A stretch of 64,000 nucleotides of DNA, from contig NZ_FNPX01000001.1 of the NCBI RefSeq assembly GCF_900107415.1, forward strand, positions 372,001-436,000. The letters are read 5' to 3'. The notes beneath the pieces were generated by a model. That model searched no databases. It had not been told where the DNA came from and saw nothing but the letters and a program-made list of their open reading frames with translations. The DNA comes from Jannaschia faecimaris. GTDB taxonomy: Bacteria > Pseudomonadota > Alphaproteobacteria > Rhodobacterales > Rhodobacteraceae. This document shows positions 1-64,000 of the stretch, piece by piece (the first letter of the stretch is position 1; the number at the start of each line of letters is the position of its first letter). A program made the translations under genes and the position numbers.

Positions 1-237
1 GGTTATCGGCGCACCGGGCATTCCGGGCTGCGTCCGACGCTCCGTGGTGTCGATATTCGGCTCGGCCTGACCCGCGGCGAGCGCGTTCTGGCGGGCCATG
101 ATCTCTTCCAACGTCGTCGCACCCCCGGTCGCGGACCGGTCGATGACCAAAGGGTCGTCAGGGCCGCCGGTCGGGACCGCGTCCTGGGCCATGGCGGGCA
201 TGGCGAAGGCGATCAGAAACAAAAGTGTTCGAAGCAT
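1..237 (-). CDS. Formate dehydrogenase gamma subunit, N-terminal part (runs off window)
   Basis: Reading leftward from an ATG at 235-237, 79 codons stay open to the window edge. The product begins with a hydrophobic signal-like segment (MLRTLLFLIAFAMPAMAQ) followed by a polar, Pro/Gly-rich periplasmic-looking stretch. It lies 70 bp downstream of the beta subunit gene on the same strand, where alphaproteobacterial operons carry the cytochrome b556 gamma subunit; in this group the gamma subunit has an N-terminal secreted extension ahead of its membrane helices. The haem-binding helices themselves lie outside the window, so the identity rests on position and on the extension. It would anchor the dehydrogenase to the membrane and pass electrons to quinone. 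Confidence 0.6.
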   Translation of the reverse strand, partial: MLRTLLFLIAFAMPAMAQDAVPTGGPDDPLVIDRSATGGATTLEEIMARQNALAAGQAEPNIDTTERRTQPGMPGAPIT

Positions 238-307
238 CAGGGTTCCCCATCGCGAGACGAATAAGGCCCGCCCCGATTGATCGGAGCGGGCCGAAATTTA
301 CCTTGGC

Positions 308-907
308 TCAGTTGTCACGAGCTTCCGGACCATAGGCTGTGGACCAGCCCCAGGCACCGGAGCCGAAGCCACGTGCCACCACACGTTCGCGGTAGATGTC
401 GGAAACTTCCGACGCATCACCGGCCAGCAGGGCCTTGGTGGCGCACATCTCGGCGCAGACGGGCAGTTTGCCCTCCGCGATCCGGTTGCGACCGTACTTG
501 GTGAACTCGACCTCGGACATGTCTTCTTCCGGGCCACCGGCGCAGAAGGTGCATTTGTCCATCTTGCCGCGGCTGCCGAAGTTGCCGGCTGTCGGAAACT
601 GCGGCGCGCCGAAGGGGCAGGCATAGAAGCAGTAGCCACAACCGATACACAGGTCCTTGGAGTGCAACACGATGCCATCGGCGGTCTGGTAGAAGCAGTC
701 CGTCGGGCAGACCGCCATGCAGGGCGCGTCCGAGCAGTGCATGCAGGCAACCGAGATCGAGCGTTCGCCCGGCTGGCCATCCTGAATGGTGACCACCTTG
801 CGGCGGTTGATGCCCCAGGGGACTTCATGCTCGTTCTTGCAGGCGGTGACGCAGGCGTTGCATTCGATGCAGCGTTCGGCGTCGACGAGGAATTTTGCGC
901 GTGCCAT
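308..907 (-). CDS. fdh3B: Formate dehydrogenase beta subunit, four [4Fe-4S] clusters
   Basis: The 199-residue product is a ferredoxin-like electron-transfer subunit. Cysteines come in four groups: C13/C16/C19/C23, C55/C58/C63/C67, C87/C90/C93/C97 and C119/C122 with C151/C155, the arrangement expected for four cubane clusters. The start at 905-907 is preceded by an AAGGAGA ribosome site; an open frame continues further upstream but that part overlaps the alpha gene and does not look like protein. Electrons from the molybdenum or tungsten site of the alpha subunit pass through this subunit to the gamma subunit. It follows the alpha gene by 13 bp, so the two are co-translated from one operon. 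Confidence 0.93.
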   Translation of the reverse strand: MARAKFLVDAERCIECNACVTACKNEHEVPWGINRRKVVTIQDGQPGERSISVACMHCSDAPCMAVCPTDCFYQTADGIVLHSKDLCIGCGYCFYACPFGAPQFPTAGNFGSRGKMDKCTFCAGGPEEDMSEVEFTKYGRNRIAEGKLPVCAEMCATKALLAGDASEVSDIYRERVVARGFGSGAWGWSTAYGPEARDN

Positions 908-920
908 TTCTTTCGTCTCC

Positions 921-3890
921 TTAGGCTGCGTAGATCTTGCAGAGAGTCGATTTCGTCTCCTGCATCTGCGTGACCGAGTCGTATCCGTAGGTTTGGGCCG
1001 TGTTGGTGGACTCACCAAGCACGATCGGGTCGGCACCTTCCGGGTAATTCTCCCGCAGGTCGCGCCCCTCGAAGATGCCGCCGAAGTGGAAGGGCATGAA
1101 GGCAACGCCTTCACCCACCCGCGGGGTCACCATCGCCTTGACCAGAACCTTGCCGCCTTCCGGGCCTTCGACCCAGACGTCGCCGCCCTCGCGCACGCCC
1201 AGGTTGTTGGCGTCACGCGGGTTGATCTCGACGAACATCTCTTGCTGGAGTTCGGCAAGCCACGGGTTGGACCGCGTCTCGTCTCCGCCACCCTCGTATT
1301 CGACCAGGCGGCCGGAGGTGAGGATGATCGGATACTCCTGCGAGAAGTCGTTCTCCTGAATGGAGGCGTAACGGGTCGGAACGCGCCAGAACTTCTTGTC
1401 CTCATAGGTGCCGTATTCGGCCACGAGGTCACGACGCGGCGTGTACAGCGGCTCGCGGTGCAGCGGGACCGGATCGGGGAAGGTCCAGACCACGGCGCGG
1501 GCCTTGGCATTGCCGAAGGGGGCACAGCCGTGGGCGATCGCGACACGCTGGATGCCACCCGACAGGTCGGTCTTCCAGTTCACGCCACCGACCTTTTCCT
1601 TGTAGTCGGAGGGCATTTCGCCCTGCTGCGATGTCTCTCCGACTTCTTCCTCACCGGGGCGGGCGTCGCGGAATCCGCTTACCCATTCGATCATCGCCCG
1701 CTCGTAGGGTGTCAGATCGGCGTCCCAGCCGAGGTCCTGAAGCATCTGCATCGTGAACTCGGGATAGCCGTCCTGGATTTCCGAGCCGACGGAGTAGACG
1801 CCTTCGGCCAGAAGGTTGTCGCCGTCCCGCTCCACGCCGAAACGGGCACGGAAGGTCAGGCCGCCTTCGGCGACCGGCAGCGACATGTCGTACAGGTTCG
1901 CGGTGCCGGGGTGGTTCATCTCGGGGTTGCCCCAGGCCGGCCAGGGCATACCGTAGTAATCCCCATCAGCCGGACCACCGACAGCGCGCAGCGACGTCTT
2001 GTCGAAGGTGTGCTGGTTGGCCATGTGCATCTTGATGCGCTCGGGTGACTGCCCGGTATAGCCGATCGTCCACATGCCGCGGTTGAACTCCCGCGTCAGG
2101 TCTTCGATCAGGGGCGTGTCCTCGGCTTCCATCTCGATGTTGCGGAAGATCCGGTCAGCGAACCCGAACTTCTTGGCGAATTTCGCCATGATGATGTGGT
2201 CGGGCAGGCTCTCGAACAGCGGGTCGACCACCTTGTCGCGCCACTGAAGCGAGCGGTTGGAGGCCGTAACCGAACCGCGCGTTTCGAATTGCGTCGTCGC
2301 GGGTAGCAGGTAAACGCCGTCCTCGCGGTCCTGCATCGCCGCCACGAGGGTCGGGAAGGGGTCGACGACGACGAGAAGATCAAGCTTCTCCATCGCGGTC
2401 TTCATTTCCTTCATGCGGGTCTGGCTGTTGGCGGCGTGGCCCCAGAAGACCATCGCGCGCGTGTTCGCGGGTTGGTCGATGTTCTCCGCTTCCTCCAGTA
2501 CACCGTCGATCCAGCGCGAGACCGGGATGCCGGTCGCGTTCATCATCTTGGTGTCGTTGAATTCGGCATCGCTGAAGCGGCCCTTCAGCCAGTCGATGTC
2601 TTCGTCCCAGACACGGGCCCAGTGACCCCAGGCCCCGTCCGAAAGTCCATAGTAGCCCGGCAGCGTGTCGGCCAGAACGCCGAGGTCCGTGGCACCCTGC
2701 ACGTTGCAGTGGCCGCGGAAGATGTTGGTGCCGCCACCCTCGGTGCCCATGTTGCCAAGGGCCAGCTGCAGAATGCAGTAGGCGCGGGTGTTGTTGTTGC
2801 CGTTGGTGTGCTGCGTGCCACCCATGCACCAGATGACGGTGCCGGGTCGGTTTTCAGCCAGGAGGCGCGCGACGCGGCGCAGCTGCGATGCCGGGGCTCC
2901 GGAGACGCGCTCCACCTCCTCGGGGGTCCAGCGTTTCACCTCTTCGCGGATCTGATCCATGCCCCAGACACGGGTGCGGATGAACTCCTTGTCTTCCCAC
3001 CCGTTCTCGAAGATGTGCCACAGGATGCCCCAGACCAGCGCCACGTCGGTGCCGGGCCGGAAGCGGACGTATTCGTCGGCATGGGCGGCGGTGCGGGTAT
3101 AGCGCGGATCGCAAACGATCAGGGGGGCCGACTGCTCTTCCTTGGCTTTCAGGATGTGCAGCAGCGAGACGGGGTGCGCCTCGGCCGGGTTGCCGCCGAT
3201 CAGGAAGATCGCCTTGGACTTGTGGATGTCGTTGTAGCTGTTGGTCATGGCGCCGTAGCCCCAGGTGTTCGCAACGCCCGCCACCGTGGTGGAGTGACAG
3301 ATGCGCGCCTGGTGATCGACGTTGTTCGTACCCCAATAGGCGGCGAACTTACGGAACAGATAGGCCTGTTCGTTGGAATGCTTGGCTGAACCCAGCCAGT
3401 AAACCGAGTCCGGGCCGGATTCGTCGCGGATGGTCAGCATCTGGTCGCCGATCTCGTCGATCGCCTGCTCCCAGGAGACGCGCTCCCACTGGCCGCCGAC
3501 TTTCTTCATCGGGTACTTCAGGCGACGCTCGCCGTGGGCATGCTCGCGGACCGCGGCCCCCTTGGCGCAGTGAGCGCCGAGGTTGAACGGGCTGTCATAG
3601 GCCGGCTCCTGGCCGAACCAGACGCCGTTCTGCACTTCGGCAACGACCGTGCAGCCAACCGAGCAGTGGGTGCAGACGGATTTGATCTTCTGGACGCCGT
3701 CGGCGACCGCGTATTCAGCGACCTGCGCCTGGGCGACGTTGCCGCCGGTCGCGCCGATGGCAGCAAGGCCGCCGATGGCCAGCCCGGAGCCGCGCAGGAA
3801 CGAACGGCGATCAACGCCGGTCTTTGCAGCGCGGTCAAGAACGGCGACGCCGCCGGAGCGAGGAGCCTGGGTGGTTTTTCTACGAAGCAT
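921..3890 (-). CDS. fdhA: Formate dehydrogenase alpha subunit (bis-MGD Mo/W enzyme, Tat exported)
   Basis: The 989-residue catalytic subunit oxidises formate to CO2. A twin-arginine signal (RRSFLRG near residue 28) with an AQA cleavage site near residue 56 sends the folded enzyme to the periplasm. Cysteines 73, 76, 80 and 108 ligate the N-terminal [4Fe-4S] cluster. The motif ARICHS places Cys198-His199 at the active site, so this is a cysteine rather than a selenocysteine enzyme; no in-frame TGA is seen there. The C-terminal molybdopterin dinucleotide-binding domain begins around residue 840 (PIILTSGRLVEYEGGG). It is preceded by a small Tat-signal gene and a TorD-type chaperone. Whether the metal is Mo or W cannot be read from the sequence; a tungstate importer lies 6.5 kb away. 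Confidence 0.95.
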   Translation of the reverse strand: MLRRKTTQAPRSGGVAVLDRAAKTGVDRRSFLRGSGLAIGGLAAIGATGGNVAQAQVAEYAVADGVQKIKSVCTHCSVGCTVVAEVQNGVWFGQEPAYDSPFNLGAHCAKGAAVREHAHGERRLKYPMKKVGGQWERVSWEQAIDEIGDQMLTIRDESGPDSVYWLGSAKHSNEQAYLFRKFAAYWGTNNVDHQARICHSTTVAGVANTWGYGAMTNSYNDIHKSKAIFLIGGNPAEAHPVSLLHILKAKEEQSAPLIVCDPRYTRTAAHADEYVRFRPGTDVALVWGILWHIFENGWEDKEFIRTRVWGMDQIREEVKRWTPEEVERVSGAPASQLRRVARLLAENRPGTVIWCMGGTQHTNGNNNTRAYCILQLALGNMGTEGGGTNIFRGHCNVQGATDLGVLADTLPGYYGLSDGAWGHWARVWDEDIDWLKGRFSDAEFNDTKMMNATGIPVSRWIDGVLEEAENIDQPANTRAMVFWGHAANSQTRMKEMKTAMEKLDLLVVVDPFPTLVAAMQDREDGVYLLPATTQFETRGSVTASNRSLQWRDKVVDPLFESLPDHIIMAKFAKKFGFADRIFRNIEMEAEDTPLIEDLTREFNRGMWTIGYTGQSPERIKMHMANQHTFDKTSLRAVGGPADGDYYGMPWPAWGNPEMNHPGTANLYDMSLPVAEGGLTFRARFGVERDGDNLLAEGVYSVGSEIQDGYPEFTMQMLQDLGWDADLTPYERAMIEWVSGFRDARPGEEEVGETSQQGEMPSDYKEKVGGVNWKTDLSGGIQRVAIAHGCAPFGNAKARAVVWTFPDPVPLHREPLYTPRRDLVAEYGTYEDKKFWRVPTRYASIQENDFSQEYPIILTSGRLVEYEGGGDETRSNPWLAELQQEMFVEINPRDANNLGVREGGDVWVEGPEGGKVLVKAMVTPRVGEGVAFMPFHFGGIFEGRDLRENYPEGADPIVLGESTNTAQTYGYDSVTQMQETKSTLCKIYAA

Positions 3891-3902
3891 TTCGTCCCCT
3901 CC

Positions 3903-4094
3903 TCAGAAGCGCGCGCTGGCGAAATAGGCGCGCGTGTGCTCGGTGTCTGCCAGACCCTTCTGCGGGCCGGTCGCGGCTTCGGCCGTCTCGGTTCCGGCAA
4001 GGGTCGTCGCCGCCACGGCGGCGGGCGCGGCGGCCGCCATCTTCAGGAAACCCCGGCGTTTGCCGTCGACCTTGGTGTCGGTTTTATCCGTCAT
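3903..4094 (-). CDS. Small Tat-signal protein of the formate dehydrogenase region
   Basis: A 63-residue protein consisting almost only of a twin-arginine signal (KRRGFLKM followed by an Ala-rich hydrophobic core) and a short tail of about 25 residues. Two ATG codons are possible; the GGAGGA ribosome site abuts the first one (4098-4100) and sits at correct spacing for the second (4092-4094), so the second was chosen. Proteins of this kind occur just upstream of alpha subunits of formate dehydrogenases (formate dehydrogenase region Tat target family). It contains no cysteine or metal motif. A role as a structural or export-helper peptide is inference. It ends 12 bp before the alpha gene. Confidence 0.8.
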   Translation of the reverse strand: MTDKTDTKVDGKRRGFLKMAAAAPAAVAATTLAGTETAEAATGPQKGLADTEHTRAYFASARF

Positions 4095-4121
4095 GCTCAT
4101 TCCTCCAAAAAGATGCGGCTG

Positions 4122-4736
4122 TCAGGCGGTCGCCAACCGGAACGCTTCGCGCTCGATTTCCATGAATTCGCGGCCCACGTCGCCAACGGCGGCATATAGG
4201 GATGCGGTTTTTGCCTTGGACAGATCCGTGAAGAAATGTCCGGCCCAGGGGGCGACATGCTTGCCCCAGAAGTCGCGTTGGCGCGATAAGACCAACGGCG
4301 CGCCGAAGCGGCCCACGATGATCGCGCCCATGACCTCCATCAGACTGGCGATCCCGTCCTCGGGCTCAAACACGCCCTCCGCACGGGCCAGGCCCAGCGC
4401 CATGAAGTCGCGCCGCAGCGCACCGAGGGGCTTCTCGTTCAGGAATCCAGTCAGGTAAAAGCTGGCATAGGGCAGCAATTCGCCACGCCCCAGACCGATG
4501 AAAAGCGCGTTGTACTCCCGCTTCACGTCCTTGACGTCCGCATCCCGTGCGGCAGTCGCGAGCTTTGTGATTGCACGGCCAAGGGCACTGTCGTCGCCTT
4601 CCAGCGCAGCAGTCTGGTCGAGCGTCATCCGGTCCATTGGACGAGACAATACAAGGCCGAGATAATTATAGAGATCCGCGCGCAGGCGGTCCTCGTCCGT
4701 TGGCTGACCCGCTGGTCCGGGTGCAGTTGCGTTCAT
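4122..4736 (-). CDS. TorD/DmsD-family molybdoenzyme chaperone
   Basis: The 204-residue product matches the all-helical TorD family: an N-terminal LYNYLGLVLSRPM segment, a central YASFYLTGFLNEKPL stretch equivalent to the family YxSxYL motif, and a conserved downstream W/H/F region (WAGHFFTDL). Such chaperones bind the Tat signal of a molybdoenzyme and hold it back from export until the cofactor is inserted. The gene sits between the DUF3306 gene, which it overlaps by 4 bp (ATGA), and the small Tat-signal gene, so the cognate client is almost certainly the formate dehydrogenase alpha subunit. The length is normal for the family. Confidence 0.88.
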   Translation of the reverse strand: MNATAPGPAGQPTDEDRLRADLYNYLGLVLSRPMDRMTLDQTAALEGDDSALGRAITKLATAARDADVKDVKREYNALFIGLGRGELLPYASFYLTGFLNEKPLGALRRDFMALGLARAEGVFEPEDGIASLMEVMGAIIVGRFGAPLVLSRQRDFWGKHVAPWAGHFFTDLSKAKTASLYAAVGDVGREFMEIEREAFRLATA

Positions 4737-5362
4737 TCCCGATCGTCCTCCTCGAAGGTGAAGCGCATTCGTATTGAAGGCTTCACCACAGGGCCCGAAG
4801 TCTCCTCAGCCCCGGTATTCCTGAGCATACCATTAACTTTTGCTTTACCTTCATCAAGGGGATTCTGGTCACCTGCGGCAATCTTGGTTTCCCGATCTTT
4901 TTCATCGGGTACAACGATTTCCCGGTCGTCGGTGATCTTTGCCTCTGCCGTTTCGGCGTCTTCGGCCATCTTTTGCACGTGCGCGGCCAGACCCTTACCC
5001 ACCTGATAGGACGTCTTGAGAACGCCATCTTTCAGGCCATTTCCAGTGAAATCTCCGTCGTAATCGTTAAGCCCGTCGACGCAGGCGAGCACTGGATTGG
5101 ACCGCCAGAGGCTGCGCAACGCGCGATTCCTGATATGCTGCGGCACCTGTTTTGCCATGAACGCCGCGATGTTATCGCCGGACTTGGCCGTGTCCGGATT
5201 GGGCAGGTTCAGAGATTCCAGCAGTTCTGCCTCCGTCATTTCGGCCTGGGCGGCTGCGCGCTCGGCCTGTTCGGCCTGCTCCCGCGCTTCGGATTCGGAC
5301 TTGCGCTCGGCCTCCTGCGCTTCCTCGACGGCTCCTTTGCGGCGGGACCAGAAATCGCTCAT
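4733..5362 (-). CDS. DUF3306 family protein
   Basis: This 209-residue protein begins MSDFWSRRKGAVEEA, followed by a highly charged Glu/Ala/Arg-rich segment (residues 10-45, probably helical or coiled), then a conserved core with LNLPNPDT, AAFMAKQVPQHIRNRALRSLWRSNPVLA and DGLNDYDGDF. The last 80 residues are acidic and likely disordered. DUF3306 genes are known companions of DUF3305 and formate dehydrogenase in proteobacteria; the biochemical role is unknown. The gene overlaps both neighbours by 4 bp, so it is translated together with DUF3305 and TorD. A part in assembling the dehydrogenase is inference from context. Confidence 0.82.
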   Translation of the reverse strand: MSDFWSRRKGAVEEAQEAERKSESEAREQAEQAERAAAQAEMTEAELLESLNLPNPDTAKSGDNIAAFMAKQVPQHIRNRALRSLWRSNPVLACVDGLNDYDGDFTGNGLKDGVLKTSYQVGKGLAAHVQKMAEDAETAEAKITDDREIVVPDEKDRETKIAAGDQNPLDEGKAKVNGMLRNTGAEETSGPVVKPSIRMRFTFEEDDRE

Positions 5363-5928
5363 TCCGGCGTCCCCTCGGCCTTGCGGGCGCGCAGCGATTG
5401 CGGGTTACGCCAGACATCCGCGACCTGCGCAATCCGCTCGTCGCCCTTGCCGTCCTGCGCCTCGCCTTCTTCGCGCCGGTCGCGTTTGCGCTTCACGAAG
5501 GGGTCATCCTCGTGGTGCAACGCGACGAAGGTTTCGACCCATTCGATCATGCCCTTCGGCATGGCAACTTTTTCAATCCGATCCTCGGCGTCGACATCGT
5601 GAAAGCTCGCCTCGAACGGAGAGGCGGTGACCAGCACCGGGTCGGGCCGTCCGGTGCCACGCAGCGCGACCCAGACGGAGGGCTGTTGCGATGTAAGGTT
5701 CTGCACAAGACTGTCGGTGTCCTTGCGGTGCATCTGCAATGTCAGGGTCGCGGCGTGGTATTCGGCGACATCCCCATCTTCCCGCATCAGCTTCCAGTCG
5801 GCACGCGGGGCGTGGGGGATGATCCCGACGAAAGTCCAGTTCTGCGCGACCCAGCGGGTCACACCCGGAGCGCGCCGAATCAGAATGCCGACGGGCATCT
5901 CGGCGATCTTTGGAGCTTGGTTGTTCAT
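5359..5928 (-). CDS. DUF3305 family protein, first gene of the formate dehydrogenase operon
   Basis: The 189-residue product starts at ATG 5926-5928 (MNNQAPKIAEMPVGILIRR). An open frame extends much further upstream but it is antisense to the divergent ferredoxin gene and shows no protein-like composition. The core (VTRWVAQNWTFVGIIPHA, then VWVALRGTGRPDPVLVTASPFEA) fits DUF3305, a family that almost always neighbours DUF3306 and formate dehydrogenase. The C-terminal third is basic, including a run KRKRDRR. Function is unknown. It is the promoter-proximal gene: 124 bp separate it from the divergent plus-strand cassette, and both promoters must lie there. Confidence 0.82.
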   Translation of the reverse strand: MNNQAPKIAEMPVGILIRRAPGVTRWVAQNWTFVGIIPHAPRADWKLMREDGDVAEYHAATLTLQMHRKDTDSLVQNLTSQQPSVWVALRGTGRPDPVLVTASPFEASFHDVDAEDRIEKVAMPKGMIEWVETFVALHHEDDPFVKRKRDRREEGEAQDGKGDERIAQVADVWRNPQSLRARKAEGTPE

Positions 5929-6052
5929 GCACACATGCTGCAACGCATCACGTGTCAATGTGAAGAGACGATATCTGACAGCGACACAGGCGTCGTCTTG
6001 CAACCTGACGGGCGTCGTGTGCATCTGAGCGCCGGGGATAGAGGAGAGACCG

Positions 6053-7987
6053 ATGACCGGACGCGACCAAGCGGGCCATCTTGTTCTATGCACATGCGCC
6101 GGATCGCAGCCTGTCGATGCAAAGGCATTGTCCGCGGCCACGGGTCGGGCCTGCGGGAAGGTGCACGATGCGTTGTGTCTCGCCACGCCGGACATTGTCG
6201 GGCGCGCTTTCGCGGGGCCGAACACGCTGATGGCCTGCGTGCAAGAGGCCGAAGCGCTGACTGCGCTGGCCACCGAAGCCGGGATCGCCGCGCCGCATTT
6301 CGTCGATATCCGCGACCGCGCAGGCTGGGGCGAGGGCGACGTCACAGCCAAGCAGGCCGCGCTTCTGGCCGAAGGTGACTTGGCTCCGGCAGAGCCCCGC
6401 ATCCTCGATGTGACGTCCGACGGTCTGTGCTTGATCGTCGGTCCCGAAGATGCAGCGCTTGCCGCTGCCGATCGGCTCAAGGATGCCTTGGCCGTAACTG
6501 TCCTTCTGACCGACGCCGGCGCTGCGCCCGACAAGCAGCCCTTCGACGTCGTCGCTGGGCGTATCCGCAAGGCCGCCGGAGCTTTCGGCGGGTTTGAACT
6601 GACGCTGGATACCCTGTGTCAGATCAATCCGACCGGGCGGCAGACCACCTTCACCGCGCCGCGCGACGGGGCCAAGACCCGCTGTGATATCATCCTTGAT
6701 ATGACCGGGGGCACTCCGCTGTTCCCGGCCCACCATAAGCGGGAAGGCTATCTGCGCCCCGATCCCAAGAATCCGCAAGCGGTGGCCGATGCCATACTTG
6801 AGGCCAGCCAGATGGTCGGCACCTTCGAGAAGGTGCTGCACGTCCGGACCGAGTCCGCGCTGTGTGCCCACAGCCGGGCCGAGCAGACGGGCTGCACCAA
6901 CTGCCTCGACATCTGCCCGACCGGCGCCATCGTACCCGACGGCGAACATGTCACCATCGACCCGATGATCTGCGCGGGCTGCGGGGCCTGTTCGTCGGTC
7001 TGTCCGTCGGGCGCGGTCGCCTATGCCGCGCCGCCGGTCGACGATACCTTCCGCCGGATCGAGATACTGGCCCGGACTTTCCGCACCCACGGCAAGACAC
7101 CGACGCTTCTGATTCACGATGACCACGGGCGCGAGATGATCGCCCTGTCCGCGCGTCACGGGGCGGGCCTGCCGGACCATGCCGTGCCGCTACATATCCC
7201 CGCCATCGCTGCCTTCGGCCACGCCGAAATCATGGCGGCGCTGGGAGCCGGGTTTGCGCGTGTCGATATCCTGCCGTCCCCACGGACGGAACGGGATCCG
7301 GTGCTGGACCAGATCGCTCTGGCCAATGCGCTGGCCGGACGCGACGCTGCACGACTGATCGACGTGACCGACCCGGAGGCTTTGGAAAAGGCTCTACGTG
7401 GCGGGTTCGAGACTGTTTTGCACGATCCGATCCTGCCTATGGGCACGCGGCGTCAAGTCACGCGCGTCGCCGCAACGGCGCTTCACGATGCCACGACTGT
7501 CCTGCCTTTGCCGGACGGTGCGCCTTACGGCGCGGTGGTTGTCGACACCGATGCTTGCACGCTTTGCCTGTCGTGTGTCTCGCTGTGTCCGTCCGGCGCG
7601 CTGATGGACAACGTGGACCGACCCGAACTGCGGTTCCAGGAAGACGCCTGCCTGCAATGCGGTCTGTGCGCCAACATTTGCCCCGAAGACGCGATTACGT
7701 TGCAGCCGCAGTTGAATCTCTCGCCCGATGCACTTTCGCCGCGCATCCTGAACGCGGAAGAGCCAGCGGAGTGCGTCGAGTGCGGCAAGCCTTTCGGCGT
7801 TGCTTCGACCATCGAACGCATTGCCGGGATGCTGGCCGACAAGCACCCGATGTTCGGGGCCGAGAAGGCCCGCATGATCCGCATGTGCGACACCTGCCGG
7901 GTCAATGCGATGGCCCATTCCGAAAACAACCCCTTCGCCTCCGCTCCGCGCCCCAAAACGCGGACGAGCGACGATTATCTAAATTAG
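6053..7987 (+). CDS. Large multi-cluster 4Fe-4S ferredoxin-type protein
   Basis: The 644-residue soluble protein has two well separated pairs of [4Fe-4S] motifs. The first, near residues 279-320, reads CTNCLDICP then CAGCGACSSVCP. The second, near residues 503-550, reads CTLCLSCVSLCP then CLQCGLCANICP. Near the C-terminus CVECGKPF and CDTCRVNA form a zinc-ribbon-like or further metal site. An N-terminal CTC motif (residues 13-15) adds further cysteines. No membrane segment or signal is seen, so it acts in the cytoplasm. Related proteins are encoded next to formate dehydrogenase in Rhodobacterales. It may feed electrons or assembled clusters to the dehydrogenase or its maturation; this is inference. 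It heads a five-gene overlapped cassette divergent from the dehydrogenase operon. Confidence 0.8.
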   Translation: MTGRDQAGHLVLCTCAGSQPVDAKALSAATGRACGKVHDALCLATPDIVGRAFAGPNTLMACVQEAEALTALATEAGIAAPHFVDIRDRAGWGEGDVTAKQAALLAEGDLAPAEPRILDVTSDGLCLIVGPEDAALAAADRLKDALAVTVLLTDAGAAPDKQPFDVVAGRIRKAAGAFGGFELTLDTLCQINPTGRQTTFTAPRDGAKTRCDIILDMTGGTPLFPAHHKREGYLRPDPKNPQAVADAILEASQMVGTFEKVLHVRTESALCAHSRAEQTGCTNCLDICPTGAIVPDGEHVTIDPMICAGCGACSSVCPSGAVAYAAPPVDDTFRRIEILARTFRTHGKTPTLLIHDDHGREMIALSARHGAGLPDHAVPLHIPAIAAFGHAEIMAALGAGFARVDILPSPRTERDPVLDQIALANALAGRDAARLIDVTDPEALEKALRGGFETVLHDPILPMGTRRQVTRVAATALHDATTVLPLPDGAPYGAVVVDTDACTLCLSCVSLCPSGALMDNVDRPELRFQEDACLQCGLCANICPEDAITLQPQLNLSPDALSPRILNAEEPAECVECGKPFGVASTIERIAGMLADKHPMFGAEKARMIRMCDTCRVNAMAHSENNPFASAPRPKTRTSDDYLN

Positions 7988-7996
7988 GAGACATTC

Positions 7997-8200
7997 ATGC
8001 CCGACAATCGTTCAGACGAATTCAACATGTCCATGCGCAAGTTCCTCAAGCAGGTCGGCGTGACGTCTCAGCAGGCCATCGAGAAGGCCGCGCGTGACGC
8101 GGGCACCGACGGTCCGTTCCACGCGAAGGTCGTCCTGACCATTGACGGGCTGGAGCTGGAGCATGTGGTGACCGGCACCATCAACGGCAGCCCGGAATGA
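7997..8200 (+). CDS. Small conserved protein, DUF6494-like
   Basis: A 67-residue soluble protein beginning MPDNRSDEFNMSMRKFLKQVGVTSQQAIEKAAR, ending in a short beta-like segment (KVVLTIDGLELEHVVTGTI). An AGGAGA site precedes the ATG. It starts 9 bp after the ferredoxin gene and overlaps the following Mrp gene by 4 bp (ATGA), so it belongs to the same transcript. The sequence agrees with my memory of DUF6494, a small family found beside formate dehydrogenase genes in Rhodobacterales; this assignment was not checked by search. Function is unknown. Constant position between two Fe-S related proteins suggests an adaptor role, which is inference. Confidence 0.7.
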   Translation: MPDNRSDEFNMSMRKFLKQVGVTSQQAIEKAARDAGTDGPFHAKVVLTIDGLELEHVVTGTINGSPE

Positions 8201-9264
8201 GCGCACCGACACGCGAAGACGTGCTTGCCGTCCTCAAGGGCATCGAGGCACCGAGCGGTGGTGATCTGGTTTCCGCCGGCCTGGTCCGGGCCCTGTCCGT
8301 CGGCGATGGGGAGGCACGCTTCGTCATGGAGATCGCGCCCAGTCAGGCCAAGGCCATGACACCCGTGCGCGACGCGGCCGAAGCCGCGCTGAGGGCGATG
8401 CCGGGCATGACCAAGGTCACCGTTGCTCTGACTGCGCATTCCGACAAGGCCCCGCCCGACCTGAAGCCTGCGCGCGCCGCCACGGCCCCCACCGGCCCCC
8501 AGTCGGTGCCGGGCGTAGCCCGCATCCTGGCAATCGCGAGCGGCAAGGGTGGCGTCGGCAAGTCGACCCTGTCGGCGAACCTGGCCGTGGCACTGGCCGC
8601 AGAAGGGCGGCGCGTGGGACTTTTGGATGCGGACGTCTACGGCCCTAGCCAGCCCCGGATGCTGGGCGTCTCGGGCCGTCCGCAGTCGCCCGATGGCAAG
8701 ACGATTCTGCCGCTGCGCAACCACGGTGTCACGATGATGTCGATGGGCCTGATGACGAACGAGGATCAGGCCGTCGTCTGGCGCGGCCCGATGCTGATGG
8801 GCGCGCTTCAGCAGATGATGAACCAGGTGCAATGGGGTACGCTTGATGTCCTGATCGTCGACTTGCCACCGGGGACGGGCGACGTGCAGATGACGCTCGG
8901 CCAGAAGTACCACGTCGACGGTGCGGTGATCGTCTCGACCCCGCAGGACGTGGCACTTCTGGATGCGCGCAAGGGCATCGACATGTTCAAGCAGATGTCC
9001 GTTCCGGTCGTTGGAATGGTCGAGAACATGTCCACGCATATCTGCACCAACTGCGGTCACGAGGAGCATATCTTCGGCCATGGCGGCGTCGCGAAAGAGG
9101 CCGAGAAGATGGGCGTTCCCCTGTTGGCCGAGATCCCATTGCACCTGTCGATCCGGGTTGCAGCCGATGGCGGTGCGCCGGTCGTCGCATCCAAGCCCAA
9201 CAGTCCGCAGGCACAGGCCTACCGCGCGCTGGCGCGTAAACTGGTCGACATGGGTCATGCCTGA
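8197..9264 (+). CDS. mrp: Mrp/NBP35-family Fe-S cluster carrier ATPase
   Basis: The 355-residue product has an N-terminal MIP18-like (DUF59) domain of about 85 residues, a linker, and a P-loop NTPase with the deviant Walker A GKGGVGKST (residues 116-124), a DADVYGPSQP switch and VDLPPGTGD. Near the end CTNCGHEEHIFG supplies the CxxC that bridges a [4Fe-4S] cluster between two monomers. Mrp/ApbC proteins carry clusters to apo-targets in an ATP-dependent way. Here the gene is in a formate dehydrogenase neighbourhood, so a dedicated role in loading clusters onto that enzyme or the 644-residue ferredoxin is a reasonable inference. Start and stop overlap both neighbours (4 and 8 bp). Confidence 0.92.
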   Translation: MSAPTREDVLAVLKGIEAPSGGDLVSAGLVRALSVGDGEARFVMEIAPSQAKAMTPVRDAAEAALRAMPGMTKVTVALTAHSDKAPPDLKPARAATAPTGPQSVPGVARILAIASGKGGVGKSTLSANLAVALAAEGRRVGLLDADVYGPSQPRMLGVSGRPQSPDGKTILPLRNHGVTMMSMGLMTNEDQAVVWRGPMLMGALQQMMNQVQWGTLDVLIVDLPPGTGDVQMTLGQKYHVDGAVIVSTPQDVALLDARKGIDMFKQMSVPVVGMVENMSTHICTNCGHEEHIFGHGGVAKEAEKMGVPLLAEIPLHLSIRVAADGGAPVVASKPNSPQAQAYRALARKLVDMGHA

Positions 9265-9910
9265 GTTTCCACCGCTGCTGCGCGGAACCCTGGCCGCCGA
9301 GCCCCGTGTTGCTGCCATCGCGGAGGCGACGGCCGGTTGCGACGGGGGGCTGATCTTCTGGCGCGGCGGCGACGTGCTGGAGGCCGCCGTCGTCTTTGCC
9401 CCCGACGTGCCGCTGTTGCAGGCGGCGCAGATGCTGCCGCTGACGGGTCTGGCCTTGCGTGACGGGCTGGGCGCGATCGGCCCGCCCGAGCTACCGATTC
9501 ACCTGACGTGGGACGGTCGGATCATGCTGAACGGGGCGGAGGCCGGGGCGGTGACCCTGATCGCGCCGAAGGGGTCGACCGACGCCATTCCCGACTGGAT
9601 TGTCGCGCATCTGTTGATCCGATTTGTCCCGGTCGAAGAGCATGACCGCACCGCGCTCTGGTCCGAAGGGGCCGGCGACATCACCCCCGATGAACTGGTC
9701 GAGGCCTGGGCGCGGCACATGCTGCATCGTCTGTCCGTATGGCAGGACGACGGGGCCAAGTCCCTCCATACCGACCTGACTGGTTGCGCTTGGGAGGCGG
9801 AATCGAAGGCCGAGGGCTTCCTGGGCTACGATGAAACGCTGGGCCGGTTGCGTCGCGACGGCGAGACGGTGAAACTGGACCCGCTGACCGACCTGCTGGA
9901 GACACCATGA
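9257..9910 (+). CDS. Biotin/lipoate protein ligase-like protein (DUF4444-type C-terminus)
   Basis: The 217-residue protein starts at ATG 9257, inside the last codons of mrp; a longer open frame upstream is only a shadow of mrp. Its N-terminal part (FWRGGDVLEAAVVFAPDVPL, later LGAIGPPELPIHLTWDGRIMLNG) resembles the catalytic fold of biotin and lipoate ligases, and the C-terminal part (DELVEAWARHMLHRLSVWQDDG) looks like the DUF4444 helper domain. The usual ligase GRGRRG-type ATP loop is not obvious, so catalytic activity is uncertain. Rhodobacterales carry such genes beside formate dehydrogenase. A target protein is not evident from the sequence. Confidence 0.72.
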   Translation: MPEFPPLLRGTLAAEPRVAAIAEATAGCDGGLIFWRGGDVLEAAVVFAPDVPLLQAAQMLPLTGLALRDGLGAIGPPELPIHLTWDGRIMLNGAEAGAVTLIAPKGSTDAIPDWIVAHLLIRFVPVEEHDRTALWSEGAGDITPDELVEAWARHMLHRLSVWQDDGAKSLHTDLTGCAWEAESKAEGFLGYDETLGRLRRDGETVKLDPLTDLLETP

Positions 9911-10380
9911 ACCTGGCCCGTGCGATCCATTTCGACGAAAGTGACATGAACGTCTATCACGTGCCCGCCCGGACCGGCGAATGGTGCATACCCGGCGGGT
10001 TCGAGTTTTCCGACTGGTCCGACGGCGATCTGGTCGGTAAGGCACGGCAGGCCTTCACCAACGGCTGGCTGGGTCTGGATACCTTCGGACGCGTCACCTT
10101 TGTTGCCGTCACCCGGATCGAACCGGCGGAACGCGAGGCCCTTGTCGAAGCTCTTGCCGATCACTTCGTGCAGATGCATGGCGCGCCGTCGCGCGAGGCG
10201 GCCTATCCCGTGGCCACGCAGGAAGTCGACGCGATGATCGACCTGTGCGATGGCGTCGACCCGAACCGGGTCATCACCGTCGCGCGGGAGCTTGGCGAGG
10301 CCGGCGTGCGCGAGACGTTCCGCATCCTGGAGGCCCGCGACGCCGATCTGGCACAGGTGGCTGTCCACGGCGAGGAATAG
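9907..10380 (+). CDS. Conserved protein, DUF6505-like
   Basis: A 157-residue soluble protein (MNLARAIHFDESDMNVYHVPARTG at the start) with no signal, cysteine motif or membrane segment. The middle contains GGFEFSDWSDGDLVGKARQAFTNGWLGLDTFGRVTFVAV, a likely alpha/beta fold. It overlaps the ligase-like gene by 4 bp (ATGA) and is the last gene of the five-gene cassette. From memory it corresponds to DUF6505, seen in the same neighbourhood in other Rhodobacterales; this was not verified by search. Function is unknown. Fixed position in the cassette suggests it acts with the Mrp ATPase and ferredoxin, which is inference. Confidence 0.7.
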   Translation: MNLARAIHFDESDMNVYHVPARTGEWCIPGGFEFSDWSDGDLVGKARQAFTNGWLGLDTFGRVTFVAVTRIEPAEREALVEALADHFVQMHGAPSREAAYPVATQEVDAMIDLCDGVDPNRVITVARELGEAGVRETFRILEARDADLAQVAVHGEE

Positions 10381-10435
10381 ATTTCTTTGCTTTGGCACCA
10401 GAAGTCCGGGGCATCCTTCCAAGACAAGAGACCGG

Positions 10436-11224
10436 TCAGCGTTCGGCGTTGAACGTGAAAAGCTGTTCGCCCGCGACCCGGTAGCCGTTGATCAGGGTTT
10501 CCGCGCGTTCGGATACCAGCCAATCCTCCAGCCGGGCGGCGGCTTCGGCGTTGACGTGGGCGTGCTTGTCCGGGTTCACGGGAAGATAGGCATATTGGTT
10601 GAACAGCGCCGGATCGCCTTGGAACGCGATTGCCATACCATCCTTGTTGCCGAAGTTCAGCCAGCTGGCCCGGTCCGACAGAACATAAGCCCCCATGCCG
10701 ACAGCCGTGTTCAGCGCGGCCCCCATGCCGGCACCGACGGGGCGATACCAATCGCCTTCGGGCGGCAGGCCGGAGGCCTCCCAGAGGGCCAGTTCCGCCT
10801 TGTGCGTGCCGCTGTCGTCCCCTCTGCTGACGAAGGGCACTTCGGCGGCGGCGATGCGCGCCAGCGCCTCGGGGGCGCTTTGTGCGCCATTGATACCGGC
10901 GGGATCCTCGACCGGGCCGACGATGACGAAATCGTTGTACATGATCTCGCGGCGATACTCCGCGTTACCGGCGGCCACGAAGGCATCCTCCGCCGGGCGC
11001 GAATGCACCAGAACGGCATCTACGTCGCCCGCCGCACCCAATCGCAGAGCCTGCCCGGTCCCGACAACGACAAGCTGAACTTCGATGTCGGTCCCGTCCC
11101 TGATTTCCGGCAGCAGGACGTCAGCCAGACCGGAATTCTGGAACGAGGTGGTAACGGCCATTTTCATTGTCTCGGCCGGGGCGGCGACGGGCAAAAGACA
11201 GAACAGGAGGGCGCGTAGAAGCAT
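10436..11224 (-). CDS. tupA: Tungstate ABC transporter substrate-binding protein
   Basis: The 262-residue protein starts at ATG 11222-11224 with a signal peptide (MLLRALLFCLLPVAAPAE). The mature part opens with TTSFQNSGLADVLLPEI, matching the TupA signature TTTSxxNSGL that binds the oxyanion, and continues with VHSRPAEDAF, NDFVIVGP and FVSRGDDSGTHKAE, all typical of tungstate-specific rather than molybdate-specific binding proteins. It is followed downstream by nothing in the same operon but preceded by the ATPase and permease genes in order B-C-A on the minus strand. A longer upstream reading frame lacks a ribosome site and was not used. Confidence 0.9.
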   Translation of the reverse strand: MLLRALLFCLLPVAAPAETMKMAVTTSFQNSGLADVLLPEIRDGTDIEVQLVVVGTGQALRLGAAGDVDAVLVHSRPAEDAFVAAGNAEYRREIMYNDFVIVGPVEDPAGINGAQSAPEALARIAAAEVPFVSRGDDSGTHKAELALWEASGLPPEGDWYRPVGAGMGAALNTAVGMGAYVLSDRASWLNFGNKDGMAIAFQGDPALFNQYAYLPVNPDKHAHVNAEAAARLEDWLVSERAETLINGYRVAGEQLFTFNAER

Positions 11225-11308
11225 AAGTGTCTCGTTATGGTTACCGATCTTGCGGCAGATGATTTCGGCGGAAGGACGGGCTGTAAAGGTCAAACGTGCG
11301 ATGCCGCC

Positions 11309-12022
11309 TCAGTCGACGATATCGCCGCGCAGAAAGGCGCGCGCTTCGGCGGTATCGGGCCCGTCGAAGAAGGCGGTGGCAGGTCCTGTTTCGTGGATGC
11401 GACCATGCAGAAGAAAAATCACGTCGTCGGCGATGCGCCGTGCCTGCCCCATGTCGTGCGTTGCCATGACAAGACGCGTGCCACTGGCGGCGGCCTCGAC
11501 CAGGTGCGACTCGATCTGCCTTGTCGCGCTGCCATCCAGTGCGGCGCAGGGTTCGTCCGCGAACAGAATTTCCGGTGTGGCGATCAGGGCGCGGGCCAGG
11601 GCCAGCCGCTGCATCTCTCCGCCCGAAAGCGAAGGGGCCGATTGCTCAAGCTTGGCCGTCAGATCGAAGCGCGACGCTGCGGTCCGGGCCATCGCGGTCG
11701 CTTGCGCGCGTGGCATGCCGTGCAGGCGTAAGGGAAAGACTAGGTTGGCCAGAACCGACCGGCGCAGGGCAATGGGTTGCTGAAAGACATAGGCCTGACG
11801 CCGCCGCGCCTCCGTATCCGGAAGCGACCATGTGACGGAGCCCGCCGCGACCCGCTGCAATCCGTGCATCATCCGCAGAAGCGACGTCTTGCCCGACCCG
11901 TTCGGCCCGATCACCACGGTCACGCCCCGCTCGCCCAGCTTCAGATCGACCGGCCCGACCAGAACCTTGCCGCGCCGCCGGAGTGTCGCACCCGCCAACG
12001 TCAGGGGCAGCGCGCTTACCAT
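11309..12022 (-). CDS. tupC: Tungstate ABC transporter ATP-binding protein
   Basis: The 237-residue ATPase has Walker A GPNGSGKTS (about residues 39-47), a Q-loop in YVFQQP, signature LSGGEMQRLALARAL, Walker B EILFADEP and the switch histidine in MATHDMGQ. The start at ATG 12020-12022 overlaps the permease gene by 7 bp; a longer open frame upstream is the shadow of that permease. It energises tungstate uptake by TupB. The downstream gap of 84 bp to tupA is within an operon distance. Confidence 0.9.
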   Translation of the reverse strand: MVSALPLTLAGATLRRRGKVLVGPVDLKLGERGVTVVIGPNGSGKTSLLRMMHGLQRVAAGSVTWSLPDTEARRRQAYVFQQPIALRRSVLANLVFPLRLHGMPRAQATAMARTAASRFDLTAKLEQSAPSLSGGEMQRLALARALIATPEILFADEPCAALDGSATRQIESHLVEAAASGTRLVMATHDMGQARRIADDVIFLLHGRIHETGPATAFFDGPDTAEARAFLRGDIVD

Positions 12023-12720
12023 GTGCCCTGCCGCTCGGTTCGCAGCGCCCAGTGGCTGGCCCAGGACACGATCAGCGCAAGCGCGATCAGCACGATGCCC
12101 AGACCCAGGGCCAGCGCGAAGTCCCCGCGGCCCGTCTCCAGCGCGATGGCAGTGGTCAGGACGCGTGTCATCCCGTCGATGTTGCCGCCGACGATCATGA
12201 TGGCCCCGACTTCCCCGATGGCGCGCCCAAACCCGGCCAACGCCGCCGTCAGCAACGCCCGCCGCCCGTCCAGCAGCAGCGTCATGATGCGCTGCGTCCG
12301 CGTGGCGTTCATCGAGATCAGCAGGTCGTGGTAGGTGGACCAAAGGTCGCGCATCGCCTGGTGCGCGATGGAGGCGATCAGCGGCGTGATGATAATCACC
12401 TGCGCCACGATCATCGCGGTCGGTGTGAACAACAGGCCTAGCACCCCCAAGGGCCCCGATCGGGACAGCATCAGGTAGACGACCAGCCCAACCACGACCG
12501 GCGGCAGGCCGATCAGTGCGTTCATCGTTGCGATCACCGCGCGGCGCATCCGAAACCGCCGCACGGCAAGCCAGCCGCCCAGCGGCAGACCGATGGCACA
12601 GGCGATGACGAGCGCGGTCAATGTCACGCGCAGCGACCGGAGCGTGATCTCGATCAGCTCCGTGTCCAGCGTCACGATCATGCGCAGCGCTTCGGTCAAT
12701 CCGGCCAAAAGGTCGCCCAT
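12016..12720 (-). CDS. tupB: Tungstate ABC transporter permease
   Basis: The 234-residue membrane protein carries about five hydrophobic segments and the EAA-loop typical of ABC permeases near residues 150-175 (MNATRTQRIMTLLLDGRRALLTAALAG). The N-terminal LRSLRVTLTALVIACAIGLPLGG and later GFGRAIGEVGAIMIVGGNI match the TupB branch. A GGAGGAGGG ribosome site lies directly upstream of ATG 12718-12720, which decides the start over a more distal in-frame ATG. It is the first tup gene, 69 bp after the end of a glycosyltransferase gene on the same strand. Confidence 0.9.
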   Translation of the reverse strand: MGDLLAGLTEALRMIVTLDTELIEITLRSLRVTLTALVIACAIGLPLGGWLAVRRFRMRRAVIATMNALIGLPPVVVGLVVYLMLSRSGPLGVLGLLFTPTAMIVAQVIIITPLIASIAHQAMRDLWSTYHDLLISMNATRTQRIMTLLLDGRRALLTAALAGFGRAIGEVGAIMIVGGNIDGMTRVLTTAIALETGRGDFALALGLGIVLIALALIVSWASHWALRTERQGTW

Positions 12721-12789
12721 GGTCCCTCCTCCGCTGGCCAGATGGACTACCAAGCGGGCGGTGTTCAAGCCCTGCCTCGCGGTCTGCCG

Positions 12790-13758
12790 TCAGAAACGCC
12801 CCAGAAGTACGCTGGCCCACATGCCAAGACGACCGGCAAGGCCGTCGCGGTGGATACCCGTGCGGGCGAAGGCCCGCACACGGGGGCCGAAGGGTTGCGC
12901 TCGCAAGGCGCGCAGCTCCTCCAGCAGCTTGGCATTGGCCGGGGTCAGTCGAGTCCGCATCGCATCCAGGTTGGCAATATTGGCATCGGTCCAGTCCCGA
13001 TAGCGCCCGTCGACCATATTGCGCAGCCGCTTGAGTGTCGCGACAATCCCGTTGTTCGAGCCGATCTGATTACGCTCGTGCTGTCGGTAGATCACGAAAG
13101 GCTCGTCATCGAAGATCGCCGTGCCGCCGCAGCCCATCAAGGTCTGGTAGATCCACCAGTCGTGAACCGGGGCCGCCGCAAGGCGCTGTCCCGCCTCCCG
13201 CATGAGGTCCGTTCCCGCGCGGTTGAGCACCATGGTGTTGCCCCCGGCGTAATTGCGGGCCATCGCGTGGCGGAACGACGGGGACACGCCCATTCCGCGT
13301 GAAGGCCGGCCTCGGGTCAGGTCGCCTGCCGCGACAAGGGCGCGACCGCCGTAGACAGCCGCGCCCTTCACCGGTGCAAGCCGGTCACACGCCCGCTCCA
13401 GCTTGCACGGCAGCCAGATGTCGTCCTGATCCGAGAGGGCGACCCAACCGGTCCCAGCGGGCATCCGCGCCAGAAGCGAGGCGAAGTTGCGTCCGAATCC
13501 CCGGCAGGGGCCGTCCAGCACCTGAACGGCGAAGGGTGCGGTCCGGGCGAAATCCGCCAGCATCGCCCGGGTGTCGTCCGTTGATCCGTCGTCGCTGACC
13601 AACAGCAGATGTGGCTGCCGTGTCTGGTCTACGAAAGACTGTAGCTGCGCCGGCAGGAAGGCTGTTCCGTTGTAGGTGGCCATGGCCACGACAAGCGCGC
13701 CGTCCGGGACGGAGATCGGGGTTTCGGAGGGGGGGAGAGCCGGCGCATCGAATGTCAT
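12790..13758 (-). CDS. Family 2 glycosyltransferase
   Basis: The 322-residue protein has a GT-A fold: VVAMATYNGTAFLPAQLQSFVDQT at the nucleotide site, SDDGSTDDT, and WVALSDQDDIWLP containing the metal-binding DQDD. Later GCGGTAIFDDEPFVIYRQHERNQIGSNNG resembles the RfbN/rhamnosyl-transferase-like subgroup that elongates surface polysaccharides. No membrane anchor is seen. Sugar and acceptor cannot be predicted. It is monocistronic or leads into tupBCA (69 bp gap), which has no functional relation; upstream, 118 bp separate it from the sugar-acid dehydrogenase gene. Confidence 0.85.
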   Translation of the reverse strand: MTFDAPALPPSETPISVPDGALVVAMATYNGTAFLPAQLQSFVDQTRQPHLLLVSDDGSTDDTRAMLADFARTAPFAVQVLDGPCRGFGRNFASLLARMPAGTGWVALSDQDDIWLPCKLERACDRLAPVKGAAVYGGRALVAAGDLTRGRPSRGMGVSPSFRHAMARNYAGGNTMVLNRAGTDLMREAGQRLAAAPVHDWWIYQTLMGCGGTAIFDDEPFVIYRQHERNQIGSNNGIVATLKRLRNMVDGRYRDWTDANIANLDAMRTRLTPANAKLLEELRALRAQPFGPRVRAFARTGIHRDGLAGRLGMWASVLLGRF

Positions 13759-13876
13759 GATGCCTCATAGGACAGCCCCCGCACGGGGGCCATGGCCGCA
13801 GGGTCAGGCAGCCGGGCTTACCGCGACCATTTTCCGATAACGTTGGGTCAGCTTAGGGCGGCACCTCTCACGGTCG

Positions 13877-14971
13877 TTAGGCCTTCAGGGTGCGCGTAAC
13901 GATGCGGCTCAGCGACGTCTTGGGCGCGGTATCGCCCTGCGCTTCGGCCCAGGACAGGAAGGCCTTTATCCGCCGCTCGACCTTCTGGGCATGGTTCTGG
14001 GCGATGTCTTCAAGCCTGTGATCAAGGTAGGGGTTCGCAAAGCGTCCGATCGTCGTCTCCACGTAGGCGCGGGCGACTTGGCCCATTCCTGCGGCGTCGA
14101 AAGCTGGCAGGACCTCCGTTTCGTACAGGCGGCGCAGCGTGGCCTCGCGCCGCGCGACGAACAGGCGGACGAGGGCAGGCGTGAACTCCGGGTCCTGGCG
14201 GAACTGGTCGGCCATCCACGTGTGGGCCAGGTTCAGGATGAAAAGCTTGAGCGTCTCGATCTCGGACAGGTTGCTCACGACCTGAACCGCCGGGTGATCG
14301 CAGGGCAGGATCAGCCCCGGCTGATCCTCGATCGCCCAAAGGGCATAAGGTTCGGCCACGGCCCCCGCGGGTTCCAGCGGTTGCGAGACGATACGATCGA
14401 CGAGCGAATTTACCCACGTAACGTCGCGCATGAGCCAGGCCCGCAACGCATCCCCTTCGGCCAGCTCCAGCACCCTGTCGCGGAGCACGGTGCCGTTGTC
14501 GGCGATCAGCTCCATCGGCATGACCTGGATCGGCCTGCCGCCTGCCGCGTGGCGCGAAGCAAGCAGCCGGGTCAGCTTGGCGGGATAGGACAGGTCTTGC
14601 ACCGGGGCGTCCGTGCCGTCGGCGGGGCAGGGGTCGTATCCACTGTCGCCGGTGTTCGACAGGACCATTCGGGCTTCCTCCACGAAGACGCGCGTGATCT
14701 CCGCCCAGTCGGTCTCGGTCGAAAGGGTGCGCGCCACGCTGTTGACGCGGGTGACCCGTTGAACCGGGGTGCGGTCCTCCATTCCTTCGATCCGCACATC
14801 GTAGCCACTGGTCAATGCGGCAAGCCTTGCGGCGCGCGCCGGGTCGCCGCTGGTTTGGACAACCGAAATTGGCCCCACGTCCTGACCGGCGGCGCGGGCT
14901 TCGGACACGAACAGGTCGGCGTGGGCCTGAAGGAAACGGCTCGTGCCGAACTGGAGGATCGGGGTCCGCAT
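13877..14971 (-). CDS. Mannitol dehydrogenase-family oxidoreductase (tagaturonate/mannonate reductase-like)
   Basis: The 364-residue protein begins MRTPILQFGTSRFLQAHADLF, an NAD-binding start typical of UxaB/UxuB-like enzymes. The catalytic region SEIETLKLFILNLAHTWMADQF corresponds to the family K-x-L-x-LN-x-x-H motif. Such enzymes reduce keto-sugar acids (tagaturonate or fructuronate) or oxidise polyols with NAD. An upstream GTG three codons earlier would also be possible; no strong ribosome site separates them. It is divergent from a lactonase-like amidohydrolase 81 bp away, which supports a sugar-acid pathway. The exact substrate is not readable. Confidence 0.8.
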   Translation of the reverse strand: MRTPILQFGTSRFLQAHADLFVSEARAAGQDVGPISVVQTSGDPARAARLAALTSGYDVRIEGMEDRTPVQRVTRVNSVARTLSTETDWAEITRVFVEEARMVLSNTGDSGYDPCPADGTDAPVQDLSYPAKLTRLLASRHAAGGRPIQVMPMELIADNGTVLRDRVLELAEGDALRAWLMRDVTWVNSLVDRIVSQPLEPAGAVAEPYALWAIEDQPGLILPCDHPAVQVVSNLSEIETLKLFILNLAHTWMADQFRQDPEFTPALVRLFVARREATLRRLYETEVLPAFDAAGMGQVARAYVETTIGRFANPYLDHRLEDIAQNHAQKVERRIKAFLSWAEAQGDTAPKTSLSRIVTRTLKA

Positions 14972-15052
14972 GAGGCGCACTTTCAGCGAGGGACGAGGGT
15001 CGGTTTTCAGCTAGACTGCACGGTAGCAGCCAATCAGACAGGACGTCAGCCT

Positions 15053-15892
15053 ATGACCCGCATCGACGCGCATCAGCACTTCTGGCGGGTGGACCGGGGT
15101 GATTATCATTGGATGGACCACAGTGTTGCCCGGATCCGACGCGATATCCTGCCGCCTGATCTGGAGCCGCACTTGGCACGGCATGACATCGCGGGCACGA
15201 TATTGGTTCAAGCCGCCCAGACCGAGGCGGAGACCCAGTTCCTGTTGGAGTTGGCGCGTCGCACGCCATTCGTCCGCGGCGTCGTCGGCTGGGCCGATCT
15301 GGAAGCGCCGGACCTGACCGCGCGGCTGGACGGGCTGAACGATCCGAAGTTGCGCGGATTGCGGCCCATGTTGCAGGACATCGCCGAGACGGAATGGCTT
15401 GCGCGTCCGGCGGTGGTCGATGGATTGCGGTTGATCGCGGCGAAGGGCCTGCGCCTTGATGCGCTGGTGCAGCCGCGACACCTTATCGTTCTGGCCGATA
15501 TCGCCGCGCGCATTCCGACACTTCCAATCGTGATCGACCATTGCGCCAAGCCGATCATCGCGGGCGGGGCGGACCCAGGTGACGTCTGGCGCGCCGACAT
15601 GGCGCGTCTGGCCGCCTTGCCGTGGGTCTTCTGCAAGATTTCCGGCTTGGCGAACGAGGTCGGGCCGGGCTGGACGGTCGATGACCTGCGCCCGACCCTC
15701 GATCACGTCCTTTCGGTTTTCGGACCGGACCGCGTGATGTGGGGTAGCGATTGGCCGGTTCTGGACCTTGCCGGAAATTATGATCGCTGGGTCGACGCGA
15801 CAGGAACGCTCCTGGCACCCTTTTCCGAAGAAGCACGGGCGCAGGTCATGGGGGGGACGGCGGCGCGATTCTACGGTGTATCGAGCAGTTGA
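15053..15892 (+). CDS. Amidohydrolase family 2 protein, sugar lactonase-like
   Basis: The 279-residue TIM-barrel hydrolase starts IDAHQHFWRV (metal-binding HxH), has VIDHCAKP and finishes with MWGSDWPVL (catalytic Asp), the pattern of COG3618 fuconolactonase and rhamnonolactonase-like enzymes. It likely opens a sugar-acid lactone, giving the acid used by the divergent oxidoreductase; the sugar is unknown. A long reading frame upstream in the same phase is antisense to that oxidoreductase and is not coding. The last 22 bp overlap, tail to tail, the Lin0512 gene on the other strand. Confidence 0.85.
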   Translation: MTRIDAHQHFWRVDRGDYHWMDHSVARIRRDILPPDLEPHLARHDIAGTILVQAAQTEAETQFLLELARRTPFVRGVVGWADLEAPDLTARLDGLNDPKLRGLRPMLQDIAETEWLARPAVVDGLRLIAAKGLRLDALVQPRHLIVLADIAARIPTLPIVIDHCAKPIIAGGADPGDVWRADMARLAALPWVFCKISGLANEVGPGWTVDDLRPTLDHVLSVFGPDRVMWGSDWPVLDLAGNYDRWVDATGTLLAPFSEEARAQVMGGTAARFYGVSSS

Positions 15893-16239
15893 AAGCCGTG
15901 ATCTTCGGTGTCCAGAAAGGCCTTCACGCCCGCGACGGCCAGCGTGATATCTTCCTTGCCGCCCATGCCCCGATCGTGCAGCCCGCCCTCGATCACCGTC
16001 ACCTCGATCGTGCCATACGGGAGCGCGTCGGCAACGGCCTGTTTGTTCACCTGGTCGGGGAAAGGCACGGCGATCGTGACCTCGACGCGCATCTGCGACG
16101 GGTGCTTGTAGGCCTTGAACAGTGTCAGCGAGGAATGCCGGATCGCATCCGACACGGCGCGAAGCGCGGCCTTGGTCATGTCGTGGCCATGGACGTCAGC
16201 GCCCATGCCGATTTCAAGGATCAGCGGCTTTTCGGTCAT
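15871..16239 (-). CDS. Lin0512 family protein, copy 1
   Basis: A 122-residue protein starting MTEKPLILEIGMGADVHGHDMTKAALRAVSDAIRHSSL, the Lin0512 signature of an EIGMGxDxxGxDxTKAAxRAVxDAI stretch. It is paralogous to the gene immediately upstream, with which it overlaps by 4 bp, and resembles a small beta-alpha-beta unit. The C-terminal part contains a Gly/Asp-rich loop (EGGLHDRGMGGKEDITLAVAGVKAF). Biochemical function of the family is not established. Its 3' end overlaps the convergent amidohydrolase gene by 22 bp. Confidence 0.85.
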   Translation of the reverse strand: MTEKPLILEIGMGADVHGHDMTKAALRAVSDAIRHSSLTLFKAYKHPSQMRVEVTIAVPFPDQVNKQAVADALPYGTIEVTVIEGGLHDRGMGGKEDITLAVAGVKAFLDTEDHGFQLLDTP

Positions 16240-16580
16240 GCGCCCTTCTCCACGTCGAAGGACACCGACACGATGGCATTGGCCACGATCACCGGGTTGC
16301 CGTTCATCTCCAGATCGGCCCCGCCCAGCACTGCCTCGGCCGAGACCCGACCGTAGGGGGCCTCTGCCTTCACGGCCTCAAGATCGACGGCCTGAGGGTT
16401 GCCCACGCCGATGCGGATATCCACGATCATCGCGTCCTTCCCGAACCCGAAGGCATCGGCCACGGTCAGGTAATTGCGGTGCAGCGCGTCATGGACCGCC
16501 CGCCGCGCCGCCTTGGTGTAGTCGGCCCCGCGCAGGTCGGTACCCATGCCCATTTCGACCGCGAATTGTGTCTTTGCCAT
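16236..16580 (-). CDS. Lin0512 family protein, copy 2
   Basis: A 114-residue paralogue of the next gene: FAVEMGMGTDLRGADYTKAARRAVHDALHRNYL aligns with its N-terminus and IRIGVGNPQAVDLEAVKAEAPYG with its middle. The start at 16578-16580 was chosen because a GGGGG ribosome site lies six bases upstream; an in-frame ATG four codons earlier overlaps that site. The two proteins are co-translated (ATGA overlap) and are likely partners in one complex. No function is known for the family. Confidence 0.85.
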   Translation of the reverse strand: MAKTQFAVEMGMGTDLRGADYTKAARRAVHDALHRNYLTVADAFGFGKDAMIVDIRIGVGNPQAVDLEAVKAEAPYGRVSAEAVLGGADLEMNGNPVIVANAIVSVSFDVEKGA

Positions 16581-16683
16581 CTGGTCCCCCATGTCTGATC
16601 GCAACCATCGCGCGGCCCGCAATGATTGCCAAGGGGGCCATGTCGGCATAACTCCGGGTGGATACGGATACGAGAGGACCACC

Positions 16684-17682
16684 ATGCTGACCGGATCGAC
16701 AATTCTGCTGACGGGGGGCACCGGCTCCTTCGGGTCCCGCTTCGTGCCTATGACGCTGGAGAAATACAAACCTCGTCGGATCATCATTTATTCGCGCGAC
16801 GAGATGAAACAGTGGGAGATGGCCAAGCAATACGGCCACCTGCCCGAGGTGCGGTTCTTTATCGGCGACGTGCGCGATCGGGATCGGCTGTACCGGGCGA
16901 TGGACGGGGTGGACTATGTCGTTCACGCGGCGGCGACCAAGATCGTGCCGACGGCGGAATACAATCCATTCGAGTGCGTCAAGACAAACATCAACGGCGC
17001 GATGAACCTGATCGATGCCTGTATCGACAAGGGCGTGAAACGCTGCGTCGCGCTGTCGACCGACAAGGCGTCTTCGCCCGTGAACCTTTATGGGGCGACC
17101 AAGTTGGCGTCCGATAAGCTGTTCGTGTCCGGCAACTCCTACGCAGGGGCGGACGGCACACGGTTTGCCGTGGTCCGCTATGGCAATGTCATGGGGTCGC
17201 GCGGATCGGTCATCCCGTTCTTTCTGACACTGGACGACGGACGCAAGGTACCGATCACCGATCCCCGCATGACCCGCTTCATGATCACGCTGGAGCAGGG
17301 GGTCGAGTTGGTCTGGCACGCCTTCGACGACATGATGGGCGGCGAAATCTACGTAAAGAAGATTCCGTCGATGACCATCACCGACATTGCCGAGGCGGCG
17401 CTGCCGGGGCGCGAGCAGGAGACCGTCGGCATCCGTCCGGGCGAAAAACTGCACGAGCAGATGATCGGCCCCGAAGACGCCGCGCATACCTATGAATACG
17501 ATGAGCACTTCAAGATCATCCCGGCGATCCACAACTGGTCGAAGGACCCGGTCCGAATCAAGGACGGCAAGCCCGTGGCGGAGGATTTCAACTACTCCTC
17601 CGACAACAACACCCAGTGGATGACCGACGCGGAGCTGGGCGCATGGATCGCCGCCAACCGCGACAAGATCGGCAAGTTCTGA
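16684..17682 (+). CDS. pseB: UDP-N-acetylglucosamine 4,6-dehydratase (inverting), first step of pseudaminic acid synthesis
   Basis: The 332-residue short-chain dehydrogenase/reductase has TGGTGSFGSRF for NADP binding, YSRDEMKQWEM typical of PseB rather than other dehydratases, and the catalytic segment STDKASSPVNLYGATKLASDKLF. RPGEKLHEQMI and the C-terminal NYSSDNNTQWM stretch also match PseB. It removes water from UDP-GlcNAc and inverts C5, giving the 4-keto sugar for PseC. The ATG at 16684 follows a GAGAGGACC-type site; an upstream extension has no protein character. Its stop overlaps the pseC start (TGATG). Confidence 0.95.
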   Translation: MLTGSTILLTGGTGSFGSRFVPMTLEKYKPRRIIIYSRDEMKQWEMAKQYGHLPEVRFFIGDVRDRDRLYRAMDGVDYVVHAAATKIVPTAEYNPFECVKTNINGAMNLIDACIDKGVKRCVALSTDKASSPVNLYGATKLASDKLFVSGNSYAGADGTRFAVVRYGNVMGSRGSVIPFFLTLDDGRKVPITDPRMTRFMITLEQGVELVWHAFDDMMGGEIYVKKIPSMTITDIAEAALPGREQETVGIRPGEKLHEQMIGPEDAAHTYEYDEHFKIIPAIHNWSKDPVRIKDGKPVAEDFNYSSDNNTQWMTDAELGAWIAANRDKIGKF

Positions 17683-18818
17683 TGATCCCTTATGGCCGGC
17701 AGGACGTAAGTCAGGATGACATCGACGCGGTGACCGAGGTGTTGCGTTCAGACTTCCTGACGCAGGGCCCCGCCGTGCCGCGGTTTGAGGCGGCAATCTG
17801 CGCGGCAACGGGCGCAAAACACGCGGTTGCGTCAAACTCTGCGACATCTTCGCTGCATGTCGCCTGTCTCGCGCTGGGGCTGGGGCCGGGCGACATCCTC
17901 TGGACTGTGCCCAACACGTTCGTTGCCTCCGCCAACGTCGGTCTCTACTGTGGCGCGACGGTCGATTTCGTGGACACCACGCCTGACACTTACGTCATGG
18001 ACGCCGATGCGCTGGAGGCCAAGCTGACCGCCGCCGCGACTGCTGGCAAGCTGCCCAAGATCATCATTCCGGTCCATTTCGCCGGGCAATCCTGCGACAT
18101 GAATCGCGTCGCCGCGATGGCCCGTTCCTACGGCGTCAAGATCATCGAAGATGCAAGCCACGCCATCGGGGCCCGCTACCTCAATCAACCCATCGGCGAT
18201 TGCGCCCACTCCGACATCTGCGTCTTCAGCTTCCACCCGGTGAAGATCGTCACCACGGCCGAAGGTGGTTGCGCCACGACGCAGGACGATGAGCTGGCCT
18301 ACCGCATGGGGCTTTTCCGGTCGCACGGGATCACGCGCGACGCCGATCGCATGACGATGGATGCGCCCGGCGGGTGGTACTACGAGCAACTGGAACTGGG
18401 TCTGAACTACCGCATGACCGAGATGCAGGCCGCCCTAGGCGTGTCCCAGATGAAGCGGTTGGATGACTTCGTGGCGCGCCGCAACGAGCTGGCGCGGCGT
18501 TATGACGATATCCTGTCGGATCTGCCGCTGACCCGGCCCGCGCAGAACCCTGATGCCTATAGCAGCTATCACCTTTACCCGATCCAAGTGGAGAACAGGG
18601 CGCGGGTGTTCAAGGCGCTGCGCGATAACGGGATCGGCGTGAACGTGCATTACATCCCGGTTCACCTTCAGCCCTATTATCGCAATCTGGGGTTCAGGCC
18701 CGGCGACTTCCCTCAGGCTGAATCCTATTACGATCACGCCATTTCTATACCGCTTTATGCCGGGCTGACGGACGCGGATCAGGATACTGTGGTTGCGGCG
18801 CTGAAGCGGTCGATTTGA
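17682..18818 (+). CDS. pseC: UDP-4-amino-4,6-dideoxy-L-AltNAc aminotransferase
   Basis: The 378-residue PLP-dependent aminotransferase belongs to the DegT/DnrJ/EryC1 family. The start ATG at 17682 overlaps the pseB stop. Key features are SNSATSSLHVACLALGLGPGD near residue 45, EDASHAIGARY binding PLP, and FSFHPVKIVTTAEGG, where the HPVK lysine forms the internal aldimine. LGLNYRMTEMQAALG and GIGVNVHYIPVHLQPYYR complete the PseC pattern. It adds the 4-amino group in pseudaminic acid synthesis. The operon should continue into further pse genes but is broken 91 bp downstream by an IS481 element. Confidence 0.95.
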   Translation: MIPYGRQDVSQDDIDAVTEVLRSDFLTQGPAVPRFEAAICAATGAKHAVASNSATSSLHVACLALGLGPGDILWTVPNTFVASANVGLYCGATVDFVDTTPDTYVMDADALEAKLTAAATAGKLPKIIIPVHFAGQSCDMNRVAAMARSYGVKIIEDASHAIGARYLNQPIGDCAHSDICVFSFHPVKIVTTAEGGCATTQDDELAYRMGLFRSHGITRDADRMTMDAPGGWYYEQLELGLNYRMTEMQAALGVSQMKRLDDFVARRNELARRYDDILSDLPLTRPAQNPDAYSSYHLYPIQVENRARVFKALRDNGIGVNVHYIPVHLQPYYRNLGFRPGDFPQAESYYDHAISIPLYAGLTDADQDTVVAALKRSI

Positions 18819-18827
18819 AGGGTATAT

Positions 18828-18968
18828 ATGACAACGACCCCCGACCGGTTCAGTGAGGTTGTCATCATCCGGGCGGGTTGCGTATCCAAGACTGTCAAAG
18901 TGCTGCGCCTAGGTGTTCAGTCAAGGCATCTTGTGGGTTGGCTTGAGAATGAACCTTCTCGGCTCTGA
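18828..18968 (+). pseudogene. 5' stub of a third pse-operon gene, cut by an IS481 element (possible cytidylyltransferase/SpsF-type)
   Basis: An ATG at 18828 with an AAGGG ribosome site starts 9 bp after pseC. Twenty-seven native codons follow, ending in SEVVIIRAGCVSKTVKVLR, before the frame enters the IS481 end at CTAG 18909-18912 and stops within it at 18968 (46 codons in all). The VVIIRAG...S K...KVLR spacing is reminiscent of the N-terminus of nucleotidyltransferases of the PF02348 type (IIQARxGSxRLPGKVLRPL), which occur in nonulosonic acid loci; this identity is tentative because the stub is short. The rest of the gene is not found elsewhere in the window. Confidence 0.6.
18909..18912. 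other. CTAG insertion site at the left border of IS481 copy 1
   Basis: CTAG directly precedes the GTGTTCAGTC terminus of the element. The matching site at the right border is CTAA (19967-19970). Bordetella IS481 is known to insert at CTAG-centred sites and duplicate them, so these four bases are likely target sequence, with one later change on the right. Confidence 0.55.
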
Positions 18969-19909
18969 TGTCCAGATTTTGCAGATGTATTCGTAGGGCG
19001 TGAGGCCGCCAAGAGTCTTGAGCCTGGGGGCAAAGTTGTAAGCTGTCGTGAAGTCGGTGAAATGCGCGTGGAGTTGATTGTAGTTGTCGTAATGGTAGCG
19101 CTTGACGGTGGCGTCCTTGATCGTGCGGTTCGTCCGCTCGACCTGGCCGTTGGTCCAAGGATGGCTGGGTTTCGCCAGCCGATGCTTGATCCCATTGGCG
19201 TAGCAGATCATGTCGAAGCGCATTGGTCGCGAATAGATGGTATTGCGGTTTCGGGGCTGCTCGGCGACCTGGATGCCATTATCCATGAGAATGGTGTGGA
19301 CCAGATAGGGCACAGCCTCGAGCATGTGCTGGAGGAACTCCCAGGCAGTTCGTCTGTCAGCTTTCTCAAAGGGTCGGGTGACGGCGAACTTGCTGGTGCG
19401 GTCGATACCGACGAACAGATATAGCTTTCCTTCAGCAGTTTGTACCTCGGCAATGTCGATATGGAAGAGCCCAATCGGGTAGCGTTTGAACTTCTGGCGC
19501 TTCGGATTGTCCCCCTCGATGTCAGGTAGGCGCGATATGTCATGCCGTTGCAGGCATCGATGAAGGGCCGAGCGCGTCAGGTGTAGGATCGACGGCTGTA
19601 AGGCACAGAGGCAGCTGTCCACGGGCAGAAGAGTATGGCGTCGGCACGCTGCGATCGCTGCTTCCTAGACTTCGGACAGGGCTGTTGAGGGTGGCTCCCT
19701 CGGCCCAGTCTTAAAGTCTTCCACCGTCGCCTGTTTCCGCCACTTCGAAATGGTCTTCGGATTGATGCTCAGCTCCCGGCTTAGCTGCGAGAGCGAAGCT
19801 TGCCCCTCTTGGGATCATGCCTTGCATGACCCTGCCGGGCAGTGGGTCGCTGTATTGCAGCTCTGACGGCGAACGTCGTCGTCGCGCTCCCGTGAAGAAT
19901 TTGTTGCAT
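18921..19909 (-). pseudogene. IS481-family transposase, inactivated
   Basis: Reading leftward from ATG 19907-19909, the frame starts MQQILHGSATTTFAVRAAIQR, the usual IS481 N-terminus. A 42-bp palindromic insert (19805-19846) then puts the rest out of frame. The frame resumes with ASLSQLSRELSINPKTISKWRK, meets a TAG at the position of a conserved Glu in LSEVxEAA, and continues intact from 19622 to 18921 through the DDE domain (FHIDIAEVQTAEGKLYLFVGIDR, ILMDNGIQ, PWTNGQVERTNRTIKD). The D-D-E residues of the catalytic core remain visible, so decay is recent and confined to the N-terminal part. Confidence 0.85.
19805..19846. repeat. About 40-bp palindromic module inside IS481 copy 1
   Basis: The 42 bp run CCTCTTGGGATCATG, then CCTTG, then CATGACCCTGCCGGGCAG and TGGG. 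CATG-centre-CATG flanked by GGG(A)T and (A)CCC forms a small hairpin. A closely similar module lies at 31028-31067 in an unrelated IS3-family transposase gene. In both cases the flanking bases rejoin into a normal transposase sequence if the module is removed, so it is an insertion and not part of either element. Confidence 0.65.
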
Positions 19910-19966
19910 GTCGCTTCCTTTCATTCATGAGAAAGGATCGCACCATCAAACGATGGGACCAAACAC

Positions 19967-20596
19967 CTAAGCTATTTTAGCATTTATCAGGCAATGGGAA
20001 TAAGGAACGCGCATCAAATCTTGCCGAATATGTGTGGTGACGTTGATGTAAGCGGGTGGAAAGACCTGTTCATAACCAGCAGTACTGCGAATATGACGCC
20101 CACTATCGAGGGCCTTCAAAAGTCTGGCAATCGGGTTTTGCCCTTTGTGGATGACGGGTTCGATTCCAATAAACTGCCCGCCCGGCACCAAAAGTTCGGC
20201 CGCTCTGGTCAGAACATTCCGCGCTATCGCGTCGTCCAGATGGTGCAGAATGCCAATGCCGATGACCGCATGTAGAGGGGTGTCGCTGTTTATCAGCGCT
20301 GTATCGCCCAAATCTCCGCAAATGAAGCTCGCCTGTGGCGACCCATATTGTGCGCGCGCCTGTTCAATATGGCGCGAGTTCCAGTCAATACCGGTATAAT
20401 GTTTGGTATGGCGCAGAACCGTGGCCCAACGCCCGGGACCGCAGCCAATTTCCAGTACGTTCTTGCCATCCAGTCCATCAAAGACCAGTTTGCCAACGCG
20501 CGCATAGGCATCGCTCCCAGCAAGGGCCGTTTGGATACGCTGATAAATCGCAGGGACCGTCACCAGTCGATAGATGCCTCGGGTTCTCTCTGCCAT
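19967..20596 (-). CDS. SAM-dependent methyltransferase
   Basis: The 209-residue class I methyltransferase has motif I VLEIGCGPGRWATVL, an acidic YTGIDWNSRHIEQAR, and IGIGILHHLDD. A GAGGGAAG site precedes the start. It probably methylates a sugar or lipid-linked glycan, judging from its neighbours; no substrate can be assigned. Its TAG stop lies in the four bases bordering IS481 copy 1. If CTAG/TTAG is the target sequence of the element, this TAG existed before insertion and the protein is complete; the C-terminus (HCLINAKIA) looks normal. Confidence 0.85.
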   Translation of the reverse strand: MAERTRGIYRLVTVPAIYQRIQTALAGSDAYARVGKLVFDGLDGKNVLEIGCGPGRWATVLRHTKHYTGIDWNSRHIEQARAQYGSPQASFICGDLGDTALINSDTPLHAVIGIGILHHLDDAIARNVLTRAAELLVPGGQFIGIEPVIHKGQNPIARLLKALDSGRHIRSTAGYEQVFPPAYINVTTHIRQDLMRVPYSHCLINAKIA

Positions 20597-20703
20597 CTTC
20601 CCTCTCGATAATTTGCGCGACCGGTGTGGTCATAGTAGAAGTGATGGCAGTTTGGAACCACGATAGCGCGGTGAGGATTTGCGCAGCCCTTGCCTTCGGG
20701 CGA

Positions 20704-21810
20704 TCAGGTGCACTGATCATTTTCGGGCATGCCGATTGGGGAAAGCACGGACGCGGCACCCAAACCCAATAGCCGCTCCGTCACAGCTTCGGACGACATG
20801 GGATGCAGCCCAACAACGATGTCGCGTCCACGCAAATCAACCTCGCTGGTGCGGAACACAGGTTTGTCGAAGGTGCGAACTCCTTCCAGATCATCGACGA
20901 TGATGCAGGTGATCCTTGACCAAAGTTTCGGTAAATAGGCACGGATCAGCTGACTGAATTCGCCACCGCCGAACAAGATCGGACTGCCAGACATTGCTTG
21001 ACATAGTCGGCCATCGGCCTGCGACCATTGCATCAGATAGCGAACCCGATGGGCATAAAGCGCGGCCACCGCAGTGGGGGGCGGGGCCGAGTCAGGGACG
21101 GGCGTGCGGGTGAAGTGGAACAATCTGCTGAACGGCTCCCACGGGGTAGGTTTGCTGTCTCGCAACCAAAGCCCCGACCCTGTCGCCACCGCTGCCATCG
21201 CTGTAGGGGTGAAGTGATACAGATGGTCCGAAAACAACAATTCATGGCTTGGCACCAAGCCGCTTGGACAAGACAGCAAGACATGCCCGTCTGGAGCCAG
21301 AATCGTCGCAATCTGTGCCAGAAACTCCTTTGGGTCCGCAATATGTTCTAACACGTGGTTGGCGTAGACAACCGCAAAGGGCGTGGCGAAACTAACATCC
21401 GCCAGCGTCCCGACGCGTATATCAATTTCGGATGTTTGGGGCAGGGATTCGGGGCTGGGTTCAAGCGCCGTAATCTGTGCATCGGGCATGGCGTGGGCCA
21501 GATGGAGGGACGTCTGGAAATTCGCCGCGCCCAATTCCAAGATCGGCCCAGACGCACCCAAAGCGGCTATTTCCGCCTGAAGGCCTTTGGCGATGCCAGC
21601 ATGTCGCGCAATCTCTCGCGGAGATGTGCCGTCGCTGCGCCGATAAGGCACCTCGATGTCAACGTTCCGCCCGATCAGGGCACTACAATCGGCGCAACTG
21701 TCCTTGCGCAAGGGTTCGTCCAAAATAAGACCGTCACTGCGCAACGCCCGCTTCAGGCCAACCGGAAACTGGGTCACAGACGCCGATTGGCACAACGGGC
21801 AGCGTGTCAT
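20704..21810 (-). CDS. Zinc-ribbon class I methyltransferase (sugar C-methyltransferase-like)
   Basis: The 368-residue protein begins MTRCPLCQSASV with a second CADC near residue 39, forming a four-cysteine zinc site. A SAM domain follows (GPILELGAANFQTSLHLA, ITALEPSPE, VVYANHVLEHIADP) and a C-terminal domain (PILFGGGEFSQLIRAYLP, IIVDDLEGVRTFDKPVF). This order matches the zinc-binding NDP-hexose C-methyltransferase superfamily (Methyltransf_13 / 14 type), though the usual GYGAxxK nucleotide motif is replaced by FGGGEFSQ. It overlaps the following dioxygenase gene by 4 bp, so both likely act on one sugar or lipid intermediate. Confidence 0.8.
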   Translation of the reverse strand: MTRCPLCQSASVTQFPVGLKRALRSDGLILDEPLRKDSCADCSALIGRNVDIEVPYRRSDGTSPREIARHAGIAKGLQAEIAALGASGPILELGAANFQTSLHLAHAMPDAQITALEPSPESLPQTSEIDIRVGTLADVSFATPFAVVYANHVLEHIADPKEFLAQIATILAPDGHVLLSCPSGLVPSHELLFSDHLYHFTPTAMAAVATGSGLWLRDSKPTPWEPFSRLFHFTRTPVPDSAPPPTAVAALYAHRVRYLMQWSQADGRLCQAMSGSPILFGGGEFSQLIRAYLPKLWSRITCIIVDDLEGVRTFDKPVFRTSEVDLRGRDIVVGLHPMSSEAVTERLLGLGAASVLSPIGMPENDQCT

Positions 21811-22673
21811 TTCCGGGCCCGTGCCGACAGATAGGCATCCACACTTTGGGGCGAGGGAAAGTCGAAGCCAAGAATACGGCGTTGGTCTGGCGTCAGGCCG
21901 CTTTCCTCGACATTGCCGGGTATCCGGATTTGCTGGCTGAAATACGGGATCGTATACACATGGTTGACCGCGCGCCGGTCAGCGGTCGAGCGGTTGAACC
22001 CGCCGGTGTGATAGGCCATGCAATCCAGCACGATATATTGTCCGGCTTTGGCATTCACTTGCAGCGCATGCGCTGACACATACGCGTCGGACGGATAATT
22101 TGGTGTCTTGTGCGATGCAGGAATGACCCAAGTACCGCCATTTTCCGACGTGAAATCATCCACACAATACAGCGCGTTCACGGCAAGCGGGACGTTGGTG
22201 ACAAAGTGCTGATAGGGCAGGTCGCGGTGCCATAGCCCCTGATTATAGGCGGCACCCGCCGGGTTAATAACCCCGTTTTGCTGGTTCAGAATGAACTGGC
22301 CGTCAATCAGTTGCCCGACCACGGATAGGATGTTCGGGGCAAAGGCCAGGTTGCGGAACGGTTCGGGTGACACGGCCATTGGCAGGCGCATCGAGTTGTG
22401 TTCGTCCATGCTCTCTAAGTGGTCTTCGCCCCAAGTGCGCGTGTATTCGGCGCGGGTCATGTCGAACTTCTGTTCAATGTCAGTGATTTCTGTCGAAGAG
22501 AAGCCAGAATCGACAATCGCATACCCAAGCCGCCGGATTTGATCGGCAGCCAGAAGCAGCGCGTCGTCCCACGTGTCACCGTGAAGTATACCATAGGCAT
22601 TATTTGCGGGAATGGGTGATGTCTCTTGCGGCGGCATGCGGTCCCCCGGTGCGGTCGCTTCGATATGGGGCAC
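21807..22673 (-). CDS. Phytanoyl-CoA dioxygenase-family Fe(II)/2-oxoglutarate oxygenase
   Basis: The 288-residue protein carries the iron-binding HxD in LWHRDLPYQHF and the distal histidine in AYHTGGFNRS, with RRAVNHVYTIPYFS supplying the 2-oxoglutarate-binding arginine. VIPASHKTPNYP is also typical of PhyH proteins. Such enzymes hydroxylate small molecules or modified sugars; the substrate is not predictable. It is translationally coupled to the zinc-ribbon methyltransferase (4-bp overlap) and divergent from the WbqC-like gene, with a 144-bp promoter region between. Confidence 0.85.
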   Translation of the reverse strand: MPHIEATAPGDRMPPQETSPIPANNAYGILHGDTWDDALLLAADQIRRLGYAIVDSGFSSTEITDIEQKFDMTRAEYTRTWGEDHLESMDEHNSMRLPMAVSPEPFRNLAFAPNILSVVGQLIDGQFILNQQNGVINPAGAAYNQGLWHRDLPYQHFVTNVPLAVNALYCVDDFTSENGGTWVIPASHKTPNYPSDAYVSAHALQVNAKAGQYIVLDCMAYHTGGFNRSTADRRAVNHVYTIPYFSQQIRIPGNVEESGLTPDQRRILGFDFPSPQSVDAYLSARARK

Positions 22674-22817
22674 TTACAAAAGGGGTGTCAAGATTGTCAG
22701 GCGGACTGCGCTTTGCATTCCCCGGCCTCGCGCTGTCGGTGCATACAGATTCACTTGGTCTTCTCGTCCCTGATCCGCTAAGGCACAGGCGGCGCTTTTG
22801 TGACACAGGGCAGACAG

Positions 22818-23498
22818 ATGACGCGCGTTGCGATCTTGCAGTCAAACTACATCCCGTGGCGCGGATTTTTTGATCTGATCCGCAAGGTAGATCATTTCGT
22901 GCTATATGACACTGTCCAGTTCACACGCCGCGACTGGCGCAACCGCAACCGCATTAGCACAACCGCGGGGCCGATTTGGCTGACCATCCCAGTAGAATCG
23001 ACGGGCAAATATTACCAGCGCATTAACGAAACCCGTGTTGCAGACCCGCGCTGGACCGAAACCCATCTGCGCAGCCTGCGACACGGGCTGGGGCGTGCCC
23101 CACAGTTCAAAACTTGGCTGGCACCGCGGCTGGAGGATTGGTTCGGGGCAATACGCGATGAAAAGCTGCTATCGAACATCAATCGCAGCCTGATTGCGGC
23201 CGTCATGGCAGAGTTGGGGATCACAACGACACTTCACAGCGCACAGGACCTGCCTGAAGCCGATGGACGCAGCGAACAGTTGCTGGAAATTTGCAAAGCC
23301 TTGGGGACGACGACATACGTGAGCGGTCCTGCCGCGCGCAGCTATCTGGACGAAGGGCTGTTCCAGTCCCAAGGGGTCAACGTCGAGTGGATGGACTATC
23401 CGACCTATCCAACTTACAGACAAACCAATGGCATCCATGATCCGGCAGTCTCCATTCTGGATACGCTAGCCTATCTGCCTCCTGAACAGGTTTTCTGA
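22818..23498 (+). CDS. WbqC-like family protein
   Basis: The 226-residue protein starts VAILQSNYIPWRGFFDLIRKVDHFVLYDTVQFTRRDWRNRNRI, the WbqC family signature, and ends with QTNGIHDPAVSILDTLAYLP. WbqC proteins are found in O-antigen and amino-sugar loci and are thought to transfer acyl or amino-acid groups; none is firmly characterised here. An in-frame GTG six codons upstream is possible, but the ATG at 22818 gives the usual family start. It is the first gene of a seven-gene plus-strand run (to 28037). Confidence 0.85.
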   Translation: MTRVAILQSNYIPWRGFFDLIRKVDHFVLYDTVQFTRRDWRNRNRISTTAGPIWLTIPVESTGKYYQRINETRVADPRWTETHLRSLRHGLGRAPQFKTWLAPRLEDWFGAIRDEKLLSNINRSLIAAVMAELGITTTLHSAQDLPEADGRSEQLLEICKALGTTTYVSGPAARSYLDEGLFQSQGVNVEWMDYPTYPTYRQTNGIHDPAVSILDTLAYLPPEQVF

Positions 23499-23502
23499 TC
23501 GC

Positions 23503-24552
23503 GTGTCAGACGTCAGCCAAACGGGTATTGCAGTGAAACTGTCGATCGTCACCACGCTATACAAATCGCAGTCCTTTATTGCCGAATTACATGCGCGTGT
23601 GACCAAGGTCGCGCGCGACCTTGTGGGCGATGATTATGAAATCGTGGTGGTCAATGACGGGTCGCCAGACCAGTCCCTTGATGCCGCGCTGACTTTGGCG
23701 CGCACCGACCCACATATGGTCGTCGTAGATCTCAGCCGTAATTTTGGGCATCACAAAGCACTGATGACAGGGCTGGACCACTCCCAAGGTGCTTTCGTTG
23801 CCTTGCTGGACAGTGATCTTGAAGAAGCACCCGAAGACTTGATTGTGCTGGCACAAGACCTGCGCACCAATCGTTGCGACGTAGCATTCGGCGTGCAGCA
23901 TAGTCGCAAGGGAGGTGTCTTTGAAAAGGCCAGTGGGGCAAGTTTCTATTGGCTTTTTGAAAAACTGACGGGGTCGGCGCTGCCGCGCAACCTGATGACT
24001 ATGCGACTGATGACACGCCGCTATGTCGACGCGCTGCTGCGGCACCGCGAACGCGACATGGTCATCGCAAATCTTTGGCAAATGACAGGGTTTGATCAAC
24101 GGCCCGTGATCCTGCACAAAGCGTCGCAAAGTAAGACAAACTATAGCATTTGGCGCAAGTTATCCCTGATGGTGACGGCTGTGACCGCTGTCAGCAGCCG
24201 ACCTTTGCTTGGGGTGTTTTACATTGGTGTCAGCCTGTTCCTGGTGTCCCTTGCCTATGTCGTTTGGTTGGTGCTGGTCTGGATGCTGCATTCACAGGTC
24301 CCAGGTGGGTGGACGTCGTTGATCGTCTCGGTCTGGATGTTGGGGGGATTGACGTTATGCGCCATCGGGATTCTTGGGATTTACCTTGCCAAGATATTCA
24401 TCGAGGTCAAGCAGCGACCCTATGCCCTAGTGCGCGCCGTTTTTCGTGGTGATGCCGAAGGAGATCTCCCAGATTACGAGGTATTTGCCGCCCTACAAAG
24501 ACCATCTTCGCCACTTGTTGAAACAAGGAGCCAACGGCCAAGCCATGAATGA
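23503..24552 (+). CDS. DPM1/GtrB-type membrane glycosyltransferase
   Basis: The 349-residue protein (GTG start at 23503) has a GT2 catalytic domain with VNDGSPDQSLDAAL, DLSRNFGHHKALMTGLDHSQG and the metal-binding LLDSDLEE, followed by two hydrophobic helices (about residues 245-275 and 285-310) like those of GtrB and ArnC/dolichol-phosphate sugar transferases. These enzymes move a sugar from a nucleotide donor to polyprenyl phosphate on the cytoplasmic face. The GtrA-like flippase gene is 2.2 kb downstream, and a polytopic protein at 32005-33984 could be the periplasmic transferase. The last 8 bp overlap the following methyltransferase start. Confidence 0.88.
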   Translation: MSDVSQTGIAVKLSIVTTLYKSQSFIAELHARVTKVARDLVGDDYEIVVVNDGSPDQSLDAALTLARTDPHMVVVDLSRNFGHHKALMTGLDHSQGAFVALLDSDLEEAPEDLIVLAQDLRTNRCDVAFGVQHSRKGGVFEKASGASFYWLFEKLTGSALPRNLMTMRLMTRRYVDALLRHRERDMVIANLWQMTGFDQRPVILHKASQSKTNYSIWRKLSLMVTAVTAVSSRPLLGVFYIGVSLFLVSLAYVVWLVLVWMLHSQVPGGWTSLIVSVWMLGGLTLCAIGILGIYLAKIFIEVKQRPYALVRAVFRGDAEGDLPDYEVFAALQRPSSPLVETRSQRPSHE

Positions 24553-25183
24553 AAACGCACCCGACCTGCTGGATAATGTTGCGCGCTATTATGCTGATAA
24601 ACTGGCCCAGCACGGGGCGACAGCGCGTGGTGTGGACTGGAACAGCACGGAAAGCCAGTTCCTGCGGTTCGAGAAGTTATCAAGTATCATTAACACGCCG
24701 AACACACCGTTTTCGATCATCGATTTGGGCTGCGGATATGCCGCGACAGTTGATTACCTATCACGTACATTTTCCGATTTTGACTATTGTGGTGTCGATA
24801 TTTCCGGCGAAATGATTGCGATTGCGCGCGCGCGCTATCAGGATTACCCCAAATGCCGTTTTGTCGAAGGCAGCATTCCCGATGCCCGCGCCGATTACTG
24901 CATCGCCAGCGGTATTTTCAATGTGCGGCTGGACCACTCGGACTCGGAATGGCTGGATCATCTGATTCAAACGCTGGACGTGATGGATCGCTTCAGCCGC
25001 CGCGGTTTCGCGTTCAACTGTCTGACATCATGGTCAGATGCCGACCGGATGCGCGAAACGCTTTACTACCCTGATCCCGCGAAAATTTTTAGTCTGTGTG
25101 TTCAGCACTATGGCCGTCATGTTGCCTTGCTGCACGATTACGAGCTATATGAATTCACAATTTTAGTTCGAAAGGCGGGATGA
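24545..25183 (+). CDS. SAM-dependent methyltransferase
   Basis: The 212-residue protein carries motif I IIDLGCGYAATVDYL, motif II DYCGVDISGEMIAIA and a post-I acidic region. The ATG at 24545 with an AAGGAG site about 12 bases upstream was chosen. The frame is open for 33 more codons upstream (from 24446), overlapping the glycosyltransferase by about 100 bp and encoding a plausible ITRYLPPYKDHLRHLLKQG segment, so a longer form cannot be excluded. The C-terminal half (RRGFAFNCLTSWSDADRM, HYGRHVALLHDYELYEFTILV) is family-typical. It overlaps the NeuD-like gene by 4 bp. Confidence 0.83.
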   Translation: MNENAPDLLDNVARYYADKLAQHGATARGVDWNSTESQFLRFEKLSSIINTPNTPFSIIDLGCGYAATVDYLSRTFSDFDYCGVDISGEMIAIARARYQDYPKCRFVEGSIPDARADYCIASGIFNVRLDHSDSEWLDHLIQTLDVMDRFSRRGFAFNCLTSWSDADRMRETLYYPDPAKIFSLCVQHYGRHVALLHDYELYEFTILVRKAG

Positions 25184-25845
25184 TGAAACCTTTGGTTATT
25201 TTTGGAACATCCCAAATCGCGGAACTAGCCCATTTCTATTTTACACGCGATGCCGACCGATCTGTGGTGGCCTTTACCGTAGATGGCGCTTATGTGACCG
25301 AAGCCACGAATTGCAGCTGCCCAGTGGTTCCGTTCGAGGAGCTGGCCGAAAGATTTCCGGCGGACGAACATGATGTCTTTGTTGCGCTCAGTTATGCGTC
25401 GATCAACAAGCTGCGCGAACATAAATTCAACGCGGTGCAAGCCCTTGGGTATGATTGTCCCAGCTATATCAGCAGCCGTGCAACCGTTCTGACGCAATAT
25501 CCCATCGGTAAGAATTGCTTCATTCTGGAAGACAACACTATTCAGCCCTTTGTCCGCATTGGCCACAACGTCACGCTCTGGAGCGGGAACCATATTGGCC
25601 ACCATTCGGTCATCGAGGACCATGCGTTTATTTCGTCGCATGTCGTTGTTTCTGGCAATTGCTATATTGAAGAAGGGTGCTTTCTGGGTGTGAACAGCAC
25701 CATCCGTGACAATATGCGGATTGGGAAACGATCGGTCCTTGGGGTCGGTGCGCGTATTCTGGAGGATGTCGCACCCGAAGGGGTCTACATGGAGAAATCC
25801 ACCGAACGCTCGCGCGTGCCCAGCAGTCGTCTGCGGGGCCTGTGA
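25180..25845 (+). CDS. NeuD/PglD-like sugar acyltransferase
   Basis: The 221-residue protein begins with a Rossmann-like PLVIFGTSQIAELAHFYF segment, then a left-handed beta-helix built of hexapeptide repeats (from about residue 105: IGKNCFILEDNTIQPFVRIGHNVTLWSGNHIGHHSVIEDHAFIS). This two-domain layout is that of NeuD and PglD acetyltransferases. It would transfer an acetyl or similar acyl group to an amino sugar; the RffA-type aminotransferase gene downstream could supply the amino sugar. It overlaps the preceding gene and abuts the next with no gap. Confidence 0.85.
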   Translation: MMKPLVIFGTSQIAELAHFYFTRDADRSVVAFTVDGAYVTEATNCSCPVVPFEELAERFPADEHDVFVALSYASINKLREHKFNAVQALGYDCPSYISSRATVLTQYPIGKNCFILEDNTIQPFVRIGHNVTLWSGNHIGHHSVIEDHAFISSHVVVSGNCYIEEGCFLGVNSTIRDNMRIGKRSVLGVGARILEDVAPEGVYMEKSTERSRVPSSRLRGL

Positions 25846-26754
25846 ATGGCGATTTGGAGCAAGCAGGGTCAGATTTACACGCCGTCTGGTCGGCACCCTA
25901 AACTGCGAACACATGCCGCCAACCCGTTGGCGCTACACTTGCACGACGATGTGTTCAGAGTGTTTTATTCGGGCCGAGATGCGTATAACCGATCCTCTGT
26001 CGGGGCAGTTGATATCGACATTTTGATGCGTCAAGTAGTCTGCGATCATCCCGCGCCCTTCTTCCTACATGGCCCTGAGGGCAGTTTTTTTGCCGATGGC
26101 GTCAGTATTGGCTGCGTCTTTGACGCAGGCGCGTTGCGGCGTATGTTATTCATGGCCTGGCAAAGACCTGAGGGTGGGCATTGGCGCGGTGATATTGGCA
26201 GCCTGCTTGTTACCCCTGAACTGACGCTTGCGCTTGAAAAGGATACGCCCTTTCTAGCTTCTGACGCGATGGATCCTATCAGCTTGTCCTATCCGTGGGT
26301 GCGGCGGATCGGGGATCAGTTCCGAATGTGGTATGGCACGACGGTCACTTGGGACGTGGGAAACTCCGAGATGCTGCATGTCATCGCGCAGGCCGTGTCA
26401 CAGGACGGCACGAGATGGACCCGCATGGGTCAGGCTGTGCCCCACGAAATTGGTGTGGCACAAGCCTTTTCGCGCCCGACTGTGGTCAAGCGCGGCGACA
26501 GGTTGCAGATGTGGTTTTCCTATCGCAATGGTAATGGCCAGACCTATCGCATCGGTTCGGCGTTCAGTTCTGATGACGGCGCAAACTGGCAGCTTGCTTT
26601 GGACGCCAGCGGCATTGATGTCAGCGAGACGGGCTGGGATAGTGACATGATTTGCTATCCCTACGTCTTCGAACATGCGGGCCAAGTGTGGATGCTGTAT
26701 AATGGAAATGGATATGGGGCGACGGGTTTCGGCCTTGCTGTGCTGGAAGGGTGA
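25846..26754 (+). CDS. Five-bladed beta-propeller glycosidase-like protein (GH43/68/32-like)
   Basis: The 302-residue soluble protein shows repeated blade-like strands: FRVFYSGRDAYNRSSVG, FMAWQRPEGGHWRGDIGSLLVT, FRMWYGTTVTWDVGNSEML, LQMWFSYRNGNGQTYRIGSAFSSDDG and VWMLYNGNGYGATGFGLAV. Such (Y/W)(Y/S)G and RIG strands are typical of arabinanase/levansucrase-like propellers. No signal peptide is seen, so it acts in the cytoplasm, where a glycosidase is unexpected; similar proteins occur in glycan biosynthetic loci with unknown role. It starts immediately after the NeuD-like stop (TGAATG) and is 3 bp from gtrA. Confidence 0.78.
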   Translation: MAIWSKQGQIYTPSGRHPKLRTHAANPLALHLHDDVFRVFYSGRDAYNRSSVGAVDIDILMRQVVCDHPAPFFLHGPEGSFFADGVSIGCVFDAGALRRMLFMAWQRPEGGHWRGDIGSLLVTPELTLALEKDTPFLASDAMDPISLSYPWVRRIGDQFRMWYGTTVTWDVGNSEMLHVIAQAVSQDGTRWTRMGQAVPHEIGVAQAFSRPTVVKRGDRLQMWFSYRNGNGQTYRIGSAFSSDDGANWQLALDASGIDVSETGWDSDMICYPYVFEHAGQVWMLYNGNGYGATGFGLAVLEG

Positions 26755-26757
26755 TCC

Positions 26758-27186
26758 ATGTCGTTCCCTGATCCAGCGCCCATTTCCAACCGGAATGACG
26801 CACGCCCAACGCCGATGACACGCAACCTGCGCTTCATTGCGACAGGTGTGATTGTGAATGTGACGTTGTATGGACTGCTTGCCGCTGTTCTGAATCTGGG
26901 CGTGGACTACAAGCTGGCTACGACGGCAATCTACATCCTTGGCATGACCTGGAGTTATCTTCAGAACCGCCTGTGGTCATGGCAAAGCCGTGCTCCGATC
27001 GCGCAATCCGTGTTGCGGTTTCTGGGGGTTTATGCGGGCATTTTTGTGGCGCACATGGGGCTGGTCATGGCGCTGGTTGAGGGGGCGGGCATTCCCCCCC
27101 TCTGGGCGGTCCTGCTTTCAGTCGCGGTCCTTGTGACGCCGATATTCATTCTGTTTGATCGCTTTGTCTTCAAGGAAGCCACATGA
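26758..27186 (+). CDS. GtrA-family membrane protein (lipid-linked sugar flippase component)
   Basis: The 142-residue protein has four predicted membrane helices (about residues 22-45, 50-66, 82-105 and 112-135) with FIATGVIVNVTLYGLLAAVLNLG and TWSYLQNRLWSW, matching GtrA. GtrA is thought to move polyprenyl-phosphate sugars across the inner membrane for later glycosylation of O-antigen or wall polymers. The GGAAGGG site before ATG 26758 fixes the start. It overlaps the following methyltransferase by 4 bp and works with the GtrB-like protein encoded upstream. Confidence 0.87.
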   Translation: MSFPDPAPISNRNDARPTPMTRNLRFIATGVIVNVTLYGLLAAVLNLGVDYKLATTAIYILGMTWSYLQNRLWSWQSRAPIAQSVLRFLGVYAGIFVAHMGLVMALVEGAGIPPLWAVLLSVAVLVTPIFILFDRFVFKEAT

Positions 27187-28037
27187 CGCCGCCACTCTTG
27201 CAAAGCCTGTTTTCCGATCCGGTCCTGTTATCGCGCATACAGGCTGAAGCAGATTTCGCTTTGTCCGAGATTTCTGACCATATCGACGCCCTACCCGCGG
27301 GTGCGCGTGTTCTGGAAATTGGATGTGGCACGGGCTTTTTGCTGGCACGCCTATTGGAATTGCGCCCTGATTTGCAGTTGGTGGGGCTTGAACCCATTGG
27401 CGGCGGATTTGCCAGTTTCGAACAGACCCTCGACAGGATCACGACTGCTTTTCCGAGCCTGACCATCCACCGCATTCCTGTCGAGGATTTCGGCTCTAGC
27501 CCGGATGTTGCGGCGTTTGATTTCGTCTTTTCCCTCAACGTGTTCGAGCACTTGCAAGATTGGCGTAGGGCAGTGAACCGCGTGGCGGCCTTGCTTGCGC
27601 CGCAGGGGCAAATGCTGGTCCTTTGCCCGAATTACCTTGTGCCATATGAACCCCATTTCGGAATTCCGACCCTGTATTCGGCGGACCTGGCCAAAAAGGT
27701 GTTCGCGCGCAGGATTGCACAGGTGGAACAGGTCACGAATTCCGCGGGATTGTGGGAATCGATCAATTTCATTTCTGTCCCAGCATTCCGGCGCCATTGC
27801 CGCGCAATGACTTTGGACGTGACTTTTGAACGTGGAATGCTGGCGAAGATGTTGGATCGTTTGGGAACTGATCCGGAATTTGCAGCGCGTCAGGCAGGTA
27901 TTGCAGGGATCGCCCGGCTGTTTCGGGCGCTAGGTGGGATTTGGCTTAGCCGTCGTCTGCCGCCAGATCTGGACCCCTATATGAAGGCGCATGTAAGGCT
28001 GCGGCCCCCTGAAGCGCCCGACCTAGCGGTGTGTTGA
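27183..28037 (+). CDS. SAM-dependent methyltransferase
   Basis: The 284-residue protein carries RVLEIGCGTGFLLARLLE (motif I), LVGLEPIGGG, and FDFVFSLNVFEHLQDWRRAVNRVAALLAPQGQMLVLCPN, all typical of class I methyltransferases. The C-terminal third (about residues 190-284) is helical and without an obvious partner domain. It closes the plus-strand glycan operon, 10 bp from the end of the convergent aminotransferase gene. Substrate unknown; three other methyltransferase genes lie within 8 kb. Confidence 0.85.
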   Translation: MTPPLLQSLFSDPVLLSRIQAEADFALSEISDHIDALPAGARVLEIGCGTGFLLARLLELRPDLQLVGLEPIGGGFASFEQTLDRITTAFPSLTIHRIPVEDFGSSPDVAAFDFVFSLNVFEHLQDWRRAVNRVAALLAPQGQMLVLCPNYLVPYEPHFGIPTLYSADLAKKVFARRIAQVEQVTNSAGLWESINFISVPAFRRHCRAMTLDVTFERGMLAKMLDRLGTDPEFAARQAGIAGIARLFRALGGIWLSRRLPPDLDPYMKAHVRLRPPEAPDLAVC

Positions 28038-28047
28038 GCGGGCATCT

Positions 28048-29175
28048 TTAGGCCAAAATCTGTAGAATTTCCGCGATAACGTTGTCCTGCTGTGCATCGG
28101 TCATCGTGTAGTACAACGGAAGACGCACAAGACTGGCCGATATCGCATCGGTCACGGTCATTGGTCCCACCGCGCGCCCGAATTTCAGGCCGGCAGGGGC
28201 AGAATGCAGTGGGACATAGTGAAATGGCGTGGTCATTTCCCGCTCGCGCATGGCAGTGATGAACGTGTCACGATCCGCCCGGTCGCGCATCAGCAGATAG
28301 AACATATGCCCATTGCCGGTGCGATCCGGCATGGGTGCCGGCAAGCGCACGCGCCCACGTTCGGCGAGCGATGCCAGCCCTGCGGCGTAGCGATCACAAA
28401 TCACGCGGCGTCGGTCCGTGATCTGCCGTGCCTTTTCAAGCTGGCCATACAGAAACGCCGCAATCAATTCGCCGGGCAGGAAAGATGACCCGATATCGAC
28501 CCAAGTGTATTTGTCGACGCTCCCCCGCATAAAGCGCGAGCGGTTTGTCCCTTTTTCACGGATGATTTCGGCCCGCTCGACCAGATCGGGACGGTTTATG
28601 ACCAATGCCCCTCCTTCGCCGCTTACGATATTTTTCGTCTCGTGAAAGGAAAAGGCCGCCAGATCACCGAAACTGCCAGCTTTGCGCCCTTTGAAGCTCG
28701 CGCCAAAGGCTTGGGCCGCGTCCTCGACCAGCAGCAAGCCATGATCGGTGGAAATCTCGGCCAAAACATCCATTTCCGCGATCACACTGGCATAATGAAC
28801 AGCGAAAATGGCTCTGGTCTTGGATGTGATCGCAAGCTGCGTCTGTTCGGGACACAGGTTCAAGGACACTGGATCAATATCTACAAACACAGGAACCCCG
28901 CCTCTCAGCGCGACTGCGTTTGCGGTCGAGACAAACGTGAAGGATGGCATTATCACTTCGTCGCCCGGCTGAATATCAGACAAAATGGCGGCCATTTCCA
29001 AGGCGGCGGTGCAAGAATGCGTCAACAGCGCATCCTGTGCCCCCGTCTGGGCGACAATCGACTGGCTGCATAGCTTGGTAAACTGCCCGTCACCCGACAA
29101 TTGCCCCAACGCGATTGCTTTGGTGATATAGTCCAGCTCGTTGCCAACAAATGATGGCAAGTTGAAGGGAGTCAT
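28048..29175 (-). CDS. rffA: dTDP-4-amino-4,6-dideoxygalactose transaminase-like (RffA/WecE) aminotransferase
   Basis: The 375-residue PLP enzyme begins IPF-like with TPFNLPSFVGNELDYITKAIALGQLSGDGQFTKLC and contains EVIMPSFTFVSTANAVALRGGVPVFVDI, EDAAQAFGASFKGRKAGSFGDLAAFSFHETKNIVSGEGGA with the PLP lysine, and GTNRSRFMRGSVDKYTWVDIGSSFLPGELIAAF, a stretch characteristic of RffA. It should aminate dTDP-4-keto-6-deoxyglucose to dTDP-Fuc4N or a close analogue. The ATG 29173-29175 follows an AGGGG site; the longer frame upstream lacks one. The NeuD-like protein upstream may acylate its product. No dTDP-glucose synthesis genes are in the window. Confidence 0.87.
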   Translation of the reverse strand: MTPFNLPSFVGNELDYITKAIALGQLSGDGQFTKLCSQSIVAQTGAQDALLTHSCTAALEMAAILSDIQPGDEVIMPSFTFVSTANAVALRGGVPVFVDIDPVSLNLCPEQTQLAITSKTRAIFAVHYASVIAEMDVLAEISTDHGLLLVEDAAQAFGASFKGRKAGSFGDLAAFSFHETKNIVSGEGGALVINRPDLVERAEIIREKGTNRSRFMRGSVDKYTWVDIGSSFLPGELIAAFLYGQLEKARQITDRRRVICDRYAAGLASLAERGRVRLPAPMPDRTGNGHMFYLLMRDRADRDTFITAMREREMTTPFHYVPLHSAPAGLKFGRAVGPMTVTDAISASLVRLPLYYTMTDAQQDNVIAEILQILA

Positions 29176-29419
29176 TTCGCGCCCCTGTGACGACAGTGTC
29201 TGAAAACTTCTGAAAGTGGGCCTAGTCGATCCGGGCGGCGCGTTCAACACAAAGCCCATGCTTGTCTATACCGCTCCGCCGCGCAATCGGTACCGTTCGT
29301 CGGCCACACCTCGCAGGTATTGGTTGTATTCGCTGATTGGTATAGCAGTGATCAGTCGTGGTCCTAGAAAGTCGGGCAGTCGGCTCCGTTGTATCCCAAA
29401 CCTTTGAAGGGATACGCGA

Positions 29420-29662
29420 ATGGCGAAGCACAGGAACTTTACAGATCAATTTAGGGCCAAGGTGGCGTTGGAAGGGCTGCGTGGTAACAAGACCGTGCAA
29501 GAGATTGCGGCGAAGCACCAGTTGCATTCGGACCAGGTCAGCGCGTGGAATCGGCAGACCATCGACGGCGGGGCGGATGTGTTCTCTGGCCGCAAGCAGA
29601 GCGGCCCAACTGAGGCCGACGCCAAAGATTTGCATGCCAAGTTCGGGAGGCTAGGTGTTTGA
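29420..29662 (+). pseudogene. IS3-family transposase OrfA, truncated by IS481 copy 2
   Basis: The frame starts MAKHRNFTDQFRAKVALEGLRGNKTVQEIAAKHQLHSDQVSAWNRQ, the helix-turn-helix N-terminus of IS3-family OrfA, and runs through ADAKDLHAKFGRL before entering the IS481 end at CTAG 29651-29654 and stopping at 29662. The missing tail (VENDFLxxGLKR-like) can be recognised, out of frame, just after the IS481 right end near 30620-30652. The IS3 element was therefore intact at this point before the IS481 insertion. Confidence 0.85.
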
Positions 29663-30607
29663 TCCCACGGTTTGATGGTGTGATCCTTTCTCAGGAATGG
29701 AAGGAAGCATTCTGGGGCAAGCTTCGCTCTCGGAACTGAGCCAAGAACTCGGCATCAACCCAAAGACAGTCGCCAAGTGGCGCAAGCGGAAGACGGTCGA
29801 GAATCAGAAGACCGGTCCAAAGGAGCCGCGCTCAACGGTTCTCAGCGAAGAAGAGGAAGCCATGATCGTGGGGTTCCGACGGCACACGCTGCTGCCGCTG
29901 GATGATTGCCTTTATGCTCTGCAGCCATCGATCCCATATCTCACGCGGTCAGCGTTGCATCGGTGCCTGCAACGACACGGAATCTCGCGCCTGCCGGAAG
30001 TCGGAGGGGACAAGCCGAAGCGACAGAAGTTCAAGCGCTGCCCGATTGGATTCTCCCACATCGACATCGCCGAGGTGCAAACTGCCGAGGGCAGGCTCCA
30101 TCTCTTTGTCGGCATCGACCGCACCAGCAAGTTTACAGTCACCCAGCTCGTGGAAAAGGCGGATCGCAAAACCGCCTGGGAGTTCCTCGAACATCTACTC
30201 AAGGCGGTCCCATATCGCATCCACACAATCCTCACGGATAACGGCATCCAGTTCGCAGAACAGCCCCGCAACCGAAACACCATCTATTCCCGGCCTATGC
30301 GCTTCAACATGATCTGTGAGGCGAATGGGATCGAGCATCGACTGACCAAGCCGAACCAACCTTGGACCAATGGCCAAGTCGAGCGGATGAACCGCACGAT
30401 CAAGGACGCAACCGTCAAGCGTTACAATTACGACAACCACGAAGAGCTGCGCACCCACCTTGGCGACTTCATGGCGGCCTATAGCTTCGCCCGCAGACTC
30501 AAGACCCTCGGTGGCCTCACACCTTATGAATACATCTGCAAAATCTGGACATCAGAGCCAGATCGATTCATCATCGACCCAATCAACCAAATGCCCGGAC
30601 TGAACAC
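29655..30607 (+). mobile_element. IS481-family insertion sequence, copy 2 (nested in an IS3 element)
   Basis: The ends are GTGTTTGATCCC on the left and GGACTGAACAC on the right, an imperfect inverted repeat. CTAG lies immediately outside both ends (29651-29654 and 30608-30611), consistent with the known preference of IS481 for CTAG targets and duplication of the site. The element sits inside OrfA of an IS3-family element. It is about 950 bp, shorter than copy 1 because the 5' part of the transposase gene is deleted. Confidence 0.85.
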
Positions 30608-30611
30608 CTAG
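29697..30611 (+). CDS. IS481-family transposase with deleted N-terminus
   Basis: The 304-residue product keeps the second helix-turn-helix (ASLSELSQELGINPKTVAKWRKRKTVENQK) and the whole DDE integrase core (SHIDIAEVQTAEGRLHLFVGIDR, ILTDNGIQF, PWTNGQVERMNRTIKD). Compared with copy 1, the usual first 20-odd residues (MQQILHGSATTTFAVRAAIQ) are lost: the sequence jumps from the leader GGAAGGAAGC straight to ATTCTGGGGCAAGC. The frame is otherwise open and could make protein from the ATG at 29697. Its TAG stop lies in the CTAG at the right border. Whether it is active is unknown. Confidence 0.8.
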   Translation: MEGSILGQASLSELSQELGINPKTVAKWRKRKTVENQKTGPKEPRSTVLSEEEEAMIVGFRRHTLLPLDDCLYALQPSIPYLTRSALHRCLQRHGISRLPEVGGDKPKRQKFKRCPIGFSHIDIAEVQTAEGRLHLFVGIDRTSKFTVTQLVEKADRKTAWEFLEHLLKAVPYRIHTILTDNGIQFAEQPRNRNTIYSRPMRFNMICEANGIEHRLTKPNQPWTNGQVERMNRTIKDATVKRYNYDNHEELRTHLGDFMAAYSFARRLKTLGGLTPYEYICKIWTSEPDRFIIDPINQMPGLNT

Positions 30612-30649
30612 CGATCAAGAGTGATTCTTTTATCGGAAGGGCTCAAAAG

Positions 30650-31520
30650 GTGAACCCGGCAAAGAAGCGCGCGATAATCCAGCCCGAACAACCGAGGCTG
30701 AGCATATTAGTGAGCGATGCAAATTGGTGCAGCCCAGACGCTCTGCATTCTATTACACGCGGGTCCGTGATCGGCGCGGCAATGCTGTCGATGATGAAAG
30801 AGATTGACCGGGTGTTTACGAAGTATCCGTTCTTCGGGTCACGCCAGATCGCCGCCTATCTGCGCCGTGCAGGTATCGTCATTGACCGTCATCGGGTTCG
30901 GCGATTGATGGCCAAAGTGGGATTGGCTGTCATATACACGCGCTCCAAAACCAGCAAGCCGCACCCGTTGCACCCAGTTTATTTGTATCCGCTCAGAAAG
31001 ATGGTCATCGACCGTACGAACGAGGTCCTCCTCTCGGGCATGTAAACATGCCCTGTCGGGCAAAGGGTGCTCGGAAACCACATTCATGCCGGTCAAGAAC
31101 GGCTTTTTGGATCTTGTTGCAATCATGGATTGGGCGACACGGAAAGTCCTGAGTTGGCGACTGTCGAACACGATGCATGCAGATTTCTGTGTCGAGGCGC
31201 TGAACGAGGCCCTCTCTCTATGTGGCCCGCCGGAGATCATGAATGCGGATCGGGGATCGCAGCTCACCGAAGCGGTGTGGATCACGAAGTTGATCGAGGC
31301 CAGGGTGCGCATCTCGATGAATGGCCGCGGCAGATACCTGGACAACATCTTCATCGAACGCCTGTGGCGAAGCCTGAAGCAGGAGGCGATATACCTTGAG
31401 GAGATCAGCGATGGCTTCCAGGGTCGCCGTATCATTAAAGACTGGATGGCCTTCTAAAACCGCAAGCGCCCAAACTCAGCCCTTGGAGGCAGATCGCCAG
31501 CCGTGGTCAAATGGCAGAGA
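30650..31520 (+). pseudogene. IS3-family transposase OrfB, frameshifted and interrupted
   Basis: From a GTG at 30650 the frame gives MNPAKKRAIIQPEQPRLSI and FGSRQIAAYLRRAGIVIDRHRVRRLMAKVGL, the OrfB start, but breaks at a TAA inside a 40-bp palindromic insert (31028-31067). It resumes in another frame at about 31070 with MPVKNGFLDLVAIMDWATRKVLSWRLSNT, NADRGSQLTEAVW and SMNGRGRYLDNIFIERLWRSLKQE, containing the DDE residues. A TAA at 31455-31457 replaces the tyrosine codon of the usual FYNxxRPHSALGG tail, which remains readable to about 31520. It is the continuation of OrfA at 29420 across IS481 copy 2. Confidence 0.82.
31028..31067. repeat. About 40-bp palindromic module inside the IS3 OrfB pseudogene
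   Basis: The module runs CTCCTCTCGGGCATG, TAAA, CATGCCCTGTCGGGCA, AAGGG. GGGCATGT-AA-ACATGCCC is a perfect 8-bp hairpin. It aligns with the module at 19805-19846 (CCTCTyGGG, CATG, CATG, CCCTGyCGGGCA, GGG shared) although the host transposases are unrelated. Removing it restores OrfB (GAGGTC joined to TGGTGCTCGG... gives the conserved VWC segment). It introduces both a TAA and a frameshift. Confidence 0.65.
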
Positions 31521-31611
31521 AGTCCGATCATGCAACCCGGTCAGCAGGAGCAGAGAGTAGCTTTGAAAGCCCCAGATCCTGTCCATACTTTGCGGAGTAG
31601 CTCAAAGGGTG

Positions 31612-31942
31612 TCATGTGCCAACCCTGCGATTTGAGCGCCTGATCGACGCCCGGACCCCGTGCGCATGCTCCAGTGCACCCGGCAACTCTTTCAGCGTGA
31701 TGTTCGGGTCCTGCTCGACTAAATCGATCAGGAACGTGTGAAAAGGGGCCAGTCGACGGTGCCCGGACTTGCGTGGGTTCGATGCGGGGGGCGAGGCTGA
31801 CACCTTGCCGTATCTTCCGCGCTAAGCGCGACGCTGACGCCGCCGATATCATCAACCGGAGACCAGCCTCGGGACCAGACAAGCCTTCCTCAAGAAGTCG
31901 CCGGAAGCGGTTGCGAATTTCAGCCGACAGCGGCTTAGTCAT
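31612..31942 (-). pseudogene. IS630-family transposase remnant (N-terminal part, frameshifted)
   Basis: From ATG 31940-31942 with a GGAGGA site the frame reads MTKPLSAEIRNRFRRLLEEGLSGPEAGLRLMISAASASRLARKIRQG, the helix-turn-helix start of IS630-family transposases. A small indel near 31790 shifts it; the neighbouring frame continues SGHRRLAPFHTFLIDLVEQDPNITLKELPGALEHAHGVRAS and then is lost. No DDE domain remains. The fragment abuts the end of the IS3 debris and lies just downstream of the polytopic membrane protein gene. Confidence 0.75.
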
Positions 31943-32004
31943 GATCTTATCCTCCTGAACAGGATGAACCAGAAATCGTCCCCCCAGAGGCCTCCAAAGT
32001 CGAG

Positions 32005-33984
32005 TCAACGTAAGCTGGGACCGCTCTGGTCCGCGCACGTTTCGATCCATTGCGCGTCGGCGGAAATGACAAGCAGACGCGTCATTCCGCGCACCTGTGC
32101 TGTAGCGCAAAGCGCCTCATTGGCCAAATCGGTCGGTGCGCGACCTGCATGCAGGTCATAATCGGCCAGCCCGTAATACGGCGTGATCTCGCAGTTCTGC
32201 TCATCGGGCACGATCCCTTGCAGCATGGGCTTTCCCACAAGTGCGGGCAGTAAGAAAATAGTCGCCCAACAGACCTTTTGGCTATTCCAAAAAGCCTCAT
32301 GCGCGCCATCCAGCACAATGGCATCGATCTCCCTCGCGTGATCACGGCTTGCAAGAAGCGCTCGTCCAGGGGCCGTGTGTTGGACCGCGCGTTCGCCAAG
32401 CGATGTCGCTACAGGCAGGCTTGCAAGTGCCGTTTGATATCCCTCCAGCCGGTCAAGGCCGCGCAATTTGTTGTCATGCAGGAACATCATGACGGCAATA
32501 AAAGCCGCCACGATCCCAAACTGGCCGAAGGCCCCGCGGCGTGTCAGCCATTTCGGCACCAGCCCCAGCACGGGAACCAGCATCAGCCCCAGCCAACTTC
32601 CGGGGTCCGAGAAGTAATATTGCGCCCCTCCGGCCGTGTTGATCAAATAACTGGCCACTAGTCCTGCCCACATGCCAGTTCCCAAAGCCAACGTGAGGGT
32701 GCGTGCGCCATGGTCCCGGGGGAAATGCCGATACGCCAAACAGGTCAGGACCAAAGCAAACAGCAACGCGTAAATTGCCGGTTCCATATGTTCTTGCAGA
32801 AAGGCGAATGGTTTGATCATCGCCGCTTTGTCCGGCGTAGCAACAGGATAGATAAGGTAAATCGCAACCGTAGGTAATAAACCAGCCAGAATGCTAGCGG
32901 CCCATGCCAGTGGTTGCAGCCGTCCCGCAACCAGAATGCCCATGGCCACAGCACACGCCAAAACAGCTCCAACGGAAACTTTACTTAATGTAGCCAAGGC
33001 CACTGTGGCCGCCAAAAGCACGATCAGCAAACCTTGTCGGGGCAAAGCCTGATCAGCAGGGTCAACCAGTTGTTGCAGCAGGAGCACTGCCAACAACGCC
33101 ATCCAAAGCGACAGCGTATAGGATTCCGAGACGTAATACGAATGCCACATCAGCGCGCCACCGAATGCCAGCCACCCCAGGACACTGAACATGGCCGCCG
33201 TTGCGCCCAAGTGAATTGTTGCCGGTCGGTGCAGTTGGGCGGCGGTCTGCAACAACAATCCAAGCAGCACGGGAATTGCGACAATGGACATGAAGATCGC
33301 ATATCCATGTAACATCTCTGTTCCCAGCAACGCCGTGAAACCCCCTATCACGCGATGGCTAAACACATGATAGGCAATCGGAACCAATCCATCCGCCCCG
33401 ATGCTCGCGACCTGAGCGTGCAGCAAGTTCTGCGCGATTGCTGCGTGAAACAGCGTGTCATGGTGCGACAGCCCGGCAAGTGACGTTTCCAGCGCGACTG
33501 GCACCGAATAGTTCAGGCGCAGATTGATCAGTGCCAATGAGGCAGATACGGCAAACGCGAGGGTAACGACACTTGCGATATGGGTCTTGGGCAACTTCGC
33601 CGCTTCGCCGAATAACCTGACAAGGCCACGGACACTTATGATGATCGCCACAATTTCAAAACTGAAGCGCAACGATGCAGGTATATAGGCAAGGCCAAGT
33701 AGCATAAGCAGGATTGCGGCAACACTTTTGACTGTATGCGGCCCGCCAAAAGCAAAGCCGCACAATACAAACGCAAACGCAACCAAGATGCTGCGAAAAT
33801 ACGTCAGTGCCGGAATCGCAAAGCTGTCAGATCCTAGCAGTTCACGCAGTCCAACCACATATGACGCGCCGCAAACCACCAAGGTCAACGCGAAGATTGT
33901 CCCCAGCGTTTGCGTCATCATAGCAGCCTCTAAATTATTTTGAGCAGTCAGGGCAGTCGAATCAAAGACTTTGCTCGCCGGCAT
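32005..33984 (-). CDS. Large polytopic membrane protein of unknown function (candidate glycosyltransferase)
   Basis: The 659-residue protein has roughly 12-14 hydrophobic segments from residue 24 to about 520, then a soluble C-terminal domain of about 130 residues (IDAIVLDGAHEAFWNSQKVCWATIFLLPALVGKPMLQGIVPDEQNCEITPYYGLADYDLH). AAGGGGAG six bases upstream fixes the start at 33982-33984. The early luminal loop carries LAGLSHHDTLFHAAIAQNL with acidic and histidine residues, as many polyprenyl-phosphate-dependent GT-C enzymes do. With gtrA- and gtrB-like genes nearby it could be the periplasmic transferase of that system; this is inference. No family was recognised. Confidence 0.75.
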   Translation of the reverse strand: MPASKVFDSTALTAQNNLEAAMMTQTLGTIFALTLVVCGASYVVGLRELLGSDSFAIPALTYFRSILVAFAFVLCGFAFGGPHTVKSVAAILLMLLGLAYIPASLRFSFEIVAIIISVRGLVRLFGEAAKLPKTHIASVVTLAFAVSASLALINLRLNYSVPVALETSLAGLSHHDTLFHAAIAQNLLHAQVASIGADGLVPIAYHVFSHRVIGGFTALLGTEMLHGYAIFMSIVAIPVLLGLLLQTAAQLHRPATIHLGATAAMFSVLGWLAFGGALMWHSYYVSESYTLSLWMALLAVLLLQQLVDPADQALPRQGLLIVLLAATVALATLSKVSVGAVLACAVAMGILVAGRLQPLAWAASILAGLLPTVAIYLIYPVATPDKAAMIKPFAFLQEHMEPAIYALLFALVLTCLAYRHFPRDHGARTLTLALGTGMWAGLVASYLINTAGGAQYYFSDPGSWLGLMLVPVLGLVPKWLTRRGAFGQFGIVAAFIAVMMFLHDNKLRGLDRLEGYQTALASLPVATSLGERAVQHTAPGRALLASRDHAREIDAIVLDGAHEAFWNSQKVCWATIFLLPALVGKPMLQGIVPDEQNCEITPYYGLADYDLHAGRAPTDLANEALCATAQVRGMTRLLVISADAQWIETCADQSGPSLR

Positions 33985-34047
33985 GTCGACTCCCCTTATA
34001 GCGCGAAAAACTGGATAAGGTTCTAAGTCCTGTCATCGTTCACCGTA

Positions 34048-34440
34048 TCACCTTGATTGTAGACAACAAGGAGCTGACAGCTGATCGTGGGTTGATTGAC
34101 GCTCAGTGACAATCTGTAGGGGTTGTCCGTCGTCAGGGTATTTAGGACTCGTGGCCGCATGATTTAGCGGAGGGATCGGCTCGTTGGTTGGGTTAGTGTA
34201 AGCGGCGCGTTTGCGGTGTTGCAAACAGCGTTGTTTGATCGTCTTTTGCATGATCCTTTCGAGTTCGAGCGCAATTGACTTGCCATGTTCGAAGTAGACG
34301 TCAGCCGGTGTGAGATTGCCGAGGCTCTCGTGGTAGCCGTGGTGATTGTAGCCATCGACGAAGCGCTCGATGCTGGCTTCCAGATTGCCTGGGAGGAAGT
34401 AGTTTTCCAGCAGGATGCTTCCGTGTCGAATTTGTCCCAT
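34048..34440 (-). pseudogene. Chimeric ORF: IS481 transposase start fused in frame to an IS3 transposase tail
   Basis: The 130-codon frame begins MGQIRHGS, matching the MQQILHGS start of IS481 transposases together with its GACATG context, and then switches at about 34416 to ILLENYFLPGNLEASIERFVDGYNHHGYHESLGNLTPADVYFEHGKSI, the C-terminus of an IS3-family OrfB. This IS3 tail differs in type from the one at 31458-31520 (NRKRPNSALGG), so it comes from another element. The last 40 codons read into the IS3 3' flank. It cannot be an active transposase. Confidence 0.8.
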
Positions 34441-34489
34441 GTCACTTCCCTACATTCATGAGAAGGGATCAAACCATAGGATCAAACAC
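34417..34489 (-). mobile_element. IS481 end fragment, copy 3
   Basis: Read leftward from 34489 the sequence GTGTTTGATCCTATGG, the CTCATGAATG leader and GACATGGGACAAATTC match the 5' end of copies 1 and 2. CTAG at 34490-34493 lies just outside, as at the other copies. It has the same orientation as copy 1, so copies 1 and 3 flank the 20.0-34.0 kb segment as direct repeats. Confidence 0.75.
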
Positions 34490-35953
34490 CTAGTGGCCTG
34501 GAAAGGTCAGCGGCACCGAACCCTTAAGTAGACCCCCGATTATTTTAGCGGTTTGCGCTGTCGAGACTTCTTCGTCGAAGTCCTTGATCATTTTGACGTA
34601 ATGTCTGTCTACCAAGCCGCGATGGCTGCGAGCCAGCAGCGCACCCACGGCCTGTTGCAGGGCATAGTGGTCGATTTGCGTGTCGCGGATCGCCTCGTAG
34701 GTCGGCGCGTCCTCGATGTGATGCACCCCCGGCAACCCGCGATACCAGGCCGACCCGAAGACCAGAGCCGGGGTGCCTTGCCGTATGGCCTCCCACCCGA
34801 CGGTGCCGGTGATGCTGGCGACGAACCGGGCCTTTGCGGTCAGGGCATGGGTGTCGGCCCAACTGGGCAGGAGGGTCACCGAGGCGATGCGCCCCAGGCG
34901 GTGGAAGAACATCGGCCCGCGCATGTAGCTTCCCTGTTTGGGATTTTCCTTGACCAGGATGCGCACCCCTTTGGGCAGCATGTCGGCCAGTGTCTCGATG
35001 GCGTGGGCCTGATCGCGGAAGCGACCGCCAAGGCTGCTCGTGGTCATCTCGGGCTGTAGCTGCAGTGGGAAATAGACGAAGTCGCCGTCCAGGTTCAAAA
35101 CCTGATCCTCGAAGGAGGTCAAGTGGTCGAAGTACTCCAGCGCGTCCTCGTGGAAGAACTTCGCGAAGGGATCGCGCCATTTTGGCAAGCCACCGTAGAT
35201 ACGACTGACATCCTTGGTCAGCCGCCACAGGTAGGCGGGGTTCAGAGCTTTGAGGGGCCGCTTAAGGGCAAGAAACGTCGCGATTTGCGCCATGCCCTTC
35301 AACGTAGGCCTGCCACCTGCCTCAGGTTCCTGCTTGATACCTTGCATATAAAACAGGTCAGGTCTGGATCCTTGCTCAATCGCGAAAGGCTTTGCCGTTA
35401 GATCGGGCGGAAACCGCCCAAACTCATGCGGATCACGCAAGGAAAAGAAGCGATCGGGAAACAGCGATTCCGTGACGATGGTGCAGGGGATGTCCAAGAC
35501 CTTGGCCATCTGGAAGACGATAGTGTCATAGGTCAGGTGCGGCACGTTGAAGAACAAACAGTGCGTGATCCCCTTGTCGATCAAAGCCTGTCCGATCACG
35601 TCGGCCAAAATGTGATAGTAATCCACGTAGTCCTGCATTGTTCGCAGGGGGTGATTTTTGTGCGCGTTGATGTCTGAACGGCGGTGTAAATGGTCTATAA
35701 AGGTTTCCATCTGGTCGAGGAAGTCAGGCGACTCAATCAAGGCTTGTCCTGCCCCAGTCCAGCGCTGTTTGGCAAACAAGTGTCCTTTGCCGCCTTGCCG
35801 CGTATTCATTCGTGTAATGGCGGACGCCTTAATGTCGGCCGTAACATGCCCCATGTGCAGCGCGATTTTTATATCTTTGTTTTTGCAAACTAATTTCTCA
35901 AGGATGGCATCGGTGTTCGTCGCCGTAGATACGACCATCAGGCGCATCGTCAT
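34490..35953 (-). CDS. Capsular polysaccharide biosynthesis protein (PF05159/KpsS-KpsC-like)
   Basis: The 487-residue protein has a GT-B-like C-terminal half with RILVKENPKQGSYMRGPMFFHRLGRIASVTLLPSW, then ALTAKARFVASITGTVGWEAIRQGTPALVFGSAWYRGL, the pattern of capsule synthesis proteins related to Kdo transferases. The N-terminal half (MRLMVVSTATNTDAI, ITHCLFFNVPHLTYDTIVFQMAKVLDIPCTIV) binds the acceptor side. Coupled by a 4-bp overlap to pseI, it is a good candidate to transfer or export pseudaminic acid-containing glycan. Its TAG stop lies in the CTAG bordering IS481 copy 3; in this frame CTAG necessarily reads as a stop, so the protein is probably complete. Confidence 0.78.
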   Translation of the reverse strand: MTMRLMVVSTATNTDAILEKLVCKNKDIKIALHMGHVTADIKASAITRMNTRQGGKGHLFAKQRWTGAGQALIESPDFLDQMETFIDHLHRRSDINAHKNHPLRTMQDYVDYYHILADVIGQALIDKGITHCLFFNVPHLTYDTIVFQMAKVLDIPCTIVTESLFPDRFFSLRDPHEFGRFPPDLTAKPFAIEQGSRPDLFYMQGIKQEPEAGGRPTLKGMAQIATFLALKRPLKALNPAYLWRLTKDVSRIYGGLPKWRDPFAKFFHEDALEYFDHLTSFEDQVLNLDGDFVYFPLQLQPEMTTSSLGGRFRDQAHAIETLADMLPKGVRILVKENPKQGSYMRGPMFFHRLGRIASVTLLPSWADTHALTAKARFVASITGTVGWEAIRQGTPALVFGSAWYRGLPGVHHIEDAPTYEAIRDTQIDHYALQQAVGALLARSHRGLVDRHYVKMIKDFDEEVSTAQTAKIIGGLLKGSVPLTFPGH

Positions 35954-36999
35954 GGTCCCACCATCGACCAGGCCAACGGCTCGCCGCGTGACAGGGCGCG
36001 CGTGGTCACGCGGCCCAGGACCTCGGGAAGATGGTGCGGGGCTAAGCCGTTGCCGGGGCGGACCGAGCGCACGTCATCTTCAGTCAGGGCTGCCCCGGCA
36101 GCCACGTCGCGCACCACATAGAGCGAGCGGCGGAACTGCGCGTTGGCACCGCCCACGCCTTTTCGGTCGTACTGCGGCGGGCCAAGGGCTGCGTGCGCCA
36201 TCCGGCAGTCATCGACCAGCGATTTGAACTCACCCGGCTCCAACGAGAATTCGGCGTCCGGGCCGCCGTCGGATCGCCGGAGCGTCAGGTGCTTCTCGAT
36301 AATGCAGGCCCCGCGCGCGATGGCCGCGACCGAGACCGCCGATCCCAGCGTGTGATCCGACAGCCCGATTGGCACGCCAAATGCCGCGCCCAGCGCCTCG
36401 ATGGTTTGCAGACGCATAGTTTCCGGGGCCGCCGGATAGGCCGAGATACAGTGCAGCAATGCGAACCCGTCCGCCCCGCCCTTGCGTGCGGCGGCGCAGG
36501 CGCGCTCGATCTCGGCGTAATTCGCAATGCCCGTCGACATGATCAGGGGCAGGCCCTTGGAGGCGGCTTTCTCGATCAAGGGCGTGTCCACCAGCTCGAA
36601 TGAGGCGATCTTGTAGGCTGGCACACCAAGGCCATGTAGGAAATCCACCGCCGTCGGATCAAACGGCGAGGAAAAACACTGCAAGCCGTGAACCCGTGCG
36701 CGGGCGAACAACGCCTCGTGCCAGTCCCAGGGCGTCGAAGCTTCTTGGTAGAGGTCGTGCAGCGTGCGCCCGTCCCATGGCCCGCCGTTGATCCGAAACT
36801 CGGGGCGGTCCACGTCAAGGGTGATCGTGTCGGCGGTATATGTCTGCAATTTGACGGCGTCCGCGCCGGTATCGGCGGCGGCATCCACCAGCGCCAGCGC
36901 GCGGTTCAGGTCGCCGTTATGGTTCCCCGAGAGTTCCGCGATGATGTAGGGGCTGTGGTCCGGCCCAATGGCGCGGCCCGCGATGGCATAGTCCGTCAT
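35950..36999 (-). CDS. pseI: Pseudaminic acid synthase
   Basis: The 349-residue protein starts at ATG 36997-36999 (MTDYAIAGRAIGPDHSPYIIAELSGNHNG). The NeuB-type barrel contains TGADAVKLQTYTADTITLD, CFSSPFDPTAVDFL, KIASFELVDTPLIE, IGLSDHTLG and IIEKHLTLRR; the C-terminal SAF antifreeze-like domain starts near residue 290. It condenses 2,4-diacetamido-2,4,6-trideoxy-L-altrose with phosphoenolpyruvate to pseudaminic acid. LSGNHNGDLNRAL distinguishes PseI from sialic acid synthases. Starts and stops overlap both neighbours by 4 bp. Confidence 0.95.
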   Translation of the reverse strand: MTDYAIAGRAIGPDHSPYIIAELSGNHNGDLNRALALVDAAADTGADAVKLQTYTADTITLDVDRPEFRINGGPWDGRTLHDLYQEASTPWDWHEALFARARVHGLQCFSSPFDPTAVDFLHGLGVPAYKIASFELVDTPLIEKAASKGLPLIMSTGIANYAEIERACAAARKGGADGFALLHCISAYPAAPETMRLQTIEALGAAFGVPIGLSDHTLGSAVSVAAIARGACIIEKHLTLRRSDGGPDAEFSLEPGEFKSLVDDCRMAHAALGPPQYDRKGVGGANAQFRRSLYVVRDVAAGAALTEDDVRSVRPGNGLAPHHLPEVLGRVTTRALSRGEPLAWSMVGP

Positions 37000-38528
37000 G
37001 TGTCCGGTCCCCTTTGCGGCAGGCGAAGTCGCTGTCTGACTTCCCATGTCTTCAACGCGAAGGCCAGAACCGACGGATCATCGGATGGCACCTCGGCAAA
37101 TCCTAACCGGCGATGCAGGCGAAGGGAGGTGGTGTTCTCGTGCCGGACGGTCGCGCGGATCGTTTCGGCCCCCGGTGTCTCGGCAAGAAGGCGCAGGAAA
37201 GCGCCGCACATGCGTCCGCCGGCCCCCTGTGGCGCGTCTTCGTCGCCAAGGTAGAACGACCAGGTCCAGCCATCCGGCCCGCCGCTGGCCCCGCAGATGC
37301 CCACATCGCGCCCCCCCTCCTGCCAAACGCACCAGCGCGCGTCATCGCGGGTCAGCTCCTGTGTCAGCCAGGGAATGTGGCCTTCCGCGGTGACGGGGGC
37401 CTGGCTGCTGGTGACGGCAACGATCCGTGGCTGATTGCGCCAGCTCATCATCATTTCCGCATCGTTCAGAGTCAGGGGCCGCAATCGCGCTTCCAACGCG
37501 CATACTACCCGGCCGGCCCCGCGTCCGTCGCACAGTTTGGCCGCTTTGCGCGACATATCTCCGGCGCGGTCGATCCCTTCCTGGATGGCGTGGCGCAGGG
37601 TTGGCGGATCGCGCGCGGCCTCCAATGACAGTGGCACGATGGCCCCGGCCTCTGCCAAGCCCGCCACCGCGTCGCGCTGGTTGTCCGCTACCGTGACCGT
37701 CACTGTCGGAAGGCCCAGGCAACACCGTTCCCACGACGTCATTCCCCCCGCACCGACGCAAAGATCGGCCGCGACCATTCGTTCCCCCATGTCGATTGCA
37801 TCCAGCGTCAGGGTCACGCCGGGGCGCTGGTGGTCACGCACCGCTTCAGCGCTTTGCGCGTCCGCTGACATGACGACCTCCACCTCAAGATCGTCGAAAT
37901 CCTTCAGCGCGTCCAAAACAAGTGGGGCCAGCCCGGCGGCATCCATCATGCCGGGTGTGACCAGGACCCTGCGCACCGGCCCGCCGCGCCGGGTCAGGGC
38001 GATGTCCCTCAGAGTGGCGAATTCCGGGCGAAGGAGCGCATAGCCCGGGCCCCGCAACACGGCCGCTGCGCCGAATTTCAGCTCGCCGGCAAGCCGAGTC
38101 TGATCCAACAACAGGTCTGACGCCAATTCCCTGTCGTCCAGATCGTCGATGGCGAGGACGCGGATGTCGGGGGCTTTGCCCCGCACCTGCGCAACCCAAT
38201 CGGCGTCAAGGCCATAATGATCCCAGATCAGCCAATCCGCACCGGTTCGGGCGGCAATCTTGCCGGTGGTCATGCCGTCCACCTCCGGGTCGACGCGCCG
38301 CCAGGCGGCATGGGGCGGGGCATTGGCCGACGCGACAGTCGAAACGGGCAGGGAGTGCACCTCGAATCCCGCGCTGCGGACCCGATCTGCCATCCCATCC
38401 GACGCATCGGCCATCACGAATTCGACCCGATGCCCCGTGTTTGTCAATGCATCCGCCAACGTCAGGCAGCGCATGACGTGCCCGCCGCCGATACGCCGAT
38501 CGCCGTCCACCCGGATCAGCACGCGCAT
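36996..38528 (-). CDS. pseG: PseG-PseH fusion: UDP-sugar hydrolase plus N-acetyltransferase
   Basis: The 510-residue protein joins two pathway steps. Residues 1 to about 340 are the PseG hydrolase (IRVDGDRRIGGGHVMRCLTLADAL, IWDHYGLDADW, DLLLDQT, CVGAGGMTSWERCCLGLP), which releases the sugar from UDP. Residues about 348-500 are a GNAT acetyltransferase like PseH (LRPLTLNDAEMMMSWRNQP, WSFYLGDEDAPQGAGGRMCGAFL, ATVRHENTTSLRLHRRLGF), which acetylates the 4-amino group. The order is not the metabolic order, since PseH acts before PseG. No separate pseH is in the window, so the fusion makes the set of six activities complete. Confidence 0.93.
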   Translation of the reverse strand: MRVLIRVDGDRRIGGGHVMRCLTLADALTNTGHRVEFVMADASDGMADRVRSAGFEVHSLPVSTVASANAPPHAAWRRVDPEVDGMTTGKIAARTGADWLIWDHYGLDADWVAQVRGKAPDIRVLAIDDLDDRELASDLLLDQTRLAGELKFGAAAVLRGPGYALLRPEFATLRDIALTRRGGPVRRVLVTPGMMDAAGLAPLVLDALKDFDDLEVEVVMSADAQSAEAVRDHQRPGVTLTLDAIDMGERMVAADLCVGAGGMTSWERCCLGLPTVTVTVADNQRDAVAGLAEAGAIVPLSLEAARDPPTLRHAIQEGIDRAGDMSRKAAKLCDGRGAGRVVCALEARLRPLTLNDAEMMMSWRNQPRIVAVTSSQAPVTAEGHIPWLTQELTRDDARWCVWQEGGRDVGICGASGGPDGWTWSFYLGDEDAPQGAGGRMCGAFLRLLAETPGAETIRATVRHENTTSLRLHRRLGFAEVPSDDPSVLAFALKTWEVRQRLRLPQRGPDT

Positions 38529-38532
38529 CGCG

Positions 38533-39231
38533 TCAGTCCCCCAGCCCCATCAGGCCGGCCAATCGTTCCGCCCGCGCCCAGTCGTCCGGCGTGTCCACGT
38601 CGATGCAGCGATCGTCGGGCAGGACGACCGCCGCCGCCCCGTCCCAGATCCGCGCTTCCGGGTCGGTCCAAGTCGCCGCGCGCGCCCAATAGAATTGCCC
38701 CGCGTCGAAAAAGGCCTCCTCCAGATCCTGCGATCGCTTGGGCATCTGCGCCGCGTCGAAGGCGGCCACGCGCGTCCCGTCCTGGCGGTAGGCACGCTGA
38801 ATCGGGGTGCGATATTTGCCAAGGCTCAGTGCCCAAGTCGCGCCGCGGCCCAAGGCCGCGAAACCGGCCTTCAGGTCGTCGCCTGTCACGAAGAACGCCG
38901 TGGGATAGAGACAACAAACCGGAGTTGTTACGGGCAGACCCAGTCGCGTCACCGCGTCGCGGATCACCTCGGTCGTGCCAGCGTGGTCGTCCGACAGGTC
39001 GTCGGCGCGCAGGAATGGCACTTCTGCCCCGCAGGCCCGCGCTACCTTGGCGATCTCCGCGTCATCGGTGGTAACCACGATCCGGTCGAACAGGTTACTG
39101 TCTTGCGCCGCCGCGATGGGCCAGCCGATGGCGGGCCGACCGGCAAAGGGGCGGACGTTCTTGCGCGGAATGCGCTTGGAGCCGCCGCGCGCAGGCAGGA
39201 TCAGGACGGGGCCTTCGGATGGGTCGCGCAT
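38533..39231 (-). CDS. pseF: Pseudaminic acid cytidylyltransferase
   Basis: The 232-residue enzyme has LPARGGSKRIPRKNVRPFAGRPAIGWPI (CTP-binding loop), VVTTDDAEIAKVARACGAEVPFLR, LYPTAFFVTGDDLKAGF and FDAGQFYWARAATW, matching PseF rather than NeuA by the KRIPRKN and GQFYWA signatures. It makes CMP-pseudaminic acid for glycosyltransfer. It leads the minus-strand operon pseF, pseGH, pseI, capsule gene, with 4 bp to pseGH. The 142-bp gap to choV should hold its promoter. Confidence 0.94.
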   Translation of the reverse strand: MRDPSEGPVLILPARGGSKRIPRKNVRPFAGRPAIGWPIAAAQDSNLFDRIVVTTDDAEIAKVARACGAEVPFLRADDLSDDHAGTTEVIRDAVTRLGLPVTTPVCCLYPTAFFVTGDDLKAGFAALGRGATWALSLGKYRTPIQRAYRQDGTRVAAFDAAQMPKRSQDLEEAFFDAGQFYWARAATWTDPEARIWDGAAAVVLPDDRCIDVDTPDDWARAERLAGLMGLGD

Positions 39232-39373
39232 TCGGTCTGGCCTCCCTGGCCGGGTCGGGACTTGACGTCAGGGCTACCTGCCCGGGGCCGTACCTCGCAA
39301 GGGGTGACCGTTCCTGTCTCCGTTTTCCAAGTACTCCGGGGAGCCGGCCCCGACCGACGGGGGCAGCGCCCCC

Positions 39374-40390
39374 CTAGCGCCCCAACCGCGCAAGCAATGC
39401 CTGCCGGCTGACGATACCGACGACGTGGCCGTTGCGTTCCACCGGGATCGGGCCGTCGCGCTTGGCGCAGAGCTGGATCAGGTCCTTTACCGGCATCGAT
39501 GCGGGGATGCTGTCGCCCACGCCGACGCCTTCGACCATTGCGTCAGCCGCCGTCAGCACGCCCAGCGGATTCATATGGGCCACGAAGTCGGCGACATATT
39601 CGTTGACCGGGTTGTTGAAAATGTCGGCCGGGGTGCCGCATTGGATGATGCGCCCGCCTTCCATGATGGCGATCCGACCCCCCAGCTTGAACGCCTCGTC
39701 CAGATCGTGGCTGACGAAGACAATCGTGCGCTGCAACCTGTCCTGCAATTCCAGCAACTCGTCCTGCAACCGCGTGCGGATCAGCGGGTCGAGCGCCGAG
39801 AACGGCTCGTCCATCAGCAGGATCGGTGCGTCCGTCGCGAAGGCACGGGCCAGCCCCACACGCTGTTGCATCCCGCCCGACAGTTCTCCGACGCGCCGGT
39901 CGGCCCAGTCGGTCAGGCCGACCAGTTCCAGCTGACGATCCACAGCCTTGGTCCGTTCCGCCGCTGACACCCCGGCCAGTTCCAGCCCCAAGCCGACATT
40001 CTCGCGGACGCGCCGCCAGGGCAGAAGGCCGAACTGCTGGAAAACCATCGCGACCCGGCTTTGGCGCAGCCGCCGCAGATCGGCGGGCTTTGCATGGGTC
40101 ACGCTGGCCATGTGGTCGCCGTTGTTGATCCGCACCTCGCCGCGTACGACCGGGTTCAAGCCGTTCACCGCCCGCAATAGGGTCGATTTGCCCGAGCCTG
40201 ACAAGCCCATCAGAACCAGGATTTCGCCCTCCTCGACGGTGAGGGAGCAATCGTGGACGCCGAGCACCTGACCCGTAGCCTCCTGTACTTCGGGGCGGGA
40301 TTTTCCTTCGTCCATCAGGGGCAGGGCGCTTTGGGGGTTTTCCCCGAAGACAATGGAGACCTTGTCGAACTCAACGGCGGGCTTGGTCAT
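39374..40390 (-). CDS. choV: Choline ABC transporter ATP-binding protein
   Basis: The 338-residue ATPase belongs to the ProV/OpuAA branch: VEFDKVSIVFGENPQSALPLMDEGKSR is the N-terminal extension of choline and betaine importers. Walker A is GLSGSGKST, the Q-loop is FQQFGLLPW, the signature is LSGGMQQRVGLARAF and Walker B is ILLMDEPFSALD. The C-terminal 60 residues are a single CBS-like regulatory segment. With choX and choW it forms a high-affinity choline importer. Its start overlaps the GFA-family gene by 4 bp. Confidence 0.93.
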   Translation of the reverse strand: MTKPAVEFDKVSIVFGENPQSALPLMDEGKSRPEVQEATGQVLGVHDCSLTVEEGEILVLMGLSGSGKSTLLRAVNGLNPVVRGEVRINNGDHMASVTHAKPADLRRLRQSRVAMVFQQFGLLPWRRVRENVGLGLELAGVSAAERTKAVDRQLELVGLTDWADRRVGELSGGMQQRVGLARAFATDAPILLMDEPFSALDPLIRTRLQDELLELQDRLQRTIVFVSHDLDEAFKLGGRIAIMEGGRIIQCGTPADIFNNPVNEYVADFVAHMNPLGVLTAADAMVEGVGVGDSIPASMPVKDLIQLCAKRDGPIPVERNGHVVGIVSRQALLARLGR

Positions 40391-40800
40391 TCGGTGTCCT
40401 CGTTCGGCGCGTAGCGCAGCACGCCCGCGACGCGGGGGGTGCCGGTATCGCTGGGGTGGCTCTTACCATCCAGGACGTCGACGGAGGTCAGGAATGGAGT
40501 ATGATTTTCCAGGCAAGCGAGGTTCACCCCATATTGCTCCGGGTTCGAGCGGCGTTGGTGGTGGGTGTAGATGCCGCATGTCTTGCAGAAGAAATGCTGC
40601 GCGGTGTGCGTGTTGAAAGTGTAGCGGGTCAGGTTGTCCTCACCCTGGCTGAACACGATGTCATCCAGCTGCGCCGAAACCGCGACACCCCCCCGCATCG
40701 TGCAATACGAACAGGTGCACCGGCGCGCCGTCGCCAGCCCGTCGGTCAGATGCACGGTGAAGCGGACCGCGCCGCAATGGCAGGCTCCGTCGGTTTTCAT
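40387..40800 (-). CDS. GFA-family (glutathione-dependent formaldehyde-activating-like) zinc protein
   Basis: The 137-residue protein has the GFA zinc-ligand pattern: CHCGAVRF (residues 7-14), CTCSYCTMRGG (near 28-38), and FFCKTCGIYTHH (near 70-81). GFA folds bind zinc and some react with S-hydroxymethylglutathione; many family members have unrelated or unknown roles. It is inserted between choW and choV with 4-bp overlaps on both sides, so it is translated with the choline transporter. Demethylation of betaine yields formaldehyde, which could explain a linkage; that is speculative. Confidence 0.88.
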   Translation of the reverse strand: MKTDGACHCGAVRFTVHLTDGLATARRCTCSYCTMRGGVAVSAQLDDIVFSQGEDNLTRYTFNTHTAQHFFCKTCGIYTHHQRRSNPEQYGVNLACLENHTPFLTSVDVLDGKSHPSDTGTPRVAGVLRYAPNEDTE

Positions 40801-41696
40801 TTCCGCTCCATGCGCAGCATCCGGTCCAGCATGATGGCGACCACGACGATGATGAACCCACTTTCGAACCCCAGAGCCGTGTTGACCTGGTTAAGCGCAC
40901 GTACCACCGGCACGCCCAGTCCATCGGCCCCCACAAGGGCGGCGATCACCACCATCGACAGCGACAGCATGATCGTCTGGTTCAACCCGGCCATGATCTG
41001 CGGCAGGGCATAGGGAAGTTCGACCTTCCACAAGGTCTGCGAATTGGTGGCCCCGAAGGCCTGCGCGGCCTCGGTCAGGCTTTTGGGGGTAGAGGAAATG
41101 CCCAGGTGCGTCAGCCGGATCGGCGCGGGCAGCACGAAGATCACCGTGGCGATCAGGCCGGGTACCATGCCGATACCGAAGAACACGATCGCGGGAATGA
41201 GGTAGACGAAGGTCGGCAATGTCTGCATCAAATCCAGCACCGGCCGCATCCAGGCGTAGAGCCGGGGCCGATGCGCCGCCGCGATGCCGATGGGCACGCC
41301 GATCGCCATGCAGACCACGCAGGCCGACAAGACCAGCGTCAGGCTTTCGGTCGTTTCTTCCCAATAGTCCTGATTGAGGATGAACAGAAATCCGAGGCCG
41401 ATGAAAAGACAGAGTTTCCAGCTGCGATGCAGGGCCCATGTCAGGGCGATGAAGCCTGCGATGATGATGAGCGGGTGAAAGTCGGGATTGTAGAGATAGA
41501 CTTCCTCGTTGCGGCCGACGTCGCGGATCCAGCCGGTGTTCGGCGGATCCTGCAATATGGCGAGGATGACGGAAATCATCGCTTCCATCACCAGGGCAAG
41601 TCCGTCGAAGAAGGGCTGACCAACATCCTGAAGCCAGTCGAAGCCCGAAGCAGCCCATTTGCCCAGCGGAATCTTGTTGTCGGTCAGCCAGTCCAT
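40797..41696 (-). CDS. choW: Choline ABC transporter permease
   Basis: The 299-residue membrane protein has six or seven hydrophobic segments and the ProW-like region AAHRPRLYAWMRPVLDLMQTLPTFVYLIPAIVFFGIGMVPGLIATVIFVLPAPIRLTHLGI with the EAA loop nearby (TEAAQAFGATNSQTLWKVELPYALPQIMAGLNQT). It forms the channel for choline import. The N-terminus MDWLTDNKIPLGKWAASGFDWL is typical of ChoW. It lies 78 bp downstream of choX. Confidence 0.93.
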   Translation of the reverse strand: MDWLTDNKIPLGKWAASGFDWLQDVGQPFFDGLALVMEAMISVILAILQDPPNTGWIRDVGRNEEVYLYNPDFHPLIIIAGFIALTWALHRSWKLCLFIGLGFLFILNQDYWEETTESLTLVLSACVVCMAIGVPIGIAAAHRPRLYAWMRPVLDLMQTLPTFVYLIPAIVFFGIGMVPGLIATVIFVLPAPIRLTHLGISSTPKSLTEAAQAFGATNSQTLWKVELPYALPQIMAGLNQTIMLSLSMVVIAALVGADGLGVPVVRALNQVNTALGFESGFIIVVVAIMLDRMLRMERK

Positions 41697-41774
41697 GCCC
41701 GCCCCCCTTTATTTGGAAAGGAAGAGCCTTGGTCAAAGGCTCTTCCGGAGGTCTTCAGCGAAGACCAACGAGCA

Positions 41775-42710
41775 TTACTGCAACGCGGCTTCGACAGCCG
41801 CCTTGGCATCGCCACCGTCCAGCGTGGTCACACCATCAAGCCAACCATCCAGCACGCTCATGTTGGCCTTCAGCCATGTTGCGGCGGCCTCTTCGGGGTC
41901 GGTGCCGTCGTTTAGGATCGCGCCCATGATCTCGTTCTCCATCGCCAGGCTGAACTCAAGATTGGCGAGCAGCGCGCCGACATTGGCGCATTCCTCGGCG
42001 TAGCCCGAGCGCGTGTTGGTATAGACTGTCGCACCGCCCAGGTTCGGGCCGAAGAAGTCATCGCCGCCCTCAAGATAACCCATGTCGAAGTTGGCGTTCA
42101 TCGGGTGCGGCTCCCACCCCAGGAAGACGATCGGCTCGTCGCGCTTGGACAGGCGGTCCACCTGCGCCAGCATCCCCTGCTCGGATGATTCGACGACTTC
42201 GAAATCGCCCAGGTCGAAGGCATTGTCGTCGATCATCGACTGGATCAGGCGGTTCCCGTCGTTGCCCGGCTCGATCCCGAAGATCTTGGCGTCAAGCGCA
42301 TCGGCGTGGGTGGCGATGTCGGCGAAGGTCGCAATTCCCAGGTCTTGCGCGGCCTTGTTGACGGCCAAGGTGTATTTCGCGCCTTCCAGGTTGGCGCGCA
42401 GGGTGTCGACGGTGCCCGCTTCGCGGTAGGGGGCGATGTCGGCTTCCATCGTCGGCATCCAGTTGCCAAGGAAGACGTCGATGTCGCCTTCGGCCATCGA
42501 GGTATAGGTGATCGGCACCGACAGGACCTTCACATCGGTGTCATAGCCCAGCGCAGACAGGATCGTGGTCGTGGCGGCCGTGGTCGCGGTGATGTCGGTC
42601 CAGCCCACGTCGGCGAAGGTCACTTCGCCACAGGCTGCGGCGTGGCCGTCGGCAAAGGCCGTTCCGGCCGTAAGGGCAAGGATCGAGGCGGCGGTCAGCG
42701 TACGGATCAT
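41775..42710 (-). CDS. choX: Choline-binding periplasmic protein
   Basis: The 311-residue protein starts at ATG 42708-42710 with a signal peptide (MIRTLTAASILALTAGTAFA). The mature part has VTFADVGWTDITATTAATTTIL and VPITYTSMAEGDIDVFLGNWMPTMEADI, which carry the aromatic cage of choline-binding OpuAC-type proteins, then FLGWEPHPMN. It captures choline for ChoWV. It is transcribed divergently from betI; two inverted repeats between them look like BetI operators. Confidence 0.93.
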   Translation of the reverse strand: MIRTLTAASILALTAGTAFADGHAAACGEVTFADVGWTDITATTAATTTILSALGYDTDVKVLSVPITYTSMAEGDIDVFLGNWMPTMEADIAPYREAGTVDTLRANLEGAKYTLAVNKAAQDLGIATFADIATHADALDAKIFGIEPGNDGNRLIQSMIDDNAFDLGDFEVVESSEQGMLAQVDRLSKRDEPIVFLGWEPHPMNANFDMGYLEGGDDFFGPNLGGATVYTNTRSGYAEECANVGALLANLEFSLAMENEIMGAILNDGTDPEEAAATWLKANMSVLDGWLDGVTTLDGGDAKAAVEAALQ

Positions 42711-42728
42711 AAGAGTCACTCCCAGATA

Positions 42729-42740
42729 TTGACGTTTCAA
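42729..42740. promoter_or_regulatory. Possible second BetI-like operator
   Basis: TTGACGTTTCAA has TTGA and TCAA arms around a 4-bp centre and lies 19 bp upstream of choX. It resembles half of the stronger site at 42756-42775. The assignment is inferred from position between choX and betI. Confidence 0.35.
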
Positions 42741-42755
42741 CGCTCAGGCGTTTTG

Positions 42756-42775
42756 TTGATTGACGAGTCAATTAA
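42756..42775. promoter_or_regulatory. Putative BetI operator
   Basis: TTGATTGACGAGTCAATTAA is a near-perfect palindrome (arms ATTGAC and GTCAAT around GA) midway between choX and betI. BetI operators in enterobacteria have a similar ATTGA...TTCAAT form. It could repress both the importer and the betICBA operon when choline is absent. Confidence 0.6.
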
Positions 42776-42821
42776 AACCCAAGGGCCGTCGTTATGCAAC
42801 GGTCAGCCCGGAGAGAGTGTC

Positions 42822-43394
42822 GTGCCACGCATCGGAATGGAACCCCAACGTCGCGAAGCCCTTGTCCGCGCGACCATCGCGGAGATCGCAGTTTCGGGTG
42901 CCCGCGACATCACCGTCGCGCGGATCGCCAAGCGGGCGGGCATGTCGCCGGCATTGGCGCATCACTACTTTGGCTCCAAGGAACGGATGCTTCTGGCCGC
43001 GATGCGCCGCATCCTGTCGGACTTCGCCACCGAAGCGCGCAAGGCGGTCTCTGGGGCGGAATCACCGCATGCGCGACTGGAGGCCATTGTCCGCGCAAGT
43101 TTCGGCCCCGCAAACTTCGACGCCGAGGTCGTGGCGGCGTGGCTGAATTTCTATGTGCAAGCCCACCGCGATCCCGACGCGCGCCGCCTGCTGCACATCT
43201 ATCACGCGCGATTGCGCTCCAATCTTGTGCATGCGCTGCGCCCGCTCACGTCCGACCCCGAAGGCCTGGCTGAAGGGATCGGTGCACTGATCGACGGGCT
43301 CTACATGCGCCAGGCGCTGCGTCGGACGGAACTGGCAACCGACATATCCGTCGGGCTGGTGCTCGACTACATCGAACGGGGGCTTGCCCGATGA
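42822..43394 (+). CDS. betI: TetR-family choline-responsive repressor
   Basis: The 190-residue regulator starts at a GTG preceded by GGAGAGAG. Its start PRIGMEPQRREALVRATIAEIA matches the conserved BetI beginning, followed by the helix-turn-helix VARIAKRAGMSPALAHHYFGSKERMLLAAM. The C-terminal ligand domain has NFYVQAHRDPDARRLLHIYHARLRSNL. BetI represses the bet genes until choline binds. It overlaps betC by 4 bp, and palindromes upstream are likely its operators. Confidence 0.93.
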   Translation: MPRIGMEPQRREALVRATIAEIAVSGARDITVARIAKRAGMSPALAHHYFGSKERMLLAAMRRILSDFATEARKAVSGAESPHARLEAIVRASFGPANFDAEVVAAWLNFYVQAHRDPDARRLLHIYHARLRSNLVHALRPLTSDPEGLAEGIGALIDGLYMRQALRRTELATDISVGLVLDYIERGLAR

Positions 43395-44899
43395 CCAATC
43401 CGAACATCCTGGTAATCATGGTGGATCAGTTGAACGGTACGCTGTTTCCCGACGGTCCCGCCGACTGGTTGCACGCGCCCAACCTCAAGGCGCTGGCGGC
43501 GAAGTCGCGCCGGTTCAGCAATTGCTATACCGCCAGCCCGCTGTGCGCGCCGGGCCGGGCCAGCTTCATGTCGGGCCTGCTGCCGTCACGCACACGCGTC
43601 TATGATAACGCGGCTGAATTCGCCTCCGACATCCCGACTTACGCCCATCACCTGCGCCGTGCAGGATGGCAGACCTGTCTGTCGGGCAAGATGCATTTCG
43701 TCGGTCCCGATCAAATGCACGGGTTCGAGGAGCGTCTGACCACCGACATCTACCCTGCCGACTTCGGCTGGACCCCGGATTACCGCAAACCGGGCGAGCG
43801 CATCGACTGGTGGTATCACAACATGGGGTCGGTCACCGGGTCCGGCGTGGCCGAGATCACCAACCAAATGGAATACGACGACGAGGTTTGCCACCACGCG
43901 AAAATGAAGCTCTACGATTATGCGCGCGGTCATGACCCGCGCCCGTGGTGCCTGACAGTCAGTTTTACGCATCCGCACGACCCTTACGTCGCGCGGCGCG
44001 AATTCTGGGATCTCTACGAAGATTGCGCACACCTGATGCCCGTCGTGGGCGAGATGGCTTACGAAGATCACGACCCGCATTCCCAGCGCCTTCTCGATGC
44101 CAATGACCGTGGCAACTTCGATGTGACCGAGGAAGATATCTGCCGGTCGCGCCGCGCCTATTTCGCCAATATCTCTTATTTAGACTCGAAAATCGGCGAG
44201 ATCCTGAAAGTGCTCCACGACACCGGTCAGGAGGCTGTGATCCTGTTCGTGTCGGACCATGGCGATATGCTGGGGGAGCGGGGGCTTTGGTACAAGATGT
44301 CCTTCCTCGAAGGGTCCGCCCGCGTTCCGATGATGCTCGCCGCGCCGGGCATCGAGCCCGGCCTTGTCGAGACGCCGGTTTCGAACATAGACGTTTGCCC
44401 GACCCTGTGTGACTTGGCGGGCGTCGACATCACCGAGGTTGAACCCTGGACCACGGGGGAGAGCCTGCTGCCGCTGTGCCGTGGTGAGGCGCGCACCAGC
44501 CCCGTTGCGATGGAATATGCGGCGGAGGGGTCATACGCGCCGCTGGTGGCGTTGCGACAGGATCAATGGAAATACGCTCGCTGCGTGCTTGATCCCGAGC
44601 AGTTGTTCGATCTGGCCGCCGACCCGTATGAGTTAACCAACCTGGCGGATGATCCGGCCCATGCCGAAACCCTTGCCCGGTTTCGCGCAGAGGCCGACTC
44701 GCGTTGGGACCTGGCGCGCTTCGATGCCGAGGTGCGCGAGAGCCAGGCCCGCCGCTGGGTCGTCTATGAGGCACTGCGGAAGGGCGGATATTACCCGTGG
44801 GATTACCAGCCCCTGCGCGTCGCGTCCGAGCGGTACATGCGCAACCACATGGACCTGAACACCCTCGAAGAAAACCAACGCTTTCCGCAGGGCGAATGA
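43391..44899 (+). CDS. betC: Choline-sulfatase
   Basis: The 502-residue sulfatase has the formylglycine motif CAPGR with Cys52 as the residue converted to formylglycine, an N-terminal metal site (MVDQLNG, Asp12) and VSDHGDMLGERGLWYKMSFLEGSARVPMM with further metal ligands. The C-terminal tail DYQPLRVASERYMRNHMDLNTLEENQRFP is typical of BetC. It hydrolyses choline-O-sulfate to choline and sulfate in the cytoplasm. The gene lies between betI and betB, the order found in rhizobial and roseobacter betICBA operons. Confidence 0.95.
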   Translation: MTNPNILVIMVDQLNGTLFPDGPADWLHAPNLKALAAKSRRFSNCYTASPLCAPGRASFMSGLLPSRTRVYDNAAEFASDIPTYAHHLRRAGWQTCLSGKMHFVGPDQMHGFEERLTTDIYPADFGWTPDYRKPGERIDWWYHNMGSVTGSGVAEITNQMEYDDEVCHHAKMKLYDYARGHDPRPWCLTVSFTHPHDPYVARREFWDLYEDCAHLMPVVGEMAYEDHDPHSQRLLDANDRGNFDVTEEDICRSRRAYFANISYLDSKIGEILKVLHDTGQEAVILFVSDHGDMLGERGLWYKMSFLEGSARVPMMLAAPGIEPGLVETPVSNIDVCPTLCDLAGVDITEVEPWTTGESLLPLCRGEARTSPVAMEYAAEGSYAPLVALRQDQWKYARCVLDPEQLFDLAADPYELTNLADDPAHAETLARFRAEADSRWDLARFDAEVRESQARRWVVYEALRKGGYYPWDYQPLRVASERYMRNHMDLNTLEENQRFPQGE

Positions 44900-44978
44900 C
44901 CGGTAGAGGCCGCCCAAACCGCGCAAGAGATTTCAAGCAAAGAAGAAGGGTCGCGCGCCCTTCGGACAGGAGACAGAC

Positions 44979-46439
44979 ATGACCCGAACAAATGCCCAAC
45001 CGACGGCCAGCCACTTTATCGACGGAGCCTATGTCGAGGATGATGCCGGCGTGCCCATCCCCGTGATCTATGCGGCTACCGGAGAGACCATCGCGACGGT
45101 CCATGCCGCGACGCATGCGATTGTGGAGCAGGCCATCGCATCCGCCGCGCGGGCCCAGGCCGCGTGGGCCGCCATGGAGCCGGTCGAGCGCGGGCGCGTG
45201 CTGCGCCGGGCCGCCGCGATCATGCGGGAAAGGAATCACGAATTGTCCGTGTTAGAGACTTTGGACACCGGAAAACCTCTGCAAGAGACACTTGTTGCCG
45301 ATGCCACTTCGGGCGCGGATGCCCTTGAGTACTTCGGCGGGTTGGCGGCTGACATGACCGGACTGTCGATGCAGTTCGGTGGCGATTGGGCCTATACCGT
45401 GCGCAAGCCGCTGGGTGTCTGTGTCGGGATCGGGGCGTGGAATTACCCGACCCAGATCGCCTGTTGGAAAGGTGCACCCGCCTTGGCCACGGGCAACGCC
45501 ATGGTCTTCAAGCCGTCGGAGTCCACGCCGCTCTGCGCTTTGAAGGTCGCCGAGATCCTCCATGAGGCGGGGCTGCCCGCGGGCCTGTTCAATGTGGTGC
45601 AGGGGCTTGGCGACGTGGGGGCCACGCTGACCGGGGATGCGCGTGTCTCCAAGGTCTCCCTGACCGGATCGGCCCCCACGGGGCGCAAGGTGGCGGCAGC
45701 GGCTTCGTCCACGATGAAGCACGTTACGATGGAACTGGGCGGAAAATCTCCGATCCTGGTGTTCGAGGATGCCGATATCGACGATGCGGTGTCCGGTGCT
45801 ATCAACGGGAATTTCTATTCCTCCGGTCAGATCTGTTCGAACGGGACGCGGGTTTTTGTCCAGGAGGGTGTCGTTGAAGAGTTCCTGAAGCGCCTGAACG
45901 ACCGGATCGCCACCGCGAAACTGGGCGATCCACTGGATGAAGAAACTAACTTCGGACCCATGACGACCTTGGCGCAGACGGACATCGTGCTGCGCCATCT
46001 GGACACCGCCCGAAGTGAAGGCGCGACCATCGCCATCGGTGGCACAAGGCTTGATCGTGAGGGGTTCTGGATCGAGCCGACCGTTCTGACAGGTCTGACG
46101 GATGACATGACCTGCGTGCGCGAGGAGATTTTCGGCCCGGTCATGTCCGTCCTGACGTTCAAGGACGAGGCGGAGGCCGTCGCCCGTGCCAACGCGACGG
46201 AATATGGTCTCTCTGCCGGGGTATTTACCCGCGATCTGGCCCGCGCCCACCGCGTTGCCACCGCTTTCGAGGCGGGAACCGTCTGGATCAACCAGTACAA
46301 CCTGACCCCCGCGGGCATGCCCTTCGGTGGCAGCAAGGCGTCGGGCATCGGGCGGGAAAACGCGCGCATGGCGATGGATCATTACACCGAGGCGCAGACG
46401 ATCTACGTCGGAATGTCCAAGGTCGAGGCTGCATTCTGA
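44979..46439 (+). CDS. betB: Betaine-aldehyde dehydrogenase
   Basis: The 486-residue aldehyde dehydrogenase has the general base Glu252 in MELGGKSP, the nucleophile Cys286 in [12 protein letters not shown], and NAD-binding [12 protein letters not shown]. It oxidises betaine aldehyde to glycine betaine. An AGGAGACAG site precedes the ATG. It is 79 bp after betC and its stop overlaps the betA start. Confidence 0.95.
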
Positions 46440-48094
46440 TGACGACCACCATCGCAGACTACGTCATCGTCGGTGCTGGCAGCGCCGGGTGCGCGATTGC
46501 CTATCGACTGGCCGAGGCGGGGAAATCGGTCCTGGTGATCGAGTTCGGTGGATCCGATATTGGCCCGCTGATCCAGATGCCGGGCGCGCTGTCTTTTCCG
46601 ATGAACATGTCCCGCTATGACTGGGGTTTCCGGTCGGAGCCCGAGCCGCATCTGGGTGGGCGTGTCTTGGCGACGCCGCGGGGCAAGGTCCTTGGCGGAT
46701 CCAGCAGCATCAACGGCATGGTCTATGTGCGCGGGCACGCCATGGACTACGAACACTGGGAGAAGAGCGGGGCGGCGGGTTGGTCCTACGCTGACGTTCT
46801 TCCCTATTTCAAGCGGATGGAAACCTGGCATGACGGCGGGCACGGTGGTGATCCCGCCCGGCGGGGAACCGATGGGCCGCTGCATGTGTCCCGTGGGACG
46901 CGGCAAAACCCGCTGTATCAAGCCTTCGTCGATGCAGGCGCGCAGGCCGGCTACCAGGTCACCGACGATTATAATGGTCGGCAGCAGGAAGGTTTCGGCC
47001 CGATGGAGCAGACCGTATATCGCGGTCAGCGCTGGTCGGCGGCGAACGCCTACCTCAAGCCTGCAAAGGCTACAGGCCGGTGCGACGTGATCAAGGGTTT
47101 GGCCGAGAAGATTGAGTTCACGGATGGCCGCGCCACGGGCGTGCGGCTGGCGGGGGGGCAACTCGTCCAAGCGCGGGCCGAGGTTATCATCTCCGCGAGC
47201 TCCATTAACTCGCCAAAATTGCTCATGCATTCCGGAATCGGGCCGGGTAAACATCTGGCTGAGCATGGGATCGAGGTGCGGGCCGATCGCGCGGGGGTCG
47301 GGCAGAACCTGCAAGACCACTTGGAGATGTATATCCAGATGGCCGCAAGCCAGCCTATCACGCTGTTCAAGTACTGGAACCTGCTGGGCAAGGCCTATGT
47401 GGGCGCGCGCTGGCTGTTCACCAGGACGGGGCCGGGGGCCACGAACAACTTTGAGTCCGCGGCCTTTATTCGATCCGCCGCTGGCGTCCAATATCCTGAT
47501 ATACAGTATCATTTCCTACCTCTGGCCGTGCGTTATGACGGGCAGGTCGCAGCCGAAGGTCATGGGTTTCAGGCGCATGTCGGTCCGATGCGCTCGGCAT
47601 CGCGCGGGACTATCACACTGCGATCCGGCGATCCGCTGGACGCCCCGAAGATCCGTTTCAATTACATGTCAGACCCCCAGGACTGGGAGGACTTCCGCAC
47701 CTGCATCCGCCTCACGCGCGAGATTTTCGGGCAGGAAGCCTTTGCCCCGTTCCGCAAGAACGAGATTCAACCGGGTGCAGACGTGCAGACCGACGAGGAA
47801 TTGGACGCGGCGATCATGGAACACGTCGAGTCCGCCTATCATCCTTGCGGGACCTGCAAGATGGGCGCGGTCGATGATCCCTTGTCGGTGGTCGACCCCC
47901 AGACCCGCGTGATCGGGGTGGAAGGGTTGCGCGTGGCAGACAGCTCGATCTTCCCGCGCATAACGAACGGCAATCTGAACGGGCCGTCGATCATGACCGG
48001 GGAGAAGGCCTCGGATCACATTCTAGGCCGCTCGCTGGCCCGGTCGAACGCGGATTACTGGATCAATCCGGACTGGGCGACTTCGCAGCGTTGA
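46439..48094 (+). CDS. betA: Choline dehydrogenase (GMC oxidoreductase)
   Basis: The 551-residue flavoprotein has the FAD-binding [20 protein letters not shown] signature 1 [23 protein letters not shown], signature 2 [18 protein letters not shown] and the catalytic histidine in [12 protein letters not shown]. It oxidises choline to betaine aldehyde, membrane-associated, with electrons to the respiratory chain. It is the last gene of betICBA; the minus-strand gene that follows converges 58 bp away. Confidence 0.95.
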
Positions 48095-48152
48095 GGGCGC
48101 GGGACGGTGGATATGATCCACGCATGCTGTCGCAACGGTCGCGCCCGGAAAG

Positions 48153-48854
48153 TCACTGGTAATAGTAGATGTCATGGTCAAAGACGATCTCCCCGTCGAC
48201 GATGCGAGCCATGAATGCGCACTGGTCCTCCAAACTGGAGAAATGCGCCCATACCTTCTGGGCAAACCGGTCGGGTGCCATAGCGAGAATCATGGGATTT
48301 ATTTCATCCGCCTCAACGGGGTGGTCGATTGCTTCGGATGACGCGAACTTGGATTGGGCCTGCGGTTCAAGGGACAGAACCTGCATTGCGTAGGCGATGT
48401 ACTCGACCCCGGCGATGCAATCCGTGAACGGGCAGGGCATGTTGATCGTCGCGGCATGGGCCAGTTCGTGCACCAGAATGCTCTGGAAATATGCGTCGCT
48501 GGTCAGATGGGCAAAGGCCCCGTCGGGCGGGGACAGATCCTGCAACAGGTGCGGCGACAGCACGGCGATGTCGCCCCTGATCCGATGATAGAGGCCCAGA
48601 TGTCCCGGCCGCAGGGTCTCGACGATGTCGATGTGAACCGGGCTGGTGAAAGCGGGTATTCCGCAGTCTCTGAACAAGGCAGTCGCCTTCGATACGGCGC
48701 GGCAGGCCAGGTCGGCGTTGCGGTCCTGTTTATAGGCGACCGTTACGTCGGTGCCTTCGCACAGGCGTTCCTGAGCGTTCGCCGGGGACACAAGCAGAAG
48801 CAGGCACGCTGCGACGGCGGGAAAATTCGTTCCTTGCTGCTGCATTGATGCCAT
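48153..48854 (-). CDS. Secreted protein with HExxH motif, DUF6639-like
   Basis: The 233-residue protein has a signal peptide (to about residue 27, SPANAQ). The mature part has VHIDIVETL, LHLGLYHRI-like strands and ILVHELAHAATINMPCPFTDCIAGVEYIAYAMQVLSL, where HELAH is a zinc metallopeptidase-type motif with a downstream Glu as possible third ligand. Cysteines in pairs (RLCEG...LACRAV, MPCPFTDC) suggest disulfides in the periplasm. I believe it fits DUF6639 but did not verify this. Peptidase activity is not established. It stands alone, convergent with betA. Confidence 0.7.
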   Translation of the reverse strand: MASMQQQGTNFPAVAACLLLLVSPANAQERLCEGTDVTVAYKQDRNADLACRAVSKATALFRDCGIPAFTSPVHIDIVETLRPGHLGLYHRIRGDIAVLSPHLLQDLSPPDGAFAHLTSDAYFQSILVHELAHAATINMPCPFTDCIAGVEYIAYAMQVLSLEPQAQSKFASSEAIDHPVEADEINPMILAMAPDRFAQKVWAHFSSLEDQCAFMARIVDGEIVFDHDIYYYQ

Positions 48855-49046
48855 GGTGCCTACACTTTCGACCTTGATCAGAGTCTAAACCGTGCCGAAC
48901 GGTCTCCGTGTTGACCAAAGTCAAGCATCGCCTGATCCGACAGTGACTGCGTATCCAAAGTCGGAATTGCACTGGCCCAAATGATCTGCTTCGCGGTGCC
49001 GGATGCCTGTGTGACTTGAGGTGCGGTGCGGAGGTTGCATTGCCCG

Positions 49047-49703
49047 CTACTGCAGCATGTCCTTCGAATTCGCCATCAGGTGGTGGAACTTCTCGCCTTG
49101 GATGGCGACATGGTCGCGCAGGGCAGCGGCGGCGCGGTCTGGGTCGCCGTCGACAAGTTCCTTCAAGATTTCGCGGTGTTCGCGCATCGATTGGTTCATT
49201 CGCCCGCGCAGGCGCAGCTGTAGCCGACGGAAGGGTTTGAGGCGGCGGTGCAGGCGCAGGGTCTCGGACTCGAGGAAGGCGTTCCCGGAGGCATGGTAGA
49301 TCAGGTGGTGGAAGGTCTGATTTTCCCGATAGTAGAGATCGACGTTCCCCTGATCGAGGGCAGTCTGGGATTTTTCATTTGTAAGCTGAAGTTGGGCCAA
49401 GGTGTCGTCGGATATACGGAGCGCGGCCAGGCGACCGCATGTGGCCTCCAACTCGGCCATGACCTCGAACATCTCAAGCAGCTCGACCGGGCCGGGCTGA
49501 CGCACGAAAGCGCCCCGCCGGGGCTCCTGCGTGACGAGACCCGAGGTCGCAAGCTTCTGGATGGCTTCACGCACGGGCGTCCGGGAAACGCCGAACCGCT
49601 TGGCCAGCGTTATCTCGTCCAGTCGCTCTCCGTTACATAATTGTCCCGTTAGAACAAGATGTTCCAGTTCATTCGCGATCTTGTCGGCGCTTCGGATACT
49701 CAT
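49047..49703 (-). CDS. matR: GntR/FCD-family repressor of malonate genes
   Basis: The 218-residue regulator has an N-terminal winged helix (CNGERLDEITLAKRFGVSRTPVREAIQKLATSGLVTQEPRRGAFV) and a C-terminal FCD ligand-binding domain of helices with metal-binding-type histidines (FHHLIYHASGNAFLESETLRLHRRLKPF). The start ATG is at 49701-49703; a TTG one codon earlier is possible. It is divergent from a malonate TRAP and activation operon, and CTTGTATACAAG in the shared promoter region closely resembles the sites described for MatR and MdcY. It likely represses the operon until malonate is present. Confidence 0.85.
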   Translation of the reverse strand: MSIRSADKIANELEHLVLTGQLCNGERLDEITLAKRFGVSRTPVREAIQKLATSGLVTQEPRRGAFVRQPGPVELLEMFEVMAELEATCGRLAALRISDDTLAQLQLTNEKSQTALDQGNVDLYYRENQTFHHLIYHASGNAFLESETLRLHRRLKPFRRLQLRLRGRMNQSMREHREILKELVDGDPDRAAAALRDHVAIQGEKFHHLMANSKDMLQ

Positions 49704-49748
49704 CAAACGGACGATAGAGCACTATTCAAAAAACGCAAGAACGATTAC

Positions 49749-49760
49749 CTTGTATACAAG
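49749..49760. promoter_or_regulatory. Putative MatR operator
   Basis: CTTGTATACAAG is a perfect 12-bp palindrome 46 bp upstream of the matR start and 90 bp upstream of matP. The TTGTATACAA core is what the malonate regulators MatR and MdcY are reported to bind. It could control both divergent promoters. Confidence 0.7.
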
Positions 49761-49849
49761 ATGCTTGACTTACTATGCAATCGAGATGAGTTTGGCACGA
49801 CAGGGATGGAGACCTGACGAATTCGGGTTCAAAGGGAGGAACGAACAAG

Positions 49850-50830
49850 ATGAAGAAGACATTGCTACAGACTGCCGCGATCCTGACGCTTGCCGCAGGG
49901 GCGGCGGGGGCCGAGGAACTGCGCTTGTCGCACCAGTGGTCGAATCAGGACATCCGCAACCAAGTCGCGCAAATGGTCGCCGATGAGGTTGCCGCCGCAG
50001 ATGTCGACCTTGAAATTAAGATATTCGGCTCACAATCGCTGTTCAAAGCGCGCGAGCAATACACACCTCTGAGCCGCGGTCAGTTGGATATGACGGTCTT
50101 GCCCCTGTCCTATGCGGGGGGACAGCAGCCGGCGTACAACCTGACGCTGATGCCGGGTCTGGTGAAGAACCACGACCATGCCGCGCGCCTGAACGCCTCG
50201 CCTTTCATGGATGCCCTTGAAGAAAAGATGGCCGAGGATGACGTGATGGTCCTGGTGCATGGATACCTGGCTGGCGGATTCGCCGGGACCGAGGGCTGCA
50301 TCACCAATCCAGAAGACGTGGCCGGATTGCAGACCCGCGCGGCGGGCAAGGCGTTCGAGCAGATGCTGGCCGGGGCCGGGGCCTCAATCGCTTCGATGGC
50401 GTCTTCGGAAATCTACAATGCGATGCAGACGGGAGTTCTGGATGCGGCGAACACCTCGTCCTCGTCGTTCGTGTCGTACCGCATCTATGAGCAGGTGGCT
50501 TGCTACACGCCCGCTGGCGACGTGGCCTTGTGGTTCATGTATCAGCCGATGCTGATGAACAAATCGACCTTCGAGGGTCTGAACGAGGCGCAGCAGGCCG
50601 CCTTGTTGGCAGGTGCCGAAAAGGCCCAGGCCTTTTACCTGGAAGAAGCCAAGAAGGAAGATGCCGCCTCGGTCGATGTGTTCCGCGAGGCCGGTGTGGA
50701 GATCGCTGAGATGACTCAGGCAGACTTCGATGCCTGGCGCGCGCTGGCGCAACAGACGTCCTACGCGAGCTTCGTCGAGGAGACGCCGGACGGGCAGGCC
50801 CTTCTGGACCTGGCGCTGGCGGTCGACTGA
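49850..50830 (+). CDS. matP: Malonate TRAP transporter, solute-binding protein
   Basis: The 326-residue DctP-type protein begins with a signal peptide (MKKTLLQTAAILTLAAGAAGA), then LRLSHQWSNQDIRNQVAQMVADEV, ARE-like QSLFKAREQYTPLSRGQLDMTVLPLSYAGGQQPAYNLTLMPGLV and ETYNAMQTGVLDAANTSSSSF, typical of dicarboxylate TRAP binding proteins. The arginine at LQTRAAGKAF binds the carboxylate. It captures malonate in the periplasm for MatQM. A GGGAGGAAC site precedes the ATG. The substrate is inferred from the downstream malonyl-CoA genes. Confidence 0.88.
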   Translation: MKKTLLQTAAILTLAAGAAGAEELRLSHQWSNQDIRNQVAQMVADEVAAADVDLEIKIFGSQSLFKAREQYTPLSRGQLDMTVLPLSYAGGQQPAYNLTLMPGLVKNHDHAARLNASPFMDALEEKMAEDDVMVLVHGYLAGGFAGTEGCITNPEDVAGLQTRAAGKAFEQMLAGAGASIASMASSEIYNAMQTGVLDAANTSSSSFVSYRIYEQVACYTPAGDVALWFMYQPMLMNKSTFEGLNEAQQAALLAGAEKAQAFYLEEAKKEDAASVDVFREAGVEIAEMTQADFDAWRALAQQTSYASFVEETPDGQALLDLALAVD

Positions 50831-50891
50831 TCGCACTTGGGGCGGCGCAGCGCGTCGGCCCACCCTTCCACTTCACGATGAGAGCGATCTG

Positions 50892-51440
50892 ATGTCCGGA
50901 CACCAGACAGCCGCCGAATTTCGCGCGGGCAACAACCCGTTCCTGAAAACAATCGGTGCCATATCGACGCTGGCCGGGTGGTGTTCCGCCACGATGATCG
51001 TCGCTGCGGTGGCGATCACCTGCCAGATGATTTTCGTGCGGTTCGTCCTGAACGCCTCCACCATCTGGCAGACGGAAATGGTCGTATATCTGGTGATCGC
51101 GGCGACGCTGGTCGGGCTGCCTTACGTGCAGCTCCTCCGGGGGCACGTAAACGTTGACCTGATCCCGCTGATGCTGCCTCCCCCGGTGCGGTTCCTGCTG
51201 TGCATCCTGACCCTTGTGATGTCGATCGCGATCTGCGCGGTGATGTTCTGGTATGGGTATGAATTCTGGCACTTCGCCTGGGAGCGGGGCTGGAAGTCGG
51301 ACACGGTCTGGGGCGTCCGGCTTTGGATTCCTTACCTGGCGCTCCCGGTCGGGCTGGGTCTGCTGGTCCTGCAGTTGATCGCGGACCTCGTCGGCGTTCT
51401 GCTTGGAATCGATAAACCCTTCGGACTGGAGGACAACTGA
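50892..51440 (+). CDS. matQ: Malonate TRAP transporter, small membrane subunit
   Basis: The 182-residue DctQ-type protein has four hydrophobic helices (about residues 22-48, 58-78, 92-115 and 137-165) and the family stretch FVRFVLNASTIWQTEMVVYLVIAATLVGLPYVQLLRGHVNVD. It pairs with MatM to form the sodium-driven transporter. Start ATG at 50892; an upstream extension overlaps matP and is not coding. The stop overlaps the matM start (TGATG). Confidence 0.88.
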   Translation: MSGHQTAAEFRAGNNPFLKTIGAISTLAGWCSATMIVAAVAITCQMIFVRFVLNASTIWQTEMVVYLVIAATLVGLPYVQLLRGHVNVDLIPLMLPPPVRFLLCILTLVMSIAICAVMFWYGYEFWHFAWERGWKSDTVWGVRLWIPYLALPVGLGLLVLQLIADLVGVLLGIDKPFGLEDN

Positions 51441-52756
51441 TGGATCCGCTTACTCTCAGTGGCCTCGTTGCGCTCTGTACCATTCTCGTCCTGTTTTCGG
51501 GGGTATCGGTCGCCATCGGCCTGCTGATCGTGTCGGCCGGGTTCCTGATCGTTTTCGACGGAGTTCGTTCGCTGGAACTGATGCCGGAAATCCTGTTTGG
51601 CAAACTGGATAACTTCGCCCTTCTGGCGATCCCGATGTTTATCATCATGGGCTCATCCATCGCCTCGACCCGGGCGGGGGCAGACCTTTACGAAGCGCTG
51701 GAGCGTTGGCTGACGCGGGTTCCGGGTGGCCTCGTGATTTCCAACCTCGGTGCGTGCGCCCTGTTCGCGGCGATGTCCGGCTCCAGCCCGGCCACCTGCG
51801 CCGCCATTGGTAAGATGGGCATTCCGGAAATGCGCAAGCGGGGCTATCCCGACGGGGTCGCCGCCGGGTCCATCGCGGCGGGTGGCACTCTTGGTATCCT
51901 TATCCCGCCATCGGTCACGATGATCGTCTATGGTATTGCCACCGAAAGTTCGATCGGGCGTCTTTTTCTGGCCGGCGTGTTTCCGGGCCTGCTGCTTGTG
52001 GGGCTGTTCATGGCTTGGTCGCTCTATTCCACGGCGCGGTCCGGCGACCGGAACCTTCTGAACGTCGGGACTTATACGTGGCGCGAGAAGTTCGAGATCC
52101 TGCCCCGTGTCCTTCCATTTCTGTTCATCATCCTAGGCGTGCTCTACGCCATGTACGGCGGTATCGCGACGCCCTCGGAGACGGCGGCTGTCGGCGCACT
52201 CCTGTGCCTGATTATTGCGATGGTGATCTACAAGCTTTGGAACCCTCGCGACCTCTGGGTCGTGCTGAAAGACAGCACGCGGGAGTCGGTGATGATCCTG
52301 TTCATCATCGCCGCGGCGGGCGTGTTCTCCTACATGCTTTCGAGCCTGTTCATCACGCAATCCATCGCCGAGTGGATCGGGACTCTGGACGTGAACCGGT
52401 GGTGGCTGATGGGGGCGATCAACGTGTTCCTGTTGATCGCGGGATTCTTCTTGCCGCCGGTCGCGGTGATCCTGATGGCGGCCCCGATCCTGTTGCCAGT
52501 AATCGTGACGGCGGGTTTCGACCCGATCTGGTTCGCGGTAATCCTCACGATCAACATGGAGATCGGTCTGATCTCGCCTCCGGTGGGCCTGAACCTTTAT
52601 GTTATAAATGGTATCGCACCTGATATCCCGCTGAAGACAATCCTGATGGGGTCGCTCCCGTTCGTGGCCTGCATGGTTCTGGCCATTCTGCTGCTGTGCC
52701 TGTTCCCCGGCATCGCGACCTGGTTGCCGGACATGGTGATGGGACCCGCGATATGA
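51440..52756 (+). CDS. matM: Malonate TRAP transporter, large membrane subunit
   Basis: The 438-residue DctM-type permease has about 12 helices and the signature segments LLAIPMFIIMGSSIASTRAGADLYEAL, GCALFAAMSGSSPATCAAIGKMGIPEM, GSIAAGGTLGILIPPSVTMIVYGIATESSIGRLFLAGVFPG and EIGLISPPVGLNLYVINGIA. It moves the solute delivered by MatP with sodium. Its stop overlaps the matA start by 4 bp, linking transport with malonyl-CoA metabolism. Confidence 0.92.
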   Translation: MDPLTLSGLVALCTILVLFSGVSVAIGLLIVSAGFLIVFDGVRSLELMPEILFGKLDNFALLAIPMFIIMGSSIASTRAGADLYEALERWLTRVPGGLVISNLGACALFAAMSGSSPATCAAIGKMGIPEMRKRGYPDGVAAGSIAAGGTLGILIPPSVTMIVYGIATESSIGRLFLAGVFPGLLLVGLFMAWSLYSTARSGDRNLLNVGTYTWREKFEILPRVLPFLFIILGVLYAMYGGIATPSETAAVGALLCLIIAMVIYKLWNPRDLWVVLKDSTRESVMILFIIAAAGVFSYMLSSLFITQSIAEWIGTLDVNRWWLMGAINVFLLIAGFFLPPVAVILMAAPILLPVIVTAGFDPIWFAVILTINMEIGLISPPVGLNLYVINGIAPDIPLKTILMGSLPFVACMVLAILLLCLFPGIATWLPDMVMGPAI

Positions 52757-53997
52757 GCTTGCTGGCGGACCTTCTGTCGACGGTGTTCGAAAGGTCGGCC
52801 CGACTCGCGCCGACCACGAAGTGGGACAGCCGGCCCATCGCGGACCTGGTATCGGAGTTGATCGGGGCCAATGGCGAGGTGCGGGGGATGACGCTGGCGC
52901 GGCAGATCCTGGACCGGTACGCGGTGATGGATCTGGACGAGAAACGCGCGTTCTTCACGCATCTGGCCACCGGGCTGGACATCGATGCGGACGCCGTGCG
53001 CGCAGCCTTGTCGGCCTACGAGGAGAAGCGTTCCCGTGCCAATTACCGCGCCTTCCTGGGGGCGGCAGAACCCGCGCGGCAGGAATTGATTCGCCGCCTG
53101 AACCAGGCACCAGGGGCCACCGGCAGCCTTGTCGAGATGCGCGCAGACCTTTTGCAGATGGCGCGAAATGATACGTCGTTGGCCGCGCTGGACGTGGATT
53201 TCCGGCACCTCTTCTCATCGTGGTTTAACCGGGGCTTCCTTGTCTTGCGACCGATCAATTGGGAAAGCCCCGCGCATATTCTGGAGAAGATCATCCAGTA
53301 TGAAGCGGTTCATGCGATCGACAGCTGGGACGACCTGCGCCGCCGGATGCAGCCCAGCGACCGGCGCTGCTTTGCATTCTTTCACCCGGCGATGCCGGAT
53401 GAGCCGCTGATCTTTGTGGAAGTGGCCCTGACGAAGGGCGTGCCGGGGTCGATCCAGAGTGTACTGGCTGACGGGCGCGAGGTGCTGGACGCGTCCGTGG
53501 CAGATACGGCGGTGTTCTACTCCATCTCCAACTGCCAGTCAGGGCTGGCCGGCATTTCATTCGGCAACTCCTTGATCAAGCAGGTGGTTGACGACCTTTC
53601 ACGGGAATTGCCGGGGTTGAAGACATTCGTGACCCTGTCGCCGATTCCCGGTTTTGCCAAATGGCTGGCGGACGAGGGGCTGAAGGTGGATATGGGGGAT
53701 GCGCGGTTGCTGCCGCTGGCCTCGCGGTACCTGTTGCAGGCAAAGCGGCCCGATGGCTTCCCGCTCGACCCCGTGGCGCGGTTCCATCTGGGCAACGGAG
53801 CCCGCGTCCACGCGCTGCACGCCGGGGCCGACACCTCCGCCAACGGGCAGTCGCAGTCGCTGGGGATGATGGTCAATTACCTCTACGACGTTTCTGCACT
53901 CGCACTGAACCACGAGCGCTTCACCGGAGCCAAAACGATTGCGGCTTCGTCTGAGGTCAAGTCCTTGGTCCGCGCGTCTGAAAAGAGCGACACTTAA
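52753..53997 (+). CDS. matA: Malonyl-CoA decarboxylase
   Basis: The 414-residue protein has the N-terminal helical region of malonyl-CoA decarboxylases followed by the GNAT-like catalytic domain: LFSSWFNRGFLVLRPINWESPAHILEKIIQYEAVHAI, FFHPAMPDEPLIFVEVALTKGVPGSIQSV, FYSISNCQSGLAGISFGNSLIKQVV and FVTLSPIPGF. The Ser and His in these blocks are the catalytic pair. It converts malonyl-CoA to acetyl-CoA and CO2. Start ATG at 52753 overlaps matM. The C-terminus includes MMVNYLYD, family-typical. Confidence 0.93.
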   Translation: MSLLADLLSTVFERSARLAPTTKWDSRPIADLVSELIGANGEVRGMTLARQILDRYAVMDLDEKRAFFTHLATGLDIDADAVRAALSAYEEKRSRANYRAFLGAAEPARQELIRRLNQAPGATGSLVEMRADLLQMARNDTSLAALDVDFRHLFSSWFNRGFLVLRPINWESPAHILEKIIQYEAVHAIDSWDDLRRRMQPSDRRCFAFFHPAMPDEPLIFVEVALTKGVPGSIQSVLADGREVLDASVADTAVFYSISNCQSGLAGISFGNSLIKQVVDDLSRELPGLKTFVTLSPIPGFAKWLADEGLKVDMGDARLLPLASRYLLQAKRPDGFPLDPVARFHLGNGARVHALHAGADTSANGQSQSLGMMVNYLYDVSALALNHERFTGAKTIAASSEVKSLVRASEKSDT

Positions 53998-54008
53998 GGA
54001 GCCCTTAG

Positions 54009-55526
54009 ATGGCAAATCCTCTCTATGATACATTGTTCGGTCGCCATGCGGGGGCAACGACCCCGTTCCTGCATCTGCTGGACGGTACGACGATCACGCA
54101 CGCGGAGTTCTTGGCGCGAAGTGCCCGGACCGCAAACACCTTGACGCAATTGGGGCTGAAGCCCGGCGACCGGCTGGCTGCTCAGATCGACAAGTCGCCC
54201 GATGCAGTGGCACTCTATGCGGCCTGCGTGCAGGCAGGGCTGGTGTTTCTGCCACTCAACACCGGCTACACGCCCGATGAGATCAGCTATTTCATCGAGA
54301 ATTCAGGTGCAGCGCTTTTCGTCTGCCAAGATAAGCGGCGCGATGATCTGATGCCCGTAGCCAAGGCTGCTGGCGCAAGGTTGGAGACGTTGGACGAGGC
54401 GGGCGGCGGCAGCCTTGCCCGGCTGGCCGAGGGACAACCCGACAGTTTCAGGACGGTGGACCGGACGGGGGACGATCTGGCGGCCTTCTTGTATACATCC
54501 GGGACCACTGGGCGGTCCAAAGGGGCGATGCTGACGCAGGACAACCTGCTGTCGAACGCGCAGACCTTGGCCAAGCACTGGCGGTTCACCGCGGATGACG
54601 TGCTGCTGCATGCGCTTCCGATCTTTCACACGCACGGTCTGTTCGTGGCGATCAACGTCACGCTGGTGTCCGGGGGATCGATGATCTTCCTGCCGAAGTT
54701 TGATCTGGATGCGATGATCGAGAACATGCCGCGAGCGACCACGATGATGGGTGTTCCGACGTTCTACACGCGCCTTATGGAAGATCCGCGCTTCACTGAC
54801 GACCTGACCCGGCATATGCGGCTGTTCATCTCGGGGAGCGCGCCGCTGCTGGCCGATACGCATGTCGCCTTCGAGGACCGAACGGGCCACCGCATCCTTG
54901 AACGCTACGGGATGACGGAAACCAACATGAACACCTCGAACCCCTATGACGGGGAGCGCCGCGCCGGGACGGTCGGGTTCCCCCTTCCGGGTGTCGAGCT
55001 CAAGATAACCGACCCCGCCACGGGCGATACCCTGCCAGACGGCAAGATCGGCCAGATCGAAGTGCGCGGGCCGAACGTGTTCAAGGGGTATTGGCAGATG
55101 CCCGAGAAGACGGCGGCCGAGTTGCGGGACGACGGCTTCTTCATCACCGGCGATTTGGGTCAGATCGATCGCGACGGCTACGTGTCCATCGTCGGGCGCG
55201 ATAAGGACCTGATCATCTCGGGCGGGTACAATATCTATCCAAAGGAGATCGAGATGGTGATCGACGATCAACCGGGTGTTCAGGAAAGCGCAGTGATTGG
55301 TGTCCCACATGCCGATTTCGGCGAAACTGTTCTTGGCCTGATTGTCCCCGAGAAAGACGCGAACCCGGACATGGACGCGATCGCGGGTGTCCTTTCGACG
55401 TCGCTGGCACGCTTCAAGCAGCCGCGAAAGCTGATCGTGGTGACGGACTTGCCGCGCAACACCATGGGAAAGGTTCAGAAGAATGTGCTGCGCAAAGAAT
55501 ACGAGACAGCGTTCGCGGCGCAGTAA
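54009..55526 (+). CDS. matB: Malonyl-CoA synthetase (malonate-CoA ligase)
   Basis: The 505-residue AMP-forming ligase has the P-loop FLYTSGTTGRSKGAML, LPIFHTHGLFVAINVTL, MGVPTFYTRLM, ILERYGMTETNMNTSNPYDGERRAGTVGFPLPGVELKI, and the C-terminal GRDKDLIISGGYNIYPKEIE with the catalytic lysine in PRNTMGKVQKN. The ERRAGTVGFPLPGV block is characteristic of MatB. It joins malonate and CoA with ATP. It starts 11 bp after matA and ends the operon. Confidence 0.93.
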   Translation: MANPLYDTLFGRHAGATTPFLHLLDGTTITHAEFLARSARTANTLTQLGLKPGDRLAAQIDKSPDAVALYAACVQAGLVFLPLNTGYTPDEISYFIENSGAALFVCQDKRRDDLMPVAKAAGARLETLDEAGGGSLARLAEGQPDSFRTVDRTGDDLAAFLYTSGTTGRSKGAMLTQDNLLSNAQTLAKHWRFTADDVLLHALPIFHTHGLFVAINVTLVSGGSMIFLPKFDLDAMIENMPRATTMMGVPTFYTRLMEDPRFTDDLTRHMRLFISGSAPLLADTHVAFEDRTGHRILERYGMTETNMNTSNPYDGERRAGTVGFPLPGVELKITDPATGDTLPDGKIGQIEVRGPNVFKGYWQMPEKTAAELRDDGFFITGDLGQIDRDGYVSIVGRDKDLIISGGYNIYPKEIEMVIDDQPGVQESAVIGVPHADFGETVLGLIVPEKDANPDMDAIAGVLSTSLARFKQPRKLIVVTDLPRNTMGKVQKNVLRKEYETAFAAQ

Positions 55527-55759
55527 GTCGTATTCCCGCACGTTCCTTGCCCCGCGTCGGCGTGCCGAGAAAGCGGGGCGGTGAATGCTGGCTGACACTT
55601 CTGGATAGAGAAAACCCAGTCTTGCAATGGCAATTATCAATCGACACGGGGGCCGAAAGCGAAGGTAAGATTTACCGTTCCTCTTGCCTCTGCCATTAAA
55701 CGGTGGTCCCTTCGCGCGCGTCAGCCCCGACAGAGGGCACCACCCACAGGAGAGACTCG

Positions 55760-57343
55760 ATGCTTCGCACCACTGCAATTCTGACCATCGCCACGCTGGC
55801 GACCGGCGCATTCGCCGACGGACACAGCGAAACACTGCGCTGGGCGCGCGCGGGCGATAGCCTGACGCTGGACCCCCATGCCCAGAACGAGGGCCCGACG
55901 CACACCCTAGCCCACCAGATCTATGAGCCGCTGATCATCCGCGATCAGACCGGCGCGTTCGAGGCGGCGCTGGCCACCGAATGGGCCCCGTCCGAAACCG
56001 ATCCGAACGTCTGGACGTTCAAGTTGCGGGAAGGCGTGACCTTCTCCGACGGCGCGGCATTCACCGCCGAGGACGTCGTGTTCAGCTTCACCCGTGCGAA
56101 GTCGGAAAACTCCGCGATGAAGGAGTTGCTCACCTCGATCAACGAAATCCGTGCAGTCGACGATTACACCGTGGAGTTCGTCACCGACGGACCGAACCCG
56201 ATCCTGCCGTCGAACTTCACGAACCTGTTCATGATGGACAGCGGCTGGGCCGAGGCCAACGACGTCGTGGACGTGCAGAACATGGCCGACGGCGAGACGA
56301 CCTTCGCCGCGACCAATGCTAACGGAACCGGCCCCTATTCCGTCGTCAGCCGAGAGCCGGACGTGAAGACCGTCCTGGAAGCGAACCCCGACTACTGGGG
56401 CGTAGGAGAGTTCCCGCTGGGCTATGGCCGGATCGAGTATACGCCGATCCAGAACGCCGCGACGCGGGTTGCGGCCCTTCTGTCGGGTGAGGTCGACTTC
56501 ATCCAGGACGTGCCGGTGCAGGACCTGGGCCGCGTTGCCGAGACCGAGGGCCTGGTCGTCAAGAGCGCGCCGCAGAACCGCGTGATCTTCCTGGGCATGA
56601 ACATGGGTGCCGACGATCTGGAGCGCGACAACGTGGACGGGGCGAACCCGTTTGCAGACGTCAATGTGCGCCGCGCGATGAACATGGCGATCAACCGCGA
56701 TGCCATTCGCCAGGTCGTGATGCGCGGCCAGTCGCAGCCCGCAGGCATGATCGCACCGCCCTTCGTCAACGGCTGGACCGCTGAACTGGACGCGGTGCAG
56801 GACGCCGACATCGAGGCCGCCAAGGCGCTGCTGGCGGAAGCCGGGTATGCCGACGGGTTCACGGTGCAGATGGATTGCCCGAACGATCGCTACGTCAACG
56901 ACGAGGCGATCTGTCAGGCGGTCGCGGGGATGCTGGGCCAGATCGGCATCACCATCAACCTGAACGCGCAGTCAAAGGCGCTGCACTTCCCGCTGATCCA
57001 GAACGCTACGACCGATCTTTACATGCTGGGTTGGGGCGTTCCGACCTATGACAGCGAATACATCTTCAACTTCCTGGTGCACACCAAGGACGGAGAGCGC
57101 GGTTCGTGGAACCCGACCGGGTTCTCGGATGCGGACGTGGACGCCAAGATCAAGAGCCTGGCCTCCGAGACCGACCTGGACGCGCGCAACGCGACCATCG
57201 CCGAGATCTGGGAAGTCGTGCAGGACCAGCAGCTTTACCTGCCGCTCCACCACCAGGTCCTGAACTGGGGTATGACCGACGCCGTCGGCACCGAGGTGTC
57301 GCCGGAGGATGACCCGAAGTTCAAGCACTTCGAGGCCAACTGA
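55760..57343 (+). CDS. Family-5 (peptide/nickel/opine) ABC transporter solute-binding protein
   Basis: The 527-residue protein starts at ATG 55760 after AGGAGAGA with a signal peptide (MLRTTAILTIATLATGAFA). The mature part has LRWARAGDSLTLDPHAQNEGPTHTLAHQIYEPLI, WTFKLREGVTFSDGAAFTAEDVVFSF, GTGPYSVVSREPDVKTVLEANPDYWG and AVRRAMNMAINRD-like (VRRAMNMAINRDAIRQVVMRG), the SBP_bac_5 pattern. Substrate is not predictable: peptide, opine or similar. No permease or ATPase gene follows; a terminator lies 100 bp downstream, so it is an orphan. It is similar in organisation to the protein at 59707. Confidence 0.88.
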   Translation: MLRTTAILTIATLATGAFADGHSETLRWARAGDSLTLDPHAQNEGPTHTLAHQIYEPLIIRDQTGAFEAALATEWAPSETDPNVWTFKLREGVTFSDGAAFTAEDVVFSFTRAKSENSAMKELLTSINEIRAVDDYTVEFVTDGPNPILPSNFTNLFMMDSGWAEANDVVDVQNMADGETTFAATNANGTGPYSVVSREPDVKTVLEANPDYWGVGEFPLGYGRIEYTPIQNAATRVAALLSGEVDFIQDVPVQDLGRVAETEGLVVKSAPQNRVIFLGMNMGADDLERDNVDGANPFADVNVRRAMNMAINRDAIRQVVMRGQSQPAGMIAPPFVNGWTAELDAVQDADIEAAKALLAEAGYADGFTVQMDCPNDRYVNDEAICQAVAGMLGQIGITINLNAQSKALHFPLIQNATTDLYMLGWGVPTYDSEYIFNFLVHTKDGERGSWNPTGFSDADVDAKIKSLASETDLDARNATIAEIWEVVQDQQLYLPLHHQVLNWGMTDAVGTEVSPEDDPKFKHFEAN

Positions 57344-57442
57344 TCGGTGTGGAAAACGGTCAAGGGGTGCCACATGCGTCCCTTGATGAATCTGACACCT
57401 GCCGGTGCAAGACCGCTCCCGATCAGGTTGAACAGATGACTA

Positions 57443-57472
57443 CGCTCTCGCAGATACCTGCGAGAGCGTTTT
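57443..57472 (+). terminator. Rho-independent terminator after the orphan binding protein
   Basis: CGCTCTCGCAG-ATAC-CTGCGAGAGCG is a perfect 11-bp stem with a 4-base loop followed by TTTT. It lies 100 bp after the solute-binding protein stop. Confidence 0.9.
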
Positions 57473-57861
57473 CCATTTGCCCGTAGGCCATCGGCGATCC
57501 CGACCTACGTTCTCGGGTCGGCAGGGCCGGAAACGCCATAGATGCGGTTGCCTGGCTCTGGCCCAACCACTGCGGTCACAGGAAAATGCGCCAGAGCTTG
57601 CCGGGGACTGCATGATCCATTTTCGGGCAATGCGTTTCCAGTGCGCGACACTTCGTCTCCGGGGCTTCAGTCAGAAAGCCGCAACGCGCGACAGTTACAT
57701 CAAGATCAGTTGCGAACGATGACTGCCAGAACCCTGTCGATGAATCGTCGGAGTGGGGACAGAAGTGCGCTGGATGTGACGACCACCTTTCGCAGCCCGG
57801 TTTTTGATCCGCCTGGACGAAGATATTCAGCCGATCGTGCCGGAACATCGGTCACTTGGCA
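57473..57861. other. Intergenic stretch with no recognisable gene
   Basis: No convincing coding frame, RNA or repeat was seen between the terminator and the LysR remnant. Short open frames on both strands lack ribosome sites and protein-like composition. It may be decayed DNA belonging to the same degraded region as the LysR pseudogene. Confidence 0.5.
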
Positions 57862-58582
57862 TTGGATCGGATAACGGCGGTGACGTTGAGGGATCGCTTT
57901 CGGTGGCGCACGCGCGCTCGGCCAGACCTGGCCGACGGTGAGCCGACAGGTTGCCGCGCTTGAGTATGATTTGAATGTCTCCCTGTTCGAGCGCACCGGA
58001 CTGTCTGTCCCTCAGACGCAACCGGGAATCGAATGGCTTGAATATATCCGATCCATGGTGAGCGGCGCGAATATGGCTTCGCTCGCCGCTTTGGGTCGGT
58101 GCCAATCGATCGAAGGCCATGCACTCCCCCCCCGACCAACCAAGCTGTCTGACGAGGCGTGTGCGTGACGAAGTAATGCGGTTCTACGCCTGCCGGGCTT
58201 ACCTTGATGTCCGTGGTCGGCTGAAGGCGGATAGATTGTCTCAACATCAGATTATCAACTTCGTTGGGGTCGACCGGATCTTGGGATACTTGCTCCCCGT
58301 CGGGCTGAACTTGACCAAGTTCAATCTTCGTCTGAGGTCGTCGTCCCAAGTCGTGGCTTGGGGGTTGGCGCGCAGCGGGCTGGGCATGATGATCATGCCC
58401 GATCGGATTACGACTAAATTCCCCGAGTTCGTGCCTGTTCTGAGCGAAATAGAGCCGTTCCGTATCCCAACCTGGCTGGTTGCAAACAGCGAACTGCGAA
58501 CGGGCAGTCGCATCTGGCCGGTGTTCGATCATCTGGCATACGGCCTTTCACCAATGGGCCCACGTGAGATGTCTGCGCCTTA
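57862..58582 (+). pseudogene. LysR-family regulator, decayed
   Basis: Fragments of a LysR regulator appear in different frames. EGSLSVAH...ARPG near 57890 corresponds to the GSLSGAARALG helix-turn-helix start; after an indel VSRQVAALEYDLNVSLFERTG (from 57938) continues the DNA-binding domain. A large internal deletion or shift follows near 58130, after which YACRAYLDVRGRLK to VVAWGLARSGLGMMIMPD and VPVLSEIEPFRIPTWLVANSELRTGSRIWPVFDHLA recovers the ligand-domain end at 58582. At least two frame breaks and a missing middle section show it is not functional. Confidence 0.75.
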
Positions 58583-58609
58583 GGCATTGATGGGCTTCCT
58601 GGTGGCTTG

Positions 58610-58632
58610 GCCCCGGCGCGGGGCTGTTTTTT
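58610..58632 (+). terminator. Weak Rho-independent terminator
   Basis: GCCCC-GGCGC-GGGGC followed by TGTTTTTT, 28 bp after the LysR remnant and 37 bp before bciA. The stem is only five GC pairs but the T-tract is clear. Confidence 0.6.
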
Positions 58633-58668
58633 GTTTGCGCCGGCGGCGGCGGGGGGCGATCGTTGGGC

Positions 58669-59652
58669 ATGACAAACCAGCGTATCCTTCTGGCCGGGGT
58701 GACTGGCACCATCGGGCGCGCCGTGGCGCATGACCTTGCGCGCGGGGGGCACGATGTGACCTGCCTTGTCCGACCGGGCAGCCAGACTGCCGACCTGCCC
58801 GCGGGCGTCACGGTGCACGCGGGTGAGCCGGGGACGGTGCCCGGGCTGAACTTCGACGCTGTCGTATCCTGCATCGCCTCGCGCAGCGGCGTGGCGGAAG
58901 ATGCCTGGGCCGTGGATCACCGCGCAAACGGCGCGCTTCTGTCTGCGGCAAAGGCATCGGGAGCGGGGCGGTTCGTGCTTGTATCGGCGATTTGCCTACA
59001 GAAGCCGGAACTGGCGTTTCAACATGCCAAGTTGGCGTTCGAGGGGGAGTTGAGGGCCAGCGGGTTGGATTGGACAATCGTGCGGCCGACGGCATTCTTC
59101 AAATCCCTTTCGGGACAGGTGGCGCGCGTGCAGGCGGGCAAGCCCTTCCTGGTGTTCGGGGATGGAGCGGCGACCGCTTGCAAACCGATCAGCGATCGAG
59201 ATTTGGCGGCTTTCGTCGGCGATGCTCTGTTCGATCCGGCGGCGCGGAACACCGTATTGCCTGTCGGTGGGCCGGGGCCCGCGATCACGCCTGCGGATCA
59301 GGCCCTGCTTTTGGCGGATCTTCTGAGGCGGCCCGTCCCGATCAGGCGGGTTCCGCCCTGGTTCATGGATCGGATCGTCGGGGCCCTGACACTTGCGGCG
59401 AAGATCTTGCCGTCGCTGGGGGCCAAGGCGGAACTGGCGCGAATCGGGCGGTATTATTCGCGCGAATCTATGCTGCTGCTGGACCAAAAGACTGGCGAAT
59501 ACGATGCACAGGCAACGCCGGAATATGGTGCAGACACGCTGCGCGAGCATTACGCGGCCCTGATTTCGGGCGAGGTCGCCCACGATGCGGGCAGTCAGCA
59601 AGTTTTCAAGCCAGCCAAGGCCGGAACCGGCGGGAGTAGCCACGCCCCTTGA
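58669..59652 (+). CDS. bciA: Divinyl chlorophyllide a 8-vinyl-reductase (BciA type)
   Basis: The 327-residue NAD(P)-binding protein has ILLAGVTGTIGRAVAHDLARGGHDVTCLVRPGS at the nucleotide site, then FDAVVSCIASRSGVAEDAWAVDHRANGALLSAAKASG, LVSAICLQKPELAFQHAKLAFEGELRASGLDWTIVRPTAFFKSLSGQVARVQAGKPFLVFGDG and ACKPISDRDLAAFVGD, all matching BciA. The enzyme reduces the 8-vinyl group in bacteriochlorophyll synthesis. The ATG at 58669 was chosen over a TTG two codons upstream. No other photosynthesis gene is in the window; the neighbours are ABC transporter components. Confidence 0.85.
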   Translation: MTNQRILLAGVTGTIGRAVAHDLARGGHDVTCLVRPGSQTADLPAGVTVHAGEPGTVPGLNFDAVVSCIASRSGVAEDAWAVDHRANGALLSAAKASGAGRFVLVSAICLQKPELAFQHAKLAFEGELRASGLDWTIVRPTAFFKSLSGQVARVQAGKPFLVFGDGAATACKPISDRDLAAFVGDALFDPAARNTVLPVGGPGPAITPADQALLLADLLRRPVPIRRVPPWFMDRIVGALTLAAKILPSLGAKAELARIGRYYSRESMLLLDQKTGEYDAQATPEYGADTLREHYAALISGEVAHDAGSQQVFKPAKAGTGGSSHAP

Positions 59653-59706
59653 CCCCGTGGGTGCCTGCGTCATTCTGCCCGACGCAACCACTCCGGGGAG
59701 AAACCG

Positions 59707-61257
59707 ATGAGACCATTACTGACTGCTGCTATTCTGATGGCGGCGCTGCCGGCCGCCGCGAAAGAGCTGCGCTACGCGACGACGTCCGACCCCAACACGC
59801 TGGACCCGAACGCCGGCAACTCCGCCCCCGTCTTCAGCCTGTTGAACAACGTCTACGAAGGGCTGGTCCGTCGCGGCCGGGACATGTCTCTGGAGCCCGC
59901 GCTGGCCACCGGTTGGGAGCCGATTGGCGCGGGCGAAGGTTGGCGTTTCACCCTGCGCGAAGGCGTGAAATTCCATGGAGGCGAGGACTTTAGCGCCGAA
60001 GACGTCCTGTTCAGTTATGAGCGCGCGTCCTCGGCGGAGTCCGACACGTCAAGCTGGTTCGCGGGTGTCGAGAAGGTCGAGATCGTAGATGAGACGACAG
60101 TCGATTTCTACACTGCCGCGCCGAATCCGATCTTCCCGGACAGCATTGCAAACTGGATGATGATGGACAGCGGCTGGGCCGAAGCGAACGACGCGACCCG
60201 CCCGAATATCGAGCAGGGCAACTTCGCCACGCTGAATACCAACGGCACCGGACCCTACATGGTCACAGAGCGCCAGCCGGGCCTGAAGACCGTTCTGACG
60301 GCTTTTGACGGCTGGTGGGACGATGATCGCGGAAACGTGACCTCGGTGACCTACACCCCGGTCCAGAACTCCGCGACCGCCGTGGCCGCGCTTCTGTCCG
60401 GCGAATTGGACCTGATCGAGCCGGTACCGTTGCAGGACGCCGACCGCGTGGAACAGGCCGAGGGTGTCGACGTGATCCGCGGGATCGAGGCGCGCGTCAT
60501 CATGCTGGGGTTCCCGCATGATGCCGACAGCCTGATCGCCGGCGGCGAAGGCAATCCGTTCGCCGACCCCAAGGTCCGTCAGGCGGTGGCCAAGGCCATC
60601 AACATCCCGGCGATCCTTCAAACCGTGATGCGCGGATCGGCCGAACAGGCGACGCAGCTTATCGGACCAGGCCTGCGCGGCTATTCCGATGCAGTCGAGC
60701 CGAAAGCCTATGACCCCGAAGCGGCCAAGGCGCTGCTAGCCGAGGCCGGCTACCCCGACGGGTTCCGGTTCTCGCTGAAGTGCCCGAACGATCGGTACCT
60801 GAACGACGAGGCGGTCTGCACTGCGATCAACACGATGCTCGCCCAAGTCGGGCTTGAACCGCTGTTCGAGACGATGCCGGTTGCCAACTACTGGCCCACC
60901 CTGCGGGCCGACGACCACGACATGTACCTGCTGGGATGGTCGCCGGGCACCTTCGACGCGGAGCATCCGATCCGGTTCCTCCTGGCGACTCCCAATGACG
61001 AGAAGAAGCTGGGATCCTGGAACTTCGGTGGATATTCGAACGCACGTGTCGACGCGTTGTTGCCGATGATTCAGGGCGAGATCGACGAGGCCAAGCGTCA
61101 GGCGATGATTGATGAACTGGTGCAGATCACGTCGGATGAGGTGGCCTATGTGCCGCTCTATATCCAGCCTCTGGTCTGGGGTGTGAAGGCGGGAACGGAA
61201 GTCGTTCAGCGGCCTGACAACTTCCTGATCCTGCGCTGGATCGAAATGCCTGCATGA
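59707..61257 (+). CDS. Family-5 ABC transporter solute-binding protein
   Basis: The 516-residue protein begins with a signal peptide (MRPLLTAAILMAALPAAA), then LRYATTSDPNTLDPNAGNSAPVFSLLNNVYEGLVRRG, WRFTLREGVKFHGGEDFSAEDVLFSYERA, GTGPYMVTERQPGLKTVL and KVRQAVAKAINIPAI, the SBP_bac_5 pattern. About 2 kb downstream a DppB-type permease gene begins on the same strand, but MATE and glyoxalase-like genes lie between on the other strand. Substrate unknown. It shares layout and several blocks with the protein at 55760, so the two are probably paralogues. Confidence 0.88.
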   Translation: MRPLLTAAILMAALPAAAKELRYATTSDPNTLDPNAGNSAPVFSLLNNVYEGLVRRGRDMSLEPALATGWEPIGAGEGWRFTLREGVKFHGGEDFSAEDVLFSYERASSAESDTSSWFAGVEKVEIVDETTVDFYTAAPNPIFPDSIANWMMMDSGWAEANDATRPNIEQGNFATLNTNGTGPYMVTERQPGLKTVLTAFDGWWDDDRGNVTSVTYTPVQNSATAVAALLSGELDLIEPVPLQDADRVEQAEGVDVIRGIEARVIMLGFPHDADSLIAGGEGNPFADPKVRQAVAKAINIPAILQTVMRGSAEQATQLIGPGLRGYSDAVEPKAYDPEAAKALLAEAGYPDGFRFSLKCPNDRYLNDEAVCTAINTMLAQVGLEPLFETMPVANYWPTLRADDHDMYLLGWSPGTFDAEHPIRFLLATPNDEKKLGSWNFGGYSNARVDALLPMIQGEIDEAKRQAMIDELVQITSDEVAYVPLYIQPLVWGVKAGTEVVQRPDNFLILRWIEMPA

Positions 61258-61260
61258 TCG

Positions 61261-61291
61261 AAAACCCGGGGGCGCGGGACCGCGCCCCCGG
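61261..61291 (-). terminator. Terminator for the MATE/glyoxalase operon (minus strand)
   Basis: CCGGGGGCGCGG-GA-CCGCGCCCCCGG forms a 12-bp GC stem. Read on the minus strand it is followed by GTTTT. It lies between convergent genes, so it may also help stop the plus-strand binding protein transcript. Confidence 0.8.
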
Positions 61292-61294
61292 ACT

Positions 61295-61696
61295 TCAGAG
61301 GTCGATGAGAAGATGCGGTGTCCCATCGGACGTCTTCTCGGCGCTTGTACCCTTCGGTCCGACCGTCCCGGTGACGCGGTGACGCAAGGATGAAAAGCTT
61401 TCGAACTGTACGGCGTCCACGGGTTTATCCAGAACCAGACACAGTCGGGTCCACCCGGGGCGAACCGTTCGTGCTTCCAACACCTTTGCGGTGAACGGCT
61501 GTCCCAGGTAGCGCCCGGTGACGCGATCAGGCACCGTCCATCCATCTGTCAGCGTCGCCGACATCGCGTTCCAGTCACGATGCCCCGCGTCGCGGGCCAC
61601 CCGGTCCAGCGCCGCACCTTGGGACAGACGTTCACCCATCTTCGCCGCGATGTCCCGCATGGCCCGGGCGCGTGCCTTGGCCTCGCCGCGGGTCAT
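61295..61696 (-). CDS. Small protein with glyoxalase-superfamily-type N-terminal segment
   Basis: The 133-residue protein starts at ATG 61694-61696, overlapping the MATE stop by 4 bp. Its N-terminus, TRGEAKARARAMRDIAAKMGERLSQGAALDRVARDAGHRDWNAMSA, matches a helical domain (EAKxxAxxLRxxLA...sHsxaLelvAxxxGxrDWNal) found in glyoxalase-superfamily-labelled proteins. The rest (VPDRVTGRYLGQPFTAKVLEARTVRPGWTRLCLVLDKPVDAVQFESFSSLRHRV) is beta-rich. No metal-binding set is evident, so enzymatic function is uncertain. It is co-transcribed with the exporter. Confidence 0.75.
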   Translation of the reverse strand: MTRGEAKARARAMRDIAAKMGERLSQGAALDRVARDAGHRDWNAMSATLTDGWTVPDRVTGRYLGQPFTAKVLEARTVRPGWTRLCLVLDKPVDAVQFESFSSLRHRVTGTVGPKGTSAEKTSDGTPHLLIDL

Positions 61697-63051
61697 GTTC
61701 GGCCCGCTGCGAACAGGCCCCAACCGAACCCCCGCCGCGCCGTATGTGCCAATACTGCGAATGCCAGACAGGCAAGAAGTAACTCTGACGCTGGTCCCGC
61801 AAGCCAGATGCCCGGCTCGCCCAAATGCGCCGCCAGAAGGAACGTCAGCGGGAGTGCGAAAAGATAGGGCTTCGTCAGCGACAGTAACGCCGCCCGCGTT
61901 GCATCGCCGATGGCCTGGAAATAGGCGGACAGCATCATCAAGGGCCCGGCCAGCACGAGAAGCGCGACGATCATCGGCAGGATGCGCGCGACCTCGGCCA
62001 CCACGACCGGGTCCCCGACGAAAACGGCTCCGATCGGACCGGCAAACAGCGTCATGCCCGCCTGCATCGCGGCACCGTAGATCAGTGCTGCGTAGAGCGC
62101 GATGCGAAGGCTGGTATCCGATCGGGACCAAGACCCCGCACCGTAATTATTGCCGACGATCGACTGCATCGCATGGCTCAGCCCCAGCATCGGCAAATAG
62201 GTAAAGGTCAGCACGCGCGTGACGATTCCGAAGGCACTGATGGTGTCGCCATACCCCGGTGCCCCGACCCATTGCAGCGCCAAGACGTTTGCTCCGGATC
62301 CCAGGGCGATGCCTACGAAGGTCAGGCTTTGCGGTGCGCCGAGGGCCAGGATCCGGGGCCAATTGTCTGTTCCGAACGCGGGTCGCAGGATCGTGGTGCG
62401 ATAGCGGAGGGTCAGAATGATGCCCAGGCCCAGAAGCTGCGCCGCCGATGTTCCCAGTGCCGAGCCGGCCACACCGAGGTCGAGCCAAGCGATCAGCACC
62501 CAGTTGAACGCGATGTTGGCCAGTGAGACCAATAGGCTCATCGTAGCCATGAACCCGACCCGCCCTTCCGAGCGCAGCGCGTCGGAATTGACGGCGAGCA
62601 CGAATATCAACGGTGAGGAGAGCACCGTGATCCGCAGGTAGATCATGCCGAGGTCGGCAAGCACCGCCTCGCCACCTGCGACAACGAGCGCTACACTGTG
62701 TCCGCCCAGCATAAAAAGCGCAATCAGCGCGATGCCGCAGACCGCCGCCAGTCCATGGGCACCGGCAAACACCGCCCGCGCGCCGTCCTGGTCTCCGGCC
62801 CCCAGCCGTCGCGCCAGCAGGGAATTCATTCCCGAGGATACCAGCGTCGCCAGTGCCACGATCAGCATGTAGGCCGGGAACATAAGCGTCACGGCGGCCA
62901 GCGCCTCGGGCCCGACATAACGCCCGAGGAACAGCGCATCGGCCACGGCGAGCAGCCCGTTCATTCCCATAACGAAGATGATGGGCAGCGCCGTGCGCAG
63001 ATAGAGACCGGGCAACGGCCCGTGCAAATAGGGATTTCGGTCGGCAGACAT
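61693..63051 (-). CDS. MATE-family efflux protein
   Basis: The 452-residue membrane protein has about 12 helices in two similar halves. MATE features include PIIFVMGMNGLLAVADALFLGRYVGPEALAAVTLMFPAYMLIVAL near the start, NSLLARRLGAGD, and in the second half GLSHAMQSIVGNNYGAG. It would export drugs or metabolites with sodium or protons. An AAGGAG site seven bases upstream of ATG 63049-63051 fixes the start; the longer frame has none. Its stop overlaps the glyoxalase-like gene. Confidence 0.9.
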   Translation of the reverse strand: MSADRNPYLHGPLPGLYLRTALPIIFVMGMNGLLAVADALFLGRYVGPEALAAVTLMFPAYMLIVALATLVSSGMNSLLARRLGAGDQDGARAVFAGAHGLAAVCGIALIALFMLGGHSVALVVAGGEAVLADLGMIYLRITVLSSPLIFVLAVNSDALRSEGRVGFMATMSLLVSLANIAFNWVLIAWLDLGVAGSALGTSAAQLLGLGIILTLRYRTTILRPAFGTDNWPRILALGAPQSLTFVGIALGSGANVLALQWVGAPGYGDTISAFGIVTRVLTFTYLPMLGLSHAMQSIVGNNYGAGSWSRSDTSLRIALYAALIYGAAMQAGMTLFAGPIGAVFVGDPVVVAEVARILPMIVALLVLAGPLMMLSAYFQAIGDATRAALLSLTKPYLFALPLTFLLAAHLGEPGIWLAGPASELLLACLAFAVLAHTARRGFGWGLFAAGRT

Positions 63052-63334
63052 GGGCCAACTCCTTCGATTTACGTCGCGCAGTTTCGATGGGGTCCGCATT
63101 GCCATCCGGCGACTGAAGAGGGAGTCGCAAGTATCATCCGATGGGACTTCACCCTGGATCTTGCGGTCTGCGGAAGGCGGGCGCCCGGTGCCATGGGCGG
63201 CGGGCTAAACCAATCGGTTCATTTCGTCAACTGTGCGTCCGCAGGCCGATGAATGTCGCGGCATTCTGTGCACAGGCCCGTTTATCAGGCGATCTCTCTC
63301 TTGACCCCGACCCGCCAAGGCGGGACACCGAGGG

Positions 63335-64000
63335 ATGCTCGCTTACATCATCCGCCGCATCTTTCAGTCCATCATCGTCCTTCTGGCCGTGGGACTGGTT
63401 GCGTTTTCCATGTTTCGCTTCGTCGGGGATCCGATCGAGAACCTTTTGGGGCAGGAACGCACCGTTCAAGACGTCGAACGCCTGCGCGAGGCGCTGGGCC
63501 TGAACGACCCTTTCCCGGTGCAATATGCCAAGTTCCTTGGCCGCGCGGTGACGGGCGATTTCGGTATCAGCTACCGGCAGTCGCGCCCCGTTTCCGAGAT
63601 TATCGTCGAACGCGCCCCGGCCACGCTGGAACTGGCCTTCGTATCCGGGTTCCTGGCTCTGACGGTCGGGATCGGGCTGGGTGTATTCACCGCGATCCGG
63701 CGGGACGGGTGGGCGGCGAACGCGATCATGTCACTGTCCCTGATCGGGGTGAGTTTGCCGACCTTCCTGATCGGCATCCTGCTGATCTACCTGTTCGGGG
63801 TGCAGTTGCGATGGTTGCCGACCTTTGGGCGGGGTGATGTTGTCGACCTCGGCTGGTGGACGACAGGCTTTCTGACCACAAGTGGATTGAAATCCCTGAT
63901 CCTGCCGTCGATTACGCTGGGCCTGTTCCAGATGACGTTGATCATGCGGCTGGTACGATCAGAGATGCTGGAGGTGCTGCGGCAGGATTACATCCGCTTT
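63335..64000 (+). CDS. ABC transporter permease, DppB type (runs off window)
   Basis: From ATG 63335, after GAGGG, 222 codons stay open to the window edge. The start MLAYIIRRIFQSIIVLLAVGLVAFSMFRFVGDPIENLLG and DFGISYRQSRPVSEIIVERAPATLELAFVSGFLALTVGIGLGVFTAIRR are typical of the first permease of dipeptide, oligopeptide or opine importers. FQMTLIMRLVRSEMLEVLRQDYIRF is the start of the EAA loop. It could work with the binding proteins at 55760 or 59707. The rest of the operon is outside the window. Confidence 0.9.
   Translation, partial: MLAYIIRRIFQSIIVLLAVGLVAFSMFRFVGDPIENLLGQERTVQDVERLREALGLNDPFPVQYAKFLGRAVTGDFGISYRQSRPVSEIIVERAPATLELAFVSGFLALTVGIGLGVFTAIRRDGWAANAIMSLSLIGVSLPTFLIGILLIYLFGVQLRWLPTFGRGDVVDLGWWTTGFLTTSGLKSLILPSITLGLFQMTLIMRLVRSEMLEVLRQDYIRF

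Follow-up and report, generated by a model that had tools for sequence, protein, structure and literature searches.

Pseudaminic acid (Pse) is a sialic-acid-like sugar. In Jannaschia faecimaris, a marine bacterium of the same genus as Jannaschia marina, the genes for its synthesis (pse) lie in two groups that point towards each other across DNA holding other glycan genes and remnants of insertion sequences (IS). How did the pathway come to be divided in this way, and does the division break it? The window, that is the whole 64,000-nucleotide stretch of DNA analysed here, lies within a 576-kb contig.

Two facing arms and the segment between them

The locus comprises the following features:

16684..17682, plus strand: pseB, UDP-GlcNAc 4,6-dehydratase (inverting); TIGR03589, 522 bits (cut-off 408)
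17682..18818 (start from translation), plus strand: pseC, aminotransferase, last gene of the left arm; TIGR03588, 549 bits (cut-off 424)
18819..34489, no strand: very probable insertion (the island), spanning the 15,671 bp that separate the stop codons of pseC and the PF05159 gene; absent from J. marina
34490..35953, minus strand: PF05159 (Capsule_synth, KpsC/KpsS-like) gene, last of the pseF-GH-I arm; Pfam, 29 bits (cut-off 20)
35950..36999 (start from translation), minus strand: pseI, pseudaminic acid synthase; TIGR03586, 473 bits (cut-off 340)
36996..38528, minus strand: pseG-pseH fusion; TIGR03590, 226 bits (cut-off 154)
38533..39231, minus strand: pseF, cytidylyltransferase; TIGR03584, 246 bits (cut-off 206)

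The two arms, pseB-pseC (16684-18818, plus strand) and pseF-pseGH-pseI (39231-35950, minus strand), face each other with all frames open, and the NCBIfam models bear out the rightward and leftward assignments of an earlier note on this DNA. The same note counted all six Pse activities as present. Five of the six enzymes (PseB, PseC, PseG, PseI and PseF) indeed pass their NCBIfam equivalog cut-offs, whereas the PseH half of the fusion reaches 41 bits against a cut-off of 93 in the PseH model and is recognised by Pfam as a GNAT domain. The start of the PF05159 gene overlaps the pseI stop codon and, counting the window, 10 of 15 convergent loci have a homologue adjoining pseI; the gene is therefore counted as the fourth gene of the arm. 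With this gene joined to the arm, the intervening DNA shrinks from the roughly 17 kb described earlier to 15,671 bp, although its description as DNA of lower GC that carries glycan genes and IS remnants holds. The six open arm genes have dN/dS ratios of 0.055 (pseB) to 0.174 between the window and J. marina, values that mostly reflect the time before the insertion; dS is high (0.70-1.64).

Since all arm genes are open, synthesis of CMP-pseudaminic acid should continue. The island sits where the arms meet and apparently breaks neither of them. The arms would form two convergent, tightly packed operons, pseB-pseC on one side and pseF-pseGH-pseI followed by the KpsC/KpsS-like glycosyltransferase (GT) on the other, each probably with its own promoter.

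Ancestry of the convergent order

The closest relative found with a pse locus, J. marina SHC163 (locus L011), shows this convergent order too and has no island. By blastn, the window is collinear with this locus at 15908-18808 and, in three pieces, at 34598-48096, and in J. marina ~107 unmatched bp separate the two collinear sides. The loci share convergent arms and choline/betaine-type flanking genes, with arm proteins that are 72-94% identical; unlike the window, J. marina lacks the island, and its GT gene and its pseC share 18 bp at their facing 3' ends.

A PseI search of 394 family genomes returned 39 matches at E 1e-60. The 25 with at least 49% identity were used (20 fetched and 5 already included); the 14 weaker ones (at most 43%) were left out of the tree, and the PseI loci of three of these were inspected for another purpose. 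Thirty-four loci were arranged by tblastn and, with the window, make up the 35 rows of the PseI tree. The window falls into a 17-row Jannaschia/Defluviimonas set (support 100/99), 16 rows of which are convergent, and the convergent label needs 2 changes on the tree as against 11.9 in shuffles. The window belongs to this class by its layout, pseBC facing (F-)GH-I(-GT), and by the place of its PseI inside the set. In L050, the sole non-convergent row, the pse genes all share one strand and stand in a different order; L052, counted as convergent, is cut by its contig end, so that pseB is seen to face the GT gene and pseC is not in view. Within the genus, 5 of 20 genomes have a PseI match: three are convergent (the window's, G019, which is J. 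marina, and G008), one has a co-directional operon (G005) and one is of another type (G018).

Three further layouts are worth recording. L054 (9879-15640), a row just outside the convergent set with support of only 86/71, has divergent arms, I-H-G-F pointing away from B-C. Two distant convergent loci of pse type, L087 (8394-15044) and L088 (9037-14759), have PseI, WbqC and methyltransferase genes facing PseF-C-B. In L022 (6549-8058), the pseGH of genome G032 matches as two pieces in different frames.

The earlier note had allowed for an inversion or an insertion and preferred the former, in which an ancestor with pseF directly after pseC would have had the block after pseC inverted. Co-directional B-C-F-G-I operons do occur in more distant loci (L021 of the congener G005, L059, L060, L062, L065 and L066), whose PseI proteins lie outside the convergent set, and the one-strand order of L050 occurs inside it. 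The pse operon on pSymB of Sinorhizobium meliloti RU11 (L083), which we take to be the one named rkp-3, serves the same six-step pathway, with PseB 80% and PseC 64% identical to those of the window, but runs in one direction throughout (B-C-F-G-H-I), without a convergent split. The premise that pse genes usually form one operon thus applies to S. meliloti; it is not general in Alphaproteobacteria, because the Pse enzymes of Caulobacter have well-separated locus numbers, according to the available portion of PMC7591256. Against an inversion in the window's own lineage, J. marina is collinear on both sides, J. marina, G008 (same genus) and G032 (same family) are convergent without the island, and the convergent loci form one set on the PseI tree with one exception. 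The collinearity with J. marina led us to reject this model, which we find scarcely credible; an inversion could have created the convergent order only at an earlier stage, for example at the base of the whole 17-row set. Since J. marina is convergent and collinear without the island, and 16 of the 17 rows are convergent, convergence is ancestral here and the split is an insertion. Close relatives with the same split order, which the note had named as evidence against a rearrangement, are found as regards the convergent order but not as regards the island, which is absent from J. marina.

Two convergent pse operons were therefore very probably inherited, and an IS-rich 15.7-kb segment of unrelated glycan genes was inserted at their junction, at the pseC stop codon. 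The arrangement would descend from the ancestor of a Rhodobacterales locus set whose two 3' ends often abut or overlap.

The island, its borders and its genes

The features of the island are as follows:

18910..19969, minus strand: IS remnant A, rve/rve_3 transposase, ends TAGGTGTT...AACACCTA; stop codons interrupt the transposase frame
19967-20596, minus strand: methyltransferase (Pfam)
20704-21810, minus strand: methyltransferase (Pfam)
21807-22673, minus strand: PhyH dioxygenase (Pfam)
22800..27186, plus strand: six-gene cassette of WbqC-like, GT2, methyltransferase, NeuD-like acetyltransferase, beta-propeller/'glucosyl hydrolase'-like and GtrA genes (Pfam, NCBIfam)
27183..28037, plus strand: methyltransferase (Pfam)
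28048..29259, minus strand: WecE/FcnA-like dTDP-4-amino-4,6-dideoxyhexose transaminase; NF008687, 538 bits (cut-off 375), TIGR02379, 494 bits (cut-off 435)
29652..30610, plus strand: IS copy B, terminal 8-mers TAGGTGTT/AACACCTA as in A; open transposase frame, 77% identical to A
32005..33984, minus strand: 659-aa membrane protein, multi-spanning by eye and in a poor model; no Pfam or NCBIfam hit
34048..34492, minus strand: remnant C, C-terminal transposase fragment (rve_3, below the Pfam cut-off) and IS end (Pfam and end sequence)

GC per kb is 0.52-0.60 at 19-36 kb as against 0.59-0.67 elsewhere in the window. Absent from a collinear relative, atypical in composition and bordered by mobile elements, the segment qualifies as a genomic island. 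Judged by eye, the C-terminus of pseC is kept at the left joint, and the GT gene ceases to match its J. marina counterpart no more than a few bases from the place expected for the pseC stop codon. In the window the GT protein is 487 residues long, in J. marina 489; the last residues differ, and the window's gene takes its TAG stop codon from the three bases with which the IS end begins; the insertion would have changed only these last residues, with the stop codon now supplied by the IS. No second copy of the 90 bp between pseC and IS A was found in the genome itself, no direct target-site duplication was recognised by eye at the island ends, and a promoter and terminator scan at the left joint found 1 + 1, with 0.9 + 1.6 expected. 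Elsewhere in the window and outside the island, 55961-56913 and 59893-60818 form a diverged DNA duplication of ~0.7 kb with 64-69% identity.

The IS elements are characterised by rve and rve_3 hits and a length of ~1 kb, 'IS481-like' being a name from the earlier note only. The frame of A has one internal stop and another near the start position. A third IS end, at 34485-34492 beside remnant C, shares its last 8 bases with A and B; this right-border end is 76% identical to A over 84 bases, and the transposase fragment of remnant C was matched by neither the A nor the B transposase (locus L043). A genome search with B gave 16 matches, among them B itself and pieces of the same copies, with non-self matches at most 91% identical. 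As identity is 76% between A and C and 77% between A and B, the joints are unlikely to have arisen from collapsed identical repeats. If the island were a composite transposon that entered as a unit between two matching IS copies, the same 8-mer IS ends would be expected at both borders, as is found, and the transposase remnants at these two ends both lie on the minus strand. Against this, all that the right border offers is a short IS end next to a piece of a seemingly different transposase; the island has another copy in its interior, the copies are not identical to one another, and a target duplication was not recognised. We regard this route as rather doubtful. Given three IS remnants and the single-copy 90 bp beside pseC, the island may have grown in steps, its entry presumably being due to IS-mediated recombination.

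The first five genes of the cassette recur in order on plasmids of Rhizobium sp. Q54, Peteryoungia desertarenae and Azospirillum brasilense (L080-L082), where the proteins are 35-61% identical to those of the window; unlike the window, these cassettes have no pse match in the stretches examined. In Q54 the cassette is followed by GtrA, methyltransferase, rfbB, thymidylyltransferase and transaminase genes. In genome G185, eight of the island's glycan genes lie together, PhyH and one of the methyltransferases next to it among them; the 18 kb examined there contain neither a pse match nor a match to the IS transposases. A relative of the cassette methyltransferase (24446-25183) is found at E 1e-15 in 10 of the 394 family genomes, the window's included. 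The best models for the island GT2, PgfS and ArnC, are both under their cut-offs, and the NeuD-like acetyltransferase scores 159.5 bits against a cut-off of 160.8. The 659-aa membrane protein has no relatives in plasmids or in the 393 other family genomes at E 1e-10, and its structural model (pLDDT 41) is unusable.

Family knowledge suggests that the cassette encodes an undecaprenyl-phosphate-linked amino-dideoxysugar pathway. The WecE-like transaminase would provide an amino sugar, which acetylation, methylation and WbqC would modify, GT2 would transfer onto undecaprenyl phosphate and GtrA would flip; the sugar may then decorate a surface glycan independently of Pse. For WbqC, a role as glycine transferase is one idea; no paper on it was found in the open-licence literature, and the one paper listed there for WbqC is, by its listing, off topic.

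The junction as an insertion site and the destination of pseudaminic acid

Stop-to-stop distances were compared in the 15 convergent loci with pseC in view. Facing ends abut, overlap or lie close together in L011 (-18 bp), L012 (-88), L049 (G075; -15), L055 (G133; -8), L017 (3) and L020 (G008; 130); distances are 936 bp in L053, 1080 each in L015, L016, L022 and L051, 1183 in L013, 2099 in L014, 2292 in L018 and 15,671 in the window. Nine of the 15 loci (eight of 14 without the window) hence hold extra junction DNA of 0.9-15.7 kb. Within the arms, spacing never exceeds 166 bp in 48 adjacent pairs (15 B-C, 14 GH-I, 10 I-GT and 9 F-GH). The arms themselves are not invariant, since pseF does not adjoin pseGH in 5 of the 15 loci: L014, L018 and L055 have no pseF hit, and in L017 and L053 the gene lies far off and on the opposite strand. 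L049 is truncated where its contig stops.

On the pseC side, L013, L015, L016, L022 and L051 carry a 362-375-aa protein with no Pfam hit (all but L016 scanned); L014 has an AT3-SGNH-type acyltransferase, L018 TetR/NmrA/HTH genes and L053 its 936 bp of DNA with no assigned gene. As the five loci with the alternative protein share one gene family, independent events number fewer than nine. The junction is a recurrent, low-cost insertion slot, which is a modest and largely ordinary finding. Selection against operon breakage accounts for the pattern, and no special mechanism is required. The alternative slot protein was considered as a relative of the arm GT and rejected (hhalign probability 1.4, E 0.037, 25 columns); a PDB search with it gave grancalcin only, at E 0.56-0.68. 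In Defluviimonas nitratireducens, the GT gene beside pseI (L012, 12613-14076) has a stop after 91 codons and yet a near full-length tblastn match, possibly a frameshift or a pseudogene.

The extra DNA in eight of the 14 other junctions could also mean that the ancestor already had the island and that J. marina and the remaining compact loci each lost it independently. This is highly improbable: no island gene was matched in those junctions, the named contents of which differ, the compact loci have overlapping stops, and the plasmid copies of the cassette already point to transfer unlinked to pse. Moreover, island genes have no match in the J. marina locus except for the expected DegT/PseC cross-match, and the J. 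marina genome has no match to methyltransferase 24446-25183 at E 1e-15. A functional tie is a separate matter, in which WbqC and the methyltransferase would modify the same Pse-containing glycan and selection would have placed the island here. Homologues of both lie inside distant PseI-type loci (L019, L087, L088 and L089), in L087 and L088 at the very junction between convergent arms. Their identity is, however, only 28-36%, the closest cassettes found (L080, L081, L082 and L086; core genes 35-62%) have no pse match in 17-19 kb, three of these four carry a WecE-like transaminase, and the junction in L018 holds TetR/NmrA genes; on the Azospirillum plasmid of L082, pseB and pseC do occur, ~90 kb from its cassette. 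We consider such coupling unlikely. Similarly improbable is the broader idea that the tail-to-tail junction is a standing cargo slot, in which GTs and decorating enzymes that decide the destination and capping of Pse are swapped and the WbqC-methyltransferase pair of the island is one Pse-decorating module. Insertion of an unrelated segment remains the preferred reading.

For the arm GT, five homologues are well conserved (mean column identity 72%, alignment A1). A profile search of the PDB had KpsC as its sole hits up to E 1 (E 0.15-0.18), and a single-sequence search gave nothing at E 5. In Foldseek, UDP-GlcNAc 2-epimerases come first, with KpsC and WbbB further down; with a model pLDDT of 60 and a query TM of at most 0.29 among the 50 rows listed, the fold evidence is weak. 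The available portion of PMC12887879 describes Acinetobacter KpsS1, a KpsC-related protein, as a retaining Pse transferase of family GT118; like the window's gene, it is a KpsC/KpsS-like protein in a Pse-using pathway, the likeness being drawn through the PF05159 hit and the insignificant KpsC hit, not through the KpsS1 sequence. The available portion of PMC9587256 makes no mention of Pse or KpsS. From its position beside pseI and its PF05159 domain, our best guess, about as apt to be wrong as right, is that the arm protein is a Pse transferase.

No description of pse loci in these genera was found among the papers listed from the open-licence literature, judged by title and the start of the abstract. 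For Rhodobacterales, the analysis flags a KpsS-like gene as a candidate pseudaminyltransferase, and what looked like a broken pathway becomes a clear example of two convergent operons that offer a harmless landing site.
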